DNA of 26,959 nt from a virus. The notes beneath the pieces are model-generated. The model made no database searches. It saw nothing but the letters and a program-made list of their open reading frames with translations, and was not told where the DNA came from. This document shows positions 1 through 26,959 of the stretch, in pieces; position 1 is the first letter of the stretch, and the number at the start of each line of letters is the position of its first letter. The translations under genes were made by a program, and so were the position numbers. The stretch lies in IMG/VR virus record IMGVR_UViG_3300008450_000372, positions 1-26,959 of that record. One strand, given 5' to 3'.

Positions 1-195
1 ATTTTTTGTATTGGACTCCAAAAGATCTGTTATAAACGGTATCATAACAACAGCGTCTCCCGGTCCTTCTATGAATTGAGACAACTTTTTTATCTCGCTT
101 TGTATGAATTCTTCTTGATTTTTTTGCTTATTATACAGCTCCTCTACCAAATTCTGTATACTTTTACCAGCAAAAACTTCTTTTTCTAGTTCCAT
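1..195 (-). CDS. Unknown phage protein, N-terminal part only
   Basis: An open frame begins at the ATG whose complement lies at 193-195 and runs leftward off the window, giving 65 residues without a stop. It starts MELEKEVFAGKSIQNLVEEL and is rich in Glu, Lys and Gln, followed by a more hydrophobic stretch (AVVMIPFITDLLES). The start is supported by a TATTTATA element on the same strand 10 bases upstream, the same arrangement as in front of the rightward late genes. It follows the sigma factor gene in the same direction with a 19-base gap. I do not recognise its function; it could be a virion or prohead protein given its own late-type promoter motif. Confidence 0.6.
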   Translation of the reverse strand, partial: MELEKEVFAGKSIQNLVEELYNKQKNQEEFIQSEIKKLSQFIEGPGDAVVMIPFITDLLESNTKN

Positions 196-205
196 GGTGT
201 TTTTT

Positions 206-213
206 TATAAATA
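206..213 (-). promoter_or_regulatory. Candidate late promoter element TATTTATA
   Basis: On the minus strand this reads TATTTATA, 10 bases before the ATG of the leftward partial gene. It matches the motif found before several rightward genes. It is assigned by recurrence and position only; no -35 element is needed for T4-type late promoters. Confidence 0.5.
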
Positions 214-214
214 T

Positions 215-961
215 TCAATACTCCATTTCTTGTAGATATTCATTTAAAACGACCTTATACACTGTCTTTAACTTTTTTATCACCCTTGTTATAGTATTGG
301 TTTGAACATCTACCATCTCTTTTACGTAAATGTATATCAGCTTTTTATTTGATAGGTCCAAAGTTTTCCTTCTTTCGAATATCTGAATGATCGCCGTTGC
401 CGCTTTCAGATCGTTGGGAGATTGAAACATGTCGAATACTTCCAAATTCAATTTTTTTATGTACTTGTCAAAAAGCTTTTCGATATCAACGTCAGAATTA
501 AAATCAGTGTAAATCAAAGAATTGATAGTTCTTTCTTCGTTGTCGATCTCTTGTATTTCTGCTTTAGCTACCTTTGACTTGTAGTTGTTTTTGTTGTAAT
601 TGATCAAATACCTCTTTACGGCAGTGCCAAAATACGAATACGCCTTTCCATTTTCTTCTTTGTACAGATGGAGTTTTTGCAACAAAAAAGATATCACTTC
701 GTACTTTAGATCTTCTATAGAGTCAGTGTCTAAGTGATAGAATTTGAAAGAGTGTATTATGTTTTCTACCAATTTATAGAAAGCATAGTGTATCTTTTCG
801 TTGTATATCCTATTCCTTTCTGCAAGATCCTCGGTGATTCTATACTCTAAAATCGCTTTTTGGGTATCTTCTGTGAAATAGTTGTTGTTCTTCTTCGGTT
901 TTCTTTTTCTAACGGTACCTTTTTTTGTAAAAAGCAAATCGTTTTCTTTAATTTCAGTCAT
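215..961 (-). CDS. gp55-like late-transcription sigma factor
   Basis: A 248-residue protein with a basic N-terminus (RKRKPKKNNN). Residues about 28-125 resemble sigma region 2 of phage sigma factors: a helical segment with AERNRIYNEKIHYAFYKLVE, then SIEDLKYEVISFLL and SYFGTAVKRYLINY. The C-terminal third is a long Lys/Ile-rich helical region that could form a helix-turn-helix (TNTITRVIKKLKTVYK). In T4, gp55 directs host RNA polymerase to late promoters. This protein is somewhat longer than T4 gp55 (185 residues). Its presence fits the TATTTATA elements in front of the head genes. It is separated by one base from the upstream membrane-protein gene, suggesting an operon. It could alternatively be another ECF-like phage sigma factor. 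Confidence 0.6.
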   Translation of the reverse strand: MTEIKENDLLFTKKGTVRKRKPKKNNNYFTEDTQKAILEYRITEDLAERNRIYNEKIHYAFYKLVENIIHSFKFYHLDTDSIEDLKYEVISFLLQKLHLYKEENGKAYSYFGTAVKRYLINYNKNNYKSKVAKAEIQEIDNEERTINSLIYTDFNSDVDIEKLFDKYIKKLNLEVFDMFQSPNDLKAATAIIQIFERRKTLDLSNKKLIYIYVKEMVDVQTNTITRVIKKLKTVYKVVLNEYLQEMEY

Positions 962-962
962 G

Positions 963-1232
963 TTAATCTAGATACTGTTCTGTAGTTGTTTTTATCTGTT
1001 TGATGTTTTCGAATAAGGATAACAGCTCTGGATCTGATTGCACCCACATTGTTGAATCTATCTTATCAACCAAAGAACAATATTCTTTGTAAAGGTTGGT
1101 AGTCAAAGCTATGTGGTTTTGTTGCTTTATAACAATGTTCTCTAGTTTTTTGTTTTTAGTATATAGGTTGAAGATTATGTAAGCTATAACGCTTACAACC
1201 CAAATTGATATTGATACTATCAGTGTTGTCAT
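963..1232 (-). CDS. Small membrane protein with coiled coil
   Basis: An 89-residue protein. Residues about 3-23 (TLIVSISIWVVSVIAYIIFN) form one transmembrane segment, followed by positive charges (KNKK) and a helical, Gln/Glu-rich tail. This predicts an N-terminal membrane anchor with a cytoplasmic tail. The gene lies between the HD-domain gene (6-base gap) and the sigma factor gene (1-base gap) in the same direction. Similar small one-pass proteins are common near phage early or middle genes, but I recognise no function. Confidence 0.65.
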   Translation of the reverse strand: MTTLIVSISIWVVSVIAYIIFNLYTKNKKLENIVIKQQNHIALTTNLYKEYCSLVDKIDSTMWVQSDPELLSLFENIKQIKTTTEQYLD

Positions 1233-1238
1233 TTTTTT

Positions 1239-1892
1239 TTAATTTTGAGTTTCTACCCGACTCGCCATTAGGTCCGCTTGGTGTAATATGAATGTTAGAT
1301 TTGATTTTATTTCGAATTCGTGGTTGTACGTTACGTAGTAGGCTTTGTTACCCTCTTCGTAAAGGCCATCGTGCAACTTTATTGCCAAGTACTCCCTTTC
1401 GTTAACCGCAATACCAGCCTGCTGTAAGTAAAACAGACTTCTGTCAGCGATTCTCATATGAGGAATGTTTGAGTTGTATTTGTAAAGCAAACCTTGTTTT
1501 TCTATCTTCCACGCGTCGTCAACCGGTAAATAGAAGGGTTGTTCGTTTGTACCAAGTTTTCCTAGATCGTGATTGATGGCGCAAAACACAAGTTCTTCTA
1601 CAGTGTAATCCTTTTTTTGATTGAATCTGTCCCAAACTTTATCCAAAACTAATGCAGCTTCAACCACTCTGATAACGTGATCAACGTAACCGCCAATAAA
1701 GCAATTGTGATGAAACACTTTTGAAGACGCTGGTGCTGTCACCAGAGTCAGCTCTATGCTTTTGTAGAAATCTAAGAGATCGTCCTTACGCTTACTAGAG
1801 ATGTATTTATCTATTAATTGGTAAAACCTATCTAAGTTGTCTTGTAGCTGTTGCTCGCTAAGCGTTTTTGTTTTGTGTAATGTGTTATGCAT
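1239..1892 (-). CDS. HD-domain phosphohydrolase-like protein
   Basis: A 217-residue protein if started at the ATG at 1892. The open frame extends to a TTG at 1922, but the ATG gives a more likely start (MHNTLHKTKT). It shows the order of metal ligands expected of HD hydrolases: H72 in the GGYVDHV stretch, H108-D109 in AINHDLGKLG, H174 in IKLHDG and D207 in HQADLMAS. HD enzymes of phages hydrolyse nucleotides or nucleic-acid phosphates; the substrate cannot be read from the sequence. It sits in a leftward cluster with a sigma factor and a glutaredoxin-like gene, so a role in nucleotide metabolism or host takeover is plausible. Confidence 0.7.
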   Translation of the reverse strand: MHNTLHKTKTLSEQQLQDNLDRFYQLIDKYISSKRKDDLLDFYKSIELTLVTAPASSKVFHHNCFIGGYVDHVIRVVEAALVLDKVWDRFNQKKDYTVEELVFCAINHDLGKLGTNEQPFYLPVDDAWKIEKQGLLYKYNSNIPHMRIADRSLFYLQQAGIAVNEREYLAIKLHDGLYEEGNKAYYVTYNHEFEIKSNLTFILHQADLMASRVETQN

Positions 1893-1977
1893 AACTGTGA
1901 TTTTATATATAATATTACACAATTTTTTTTAACTCTAATAAAAATTCTTTCTAGTTGCGTTTTAAAACAGCGGTATG

Positions 1978-2328
1978 TTACGATTGCTTGAGAATGTTGT
2001 ACATATCCGTTAGAGACAGAACCTGGATTGCTACGCGATCGTCCGCAAGCTTTTTGGTTGGAGTGAAAGACGAGTAGTTGTTTGCAAAATATACTATAGT
2101 GCTTATTTCTTTGTAAACTGTAAAACCGTTCTTTTCTATGGGCTTTTTCTCTATTATCACAGATATTGGGTACGTGAAAGTGCCAGTGAGCCTTTCCATT
2201 TCGTCACACACAGCACCGTTTTTGTTGCAGTGCACAACAGTATGCAAAACACCGGCCTCATTGAGTTGGTTAATTAGCGTTTCGCACCTAGTGCAGCCTT
2301 CGAGAGCCAATATCTTGATTTTCTTCAT
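1978..2328 (-). CDS. Glutaredoxin/thioredoxin-like protein
   Basis: A 116-residue protein beginning MKKIKILALEGCTRCETLIN. It has a redox motif C12-T-R-C15 after a first beta strand and a T-Y-P turn (P54) that corresponds to the cis-proline of the thioredoxin fold. Phage glutaredoxins reduce ribonucleotide reductase in T4. No reductase gene is visible here, so the partner is unknown. Two additional cysteines (C34, C41) lie outside the active site. The start overlaps the end of the upstream 68-residue gene by 41 bases, which suggests translational coupling. Confidence 0.7.
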   Translation of the reverse strand: MKKIKILALEGCTRCETLINQLNEAGVLHTVVHCNKNGAVCDEMERLTGTFTYPISVIIEKKPIEKNGFTVYKEISTIVYFANNYSSFTPTKKLADDRVAIQVLSLTDMYNILKQS

Positions 2329-2494
2329 CTTCTAGTAGTTTATTGTCCAGCTCCAAAAGCAGCGAAAACAGTGTAGCTCTTGTTTCAGGATTAAGTTTAT
2401 CAAAGAATTCATCGATGTAATTGTAAAGCACCAACAGATCTTCTTCTGTTATATCCTGCTTTAATTCTTCTAATTTCTCTGCGTTAAATTGCAT
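2288..2494 (-). CDS. Small acidic protein of unknown function
   Basis: A 68-residue acidic protein starting MQFNAEKLEELKQDITEEDL, mostly predicted helix with many Leu and Glu. It overlaps the glutaredoxin-like gene by 41 bases in another frame. It is the first gene of the leftward block, next to the divergent noncoding region. Its charge pattern looks like a real small phage protein rather than a shadow frame, but nothing in it identifies a function. Confidence 0.55.
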   Translation of the reverse strand: MQFNAEKLEELKQDITEEDLLVLYNYIDEFFDKLNPETRATLFSLLLELDNKLLEDEENQDIGSRRLH

Positions 2495-2550
2495 AGTAAG
2501 CGCTTAAGGGTTTGTGTTTTTTTTTGATTCCTTTTTGGTAGACTGATTAT

Positions 2551-2607
2551 AACAAATTTCCCTTAGCGGCCTTTATGCCGTCGGGTACACCCGATATTAA
2601 ATTTGTT
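2551..2607. ncRNA. Candidate three-way-junction structured element
   Basis: AACAAATTT at 2551-2559 pairs perfectly with AAATTTGTT at 2599-2607. Inside are two adjacent hairpins with almost no linker: CGGC (2567-2570) with GCCG (2577-2580) around a CTTTAT loop, and CGGG (2582-2585) with CCCG (2590-2593) around TACA. Together this draws a three-way junction with two stacked arms and a seven-base joining strand, CCCTTAG. On the plus strand it is followed by a weak T-rich run. The strand and the function are unknown; it does not show the hammerhead core sequences. Confidence 0.4.
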
Positions 2608-2623
2608 TTTATTTCGTTTCCCT

Positions 2624-2755
2624 ATTTGTATACCTGACGCCCATTATCGATCGCCTGGTAGCGAAGTTGCTGTTTAGTCTAAAACTCGACCATGGAATCA
2701 CACCAAGCTACGGTATAGAGCCTAAACTTTCGCGTTAACGATCAAATATACAAAT
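2624..2755. ncRNA. Candidate structured RNA with possible pseudoknot
   Basis: ATTTGTATA at 2624-2632 pairs perfectly with TATACAAAT at 2747-2755. Nested inside, GATCG (2649-2653) pairs with CGATC (2739-2743). Further in, GTAGC (2658-2662) pairs with GCTAC (2707-2711) and GTTTAG (2672-2677) with CTAAAC (2722-2727). These last two helices cross, which would make a pseudoknot. The region has a higher G+C content than its A/T-rich flanks. It does not resemble a tRNA or tmRNA that I can recognise. The inner short helices could be chance; the outer stem is the strongest evidence. Confidence 0.38.
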
Positions 2756-2836
2756 TAATTTTGAATAAAAAAAATAAATTTCACAATATTTTTAAATTTT
2801 ATACTTTGAAATACATTTTATATATTCACTGTAATT

Positions 2837-3823
2837 ATGAGCGATCAACAGTTAAAAATAAATAGCGACGTTCTTGATAAAGACACACAAAAGTTGGTAT
2901 TGGGTGTATTAGAACACAATTTTGGCAAGGCCAAATCTGACAAGAAAGGCAATTACGTCTTCCACTGTCCGTTTTGCAAGCACAAGAAACCCAAGCTTGT
3001 GGTTAACGTAGTCACTGGAAAATACAATTGTTGGACGTGCGAGCCTTCGACCAAGGGAAAGAAGCCAGACACGCTATTGATGAAGCACGGCGCGAAAAAA
3101 GAAGACATACAAGAGATAAGAAGCTACTACAAAATCAAAAGCTTTGCAAAAAACGAAGAGTTTGTAGAGAATGTTGCCGCGCTACCGACTGAATTCCAGC
3201 AACTTCCGCTAAAACCAAAGTCTCTTTTAGAAAAAAAGGCATTGAATTACCTTTTAAAGGAACGAGGTTTAACTGAAACGGACATCATAAAATACAACAT
3301 AGGTTATTGCGAATACGGTAAATATAAGAACAGGGTAGTAATACCATCTTACGATACCAACGGAAAGCTTAACTACTTTGTTGCAAGAGCAATCAGCGAT
3401 AAAGAGAGAATGGCTTACGATGGGGCAAGCGTTGACAAGAAAAACATAATAGGCTTTGAGTACTACATCAATTGGAACCTGCCAGTCATACTTTGCGAGG
3501 GCGCATTCGATGCTATAGCCATAAAAAGGAACGCTATACCACTTTTTGGGAAGTCGATATCAAACGCCCTAATGAAGAAGTTGGTAGAATCTAAAGTAAA
3601 AACCGTGTACATAGTATTAGACAATGACGCTTTAAAAAAATCAACCGCGTACGTAGAAGAGTTGATAAGTTACGGTAAAGAAGTGTATCACATCAACCTA
3701 GAAGACAAAGATCCATCAAAGGTCGGATTCGAGCAAATGATCAAACTTCTGCAAAAAGCGAAACCGATAAAACAGGAGGAATTGCTATTCAAAAAAATGC
3801 AAATGGCGTTAGCTAATATATGA
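2837..3823 (+). CDS. DnaG-type DNA primase (gp61-like role)
   Basis: A 328-residue protein with the layout of a small phage primase. An N-terminal zinc-binding domain has C44-P-F-C47 and C65-W-T-C68. The middle part (GLTETDIIKYNIGY and VIPSYDTNGKLNYFVARAI) is typical of the DnaG catalytic core. The TOPRIM motifs follow: E221 in ILCEGAFDAIAI and D262-x-D264 in IVLDNDAL. It should make RNA primers for lagging-strand synthesis. No helicase gene is in the window. Its TGA stop overlaps the ATG of the next gene (ATGA at 3820-3823), so it is coupled to the recombination nuclease. No TATTTATA element precedes it, consistent with early or middle expression. Confidence 0.85.
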   Translation: MSDQQLKINSDVLDKDTQKLVLGVLEHNFGKAKSDKKGNYVFHCPFCKHKKPKLVVNVVTGKYNCWTCEPSTKGKKPDTLLMKHGAKKEDIQEIRSYYKIKSFAKNEEFVENVAALPTEFQQLPLKPKSLLEKKALNYLLKERGLTETDIIKYNIGYCEYGKYKNRVVIPSYDTNGKLNYFVARAISDKERMAYDGASVDKKNIIGFEYYINWNLPVILCEGAFDAIAIKRNAIPLFGKSISNALMKKLVESKVKTVYIVLDNDALKKSTAYVEELISYGKEVYHINLEDKDPSKVGFEQMIKLLQKAKPIKQEELLFKKMQMALANI

Positions 3824-6800
3824 GTAAAATTAAGAAAACGAAGTGGAACATCGAAAAAATTGGTAAGATATACCACGTTAGCGACATTCACGTTAGGAAC
3901 TACAAGAGACACCAAGAATACAAAAACGTCTTTCGCGCTCTCTACGAAGAGTTAAAAAATAGGATAACAGAAAACGATATAATCTGTTTGACTGGTGACA
4001 TAGTGCACTCAAAGACCGATGTGAGTCCTGAGCTTTTTCACGAAGTACAAGCGTTGTTGAAAAACCTTTGTTCTATAGGCAAAGTTTTAATGATCCCTGG
4101 CAACCACGATACGAATCTAAACAACATGAATCGTATGGACGCGTTGACACCAATAGTGAACGCTCTAAACGACGAAAACCTTTACTACTTCAAGGATTCA
4201 GGCGTACTCGAAATAGGAGATTGTATGTTCTACCACTGGTCTGTGTTTGATGCTTCCTCAAAGTATCCGAAAGTAAATAAAAGCGACTCACACAAAAACA
4301 TAGCGTTATACCACGGGTTGGTAAATAACTCTACTACGGAAGCGGGGTATGTGCTACACAGCGATAGTATGAAAGCCGAATCTTTCGACGGATTCGATTT
4401 AGTGCTACTTGGGGACATACACAAGCAACAATACCTAAACGAAAGTAAGACTATAGCATACCCAGGTTCGCTTATACAGCAAAATCACGGAGAGGATCTA
4501 ATACACGGTATACTTGTGTGGAACATAGAAGATTTTAGTTCAGAATTCCTAGAGATCAGCAACGATACCGCTTTCTATACTGTGGAAGTTAACAACGGGC
4601 TTTTCAACCCGCTGCCAAATAACCTACCAACCAACCTATACCTAAGAATAAAGTATAAAAACACTGATCAAAGCACAATAAAAAGCTTAGTAAACGAAAT
4701 AAAAAGGGACAAAAACATCATAGAAGTCTCCTACCAAAAGCTTTACGATTCAAGCAAGCGAGAAAACAGCGCAAACAACGTTAGAGGCGTAGACTTTAGG
4801 TCTGTAGATAAGCAAAGGGAGCTATTGTACAACTACCTAAACAGCAAATATAAGCTTGATGCAGCCTCGATACAAAAGGTGCACGACATAAACGATAGGA
4901 TCAATGCGCAATTGCCAAAGAACGAAGTACCAAGAAACAGCATGTGGTTGCCAAAGCGCTTCGAGTTCGAAAACATGTTCAGTTACGGTAAAAACAATCA
5001 CATAGACTTTACGAACATGGAAGGCACTTACGGTCTTTTTGCTCCAAACGCAAGCGGTAAGTCCACTCTGTTAGACGCTATCACGTACTGCATATTCGAT
5101 AAGTGCACCAAGAGTACGAGGGGACACCAAGTCATGAATAGCAATTCAAACACGTTCTATTGCAAGCTTGAGTTTGAGCTGAACGGCACAGATTACGCGA
5201 TCGAGAGAAACGCAAGGAGGCAAAAGAGTGGAAACGTTAGGGTAGAAGTAGACTTTTATCACTTAGACGATGACGGCAATAAGGTATCGCTAAATGGTAA
5301 AGAGAGAACAGACACCAACAACAACATAAAGAACCTTTTGGGAAGCTACGACGATTTCATACTCACTACGCTGTCAACGCAAAGCGGTAACACAGGCTTT
5401 ATAGACATGAACCAAAAGGACCGTAAGGACCTGCTATCACAGTTCCTTGACATAGGAGTGTTCGAACAGATGTACGAAGCAGCAAACGAAAGCTCAAAGG
5501 AAACGATGGCCATAGTTCGTCACCACCAAAAGAACAACTACGACGAACAGCTTTACGAAAAAGAGACAAAGATAGAGGACATCGATAGACAGCTCAACAG
5601 CGCTATCAGCAACGTTCAAGGCCTAAGAAATAGGATAAAGGACCTAAACGAAAAGAGGATTCAATTAGCAACCAAGTTCCAGGACGTAGATGAATCTGTG
5701 ATAGACGAAACAGTGCTACTGGACAAGAAGAACGAAGCCCAGTCGATGTTAAACGATCTCTCTGTTGATAAAAGCAACCTAAAGCGCAAAGAAGACTCTT
5801 TAAATCAAGACGAAGAAGCGTTGAAATCTTCTATAGATGAGATAGACGAAGCGCAATTGAAACAAAGAGAGAAATCAATATCAGAAGTTAAGAACAAAAT
5901 AAACGCGGTTAACTTAGAAATAAAGCAAATAGAGAGCGACATTTTCCACAAAAATAAGAAAATGGAGCAGTTAAAAGAGCTAAAGTACGACGAAAACTGT
6001 AAGTATTGCATGGACAACATCTTTGTTAAGGATGCAATAAACACAAAAAGCGAATTACAAAAGGACCAATCTAATTTACAAAATAAAAAGAAAGAATTAA
6101 GCGAGTTAAAAGAACAACTGCAACAGTACGGAGACGTAGATGCTGACAAAAGAAAGCTGTTAGACCTAAAAAATAAGCTAAATGCGCTAGTAAGTTCGCA
6201 GTTAAAGCTAAAGAAAGACACAATAGATAACGAAAACAGTGTACAAAAAGTAAAATCAGGCATTCAAAAGATAGACGAAAAGCTTGAAGAGAGAAAGAAA
6301 CTATTAAAGGCTATAGAAAGCAACAATAGAATAAACCAAGAGATAGAGATAATAAAGAAACAAGCGCAAGAGGCTGACAAAGAGTTAAAAGAGGCAGAAG
6401 AAAACGCATCAAAGTACGACAGAGAGAAGACAGTGTTAGACTCTTCTATAAAGGACCTAAAGAAGTCTATAAACGAGCTAAAGACTTTCGAACAGGAGAT
6501 GCTCCACTACCAATATTACTTAGAAGCTGTACACCGAGACGGCGTACCGCACGATTTGATAGCGATGACAATACCTCAAGTAGAAGAAGAGGTAAACAAC
6601 ATACTATCCCAGCTCGTAGACTTTAGAATAATACTACAAACTGACGATAAAAACGTAAACGCGTACATAGCGTACAGCGAAGAAGAGTACTGGCCGATAG
6701 AACTAACCTCGGGTATGGAGAAGTTTGTGTCTTCTTTGGCCATAAGAACGTCTTTGATAGGCATATCGACTTTACCAAGGCCGAACTTTATGGCTATAGA

Positions 6801-6981
6801 CGAAGGCTTTGGTGCTTTGGACAAGTCAAATCTAAGCTCAATGGCCATGTTGTTCGACTACCTAAAAACGCAGTTCAAGTTTGTTATGGTAATATCTCAC
6901 ATAGATTCTATGAGGGACATTGTAGATTCGCACATAGAGATAAACAAAGTGGACGGTCGCTCAAACGTTAAGCATAAGTAG
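3820..6981 (+). CDS. Fused gp47-gp46 (SbcD-SbcC/Mre11-Rad50) nuclease
   Basis: A 1053-residue protein combining both subunits of the T4 recombination exonuclease. Residues 1 to about 310 are an Mre11/SbcD-type phosphoesterase: D22-x-H24 (VSDIHV), D60 (LTGDIVH), N95-H96 (PGNHD), H165 (ALYHG) and D199-x-H201 (GDIHK). From about residue 380 a Rad50/SbcC ATPase follows: Walker A near 408-416 (APNASGKST), a long coiled coil with a zinc-hook C727-K-Y-C730, a signature-like LTSGMEKF and Walker B near 988-1000 (MAIDEGFGALDK). In T4, gp47 and gp46 are separate proteins that resect DNA ends for recombination-dependent replication. Here no stop separates them, so a fixed 1:1 enzyme is produced. Confidence 0.9.
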   Translation: MSKIKKTKWNIEKIGKIYHVSDIHVRNYKRHQEYKNVFRALYEELKNRITENDIICLTGDIVHSKTDVSPELFHEVQALLKNLCSIGKVLMIPGNHDTNLNNMNRMDALTPIVNALNDENLYYFKDSGVLEIGDCMFYHWSVFDASSKYPKVNKSDSHKNIALYHGLVNNSTTEAGYVLHSDSMKAESFDGFDLVLLGDIHKQQYLNESKTIAYPGSLIQQNHGEDLIHGILVWNIEDFSSEFLEISNDTAFYTVEVNNGLFNPLPNNLPTNLYLRIKYKNTDQSTIKSLVNEIKRDKNIIEVSYQKLYDSSKRENSANNVRGVDFRSVDKQRELLYNYLNSKYKLDAASIQKVHDINDRINAQLPKNEVPRNSMWLPKRFEFENMFSYGKNNHIDFTNMEGTYGLFAPNASGKSTLLDAITYCIFDKCTKSTRGHQVMNSNSNTFYCKLEFELNGTDYAIERNARRQKSGNVRVEVDFYHLDDDGNKVSLNGKERTDTNNNIKNLLGSYDDFILTTLSTQSGNTGFIDMNQKDRKDLLSQFLDIGVFEQMYEAANESSKETMAIVRHHQKNNYDEQLYEKETKIEDIDRQLNSAISNVQGLRNRIKDLNEKRIQLATKFQDVDESVIDETVLLDKKNEAQSMLNDLSVDKSNLKRKEDSLNQDEEALKSSIDEIDEAQLKQREKSISEVKNKINAVNLEIKQIESDIFHKNKKMEQLKELKYDENCKYCMDNIFVKDAINTKSELQKDQSNLQNKKKELSELKEQLQQYGDVDADKRKLLDLKNKLNALVSSQLKLKKDTIDNENSVQKVKSGIQKIDEKLEERKKLLKAIESNNRINQEIEIIKKQAQEADKELKEAEENASKYDREKTVLDSSIKDLKKSINELKTFEQEMLHYQYYLEAVHRDGVPHDLIAMTIPQVEEEVNNILSQLVDFRIILQTDDKNVNAYIAYSEEEYWPIELTSGMEKFVSSLAIRTSLIGISTLPRPNFMAIDEGFGALDKSNLSSMAMLFDYLKTQFKFVMVISHIDSMRDIVDSHIEINKVDGRSNVKHK

Positions 6982-6985
6982 CGTA

Positions 6986-6993
6986 TATTTATT
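6986..6993 (+). promoter_or_regulatory. Candidate late promoter element TATTTATT
   Basis: TATTTATT at 6986-6993, overlapped by a second copy TATTTATA at 6990-6997 that runs into the ATG. It lies between the gp47-gp46 gene and the first gene of the late block. T4-like spacing would place transcription start at or inside the start codon. Confidence 0.45.
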
Positions 6994-6996
6994 TAT

Positions 6997-8658
6997 ATGG
7001 TAAAAAAGGTAATAGCTGTGTATCCTGGACGTTTCCAACCGATGGGAAAGCACCATGCAGCTACTTTCAAGTGGCTTCAAGACAAATTTGGCAAGGATAA
7101 CACATACATAGTTACTTCCGATAAGGTAGAAATGCCTAAAAGCCCTTTAAATTTTCAAGAAAAAAAAGCTATCGCTGATAAGTACGGTTTTGGAGACAAC
7201 CTCGTAAAGGTAAAAAACCCCTACAAAGCAGAAGAGGTGACATCAAACTACGATCCAAACACCACCGCTATAGTATTTATGGTCGGTAAAAAAGACATGG
7301 AAGAGGATCCGAGATTTAAAATAGGCCTAAAGAAAGACGGCACTCCTGGGTACTTTAAGAGGTACGAGCCGGGGAAACAGATGGAACCCTTTACAAAGCA
7401 CGGTTATTTAATAGTTGCTCCTCATGTATCGCTAAAGACTCCAGACGGACAAGAGATGAGCGGCACAAGCATACGTTCTGTATTATCAAACCCAAAATCA
7501 ACAGCTGAAGACTTCAAACAGATCTTTGGTTGGTACGATCCCAAGATAGAGCGCATGATCAAATCCAAATTCGAAAAAAAAGATAACGCACCTATGAAAG
7601 AAAGCTCAATATCGCTCTTAAACCTGTTAACCGAAGGAGGCACCGGTGGACATATGGCTCACCCATTCGATCTACCAAGCGTAAACACAGGAAACGACTT
7701 AATAAAAACTTTTATATTAGCTGTAAAGTCTTTACAAAAGAATCCTGGTTCGGTTAAAATAGACGGCGTTAACGCTTCTGTGAGACTTGTTGAACTTGAC
7801 GGTAAGAAACAGTTCGTAATGGACCGTGGATCTAACAAACCGCTAGATGTAAAAGGCATAACTAAGGCGGATCTAGAAGATAGGTTCGCTCCCGGTCACG
7901 GAATGGTTAAGATAGGAGGAGAGGTGTTAGACATATTCAACGAATCTTTACCAAGCATACAGCCGGAACTAGCCAAACTCGGACTCCTGGACAACCCAAA
8001 CATACTACTAAACATAGAATACGTATCAGGCAAGACAAACGTTCAAGATTACGGTAAAAATTTTTTGGCCATACACGGTCTTCTGAAGATACAGCAAGTG
8101 ACCGAAAAGAGAAGAGCCGCAAAAGAGATACCTTACGACAAAAAAGCGCTACAATCGATGATAAACAAAATGGCACCGATTGCAAAAGAGTACGATTTTG
8201 AAATATACGGATCAATACCAGCAAAGGTAGGAAAAGAACCAAACTTCTCTAGCGAACTGTCAAAATCTTACACTGTAAATTACTCAAAAGGCAAAAAAGA
8301 GACAAAGAGTCTAAAAGATTGGTTAAAAACTACAAAGATACCGAAAGGCGTGAAGGTCACTCTAGCAGACGGTAAAAAAATAGACGCGTTAAGTAAGCAA
8401 GTGTTTGTAGGAATAAAAAACGGAACACCGCTTGACAAACTTTTAGCTAACGAAGAAGACTACAAAGCGGCCATCGACGGATTCGTAACGTATTTGGCAA
8501 CCATGCAGCTTGGAGACGCTGTTTTAAAATCTATGGATAGTCCTTTAGGCGCAGTAGAAGATCAAGAGGGAGTTGTAATACGTGACAAGAGCATATACGA
8601 TAAGCCTTTTAAACTAACAGGATCTTTCATACTCAGGGGTTTAGCAACATCATTCTAA
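6997..8658 (+). CDS. Fused adenylyltransferase and ligase-like nucleotidyltransferase
   Basis: A 553-residue two-domain enzyme. Residues 1 to about 190 resemble the NMN adenylyltransferase/cytidylyltransferase fold: YPGRFQPMGKHHAATFKWL carries the GxFxPxHxGH-like motif (with G-K-H-H), and SGTSIRSVLS matches the C-terminal (S/T)xSS(T)xIR motif. Residues about 220-553 carry motifs of the covalent nucleotidyltransferase (DNA/RNA ligase) superfamily: K254-I-D-G (motif I), GGEVLDIF, NIEYVSG, E524-GVVIRD (motif IV) and PFKLTG (motif V). K254 would be the adenylated lysine. Between them lies M200-KESSISLLNLLTE-G, a leader-like segment found at the N-termini of neighbouring proteins. Roles in NAD supply and RNA or DNA repair are likely; the exact substrates are inferred. 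Confidence 0.7.
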   Translation: MVKKVIAVYPGRFQPMGKHHAATFKWLQDKFGKDNTYIVTSDKVEMPKSPLNFQEKKAIADKYGFGDNLVKVKNPYKAEEVTSNYDPNTTAIVFMVGKKDMEEDPRFKIGLKKDGTPGYFKRYEPGKQMEPFTKHGYLIVAPHVSLKTPDGQEMSGTSIRSVLSNPKSTAEDFKQIFGWYDPKIERMIKSKFEKKDNAPMKESSISLLNLLTEGGTGGHMAHPFDLPSVNTGNDLIKTFILAVKSLQKNPGSVKIDGVNASVRLVELDGKKQFVMDRGSNKPLDVKGITKADLEDRFAPGHGMVKIGGEVLDIFNESLPSIQPELAKLGLLDNPNILLNIEYVSGKTNVQDYGKNFLAIHGLLKIQQVTEKRRAAKEIPYDKKALQSMINKMAPIAKEYDFEIYGSIPAKVGKEPNFSSELSKSYTVNYSKGKKETKSLKDWLKTTKIPKGVKVTLADGKKIDALSKQVFVGIKNGTPLDKLLANEEDYKAAIDGFVTYLATMQLGDAVLKSMDSPLGAVEDQEGVVIRDKSIYDKPFKLTGSFILRGLATSF

Positions 8659-8662
8659 ATAA

Positions 8663-9559
8663 ATGGAAGAACAACAAAGAATATCTATATACAAGGACTT
8701 TCTCAAGTTCTGTTACGGAGAGTTGAACATAAAACACGCTCCCCGTATCAAGATAACTAGGGACAAGAACTTTGTAAAAATAAATTACAGTTTCGGAGGC
8801 TACTATCCGCAAGAGAAAGCAATAGTAGTGTACGACAACAACAGAAACTTAGCGGATTGTCTAAGAACGCTTGCTCACGAACTCGTGCACCACAGCCAAA
8901 ACGAAAAAGGATCGCTAAAACCAGAATCAGGAAAAGACGGTAGCGAACACGAGAACGAAGCAAACTCAAAAGCTGGTATCATACTCAGATCTTACGGTAG
9001 ACAGCACCCGATCATATACGAAAACAAAAGTTTGGGAATGCTTATGGAAGATCTTAAGAAGTACCAACTTTATTGCGATATGGACGGTGTCCTCTGCGAT
9101 TTTGATGCGCAGTTCGATAAGTACTTTGGAATGGGACCCAAAGAGTACATAAAAGAAAGGGGTTTACCGTCTTTCGAATCAGCGATCGAAGACGCAGGCG
9201 TAGAGTTTTGGTCGACAATGTCATGGTTTCCCGGAAGTCAAGAGATTTGGAAAAAAATAGGAAAGCACGGTACGATAATACTTTCCAGCCCAAGTAACGT
9301 TACAGACGCTAAAGAAGGCAAAAGACTGTGGATAGAAAAGAACTTGAATCCAAAACCAAAGGCGATAATATTCAAACAAACAGGGGACAAACACTCGATA
9401 TTGGCTAACAAAAGCGAAGAAGAGATAAAGACTTCTGTACTTATAGACGATTACGATGTAAACCTAAAACCGTGGAAAGCAGCTGGCGGTGTGGGAATAA
9501 AGCACGAAAATCAAACAGACACATCTCACGCATTACAAACGCTAGACAAAAAGAAATAA
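8663..9559 (+). CDS. Fused zinc metallopeptidase-like and HAD 5'-nucleotidase-like protein
   Basis: A 298-residue protein with two unrelated domains. Residues 1 to about 120 hold an HExxH zinc motif (H72-E73-L-V-H76) followed by a conserved-looking E-x-E-N-E-A-N stretch, as in short SprT- or ImmA-like metallopeptidases. Residues about 134-298 are a HAD phosphatase of the 5'(3')-deoxyribonucleotidase type: D139-M-D141-G (YCDMDGVLCDFD), a later LSSPS threonine/serine motif and VLIDDYDVNL. The linker NKSLGMLMEDLKKYQ contains an L-M-E site. The gene begins 4 bases after the previous stop. Fusion rather than neighbouring genes is what the uninterrupted frame shows. Substrates are unknown. Confidence 0.7.
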   Translation: MEEQQRISIYKDFLKFCYGELNIKHAPRIKITRDKNFVKINYSFGGYYPQEKAIVVYDNNRNLADCLRTLAHELVHHSQNEKGSLKPESGKDGSEHENEANSKAGIILRSYGRQHPIIYENKSLGMLMEDLKKYQLYCDMDGVLCDFDAQFDKYFGMGPKEYIKERGLPSFESAIEDAGVEFWSTMSWFPGSQEIWKKIGKHGTIILSSPSNVTDAKEGKRLWIEKNLNPKPKAIIFKQTGDKHSILANKSEEEIKTSVLIDDYDVNLKPWKAAGGVGIKHENQTDTSHALQTLDKKK

Positions 9560-9560
9560 A

Positions 9561-9671
9561 ATGGCAAGAGCAAAAGAAAGATTGAAACCCAAAAGGAGCA
9601 AAAAGTCTAGACTAAAAAATGCTGCAAGAATAAAAGCGAATAACGAAATATTAAAAAAATACGCATCATGA
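9561..9671 (+). CDS. Very basic 36-residue protein
   Basis: A short frame with start ATGGCAAGAGC right after the preceding stop and ending in a TGA that overlaps the next ATG (ATGA at 9668-9671). The 36-residue product begins MARAKERLKPKRSKKSRLK and is about one third Lys plus Arg. The tight coupling on both sides supports it as a real gene. It may bind nucleic acid or an acidic head component, but this is inference from charge only. Confidence 0.6.
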   Translation: MARAKERLKPKRSKKSRLKNAARIKANNEILKKYAS

Positions 9672-9988
9672 TAAAAATAGAAAGTCTTTTGTTTGAGAAT
9701 GCTTTCAAATTGATTTCCACAAAACCGCCGCAGGTTTTTGGCATGAGAAAAGCTGTGTATAAAAGCAAAGACGGTACCACAGTAAGCGTAGTGCATAGCG
9801 ACTATTCTAGAAGCATGAGAACCGGTTCAGCACTAAACGGGTATTCTTCAGTGTGGGAAGGAAACAATTTTATAGACGACGTAGAATTCAAAGGAGAAAA
9901 TCACGTTGAAAAGGCTACTAAATACCTTTTAAAAAAATACGGTATAACCCACGATGTTTCTAAACTAAAAAAATATCAAAGTAAATGA
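9668..9988 (+). CDS. Unknown protein with LxE leader
   Basis: A 106-residue protein starting MIKIESLLFENAFKLI. The first ten residues form a hydrophobic leader ending L8-F9-E10, which fits the (L/I)xE consensus of T4 prohead protease sites. The rest contains a beta-rich segment (KSKDGTTVSVVHSDYSR) and a helical, Lys-rich end. Both ends overlap neighbours by ATGA, so it is part of a translationally coupled string. I do not recognise a family. Confidence 0.65.
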   Translation: MIKIESLLFENAFKLISTKPPQVFGMRKAVYKSKDGTTVSVVHSDYSRSMRTGSALNGYSSVWEGNNFIDDVEFKGENHVEKATKYLLKKYGITHDVSKLKKYQSK

Positions 9989-10224
9989 TTAAATTATTAC
10001 CAATATTAAAAGAGCACGGAGACCAACCGCCTTACATGTATTCTAAGTACGGGTTTGGCTGCCACGTGTGTTCTTACTACGAGCTAAAAGAAGGCAAACA
10101 CTATTGCAACAGTACAGATTACAAGGAACACATGGGAACAGACGAGCTAATTAATCCAGAAACGGGAGAACAGATAGAAGATCCAACTAAGTGGTGTAGC
10201 AATTGGTTCGAACCACTAAAATAA
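9985..10224 (+). CDS. Small four-cysteine protein, HiPIP- or zinc-like
   Basis: A 79-residue protein starting MIKLLPILKEHGDQ, again with an LxE leader (L8-K9-E10). It has four cysteines spaced C26-x2-C29-x11-C41-x29-C71, the last in KWCSNWFE. A CxxC, then C, then C followed by an aromatic pattern resembles the high-potential iron-sulfur protein arrangement; a structural zinc site is equally possible. The gene is coupled to its upstream neighbour by ATGA overlap. Function unknown. Confidence 0.6.
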   Translation: MIKLLPILKEHGDQPPYMYSKYGFGCHVCSYYELKEGKHYCNSTDYKEHMGTDELINPETGEQIEDPTKWCSNWFEPLK

Positions 10225-10243
10225 TAAAAAATAAAATAATGTT

Positions 10244-10813
10244 ATGAGCGAAAACAACCTAAAGAAAGAGTTCTCAAAAAGAGAAGTGCAACGCATGCGC
10301 AACTTAATCACAGGTAAAACAGGTGATAGAACGCAAGTACAAGCTGGTTACGAAAAGAACAAGTACGATCACAAAGAGGGAGACGTTTGGGAAGAGAGCG
10401 GTAAACAATGGACAATAAAGAACGGCATAAAACAAACCATGACCAAATTGGATACGTTTAAAAAGCTGGTTGTACTACCTATATGTTGTCCAGAGTGCAA
10501 CAAACACATGAAGTCTAACGATCTTAACAAAAAAATGTACTCAATTCATGGTAAGTGTTTAGATTGCGTTATAGATATGGAAAGCAAATTAAAGTTGGAG
10601 AACAGGTACGATGACTACGCTAAATCTATACTCAACAACAATCACAACACGTATTTGGAAGACGTAGAATCCGCTTTAGAAGCTTGGTACAACGAGAACG
10701 AGTCGTACGTTACCGAAGCTGGAGAGATCGAAGCTTGGAAGGGTGGGAACAAAAAAGATATATACGATCAAGTAAAACGTCAATTAGACAAGATAAAGAG
10801 CGAGCAACGCTGA
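10244..10813 (+). CDS. Zinc-ribbon protein of unknown function
   Basis: A 189-residue protein. The N-terminal half is basic and polar (FSKREVQRMRNLITGKTGDRTQ). The centre has two CxxC knuckles, in CCPECNKHM and in GKCLDCVIDM, about 23 residues apart, which would bind one zinc ion. The C-terminal part is helical and acidic. It follows the four-cysteine gene by 19 bases with an A-rich leader. The proteins around it look like virion or late proteins, so it may be a minor structural or DNA-binding protein, but no family is recognised with certainty. Confidence 0.6.
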   Translation: MSENNLKKEFSKREVQRMRNLITGKTGDRTQVQAGYEKNKYDHKEGDVWEESGKQWTIKNGIKQTMTKLDTFKKLVVLPICCPECNKHMKSNDLNKKMYSIHGKCLDCVIDMESKLKLENRYDDYAKSILNNNHNTYLEDVESALEAWYNENESYVTEAGEIEAWKGGNKKDIYDQVKRQLDKIKSEQR

Positions 10814-10821
10814 TATTTATA
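10814..10821 (+). promoter_or_regulatory. Candidate late promoter element TATTTATA
   Basis: TATTTATA immediately after the zinc-ribbon gene stop and 20 bases before the ATG at 10842. With T4 late spacing the transcript would start near 10827 and have a leader of roughly 15 bases. Confidence 0.5.
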
Positions 10822-10841
10822 GATAAGCAAATAAAAAACAC

Positions 10842-11660
10842 ATGCCAGCAGCATCACAACAACAACAAAAGCTTATGGGAATAGTACGCGGTATCCAAAA
10901 GGGTACAGTAGATCCCAAAGACGTATCAGCAAAAGCCGGAGAAATGGCAAAATCCATGAAACCGGGAGAGGTTAAAAAATTCGCGTCCACAAAACACAAA
11001 GGACTGCCAAAGAAAGTAAAGAAAGAAGCGTTAGAGGGCACCATAAGTGAACTTTACGTTGTAACGTCGCCTTATCCTGGATGCACACCAGACTCACTGG
11101 TTAAGCCCATCGACCCGCTTAGTGGAATATCAGGAACCGAAATAAATCCTGACCAAGTGCAAGGGGTTTATCCCAATGCTGATCAAGCGATGGTGATAGC
11201 AGAAAGAATGTGCGCTGAGTACGAAGAGGGGCAAAGAATGCTCGAAGAGAAGAAGGGAACGACTACAGAGAAGTTAAAGAAAGCGATAGACAAGCTTGAA
11301 AAGAAGCGTAAGGAACACATGGATGCAATGAAGGAAGATCCAAAGAAGGCAAGCGACCACAAAGAAGCAGTTGCGAACATAGCAAGCAAGATAGACGACT
11401 ATCTGACAAAGCTTGAAAAAATCGAGAAGAGCAAAAAGGCTGATGAAAAAGAAAAGATTAACGAAGCGCCAAGAGTCACTGTACAGCAACTTTTTACATC
11501 GTTGGATAGCAAAAATCTAAGCAACGACAAATTAGAGGATTTAGAATACGTAAAAAAATTGATAGATACAATACTAGATAAAGAGTACGATACTGTAGCC
11601 GACAACCCAGAAGAGCTAGCTAAAGATTACATCTCTAAACGTAAAAAAGATAAAAAATAA
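10842..11660 (+). CDS. DUF3008-like N-terminus with helical C-terminal region
   Basis: A 272-residue protein. Residues 1 to about 57 (MPAASQQQQKLMGIVRGIQK, then SMKPGEVKKFASTKHKGLPK) resemble a small conserved domain of unknown function seen in phages and bacteria, usually called DUF3008. After a short EGTISELYVV segment comes a region with prolines and glycines (PYPGCTPDSLVKPIDPLSG), then about 90 residues of charged coiled coil and a helical tail. A TATTTATA element precedes it. It looks like a virion or internal head protein, but the role is not established. Confidence 0.6.
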   Translation: MPAASQQQQKLMGIVRGIQKGTVDPKDVSAKAGEMAKSMKPGEVKKFASTKHKGLPKKVKKEALEGTISELYVVTSPYPGCTPDSLVKPIDPLSGISGTEINPDQVQGVYPNADQAMVIAERMCAEYEEGQRMLEEKKGTTTEKLKKAIDKLEKKRKEHMDAMKEDPKKASDHKEAVANIASKIDDYLTKLEKIEKSKKADEKEKINEAPRVTVQQLFTSLDSKNLSNDKLEDLEYVKKLIDTILDKEYDTVADNPEELAKDYISKRKKDKK

Positions 11661-11665
11661 TTACA

Positions 11666-12037
11666 ATGGAAGCAGTAGGACTTTTCTTGGGTACATTGAT
11701 GCAGAGCAGAAACCAAGCCCACGTGTATCACCTTCAAGTTACAGGACCCGGATCTCACGCAGCGCATCTAGCGTTACAAGCGTACTACGAAGGCATCGTT
11801 CCTTTGATAGACGCTTTAGCTGAAGGCATACAGGGACGCTACGGCATAATCAAAGGGTACCAAATGGCAGGAGCGATAAAGGAAGACAACAACTTCGTTT
11901 CTTACTTCGAAACTCTTTGTAAATTCGTTGAAGCGACAAGGAGACAGATACCCCAGGATTCTTACGTTCAGAACCAAGTTGATACAATAGTAGACCTTAT
12001 AGAAAGCACAAAGTACAAACTAAGAAACCTTCAGTAA
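11666..12037 (+). CDS. Ferritin/Dps-like helical protein (DUF5856-like)
   Basis: A 123-residue, all-helical protein. The pattern MQSRNQAHVYHLQVTGPGSH, a later YYEGIVPLIDALAEGIQGRYG and ETLCKFVEATRRQ is reminiscent of Dps/ferritin-like proteins and of a phage family I know as DUF5856. Histidines and acidic residues in the first two helices could bind metal. It starts 5 bases after the previous stop, and its stop overlaps the next start (TAATG at 12035-12039). Iron or DNA binding is an inference from the resemblance. Confidence 0.55.
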   Translation: MEAVGLFLGTLMQSRNQAHVYHLQVTGPGSHAAHLALQAYYEGIVPLIDALAEGIQGRYGIIKGYQMAGAIKEDNNFVSYFETLCKFVEATRRQIPQDSYVQNQVDTIVDLIESTKYKLRNLQ

Positions 12038-12627
12038 TGTGCAATTGCAATAGAATATCGTTACACGAATCTGTGAATAGGCTTCTGGTGTCAGAGGGCT
12101 TGAACTACCACCTTCAAAACAACGTTCCCATCAACGAGAACATATACAGACCTCAGTCTACATCGTTTATGGATCTCATAGTCGAAGTAAGAGGTCTTTA
12201 CGATAGCGGTAAAATAAACTTATCTGAAGAAGATAGAGACTACTTCGAAGGCACAGACATAGGCAAATTTGGACTTTACGAAGGGATAAAAGTACCGTTA
12301 GACTTTCCAATGACGCTAGAGTTTTTGACGGAAGTAAAAAAGAAGTCAAAGAAAAAACAGCCCGAACTAAACAAACCAAAGCGTGGAGGACCCAAAAAGT
12401 TCTACGTTTACGTTAGGAAACCGGGTGGAGGAATAAAAAAGGTTACGTTCGGAGACACAACAGGTCTCAGCGCAAAGATCAACAACCCCGAAGCGAGGAA
12501 GTCCTTTGCAGCAAGACACAAATGCTCTCAGGCAAAAGATAAAACGACACCAAAGTATTGGAGCTGTAGACTACCGAGGTACGCAAGCCTATTGGGTCTA
12601 AAAAGCAACTTCACAGGATTCTGGTAG
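12037..12627 (+). CDS. Conserved phage protein of unknown function, possible structural
   Basis: A 196-residue protein. The N-terminus MCNCNRISLHESVNRLLVSE is leader-like, with L-H-E and V-S-E sites. The C-terminal domain from about residue 115 is the distinctive part: KKFYVYVRKPGGGIKKVTFG, then SFAARHKCSQAKDKT and KYWSCRLPRYASLLGL. It is basic, with a pair of conserved-looking cysteines (HKC and WSC) and a terminal GFW. I have seen this type of C-terminal domain in T4-like marine phages without an assigned function. It is coupled to the upstream gene by TAATG. Confidence 0.65.
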   Translation: MCNCNRISLHESVNRLLVSEGLNYHLQNNVPINENIYRPQSTSFMDLIVEVRGLYDSGKINLSEEDRDYFEGTDIGKFGLYEGIKVPLDFPMTLEFLTEVKKKSKKKQPELNKPKRGGPKKFYVYVRKPGGGIKKVTFGDTTGLSAKINNPEARKSFAARHKCSQAKDKTTPKYWSCRLPRYASLLGLKSNFTGFW

Positions 12628-12682
12628 TCGTTATTTTTAATTCAAATCGATAGTATGGACCCCGACGGGAAACAAACATTAC

Positions 12683-12895
12683 ATGACCTGGAGATCAAAA
12701 TTCTTAAAAAACGTATCAACGACGTGTCTCATGCTGGCGATGTTTTTCAATCCGCTTGGCTTCGACGCACTATTCAAACTAGTGATGGATTGGACCGGTT
12801 CCTATTGGACTACGGATTTGATTTTCTATGGCGTTGCGCTTTCTTTTCTTGGGTTATATTTCTTCTTCAAAAAGCGTTCTGAAAAACATGTCTAG
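12683..12895 (+). CDS. Small two-helix membrane protein
   Basis: A 70-residue protein starting MTWRSKFLKNVSTTCLMLAM. It has two hydrophobic segments (about 11-35 and 48-64) and a positively charged end (KKRSEKHV). The motif NPLGFDALFKLVMDWTGSYW reads as a genuine protein. An overlapping frame from the ATG at 12655 encodes 75 residues, but its composition is less protein-like, so I chose this frame. A degenerate late element TATTTTTA lies at 12632-12639. Two membrane spans and small size would fit a holin-like or head-membrane role, but this is not shown. Confidence 0.6.
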   Translation: MTWRSKFLKNVSTTCLMLAMFFNPLGFDALFKLVMDWTGSYWTTDLIFYGVALSFLGLYFFFKKRSEKHV

Positions 12896-13160
12896 GCCTT
12901 ACATCGATAATCTAGTAGGCAATACAATAACACGTACTTTCGATCAATCAATAGATCCAATAGAGCTGATGTGGCACAGGGACCTAAAAGATAGGACTGT
13001 AACAGCTACGCACAACACAGACTGGAAGGTACAATTGGACAACGAACTGCCTACTGTAATAAAAGACAGCATATTTATACCTAAACTGGCGTGGCACCGT
13101 GTCATAAAAGGCGCAGGAGCGCTGACAGTCAAAATAACCGAGCATGAAACAGCAAATTAA
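12888..13160 (+). CDS. Small beta-rich, cupin-like phage protein
   Basis: A 90-residue protein from the ATG at 12888, which overlaps the previous gene by 8 bases. A longer frame from 12828 exists but reads through the membrane gene. Motifs are ELMWHRDLKDRTVTA, DWKVQLDNELP, and IFIPKLAWHRVIKGAG, which look like strands of a small beta-barrel with a histidine in WHR, similar to short cupins. Proteins of this kind occur in T4-like phages with no known role. It ends overlapping the next gene by 17 bases. Confidence 0.6.
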   Translation: MSRPYIDNLVGNTITRTFDQSIDPIELMWHRDLKDRTVTATHNTDWKVQLDNELPTVIKDSIFIPKLAWHRVIKGAGALTVKITEHETAN

Positions 13161-13428
13161 CGAAGTAAAAAGAATGCAAAAATTAGCTGGTATACTTAAA
13201 GAAAACAGCTACGCAGTCTATCAAGAATTGATTGATGATATAGTAGCCTTAGCGAGTAATAGCCCTTACAGTGAATACGAAGCAACGATAGATTTATTGA
13301 AACAAGAAAAAATAGGAAGCGATGAATTTATAGAGGACCTAATGAAATATGCAAGAGGTGCTAACTATCATGATATAGCAGACGCATGTGAAGATTTGTT
13401 AAGAGGTATACATGCAGAACAAAGCTAA
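13144..13428 (+). CDS. Small helical protein with LxE leader
   Basis: A 94-residue acidic, helical protein. Its N-terminus MKQQINEVKRMQKLAGILKE is a basic amphipathic leader ending L18-K19-E20 before NSYAV, a pattern I associate with Bacteroidetes phage proteins. The remainder (YQELIDDIVALASNSPYSEY and onward) is helical. Its Asp and Asn codons use T-ending forms more than neighbouring genes, a hint of recent acquisition. The gene overlaps the previous one by 17 bases. Function unknown. Confidence 0.6.
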   Translation: MKQQINEVKRMQKLAGILKENSYAVYQELIDDIVALASNSPYSEYEATIDLLKQEKIGSDEFIEDLMKYARGANYHDIADACEDLLRGIHAEQS

Positions 13429-13441
13429 AAATTAAACGAAC

Positions 13442-13606
13442 ATGATTAGCTTACTCAGCATACTAAAAATGATAACTGAAGAAAAACCTGGACTTTGGGC
13501 AAACATACGAGCAAAAAGAGCTCGCGGTGAGAAGCCTGCTAAGAAAGGGTCAAAAGCGTACAAATCTGCTGTTAAAGCGGCTAAAGAGATAAACAAAAAG
13601 AACTAA
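13442..13606 (+). CDS. Small basic protein with LxE leader
   Basis: A 54-residue protein starting MISLLSILKMITEEKPGLWA. The leader ends I11-T12-E13, then a basic body follows with NIRAKRARGEKPAKKGSKAY and several Lys-Ala repeats. The GLWANIRAKRARGEKPA stretch is a pattern common in T4-like marine phages. The TAA stop overlaps the ATG of the next gene (TAATG at 13604-13608). A basic protein with a cleavable leader could be an internal head protein; this is inference. Confidence 0.65.
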   Translation: MISLLSILKMITEEKPGLWANIRAKRARGEKPAKKGSKAYKSAVKAAKEINKKN

Positions 13607-13950
13607 TGAAAAACATATCCCTACAAGCGTTGGTAAGATCTTTAAGAGAAGAAGTAGATCTTCCAGGTGACCAAGAAAAGATAGACGTAGCAGAACCTAA
13701 AGGCAAGATAACTGCGGCTGACTTCAAGAAGCTTAGATCAATGAAGAAAAAGCATTCTGTAAAAGAAGGTGGAGACCACGAAGTAGCGATGGCTATGAGC
13801 AGCTTAAAAGAGATAGTAAGCAACGCAACACAACTCATGCAAAAGTTAGGCGGAGTAGAAAGAAACATTCCAGGTTGGATTCAAGATCACATAACAAATT
13901 CGGAGAATTTTATCGAACAAGCAAATCAGGGTTTTCACGAAATTGAATAA
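13606..13950 (+). CDS. Probable virion protein with LxE leader
   Basis: A 114-residue protein starting MKNISLQALVRSLREEVDLP. The leader ends L13-R14-E15. The body has GKITAADFKKLRSMKKKH and a C-terminal IPGWIQDHITNSENFIEQ helix. The P-G-W-x-Q-D-x-I shape recurs in small phage structural proteins of Bacteroidetes and cyanobacterial phages. It is translationally coupled upstream through TAATG and is followed by a late promoter-like element. A structural role is likely but not proven. Confidence 0.6.
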   Translation: MKNISLQALVRSLREEVDLPGDQEKIDVAEPKGKITAADFKKLRSMKKKHSVKEGGDHEVAMAMSSLKEIVSNATQLMQKLGGVERNIPGWIQDHITNSENFIEQANQGFHEIE

Positions 13951-13954
13951 AACG

Positions 13955-13962
13955 TATTTATA
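13955..13962 (+). promoter_or_regulatory. Candidate late promoter element TATTTATA
   Basis: TATTTATA ends only 4 bases before the ATG at 13967. With T4 late promoter spacing the transcript would start within or next to the start codon, implying a leaderless message. Confidence 0.45.
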
Positions 13963-13966
13963 AGAT

Positions 13967-15907
13967 ATGAATTTGGAAGCTTTAATACTCAAACAAATGC
14001 TGTTAGAACAGGACGAAGAGACAGAAAAAAGGCCCGAAGAAAAAAAGGATTTAACACCTTTCGAAGAGGATCCCATGGGCTTTATACTCAAGAAGTATAG
14101 CACGCTCAACGAGTTGCTTACAGAGCTGATGACAGGTTCTTTTAAAGAGTATTTAGATGCCATATTCATAGTTGCACCCAAACCAACCACCTTTAAAATA
14201 CTATTACACAACGGTCAATACTTTTTTTTAACGTATTTGGGTAAAGCTTACGAAGCGACAATATCTGGTAAGAAGTACTATTTGATGACAACCGGAGAAA
14301 AACAGTTGTGCATGCAAGCAATAGCAAGACTTCTTAGATTCGGTTCTCCGCTAAAAACAAAAGGACCCGAAGGCGCTGAAAAGGGTACAGAAGGAGTAGA
14401 AGACACAAGCGTAGAAGAACCAGAAACCGAAACACCTCCGGCAGAAGGAGGCGAGGAATTAAAAGAGAACAACATAGCCAAAAGAATAATAGAGAGCTAC
14501 ATACTGAAAGAAGAAAAAGCAGAAGAGGATATATTAGCGGCTTTGAAAAAGAACAAAAACGTAGCTTTAATGCAACCAGTAGCTGCAAAGCACCAGGGAG
14601 GTTCAAAATATAAAGTGTATTTAAAAGGAATAAACCCCACAGACAGAAAAGCAAGAGTTGATCTACTAGCTCAATTAACAGGACTTAGCAACGTAAAAGT
14701 TATAAAAAAAGGAGCTAAACTATCTCATGATGATTACGCAGAAGTAAGAGTACCATCTGGAACTTTTAAAGTTTATTTTAAGGGGTCCTCAGAGACAGCT
14801 ACTTCTACAAACGTAAAAGAAGGTCTTGTGATGTCTTTTTATTACAGTAGCATAGAAGAACCTATAACATTAGAAAACTTTGACTCGTCTGTAAAAGCAG
14901 CTATATCAGCCACAAATAGAAATAAAGATATAGACGCTAATCTTAAAGAAGAACTTACAACCTATTTAAGAGGCATACAAAAAAATAAAGACAACGTTAA
15001 AACGCTTAATCAACCACTATCTCAAGCGCTAACGATAAAATCAGCTTATCCTGATGCAAGATTGGTAAGATCTGGCATATTTAACGCGTACAGATCAGAA
15101 GCGCAACAACAATTAAAAATGCCTGCAGATAAGTGGTGTCCTGGAGATGTGTATGTGTTATTAAATTCCGCAGAAGCAGAAACGATATTAGCATTAGCAA
15201 AGGAACAAGACAATCCAGCTTCATTCATAGAGATACTCAACGATGCATTTAACGAAAACTGGGGATCTAAAGAAGCACCTATGACAGCTGTTTCTCTAAA
15301 GTTCGAAAAAGCTCAAGGAGGTAAAGCAAAAGCTTACTTCGAAAAATTTAGAGCAATAAAAGACGACTATAACCTAACAAAGGACGAGATAAACTACAAA
15401 GAAAAGAATTACATAGACGGTATACAGAGGCTAAGAAAAGTGATTCAAAGCAAAGTAAGAGGTGTAAAAGACATAAAATATATTCTACCCGCTGGAGATA
15501 AACTTGAAAAAAACATAGATAAACTTAGAGGTAAATACGCCGCATTAAAAGCGCTTAATTTCTTCTTTGATCAACTTGATAAGTCAGAATACGACGATGG
15601 CCTTGTGGCTCTAGTAGCTTTTGCAATGTCGCTTTCCGACACTTCTCCTGCGTTTTTCAAAGTAGTTGCAAGTTCATCCGGTCAACCAACAAAACCAGAA
15701 ACATACCCTCGCGGTGGATCTTTAGCGCTGTTCATGGAAAACAACAAGATCATGCCTATAGAGATAGTAGACGAACCAAGTTTCGGTGGCCTTAAGATAG
15801 ACATGACAGTTAGTAAAGGCGGAGATCCCTACAGAATAAACCTTGTAGCAAGAAACAACGGTGGCGTACAAGGAACAATAGAAATAGCGAGTGTAAAACC
15901 ACAATAA
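13967..15907 (+). CDS. Large unknown protein, candidate virion component
   Basis: A 646-residue protein. It starts MNLEALILKQMLLEQDEETE, an LxE leader (L12-L13-E14) followed by acidic residues. A first domain reaches about residue 125; a low-complexity acidic Pro/Glu/Gly linker (residues about 126-166) follows. Then a second leader-like segment NIAKRIIESYILKEE occurs at 169-183 (L180-K-E182). The C-terminal part of about 460 residues contains KMPADKWCPGDVYVLLN and a beta-rich end. I do not recognise a fold. Its size, leader and late element suggest a virion or packaged protein. The internal leader may mark a fusion of two former proteins. Confidence 0.65.
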   Translation: MNLEALILKQMLLEQDEETEKRPEEKKDLTPFEEDPMGFILKKYSTLNELLTELMTGSFKEYLDAIFIVAPKPTTFKILLHNGQYFFLTYLGKAYEATISGKKYYLMTTGEKQLCMQAIARLLRFGSPLKTKGPEGAEKGTEGVEDTSVEEPETETPPAEGGEELKENNIAKRIIESYILKEEKAEEDILAALKKNKNVALMQPVAAKHQGGSKYKVYLKGINPTDRKARVDLLAQLTGLSNVKVIKKGAKLSHDDYAEVRVPSGTFKVYFKGSSETATSTNVKEGLVMSFYYSSIEEPITLENFDSSVKAAISATNRNKDIDANLKEELTTYLRGIQKNKDNVKTLNQPLSQALTIKSAYPDARLVRSGIFNAYRSEAQQQLKMPADKWCPGDVYVLLNSAEAETILALAKEQDNPASFIEILNDAFNENWGSKEAPMTAVSLKFEKAQGGKAKAYFEKFRAIKDDYNLTKDEINYKEKNYIDGIQRLRKVIQSKVRGVKDIKYILPAGDKLEKNIDKLRGKYAALKALNFFFDQLDKSEYDDGLVALVAFAMSLSDTSPAFFKVVASSSGQPTKPETYPRGGSLALFMENNKIMPIEIVDEPSFGGLKIDMTVSKGGDPYRINLVARNNGGVQGTIEIASVKPQ

Positions 15908-15941
15908 AAATAAATGTATTAAAATTAAAAAATAATTGTTA

Positions 15942-15949
15942 CATTTATA
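15942..15949 (+). promoter_or_regulatory. Degenerate late promoter-like element CATTTATA
   Basis: CATTTATA, one mismatch from TATTTATA, 8 bases before the ATG at 15958 in a short A/T-rich gap. Weaker than the other copies. Confidence 0.3.
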
Positions 15950-15957
15950 AAAAAGTT

Positions 15958-16431
15958 ATGAACATATTCTATTTACACGAAGATCCAATCTTGGCAGCAA
16001 GAGATCTGTGCGATCAACACATTCTAAAAATGGGTATAGAATCTGCGCAAATGCTGTCAACTGCACACTGGGCCACAGGCGGCCAAGCTCCATACAAAAA
16101 AGCTCACCTAAATCACCCATCGACAAAGTGGGTTAGAGAATCAATACAACACTATAGGTGGTTGGTATACCACGCTGAAGAGATATTTAACATATACACA
16201 AAGCATTACGGAAGAGTACACAAAACCCAAGGAATATTAGAGTGGCTAAAACAAAACGAGCCAAAAATACCAGACAACGGTTTTTATGCACCGCCCCAAT
16301 GTATGCCTGATGAATACAAGCAAGAGAACGCTGTAGACGCTTATAGAACGTTTTACGCCCTTGATAAAATAGTCGGTAAACAATTAACTTACAACAGGGT
16401 TAAAGCCAAACCAGAATGGCTATATAGCTAA
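15958..16431 (+). CDS. Pyrimidine dimer DNA glycosylase-like protein
   Basis: A 157-residue protein starting MNIFYLHEDPILAARDLCDQ. Recognisable stretches are HILKMGIESAQMLSTAHWAT, HLNHPSTKWVRESIQHYRWL and MPDEYKQENAVDAYRTFYAL. This is the pattern of a T4-like phage family often annotated as pyrimidine dimer DNA glycosylase or related. It would excise UV dimers. The size is similar to T4 endonuclease V (138 residues), but the sequence family differs, and the catalytic residue cannot be assigned with certainty. It stands alone between a large unknown gene and the spanin-like pair, with its own weak late element. Confidence 0.55.
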   Translation: MNIFYLHEDPILAARDLCDQHILKMGIESAQMLSTAHWATGGQAPYKKAHLNHPSTKWVRESIQHYRWLVYHAEEIFNIYTKHYGRVHKTQGILEWLKQNEPKIPDNGFYAPPQCMPDEYKQENAVDAYRTFYALDKIVGKQLTYNRVKAKPEWLYS

Positions 16432-16437
16432 TACACA

Positions 16438-16445
16438 TATTTATA
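16438..16445 (+). promoter_or_regulatory. Candidate late promoter element TATTTATA
   Basis: TATTTATA 17 bases before the ATG at 16463. The region between the element and the start is A-rich (AAGTTTAAAACAA) without a Shine-Dalgarno sequence. It could drive the spanin-like pair, terminase and portal genes. Confidence 0.5.
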
Positions 16446-16462
16446 GATAAAGTTTAAAACAA

Positions 16463-16834
16463 ATGAATTTATTCAATTCTTTAAAGAAGATCAGCGAAAA
16501 GTGGCTAAAACCAGTTTCTTTTATAGTTGGCTGCCTTTTATTTTTGTACATTTTTATTGTAGTATTTACGCCAAAAACAAAAATATCTAAAGAGTCAAGG
16601 AATAAATTGGATTCTATAGAATTGCAAATACAGGCTTTGAAAAAACAGCAAGTAAAACAAGACTCGTTGCTTACAGTTGAATCTAACGAAAGAGTCGCTA
16701 TCGATAAACAGTTAGAAACGGTAAACAATAAAACTACAATCATTAGAGAGTATTACATAGAAAAATCAAAAGAAGTTTCGAACTACAACTCCACACAGTT
16801 AGACTCATTTTTCAGATCAAGATACGGATACTAA
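16463..16834 (+). CDS. Membrane-anchored coiled-coil protein, i-spanin-like
   Basis: A 123-residue protein. The first 19 residues are polar and basic, residues about 19-37 (SFIVGCLLFLYIFIVVF) form one transmembrane helix, and about 80 residues of coiled coil follow (SIELQIQALKKQQVKQDSLL) ending FFRSRYGY. This N-in, periplasm-out topology matches Rz-type inner-membrane spanins. It lies 13 bases before a second small secreted or membrane protein. The end pattern IIREYYIEKSKEVSNYNSTQ is a shape seen in Rz-like proteins of Bacteroidetes phages. Spanin function is inferred from topology and pairing. Confidence 0.5.
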   Translation: MNLFNSLKKISEKWLKPVSFIVGCLLFLYIFIVVFTPKTKISKESRNKLDSIELQIQALKKQQVKQDSLLTVESNERVAIDKQLETVNNKTTIIREYYIEKSKEVSNYNSTQLDSFFRSRYGY

Positions 16835-16847
16835 AAATTAAAAAAAC

Positions 16848-17252
16848 ATGAAAAGCATCTTCATCTCCATATTCACAATTTTTTTATTATCTTTTGCAGA
16901 AAAAGCCAAATCGCAAGACACCATAAAAATACCAGTATTTGTAGCTAAACAGATAGCCAAAGATCTAGTATCTTACGATAGCGCTAGAGCAGAGCTGCTT
17001 TTATCAAAACAGAGGATAGACTTACTAAATTTAAAAGTTGATTCTTACAACAAAAGCATTTCAGTGTATCAAGAGAAAGAGGTTAACTACGTAAATCAGC
17101 TAAATTTATCTGCGGCTAAGTTGGACATTTGGAAGAAAGAATACAACGACTTGGCTAACAGATACAGATCACTGAAGTTAAAAAATACAAGAACACAGAT
17201 AATAGCTGGTGTATTGGTAGGAACTCTAACTTACTTTGCTATAAAACGTTAA
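16848..17252 (+). CDS. Exported coiled-coil protein with C-terminal TM segment
   Basis: A 134-residue protein. The N-terminus MKSIFISIFTIFLLSFAEKA is a signal peptide with a plausible cleavage near SQDT. A central coiled coil (LLLSKQRIDLLNLKVDSYNK) follows, then a C-terminal transmembrane helix IIAGVLVGTLTYFA with a basic end. There is no lipobox cysteine, so it is not a classical o-spanin or u-spanin lipoprotein. Its arrangement (export signal, coiled coil, C-terminal anchor) and place next to the Rz-like gene suggest a partner in lysis. Another role in virion or envelope is possible. The terminase gene starts 6 bases later. Confidence 0.5.
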   Translation: MKSIFISIFTIFLLSFAEKAKSQDTIKIPVFVAKQIAKDLVSYDSARAELLLSKQRIDLLNLKVDSYNKSISVYQEKEVNYVNQLNLSAAKLDIWKKEYNDLANRYRSLKLKNTRTQIIAGVLVGTLTYFAIKR

Positions 17253-17258
17253 CAAAAC

Positions 17259-18851
17259 ATGAGTACACCGAACGTTGATTTAAGGGACAGAATAAAAGAG
17301 GAGTTTGTTAAGTGCGCCTCTGATCCTGTGTATTTCATGAGAAAGTACTACATGATACAACACCCCACAAGGGGAAGACAGCTGTTCGATCTTTACGAAT
17401 TCCAAGAAAAAGTACTTAAGATATACCAAAACCAAGAGTATGTAATAATAAACAAATCGAGGCAGTTGGGTATATCCACTCTAGTTTCGGCTTATTCGCT
17501 ATGGATGATGCTGTTTAATAAAGATAAGAACGTTCTTGTGGTTGCTACTACGCAATCAACAGCAAAAAACATGGTAACCAAAGTGCGATTTGCGTATCAG
17601 AATTTGCCAACCTGGTTAAAAATAGGTCACACTGAAGACAACAGGCTTAGTTTAAGGTTAACAAACGGTTCTCAAATAAAAGCTGTATCAGCCGCCGGTG
17701 ACGCAACACGTTCAGAAGCGGTATCGTTGCTTGTCATAGACGAAGCTGCGTTCATAGATCGTATCGAAGAGATATTTACCGCAGCTCAACAAACTCTTGC
17801 AACAGGCGGTCGATGCATAGCTCTTTCTACGCCAAACGGAATAGGTAACTGGTTTCACAAGACATACACCAAAGCCCAGAAGAAAGAAAACAATTTCACC
17901 CCCGTAAGCTTGCCCTGGAGAGTACACCCAGAAAGAGACGAGACTTGGAGAGAGCAACAAACAAAGGAGTTGGGCGTAAGAAACGCAGCACAAGAGTGCG
18001 ATTGCGATTTCGCCACTTCAGGAAACAGTTACATAGAACCGGACATACTAACCCACTACGAATTGAACACGGTGAGCGAGCCTTTCGAAAGACGTGGAAT
18101 GGACAAGGCCCTTTGGATTTGGGAATATCCCGATCCAGTGAAACACTACATGTTGATAGCTGACGTTGCGCGTGGAGACGGAAGCGACTATTCTGGCTTT
18201 CACGTAATAGACATAGAAACAATAACCCAAGTCGCAGAGTACAAAGCGCAAATAGATACAAGAGAGTACGCGAACATTCTTTTAGCGACAGCGAACGAAT
18301 ACAATCAAGCTTTATTGGTAGTAGAAAACGCAAACATAGGTTGGGACGTAGTTCAAACCCTAGTTGAAAGGAATTACACAAACTTGCACTACGGTCACAG
18401 GGCAGACAGCGACGGTAGCTTTGAAAAATACGTAGACAGATTCGATAGAGCTGCAGGACTAGTTCCAGGGTTCAGTACAACTCAAAAAACAAGACCGCTT
18501 GTACTAGAAAAAATGAGAGATTTTATAGAAAACAAAGTGTGTACAATAAGATCTGTAAGACTGTTAGAAGAGTTGCGTGTATTTATATGGAAGAACGGTA
18601 AACAACAAGCGATGCAGGGGTACAACGATGATCTAGTGATGAGCTTCGCAATAGGCATGTACCTTAGAGAGACTTCTTTGAGATTCAAAAAAACAATGAA
18701 CAACTTGACTAGCGCTACGATAAACAACATAAGTAAAACTAGTCAACCAAACTCTTACTATAACCCAAACAGTTACTATAACGATCCTTGGAGCATGAGC
18801 ATAGCAACTCCACAAGGAAGCGAAAATATAGACATTAGCTGGTTAATATAA
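17259..18851 (+). CDS. 17: Terminase large subunit (gp17)
   Basis: A 530-residue protein with the two domains of T4 gp17. In the ATPase domain the adenine and Walker A region is NKSRQLGISTLVSAY (Walker A about S67-T74), Walker B is LLVIDEAAF (E162 as catalytic glutamate) and the coupling motif is ALSTPNG. In the nuclease domain acidic residues D302 (IADVARGDGSDYSG), E356 (LLVVENANIGWD) and D457/D458 (GYNDDLV) form the RNase H-like metal site. It pumps DNA into the prohead and cuts the concatemer. It is slightly shorter than T4 gp17 (610 residues). The portal gene begins 4 bases downstream, as expected for packaging partners. Confidence 0.92.
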   Translation: MSTPNVDLRDRIKEEFVKCASDPVYFMRKYYMIQHPTRGRQLFDLYEFQEKVLKIYQNQEYVIINKSRQLGISTLVSAYSLWMMLFNKDKNVLVVATTQSTAKNMVTKVRFAYQNLPTWLKIGHTEDNRLSLRLTNGSQIKAVSAAGDATRSEAVSLLVIDEAAFIDRIEEIFTAAQQTLATGGRCIALSTPNGIGNWFHKTYTKAQKKENNFTPVSLPWRVHPERDETWREQQTKELGVRNAAQECDCDFATSGNSYIEPDILTHYELNTVSEPFERRGMDKALWIWEYPDPVKHYMLIADVARGDGSDYSGFHVIDIETITQVAEYKAQIDTREYANILLATANEYNQALLVVENANIGWDVVQTLVERNYTNLHYGHRADSDGSFEKYVDRFDRAAGLVPGFSTTQKTRPLVLEKMRDFIENKVCTIRSVRLLEELRVFIWKNGKQQAMQGYNDDLVMSFAIGMYLRETSLRFKKTMNNLTSATINNISKTSQPNSYYNPNSYYNDPWSMSIATPQGSENIDISWLI

Positions 18852-18855
18852 AAAT

Positions 18856-20787
18856 ATGGCAGAAGAACAAAAAAAACCCGAAAACAATCTATTTAGCGCT
18901 CTGAGAAGACTATTCTCTACCGATGTAATCATTCGTAACGAAGGCGGTGGAATGGTAAAAGTCATCGATAGCGATAAGATACAAACGTCAGGCGTAATAC
19001 AGACGAACAGTCTTATAGATAGATTCCATAAAGTCTACACAACGTCAACAGCGTACGGTGTTAACATGAACTTGGCGCAAAACTACCAATCAGCGAGAGT
19101 TCAGATATACGCAGATTACGACGCGATGGACACAGACGCTATCATCGCTTCCGCGTTGGACATCATCGCTGACGAGTGTACGTTGAAGAACGAGCAAGGA
19201 GAAGTGCTACAGATACGGTCTTCTGACGAAAACATCCAAAAGCTTCTTTACAACTTGTATTACTCTATACTAAACGTAGAGTTTACTCTGTGGTCTTGGA
19301 TAAGAAACATGTGTAAATACGGTGATTTTTACATAAAACTGGAAATAGCAGAGGGTTTCGGAGTGTACAACGTGATCCCGTTCTCTGCCTACAACATAGT
19401 TAGACAAGAGGGGTACAACATAAAAAACCCAAGCGAAGTTAGATTTAAGTACGATCCAAACGCAGCTATCGCATCTACCACAGGTTACGGCTCAGCTTTC
19501 AACAACCAAGATACTGGCATCTTCTTCGATAACTACGAGATGGCGCATTTCAGACTCACAGGCGACGTTAACTACCTGCCTTACGGTAGATCTTATTTGG
19601 AGCCAGCAAGAAAGCTGTTTAAGCAGTATACGCTTATAGAAGACGCCATGTTGATTCACAGGATAGTAAGAGCCCCAGAAAGACGAGTGTTCTACGTTAA
19701 CGTTGGTGCTATACCTCCAAACGAAGTAGAAAACTACATGCAAAGGATGATCAATAAGATGAAAAAAACTCCTTTGATAGATCCCCAGACAGGCGATTAC
19801 AACCAAAAGTACAACGTGCAAAACATGCTCGAGGACTACTTCATACCTGTAAGAGGCAACGATCAGGCCACAAGAATAGACACAGCGAAGGGTCTGGATT
19901 ACAACGGTATCGAAGACGTTGCGTACTTTAGAGAGAAACTTTTTGCAGCGTTGAAGGTACCAAAGGCTTTCATGGGATACGAAAAGGATTTGACAGGTAA
20001 AGCGACCCTAGCAGCAGAAGACATACGATTTGCAAGAACCGTAGAAAGGATACAAAGGATCATAGTTTCAGAATTGACTACGATCGGTTTGATCCACCTA
20101 TACGCTCACGGATACACGAACGAATCAGCTGCCAACTTCACAATATCGTTAACAAATCCGTCTATCATATACGATCAAGAAAGGATTGCGTTATTCAAAG
20201 AAAAGATAGACTTAGCAAGACAAGCGATGGAAGGTCAATTGTTACCAAGAGACTTCATATACGATAAAGTATTCCACTTCTCTGAAGATCAATACCTAGA
20301 GCTGGAAGACATGATACTAGAAGACCAAAAACGTCTATTCAGATACAAACAAATAGCTGAAGAAGGCAACGATCCATCAGAAACAGGACAAGCGTTCGGT
20401 ACTCCTCACCAATTGGCCAGTCTTTACGGAGGCAAAGGTGATATGCCACTTGACGTACCGACAGGATACGATGAAAATAAACCTAAAGACGAATACAAAT
20501 CCCCAGGCCGTCCCCAAAAGCACAAATCTATACGTGGCACAGACGCTAGTTCTTTTGGAAGAGACGCAATGGGTACTTACGATTTAAAATCAAACGCTGA
20601 AACAGGAGAAGATAACATGAAACCTGAATACCGTGGAGGTCCTTTAGCTTTCGAAAACTCTAACAGCGAATTTTACAAAAACAAAAAAATGTTAGATTCA
20701 ATGTTTTCTTCAAAATCAAGAAAAACAAAATTATTTGAAGAGAGCGATATATTAAACGAAGATAACATATTAACAGATCCGGAGTAA
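18856..20787 (+). CDS. 20: Portal protein (gp20)
   Basis: A 643-residue protein. Residues about 12-60 (LFSALRRLFSTDVIIRNEGG and onward) are the usual start of marine T4-like gp20. The wing and stem are recognisable by HRIVRAPERRVFYVNVG, LEDYFIPVRGND, GLDYNGIEDVAYFREKLFAA and FMGYEKDLTGKATLAAED. The portal forms the dodecameric ring at the head vertex on which terminase and the neck dock. It is about 120 residues longer than T4 gp20 (524). The extra C-terminus (from about 520) is polar and disordered, with GDMPLDVPTGYDEN and an L-F-E site near the end, which could be a prohead protease target. Confidence 0.92.
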   Translation: MAEEQKKPENNLFSALRRLFSTDVIIRNEGGGMVKVIDSDKIQTSGVIQTNSLIDRFHKVYTTSTAYGVNMNLAQNYQSARVQIYADYDAMDTDAIIASALDIIADECTLKNEQGEVLQIRSSDENIQKLLYNLYYSILNVEFTLWSWIRNMCKYGDFYIKLEIAEGFGVYNVIPFSAYNIVRQEGYNIKNPSEVRFKYDPNAAIASTTGYGSAFNNQDTGIFFDNYEMAHFRLTGDVNYLPYGRSYLEPARKLFKQYTLIEDAMLIHRIVRAPERRVFYVNVGAIPPNEVENYMQRMINKMKKTPLIDPQTGDYNQKYNVQNMLEDYFIPVRGNDQATRIDTAKGLDYNGIEDVAYFREKLFAALKVPKAFMGYEKDLTGKATLAAEDIRFARTVERIQRIIVSELTTIGLIHLYAHGYTNESAANFTISLTNPSIIYDQERIALFKEKIDLARQAMEGQLLPRDFIYDKVFHFSEDQYLELEDMILEDQKRLFRYKQIAEEGNDPSETGQAFGTPHQLASLYGGKGDMPLDVPTGYDENKPKDEYKSPGRPQKHKSIRGTDASSFGRDAMGTYDLKSNAETGEDNMKPEYRGGPLAFENSNSEFYKNKKMLDSMFSSKSRKTKLFEESDILNEDNILTDPE

Positions 20788-20796
20788 ATAATCATA

Positions 20797-20804
20797 TATT
20801 TATA
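20797..20804 (+). promoter_or_regulatory. Candidate late promoter element TATTTATA
   Basis: TATTTATA in the 36-base gap after the portal gene and 19 bases before the ATG at 20824. Context is CATATATTTATAGGTAG. Confidence 0.5.
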
Positions 20805-20823
20805 GGTAGAATCTAATCACAAT

Positions 20824-21672
20824 ATGGCAGTTAAACACAGCAAATATAGAAACACAGCAATTCTGTTTGAATTGTTGGTTAGACAAACAACATCTGACTT
20901 ACTACAAAACAGGGATTCGAAGTCTGTTAAGATTTTAAAAAAGTATTTTAGTAATACAGAGTTAGGTAAAGAGTACGCTCTGTACAGTTCGTTTAACACT
21001 ACGCCCAAGTTAACAGAGGGAAAAGCTGAAATGTTCATAAGCACAGTTTTGGACCAAAGAAAAAAATTGGATCAAGAAAAATTGGACAGATTGAAGTATA
21101 ACTTGATAAAAGAGATCAAAAGCAATTACGATATCGATAACTTCTTCAAAGCCAAAGTTGACAATTACAAAACTTACGCGTCCATATACACAATATTTGA
21201 ATCTCACACAAACAAATCTTTCGACGTAAAGCAAGTACTTTTAAGTAAAATAAACCTACTAGAACATATAACCGAAGAGAACATCGAAAACAAACCGATA
21301 TCTTCCGTAATGGTAGAGGAGTTTATGAAAGAGGACAAAGAGATTAGACTTCTAGCTTACAAAATAATAGTTGAAAAATTCAATTCAAAGTATTCGAAAT
21401 TTTCTGAAAGACAAAAGAACGTTTTAAAAGAATACATAAACAGTGTATCCGATACAGAATACCTAAAAGCGTATCTTAACAAAACCATCAAAGAAATAAA
21501 ATCAGAGCTTGTTTCAATCAAAGATTCGGTTAAAGACGACGTTACAAGGATTAGATTGAAAGAGACTATAAAGCTTTTGGAACCAATAAAGCCAAATCAA
21601 AGCATAAAAGACGAGAACATATCTAACGTCTTACAGTACTTAGAATTGGTAGAAGAGTTAAAGAAACTTTAG
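20824..21672 (+). CDS. Conserved helical protein following portal
   Basis: A 282-residue, Lys-rich, mostly helical protein starting MAVKHSKYRNTAILFELLVR. The KYRNTAILFELLVRQ opening is a pattern I associate with a gene found after gp20 in T4-like phages of marine bacteria. No enzymatic motif is visible. By position it falls where T4 has gp67 and gp68, prohead core proteins, but it is much longer and not similar by eye. A role in prohead assembly is inferred from location only. Confidence 0.65.
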   Translation: MAVKHSKYRNTAILFELLVRQTTSDLLQNRDSKSVKILKKYFSNTELGKEYALYSSFNTTPKLTEGKAEMFISTVLDQRKKLDQEKLDRLKYNLIKEIKSNYDIDNFFKAKVDNYKTYASIYTIFESHTNKSFDVKQVLLSKINLLEHITEENIENKPISSVMVEEFMKEDKEIRLLAYKIIVEKFNSKYSKFSERQKNVLKEYINSVSDTEYLKAYLNKTIKEIKSELVSIKDSVKDDVTRIRLKETIKLLEPIKPNQSIKDENISNVLQYLELVEELKKL

Positions 21673-21683
21673 AATCAAAAAAT

Positions 21684-22844
21684 ATGCAATTTAACAACCA
21701 GTTTGCTACAATAAAACTGAGAGAAACCATCGCTGAGAACCAGGTTATCTTCTCGATAGACGACCAAAAGATAGATGATTTGTTTTCAAACGAATTTAGA
21801 GGCGATGTAGAATACGTACAAGACGGTTCAGACGTTTACTACGTGATTGATCAAAACGACTTTGAGAAGTTTGTAGACTACGTACAAAGCGTAGGATTGG
21901 ATTCGAACAACATACACGTTCACGAATACTTTAAAGAACAGGGTAACGTTACAGGAGGAGGAGAAGCGTATTTACCGGGGTTGGACGTTCCAGAAAAAAA
22001 GTACAAAGGCCAAAACGAAGGAGACGGGTACGAAAAAGTAAAGGGATTCAGAGCGGGCCACACTCCGGATAGAGGCGGTTTCCAATACAAAGATTTGTGG
22101 GACGTTAACGAAGAGTACGAAACAGACAAAAAGCTTAAAGTAACTCTTAAAGGTAACATAAACTACAACAAGATAGGCGACGTAACAGACGTTTCGAAAG
22201 ACGGAAAGTACTACACACTACAATTCAAAAACGGGAAAACAGCTATATATCACCAATCAGACTTAACTAAACCCGCTGCACAAAAATCTTTTGAAGAGAA
22301 ACCAAGACTAGACATAAGCGAAGAGGATATACAAGAGGCGTACGTACCAGACAACATAAAGAATTTTGCTAAAAGAAAACAGATTACTGGCATTGTAAAT
22401 CAAGTAGCTCGTTGGGCTGAAAAAGCAGGTAAACGCATTGTTGGTGGAACAGCTGTTGGTAAAAATTATAGTACATTAATACTAGATTTAACTTATCAAG
22501 GCGGAGAAGTACGCATCAATACAGATGATGAAACTATTGAAGTTAATGGAGATTGGGTTGACAGCTACCAGGGCTTTGTAGCTGCTTTAAGCGATGAATC
22601 ACTAAACGAAAACTACCACCGCTTCAAGAAAGAGACTGTAACCAGAAGCAAAGAGCAGCAGATGCACGAAGCCATTAAATTGGTGCGCAAGAAGCTGTAC
22701 GAAGCTGAGAAGGTTATGGATTACGTAAACACAATGAAAGAAGAGCTTGGACTACGCGAATACAAGGGTCACACAAGCAAACTGATGGAGAAGCTTCAAG
22801 TATCCATCTCCGAGATATACAAAAAATACAAATCAATAAAGTAA
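21684..22844 (+). CDS. Unknown head-region protein with mosaic interior
   Basis: A 386-residue protein. N-terminus MQFNNQFATIKLRETIAENQ contains an I-A-E site at 16-18. A central segment KVTLKGNINYNKIGDVTDVS suggests a small SH3/KOW-like beta-barrel. Residues about 228-305 (KRKQITGIVNQVARWAEKAG and onward) are encoded with clearly different codon choice (see findings). The C-terminal 80 residues are a coiled coil (EQQMHEAIKLVRKKLYEAEK, then VNTMKEELG), with an L-Y-E site. The gene lies between the portal and protease genes, so a prohead core or scaffold-associated role is plausible; no family is certain. Confidence 0.6.
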   Translation: MQFNNQFATIKLRETIAENQVIFSIDDQKIDDLFSNEFRGDVEYVQDGSDVYYVIDQNDFEKFVDYVQSVGLDSNNIHVHEYFKEQGNVTGGGEAYLPGLDVPEKKYKGQNEGDGYEKVKGFRAGHTPDRGGFQYKDLWDVNEEYETDKKLKVTLKGNINYNKIGDVTDVSKDGKYYTLQFKNGKTAIYHQSDLTKPAAQKSFEEKPRLDISEEDIQEAYVPDNIKNFAKRKQITGIVNQVARWAEKAGKRIVGGTAVGKNYSTLILDLTYQGGEVRINTDDETIEVNGDWVDSYQGFVAALSDESLNENYHRFKKETVTRSKEQQMHEAIKLVRKKLYEAEKVMDYVNTMKEELGLREYKGHTSKLMEKLQVSISEIYKKYKSIK

Positions 22845-22845
22845 C

Positions 22846-22974
22846 ATGGCAAAATCAAAATCATCAGGAGATAGCCGTAAAGTAACTTTCGGTAAAAGAA
22901 AAAAAGGAAGCTCACAAAAATCACACAACAAACACGATAGAAAAGAAAAAATGTATCGTGGACAAGGAAGATAA
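22846..22974 (+). CDS. Very basic 42-residue head-region protein
   Basis: A short frame immediately after the 386-residue gene (start ATGGCAAAATC). The product begins MAKSKSSGDSRKVTFGKRKK and ends MYRGQGR; about 40 percent of residues are Lys, Arg or His. The KVTFGKRKKG and YRGQGR motifs are, to my knowledge, shared by small proteins at this location in related phages. A basic peptide in the prohead gene cluster may interact with the acidic scaffold or with DNA. Its position resembles that of T4 gp68 or gp67, which are also small core components. Confidence 0.7.
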   Translation: MAKSKSSGDSRKVTFGKRKKGSSQKSHNKHDRKEKMYRGQGR

Positions 22975-22982
22975 TATTTATT
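22975..22982 (+). promoter_or_regulatory. Candidate late promoter element TATTTATT
   Basis: TATTTATT starts directly after the TAA of the basic 42-residue gene and ends 3 bases before the ATG at 22986. The spacing again implies a leaderless transcript if it acts like a T4 late promoter. Confidence 0.4.
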
Positions 22983-22985
22983 GAT

Positions 22986-24953
22986 ATGAACATAACCAAA
23001 CTATACCAACAGCTACAAGAGGGTAAAACGTCCCGCGATTACTTCGTTAAAGAAGCACGCAGACAATTTCCACAGTTCATCAGTCCAGTGACTTCTTTTA
23101 AAGACGCTGTGAACATACTAAAAGGAAAAAGACTAGTATCAGAGAACGTAACCAAAGAGGTAAGCGGTGCATTCTTCGATGCTCCAACTTTTAAAAACGA
23201 ATTACAAACCACCGAAGAATCTTTACAGGAGATAAAGGGCGTAGACGAAGAACTTCTTGATATAGTGCTTAAGTACGTTAAAGATCCTGACGAAGCTATA
23301 CAGTATATAAAGAGGGGAATGCCGGATTGGTTAGAAGCTAATCTAGATAGAGACGAAGATTATAAGAATTATTTAAAAAGTACGAGAGGAGTAGATCTAT
23401 ACCCCGGAAACATGGGAGATGAGATGTCTGCTCCTAGAGAAGGAAAAATAAACGAAGCCCACAAACTTGACACAGAGCAGATATTGGATCGCATGTCTCC
23501 TTACGCTGTTAGAAAGGGCATAGAGTTAGAGTTGAAGAAAGAAAAGGTGATAGACAACACTACACTCAATAAAATCAAGACCCGTGTCGCTAAGAAGCTT
23601 CAAAAAAATAAAAACGCTTACGAAGACCAAGTTTTCTCAAACGTTAAAGAAATAGACAAAAAAGATAAGCAATTAGAAACAAAGGAAGTAACCCAAGAGT
23701 TGAACGATAAACACAACTCAATGAAAAAAATTAAGGGGTACAAAGAAGAGAAGGCAAACACAAAAGCTTCTAAGAAAGAAAACAGAAAGGGAAAACCTAA
23801 AGGCGTAAAAGTGATGCCTGACAAAGGCGTTACTGGATCTGAAAAGATATTAAAAGAAGACATTCAGGATAGAGCAGACGCTATTAATAGGTTCGCTAGA
23901 CTAGTTAAATCTAAAAACATCGAAGATATAAAAAACGAATTAGAAGCGATAGTACAGTTTCCAGAACAGAGCAGTATTACGCCTAGTGAAGCAACAAAGA
24001 TAATTAAAAAATATTGCACACCAGAAGAAGCTCAGCAGATATTAGACGACATAAATCAACCAATGACCGATCCAGCTGGTGGCAGCGGTTTATCTTCTCA
24101 TCTTGAAGAGGATGAATTTAGAGCACCAACAAACAAACCGTTGGTTAACAAAGAAGAGGTGGACGACCAAGAATTGGAAGCATTAAAAATGAAAGTTATA
24201 GGTTGGTATAAAAAAAATTATACTAATTCAAAATCACCGCTCGTTTCAAAATGGGCAACTGAATTTGAGGCAGACGTAAACAGAGCTACAAACAAACAAG
24301 AAATCAAACAAGTCGTAGATAGCATATTGATGGGAGATACAACCACCGCTATGACTAACTTGGGTTTAAACGAAGACAAAGCGGAGGTGTTGAACAATAT
24401 AAAAGAGTTTTTACAAGAGTACAGCTACTTGGAATACCACCAAGGCATGGAAGTAAACACACCAGACGGTCCCGGAGTAGTTAAAGAAATAATGGGCGGT
24501 ACGTTAACTATAGAGTTGGAAGACAGCGCTTTAAGAGACTATCAAATGAACGTAATAAACAAAGCAACAACAGATAGTAAAGAACAACCAAAACAAACAC
24601 CGCAAGCCGCAGCAGTCGACAAAGACAAAGAAGATAGGGACGCAGCATTCTCAAAGTTTCCTTTTGGCAACCTTGGCAGCGTAAAGGGCCCAGACACTGG
24701 AATAAAGAAAGAGGCCTACAAGAACATGACACACGAAGAGAAACTTAAAGCGATAATGGAAAAAGTTCAAGCGATGGAAGAGGGCGAAAAGAAACACAAG
24801 GCTTTGGACATTGTAAAGAAGAAGTTGAAAGAGGCTACAAAAATCCACGCAGGAGGAGAAGTTTTTTTTAAGAAAGATTCAGAAGTACCAGGATTTGAAG
24901 CTGATCTAAAATCAGCAGGAGTTAAATACACAAAAGAGAGAGTAGCATCATGA
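22986..24953 (+). CDS. Large unknown head-assembly region protein
   Basis: A 655-residue protein. It starts MNITKLYQQLQEGKTSRDYF with an L10-Q11-E12-G site that fits the gp21 consensus especially well. It continues with EARRQFPQFISPVTSFKDAV, a pattern recurrent in T4-like Bacteroidetes phages. Helical segments (HKLDTEQILDRMSPYAVRKG), a Lys-rich linker and a small beta segment YHQGMEVNTPDGPGVVKEIM (KOW/SH3-like) follow. It ends with a helical stretch and GGEVFFKKDSEV. It ends in an ATGA overlap with the protease gene. Role unknown; a prohead core or processed virion protein is likely from its leader and neighbours. Confidence 0.65.
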   Translation: MNITKLYQQLQEGKTSRDYFVKEARRQFPQFISPVTSFKDAVNILKGKRLVSENVTKEVSGAFFDAPTFKNELQTTEESLQEIKGVDEELLDIVLKYVKDPDEAIQYIKRGMPDWLEANLDRDEDYKNYLKSTRGVDLYPGNMGDEMSAPREGKINEAHKLDTEQILDRMSPYAVRKGIELELKKEKVIDNTTLNKIKTRVAKKLQKNKNAYEDQVFSNVKEIDKKDKQLETKEVTQELNDKHNSMKKIKGYKEEKANTKASKKENRKGKPKGVKVMPDKGVTGSEKILKEDIQDRADAINRFARLVKSKNIEDIKNELEAIVQFPEQSSITPSEATKIIKKYCTPEEAQQILDDINQPMTDPAGGSGLSSHLEEDEFRAPTNKPLVNKEEVDDQELEALKMKVIGWYKKNYTNSKSPLVSKWATEFEADVNRATNKQEIKQVVDSILMGDTTTAMTNLGLNEDKAEVLNNIKEFLQEYSYLEYHQGMEVNTPDGPGVVKEIMGGTLTIELEDSALRDYQMNVINKATTDSKEQPKQTPQAAAVDKDKEDRDAAFSKFPFGNLGSVKGPDTGIKKEAYKNMTHEEKLKAIMEKVQAMEEGEKKHKALDIVKKKLKEATKIHAGGEVFFKKDSEVPGFEADLKSAGVKYTKERVAS

Positions 24954-25585
24954 GCAAACAACTTTTAATAGAGCATTCTTTTTTTACACCAACTATTAAC
25001 TTACACGAGGGATTAAAAAACCAAAACGGTAACCTTATAGTTAGGGGTAAAGTGCAAGCTAGCGACAAACCAAACGCAAACCGCAGAGTGTATCCTTACG
25101 AAACTCTGTTCGAACAGGTTAAAAAATACGTCGACGGTCCTATAAAAGAGAAGCGTGCGCTCGGAGAACTGGATCACCCAGAGAGCTCTATCATAAATTT
25201 GAAAAACGTTTCTCACAACATACTGGATCTTTGGTGGGAAGGTAAAGACGTTTTCGGTACTATCGAAATACTGCCTACTCCCTCTGGTAACATACTCAAA
25301 GAGCTTTTTTTAAACAACATAACTGTAGGCATATCCTCAAGGGCTTTGGGTTCAACCACTCCCATGGCAGAAGGCTTAGTGAAAGTTGAAGAAGATTTGG
25401 AATTGATATGTTGGGACTTTGTTAGTCAACCCTCAACCTACGGTTCTTACATGAAACCTGTTAACGGTTTAAGAGAGTCTTACGACGCAACAATCATAAC
25501 TCAAACGCAAAACAAATACACAAACGTTAACAATTTGATGAGAGACATCATATGTGAAATGTCGGGTGTATGTTGCATAAACTAA
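24950..25585 (+). CDS. 21: Prohead core protease (gp21)
   Basis: A 211-residue serine protease of the T4 gp21/U9 type, a fold shared with herpesvirus assemblin. H76 lies in LGELDHPESS and the serine in VGISSRALGS (S129 or S130); both match the catalytic region of T4 gp21 (212 residues). It cleaves scaffold, capsid and internal proteins at (L/I)xE sites during head maturation and destroys itself. An L6-I7-E8 sequence near its own N-terminus (MSKQLLIEHS) could be an autocleavage site. The ATG overlaps the stop of the preceding gene. Confidence 0.92.
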   Translation: MSKQLLIEHSFFTPTINLHEGLKNQNGNLIVRGKVQASDKPNANRRVYPYETLFEQVKKYVDGPIKEKRALGELDHPESSIINLKNVSHNILDLWWEGKDVFGTIEILPTPSGNILKELFLNNITVGISSRALGSTTPMAEGLVKVEEDLELICWDFVSQPSTYGSYMKPVNGLRESYDATIITQTQNKYTNVNNLMRDIICEMSGVCCIN

Positions 25586-25590
25586 TAAAA

Positions 25591-25959
25591 ATGAAACTAT
25601 TTGAAATATTAAGCGAAGAGTTTTCAGCAAACGATCCGGTGTTAATGGCTCTTAGAGCTGCTAAAGATACTAGACAAAAAAACTTAAAAGCCTACGCCGC
25701 TAGTATGAAAAAAAGGGTGTATGGAAAGAAGAGAGAAGACCTCGTAGACAGATTAGAAACTCTTAACGATGATCTTTTGGATTTGTATAAACAAAAAAAG
25801 CAAGCGTTTATAGACATGGAATTAGACGCGGGTGAGAAAGGAAGTTCGTGGAGCGACCAAGATGCTAACGAATACGGTGATATGCTAAACAGCATTGATG
25901 AAAAAATAGACTCTTTGATAAAAACTAGACAAAAGATTGAAATAGCTTTATCGTACTAA
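25591..25959 (+). CDS. Small helical protein with LxE leader
   Basis: A 122-residue protein from the ATG at 25591; a longer frame from 25570 overlaps the protease gene and is less likely. It starts MKLFEILSEEFSANDPVLMA, with L7-S8-E9. The body is a helical hairpin or coiled coil (LETLNDDLLDLYKQKKQAFI, then SIDEKIDSLIKTRQKIEIAL). It lies between protease and scaffold genes and is followed by a terminator. It may be a prohead core component. The family is seen in related phages but has no function I can name. Confidence 0.65.
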   Translation: MKLFEILSEEFSANDPVLMALRAAKDTRQKNLKAYAASMKKRVYGKKREDLVDRLETLNDDLLDLYKQKKQAFIDMELDAGEKGSSWSDQDANEYGDMLNSIDEKIDSLIKTRQKIEIALSY

Positions 25960-25986
25960 TAAGAAAAGCAAAATATTTTTAGAAAT

Positions 25987-26011
25987 AGCTAACTTTTTGT
26001 TAGCTTTTTTT
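25987..26011 (+). terminator. Rho-independent terminator
   Basis: AGCTAAC (25987-25993), TTTTT loop, GTTAGCT (25999-26005), followed by a run of seven T. The stem is perfect. It separates the head-assembly block from the scaffold gene, allowing independent high expression of the latter. Confidence 0.85.
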
Positions 26012-26042
26012 GTGTATATACATATTCTACAAAAAATGCACG

Positions 26043-26050
26043 TATTTATT
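26043..26050 (+). promoter_or_regulatory. Candidate late promoter element TATTTATT
   Basis: TATTTATT about 30 bases after the terminator and 94 bases before the scaffold ATG. With T4-like spacing the transcript would start near 26056, just before a perfect hairpin. Confidence 0.45.
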
Positions 26051-26057
26051 GGTAAAT

Positions 26058-26078
26058 GCGCAAATCTCACTATTGCGC
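26058..26078 (+). promoter_or_regulatory. 5' leader hairpin of the scaffold gene
   Basis: GCGCAA (26058-26063) pairs perfectly with TTGCGC (26073-26078) around a nine-base loop. It would sit at the extreme 5' end of a transcript from the TATTTATT element, where such hairpins can stabilise mRNA. It is not followed by a T run, so it is not a terminator. Confidence 0.45.
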
Positions 26079-26144
26079 TAAATCAATGAAACCTCATATT
26101 GCTTCCCTCCCCCAAATAAGCAATTAAAAATCAAAGGAAACATA

Positions 26145-26959
26145 ATGGAAACAAACATTTACAAGCAATCACTTCTTGATGCTAAAGCGGTGCGTGCGAG
26201 CATTATCGCTAACGCAAAAGCTGAACTTCAAGAGGCAATTGAGCCAAAGATCCAAGACATGATACGCACTAAGCTATCAGAAGAATTGGAAGAAGAACTC
26301 GAAGAGGAAGTAGAAGAAGGATACGACATGGAAGAAGGCGAAACTCACGAAGAAGGCTACTACGGCGAAAAAGAAGATCAAACAATGTCTGAAGACGACG
26401 TTACAGACGCAACTTTGGAAGAAATTCTTGCCGAATTAGACGCTTTGGAAGAAGACCAGAACCTTAACGAAGTAGAAGAAAACGTTGAAGAAGAAGGCTA
26501 CAACATGGAAGAAGGAGTTGAAGAGGCTGAAGAAGAAGCCGAAGACGACGAAACCGTTGATGCAGAAATCGAAGACGAAGAAGAAACTACTGACGACGAA
26601 ACCAAAGTTGTAGACATCACTCTTGGCGACCTCAAACAAGTTCTACAGTCTGTAATGGCACAAAAAGACACGACCGCCGACGAATTCGAAGCAAGCGAAG
26701 AAGAGTCAGAAGAAAGCTCAGAAGAGCCTTTATCTCTTGACGAAATCTTGGCAGAATTAGAAGAAGCCGAAGGTCACAAAGAAGAAAAGCACGAAGAAGG
26801 TAAAAAAGTTGAAGAGATGGAAAAAGAGCTAGAAGAAGCAAAAAACACTATAGCTGCTTTAAATGAAACTCTACAAGACATCAACCTATTGAATGCGAAG
26901 CTTCTTTACATGAACAAAATTTTCAAAGCAAAAACTTTGACAGAATCAGAAAAAGTAAA
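26145..26959 (+). CDS. 22: Prohead scaffold protein (gp22-like), partial
   Basis: An open frame from the ATG at 26145 to the window end, 271 codons without a stop. AAAGGAAA upstream is one of the few Shine-Dalgarno-like leaders here. The N-terminus is helical (METNIYKQSLLDAKAVRASI). A very acidic middle of about 170 residues has repeated units: EEGYDMEEGE and EEGYNMEEGV; TLEEILAELDALEE and SLDEILAELEEAE. The visible end has a coiled coil and INLLNAKLLYMNKIF, which I recognise from T4-like gp22 scaffold proteins. Gene order after gp21 also fits. The scaffold shapes the prohead and is degraded by gp21. The long acidic insertion is unusual for gp22. Confidence 0.75.
   Translation, partial: METNIYKQSLLDAKAVRASIIANAKAELQEAIEPKIQDMIRTKLSEELEEELEEEVEEGYDMEEGETHEEGYYGEKEDQTMSEDDVTDATLEEILAELDALEEDQNLNEVEENVEEEGYNMEEGVEEAEEEAEDDETVDAEIEDEEETTDDETKVVDITLGDLKQVLQSVMAQKDTTADEFEASEEESEESSEEPLSLDEILAELEEAEGHKEEKHEEGKKVEEMEKELEEAKNTIAALNETLQDINLLNAKLLYMNKIFKAKTLTESEKV

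What the first reader, a model, noticed from the sequence alone, without database searches (positions are those of the whole stretch)
9668..25959. Family of N-terminal leaders ending in (L/I)xE: candidate capsid-targeting sequences cut by the encoded gp21
Many otherwise unrelated proteins in the late block begin with a short hydrophobic or amphipathic leader ending in L-x-E or I-x-E within about 20 residues: MIKIESLLFE-N (9668), MIKLLPILKE-H (9985), MKQQINEVKRMQKLAGILKE (13144), MISLLSILKMITE-E (13442), MKNISLQALVRSLRE-E (13606), MNLEALILKQMLLE-Q (13967), an I-A-E at 21684, MNITKLYQQLQE-G (22986) and MKLFEILSE-E (25591). T4 internal head proteins carry 10-20 residue N-terminal capsid-targeting sequences cleaved by gp21 after (L/I)xE. 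The window encodes gp21 and a scaffold, while primase and the gp47-gp46 protein lack such leaders. A whole set of small basic and unknown proteins may thus be packaged inside the head. Caution: terminase also contains I-K-E-E near its N-terminus, so the short motif alone is not specific.
Basis: partly seen in the sequence, partly recalled or inferred. Interest (0 to 1): 0.76.

Follow-up and report, generated by a model that had tools for sequence, protein, structure and literature searches.

The report
Capsid-targeting leaders and polyprotein cut sites
This T4-like phage and its uncultured aquatic relatives appear to tag many unrelated proteins with a short, interchangeable address label that sends them into the virus head and is then cut off by the phage's own protease, and they reuse the cut site between fused enzyme domains, suggesting that the head carries a large cargo of proteins to be injected into the host.

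Summary
With a motif fixed beforehand from T4 IPIII mutagenesis (hydrophobic at -6 and -3, L/I at -2, E at 0), 6 of 26 head-region proteins in the window carry the leader (0.7 expected, p=6e-5), against 0 of 7 upstream genes. In Flavobacterium phage immuto it is 13 of 39 head-module genes (p=4e-9) and background elsewhere. Across related IMG/VR loci 26% of protein families carry it, against 1.6% of internal windows. The end residue must be E (15-fold; D 1.0-fold) and the -2 residue L, then I, which is gp21's specificity. Leaders recur as interchangeable families on unrelated proteins (226 pairs; 0-2 in controls), conserved as amino acids rather than as DNA. Terminase and portal lack them; the scaffold is enriched for the motif; gp21 and relatives' major capsid protein carry it.

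Beyond the finding: the same L/I-x-E site sits between swapped domains of fused proteins. The NMNAT/ligase-like junction is [LI][LI]xE|GG in 40 of 40 distinct fusions, inside a predicted disordered linker.

Best reading: T4-type capsid-targeting sequences, much expanded, plus probable gp21-processed cargo polyproteins. 'Small basic' is not supported. Virion presence and cleavage are inferred, not shown.

The parts
9668..9697 (+). Leader MIKIESLLFE|N of a 106-aa protein
   Evidence: strict geometry hit
9985..10014 (+). Leader MIKLLPILKE|H of a 79-aa Cys-containing protein
   Evidence: strict geometry hit; homologs L121, L131, L145, L154 keep a leader of the MIKL-type family
13144..13203 (+). 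Leader MKQQINEVKRMQKLAGILKE|N of a 94-aa protein (leader family I)
   Evidence: strict hit; matches L028/L029/L080 proteins over residues 1-21 only; family shared by 24 unrelated proteins
13442..13480 (+). Leader MISLLSILKMITE|E of a 54-aa basic protein
   Evidence: strict hit; the mature domain is fused inside larger proteins in L094, L108, L121, L159
13606..13650 (+). Leader MKNISLQALVRSLRE|E of a 114-aa protein
   Evidence: L-x-E present; close relative MKNVSLQSLVSLLRE fits the strict geometry
13967..14008 (+). Leader MNLEALILKQMLLE|Q of the first module of a 646-aa protein
   Evidence: strict hit; leader-like N-terminus ending in an I/L-L-x-E-type motif in most divergent homologs
14474..14512 (+). 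Internal leader IAKRIIESYILKE|E before the second module of the 646-aa protein
   Evidence: module boundary carries leader-like sequence in homologs L091, L134, L124
21684..21737 (+). N-terminus MQFNNQFATIKLRETIAE|N of a 386-aa protein
   Evidence: [LI]xE only; conserved as L-R-E-x-I-N-E|GR or similar in most of 11 distinct homolog N-termini
22593..22610 (+). Bare internal site DESLNE|NY before the C-terminal module of the 386-aa protein
   Evidence: among 54 non-redundant unrelated upstream contexts only L/I at -2, a frequent Asn at -1 and E at 0 are conserved before the module
22986..23021 (+). N-terminus MNITKLYQQLQE|G of a 655-aa protein
   Evidence: L-x-E|G conserved in most homologs
25591..25617 (+). 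Leader MKLFEILSE|E of a 122-aa protein
   Evidence: strict hit; homolog L093 MIKLTELMNE
24950..25585 (+). gp21-type prohead serine protease (S77); candidate pro-segment cut at E20 (INLHE|G) and C-terminal candidate E203 (DIICE|M)
   Evidence: PF03420 E=5.1e-26; [LIV]xE with E at 12-28 in 64 of 65 homologs
7594..7635 (+). Internal leader MKESSISLLNLLTE|GG between NMNAT-like and ligase-like domains (protein 6997-8658)
   Evidence: [LI][LI]xE|GG in 40 of 40 distinct junctions (one has Y at -3); stand-alone MNLIKILLSE|GGTGGHM in L232; pLDDT<50 at residues 193-218 between the domains
9029..9049 (+). Candidate internal site SLGMLME|D between metallopeptidase and 5'-nucleotidase domains
   Evidence: L/I-x-E in the closest homologs, lost in others; in immuto the nucleotidase is separate with leader MKKVMGNLADLLLE
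12166..12186 (+). Candidate internal site FMDLIVE|V in a 196-aa protein
   Evidence: strict internal hit; conservation not tested systematically
12313..12333 (+). Candidate internal site TLEFLTE|VKKK before the basic C-terminal domain
   Evidence: L-x-E in closest homologs; basic domain fused to other partners elsewhere
26145..26957 (+). Acidic gp22-like scaffold (runs off the window) with sites EEILAE|L and DEILAE|L
   Evidence: strict motif 0.51 per 100 aa in 70 homologs versus 0.14 in shuffles; portal 0.11 versus 0.13

Best explanation
The leaders are capsid-targeting pro-peptides of the T4 kind. The amphipathic 9-26 residue N-terminus (hydrophobic at -6 and -3) docks the protein onto the assembling scaffold core. 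The prohead protease gp21 then cuts after the E of L/I-x-E, freeing the mature protein inside the head, from where it is probably injected with the DNA. In this immuto-like clade the label is a portable module carried by many unrelated proteins. The same L/I-x-E site also separates domains inside fused proteins, so gp21 probably also cuts cargo polyproteins into single domains. Shown: the motif, its specificity, location, exchange between proteins and position at domain junctions. Inferred: docking, cutting, packaging and injection.
For: The motif was fixed beforehand from IPIII mutagenesis (residues 4 and 7 target, 8 and 10 process; gp21 cuts after L/I-x-E: PMC9026906). N-terminal enrichment: window 6/26, immuto head module 13/39 p=4e-9 and background in the rest, 26% of 175 families versus 1.6% of internal windows, p=9e-24. 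Residue specificity: E 15-fold, D 1.0, Q 1.8, K 1.2; at -2 L 19-fold, I 7, V 4.6, M 4, F/A/Y/W none. Unrelated proteins share leaders: 226 pairs versus 0-2, with codons near random given the amino acids (0.52-0.55 identical versus 0.43-0.47 expected). Known substrates carry the motif: scaffold enriched 3.6-fold, gp21 64/65, relatives' Gp23 starts MANLVQSLLSE|SA. Portal and terminase do not. Junctions: 40/40 distinct [LI]xE|GG, 54 contexts of [LI]xE|NY, E peak at inferred domain boundaries 89 versus 29 expected, disordered linker at the site.
Against: No virion proteomics of any member was found, so packaging and cleavage are unproved. Enrichment is weak in Mel-JY01 and absent in Syn9, although both encode an S77 protease. 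The negative-control phage SPO1 shows a marginal excess (9 versus 4.8, p=0.05). Some homologs of the 8663 fusion have lost the site. The GG after the ligase-junction E may be part of the fold, so that junction alone is not proof. The unbiased junction test is noisy.
Confidence: 0.84

Rival explanations
1. Chance or composition: short hydrophobic, Glu-rich N-termini give L/I-x-E by accident.
For: The loose three-residue motif is common: about 20% of ordinary genes have it near the N-terminus.
Against: Shuffled and internal controls are 7- to 16-fold lower for the strict motif; 226 versus 0-2 shared-leader pairs; D at the end is not enriched.
Confidence: 0.02
2. The leaders are docking tags that recruit proteins to the scaffold or another phage complex but are not cut; the terminal E only belongs to the docking helix.
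For: Targeting and processing residues are separable in T4 IPIII (PMC9026906). Some stand-alone metallopeptidase relatives end in a leader-like tail without E (GVKLNVLKQLIK).
Against: E is required while D, Q and K are not enriched, and F/A/Y/W are excluded at -2, which reads as a protease site. Junction sites without any leader helix keep [LI]xE alone. gp21, scaffold and the major capsid protein of relatives carry the same motif.
Confidence: 0.1
3. The leaders are membrane-insertion or export signals.
For: They are hydrophobic or amphipathic and N-terminal.
Against: Hydrophobic stretches are very short and interrupted by charges; no signal-peptidase or lipobox-like site is visible; leaders end in Glu, cluster near head genes and occur on the major capsid protein of relatives. 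No signal-peptide predictor was available to run.
Confidence: 0.02
4. Nucleotide-level signal (translation start context) or recent DNA duplication makes N-termini look alike.
For: Leaders lie at the start of genes and recur within a genome.
Against: Identical amino acids use identical codons only slightly more often than random usage (0.52-0.55 versus 0.43-0.47), and the same motif occurs at internal junctions far from start codons.
Confidence: 0.02

Closest known systems
T4 capsid-targeting sequences of IPI, IPII, IPIII and Alt with gp21 processing (PMC9026906, PMC5694885, PMC3012670)
   Same: N-terminal pro-peptide about 10-20 residues long, hydrophobic at the positions corresponding to IPIII 4 and 7, L/I-x-E end, S77 protease encoded with the head genes, leader shared between otherwise unrelated proteins.
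   Different: About 10-20 leader-bearing candidates per genome, concentrated near gp21 in this clade (immuto, G001; not in T4); at least four leader families; leader or bare sites also at internal domain junctions.
T4 gp22/gp67/gp68 core proteins cut into fragments by gp21 (PMC9026906)
   Same: Several L/I-x-E sites inside one protein; the gp22-like scaffold here is enriched in them.
   Different: In T4 the fragmented proteins are scaffold and core whose pieces mostly leave the head; here the pieces would be folded enzyme domains kept as cargo.
phiKZ gp175 and SPN3US gp245 head maturation with ejection proteins (PMC5694885, PMC10052503)
   Same: Homologous protease, cut after Glu, many internal head proteins.
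   Different: Those use A-x-E or S/A/G-x-E and mostly pro-peptides over 100 residues; here L/I-x-E and short leaders.
Flavobacterium phage vB_FspM_immuto (MW353175)
   Same: Closest cultured relative, same head gene order, same leader families.
   Different: Its record annotates these proteins mostly as hypothetical; no leader annotation was seen in the record and no paper on it was found in the library.

Membership tests
T4-type capsid-targeting sequence (gp21 substrate) | N-terminal segment of about 10-20 residues ending in L/I-x-E | tested here: met
   enrichment 15- to 16-fold over internal windows
T4-type capsid-targeting sequence (gp21 substrate) | Hydrophobic residues at the IPIII targeting positions 4 and 7 (-6 and -3 from the E) | tested here: met
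   motif fixed from PMC9026906; L 7.5-fold at -6, I 7.3-fold and L 4.2-fold at -3 in the hits (conditional on the motif); whole-motif enrichment
T4-type capsid-targeting sequence (gp21 substrate) | Glu, not Asp, at the cut position | tested here: met
   E 14.9-fold, D 1.0-fold
T4-type capsid-targeting sequence (gp21 substrate) | Phage encodes a gp21 (S77) protease | tested here: met
   S77 present in all clade members tested, absent in SPO1 and crAss001
T4-type capsid-targeting sequence (gp21 substrate) | Same leader on otherwise unrelated proteins | tested here: met
   226 pairs versus 0-2
T4-type capsid-targeting sequence (gp21 substrate) | Protein is present inside the mature head with the leader removed | not testable with these tools
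   needs virion mass spectrometry
T4-type capsid-targeting sequence (gp21 substrate) | Leader is sufficient to direct a foreign protein into the head | not testable with these tools
   needs a fusion experiment
Giant-phage (phiKZ/SPN3US) type pro-peptides | A-x-E or S/A/G-x-E cut sites | tested here: not met
   A and S at -2 are not enriched
Giant-phage (phiKZ/SPN3US) type pro-peptides | Mostly pro-peptides over 100 residues | tested here: not met
   hits were sought at E positions 7-26 and are enriched there; longer pro-peptides were not searched for
Sec or lipoprotein signal peptide | Long uninterrupted hydrophobic core and signal-peptidase site | tested here: inconclusive
   not seen by eye in the leaders; no predictor available
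gp21-processed cargo polyprotein (proposed) | L/I-x-E conserved exactly at domain boundaries despite unrelated upstream sequence | tested here: met
   boundary peak
gp21-processed cargo polyprotein (proposed) | Site lies in an exposed, unfolded linker | tested here: met
   one case modelled: residues 193-218 of protein 6997, pLDDT<50

The most novel reading that the evidence does not exclude
The phage head is loaded with enzyme polyproteins (NMNAT-like, ligase-like, kinase, 5'-nucleotidase and metallopeptidase domains) that gp21 cuts apart inside the capsid, delivering a pre-made kit for nucleic-acid and NAD repair or counter-defence into the host at the moment of infection. Domains are swapped freely between phages because each module brings its own address label and cut site.
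Probability: 0.35. Interest if true: 0.82.

Novelty: new variant of a known kind. Interest (0 to 1): 0.66.

Why it matters
If right, a sequence rule readable from the genome predicts which of the many unknown proteins of a large uncultured phage group travel inside the head and are injected, and where each is cut. That would give candidate functions (early host takeover, counter-defence) to dozens of protein families annotated as hypothetical, extend the T-even internal-protein principle (IPI and IPIII counter host defences: PMC3012670, PMC9391042) to Bacteroidota and freshwater phages, add a polyprotein layer not found described for phage cargo in the papers searched, and offer new labels for loading proteins into phage heads.

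Tried and rejected
A tblastn of the ligase-like domain against named phages found nothing at 1e-5 and only Mel-JY01 at E=0.01, so it is rare in cultured phages. Pfam and PHROGs gave no name for most leader proteins. A PDB profile search gave nothing useful; a fold search supports NMNAT/NadD for the first domain, and the ligase assignment rests on weak hits plus KxDG- and EGVV-like motifs seen by eye. Small and basic cargo: tested and not supported. General C-terminal enrichment of the motif: 3.2% versus 1.7%, too few to claim. The first leader-sharing count was inflated by identical short proteins and was replaced. The near-invariant E column of alignment A2 is a selection effect and was not used. 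The gp21 alignment display printed nothing; catalytic-region agreement (GEL(N/D)HP, (V/I)SSRxLGS) is by eye from the sequences. No proteome of immuto or Mel-JY01 was found.
Full report
WHAT THE WINDOW IS. The window is a 26,959-base IMG/VR virus record with the head region of a T4-like myovirus: primase (2837), gp47-46 fusion (3820), many small unknown genes, terminase (17259), portal (18856), gp21 protease (24950, PF03420 E=5e-26) and an acidic gp22-like scaffold running off the end (26145). The closest cultured relatives are Flavobacterium phage immuto (terminase 56%, gp21 43% identity) and Microcystis phage Mel-JY01 (52%, 48%). At least 561 gp21 relatives were detected in viral contigs.

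CHECK OF THE OBSERVATION. All nine listed N-termini exist. T4 work gives an independent motif: IPIII residues 4 and 7 target, 8 and 10 are for processing, and gp21 cuts after L/I-x-E (PMC9026906). Written as hydrophobic-x-x-hydrophobic-[L/I]-x-E with E at position 7-26, it was applied without tuning. Window head genes: 6/26 against 0.7 expected from shuffles (p=6e-5) and 3.6% of internal windows; upstream genes 0/7. Immuto: 13/39 head-module genes, 8/193 elsewhere, where 6.1 are expected. In 2,587 proteins called from related loci, grouped by their mature parts into 175 families, 26% carry the leader against 1.6% of internal windows and 3.9% of shuffles (p=9e-24). Terminase, portal, primase and gp47-46 clusters are at 0%. 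The gene caller agrees with 185-198 of 209-213 GenBank starts.

SPECIFICITY. If this were only a hydrophobic helix, other residues would serve. They do not: with the rest of the motif fixed, E at the end is enriched 15-fold, D 1.0, Q 1.8, K 1.2. With E fixed, L at -2 is enriched 19-fold, I 7, V 4.6, M 4; F, A, Y and W are not enriched. That is gp21's specificity. One other end residue, G, is 5-fold up in the same test; it is probably carried by the KIAG stretch inside leader family I, which was not checked separately.

PORTABLE LEADERS. Among 172 representatives, 226 pairs of proteins with unrelated mature parts share a leader; internal segments give 0-2. The main families are MKKxLNEVRQLQKIAGILKE (24 unrelated proteins), MIKLxDILKE (11), MKLKDILNE (7) and MADNFDFKKYLTE|NKLG (6). 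The window's 13144 leader matches proteins of L028, L029 and L080 over residues 1-21 only. Codons are close to randomised given the amino acids, so the protein sequence is what is kept.

ANCHORS AND CONTROLS. The motif is present on proteins expected to be gp21 substrates: the scaffold (0.51 per 100 aa against 0.14 shuffled), gp21 itself ([LIV]xE with E at 12-28 in 64 of 65 homologs), and the Gp23 major capsid protein of close relatives, MANLVQSLLSE|SA (a homologous protein matches Gp23 with E=9e-77). T4 gp24, a cleaved protein (PMC5694885), starts comparably, MAKINELLRE|ST. The portal, which is not cleaved in T4, is not enriched (0.11 against 0.13). T4 as positive control recovers its MKTYQEFIAE internal proteins (17 hits, 7.1 expected). 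crAss001, without S77, gives 2 against 2.7. SPO1, without S77, gives 9 against 4.8 (p=0.05). Syn9 with S77 shows no excess, HTVC008M a weak one. The strong expansion near gp21 is therefore a property of this clade: G001 9/34 near gp21 against 8/190 elsewhere, immuto 11/33 against 9/179, G003 5/34 against 7/161; G002 carries 21 genome-wide against 6.3 expected, less clustered.

BEYOND THE FINDING: DOMAIN JUNCTIONS. Protein 6997 fuses an NMNAT/NadD-like domain (fold search, probability about 0.99) to an RNA-ligase-like domain (weak assignment). The two exist separately or with other partners in relatives. In 40 distinct junctions the sequence is [LI]xE|GG without exception, preceded by L or I in 39 of them, with x the most variable column of the site; a stand-alone copy starts MNLIKILLSE|GGTGGHMAHPF. 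In the predicted structure residues 193-218 are disordered between the folded domains. The C-terminal module of protein 21684 follows 54 unrelated upstream contexts in which, besides a frequent Asn at -1, only L/I at -2 and E at 0 are conserved. Separate window genes (13442, 13606 and the 21684 C-terminal module) are fused into one 835-aa protein with an N-terminal leader in L094. An unbiased scan of alignment boundaries shows the E of [LI]xE piling up at the boundary (89 against 29 expected, Poisson p about 1e-19), although many boundaries are noise.

MECHANISM. Shown: motif, specificity, exchange, location, junction conservation. Inferred: the leader docks the precursor to the scaffold core; gp21 activated in the prohead cuts after E; the leader leaves and the cargo stays with the DNA and is injected. 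At junctions the same cut would free individual domains. Leader proteins with a recognisable fold include an NMNAT (Mel-JY01, leader MGKLINILLSE), the ligase-like domain (L232), a PNK/zeta-like kinase (L134), a 5'-nucleotidase (immuto) and a phage metallopeptidase family member. T-even internal proteins act against first-response host defences (PMC9391042; PMC3012670) and phages restore NAD+ as counter-defence (PMC12774641, abstract), so counter-defence is a reasonable guess for part of the cargo, but only a guess.

NOVELTY. The principle is known from T4, and a review anticipates that CTS let T4-like phages take in varied proteins (PMC9026906). New here are the scale, the leader families, their exchange between unrelated proteins in an environmental clade, and the predicted cargo polyproteins. 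No description of these was found in nine literature searches on head proteins, targeting sequences and these phages of an open-access library that lacks many subscription papers. Verdict: a new variant of a known kind.

Noticed in passing
window 8663-9559; L174, L173, L156: Stand-alone relatives of the metallopeptidase domain end in a C-terminal leader-like tail (YESESLKLGNILKEIKRK), and others in a similar tail without E (GVKLNVLKQLIK), suggesting C-terminal targeting tags.
   Followed up: partly
window 6997-8658: Fusion of an NMNAT/NadD-like nucleotidyltransferase with an RNA-ligase-like domain, rare in cultured phages.
   Followed up: partly
L094:5009-7513: 835-aa protein that strings together domains encoded by separate genes in the window (13442, 13606, the 21684 C-terminal module).
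   Followed up: partly
immuto 106221 (L082) and L225/L121 fusions: A GGNVF-type domain follows LLNEGG in the fusions but starts as MGGNVF in immuto, exactly where the predicted mature N-terminus would be.
   Followed up: partly
window 22846-22974: 42-residue very basic protein conserved in 62 loci, without a leader, between 21684 and 22986.
   Followed up: no
window 16463-17252: Pair of small proteins with an N-terminal hydrophobic segment and coiled-coil-like sequence just before terminase; homologs in about 10 loci, possibly lysis or envelope proteins.
   Followed up: no
window 11666-12037 and 15958-16431: A protein matching a PHROG named starvation-inducible transcriptional regulator (Dps-like guess, phrog_858) and a pyrimidine-dimer-glycosylase-like protein (phrog_624, PF03013), neither with a leader.
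   Followed up: no
MW353175 18.6-37.0 kb (L084): Immuto encodes a 7-deazaguanine DNA modification pathway (FolE, QueC/D/E/F, DpdA) according to its annotation.
   Followed up: no
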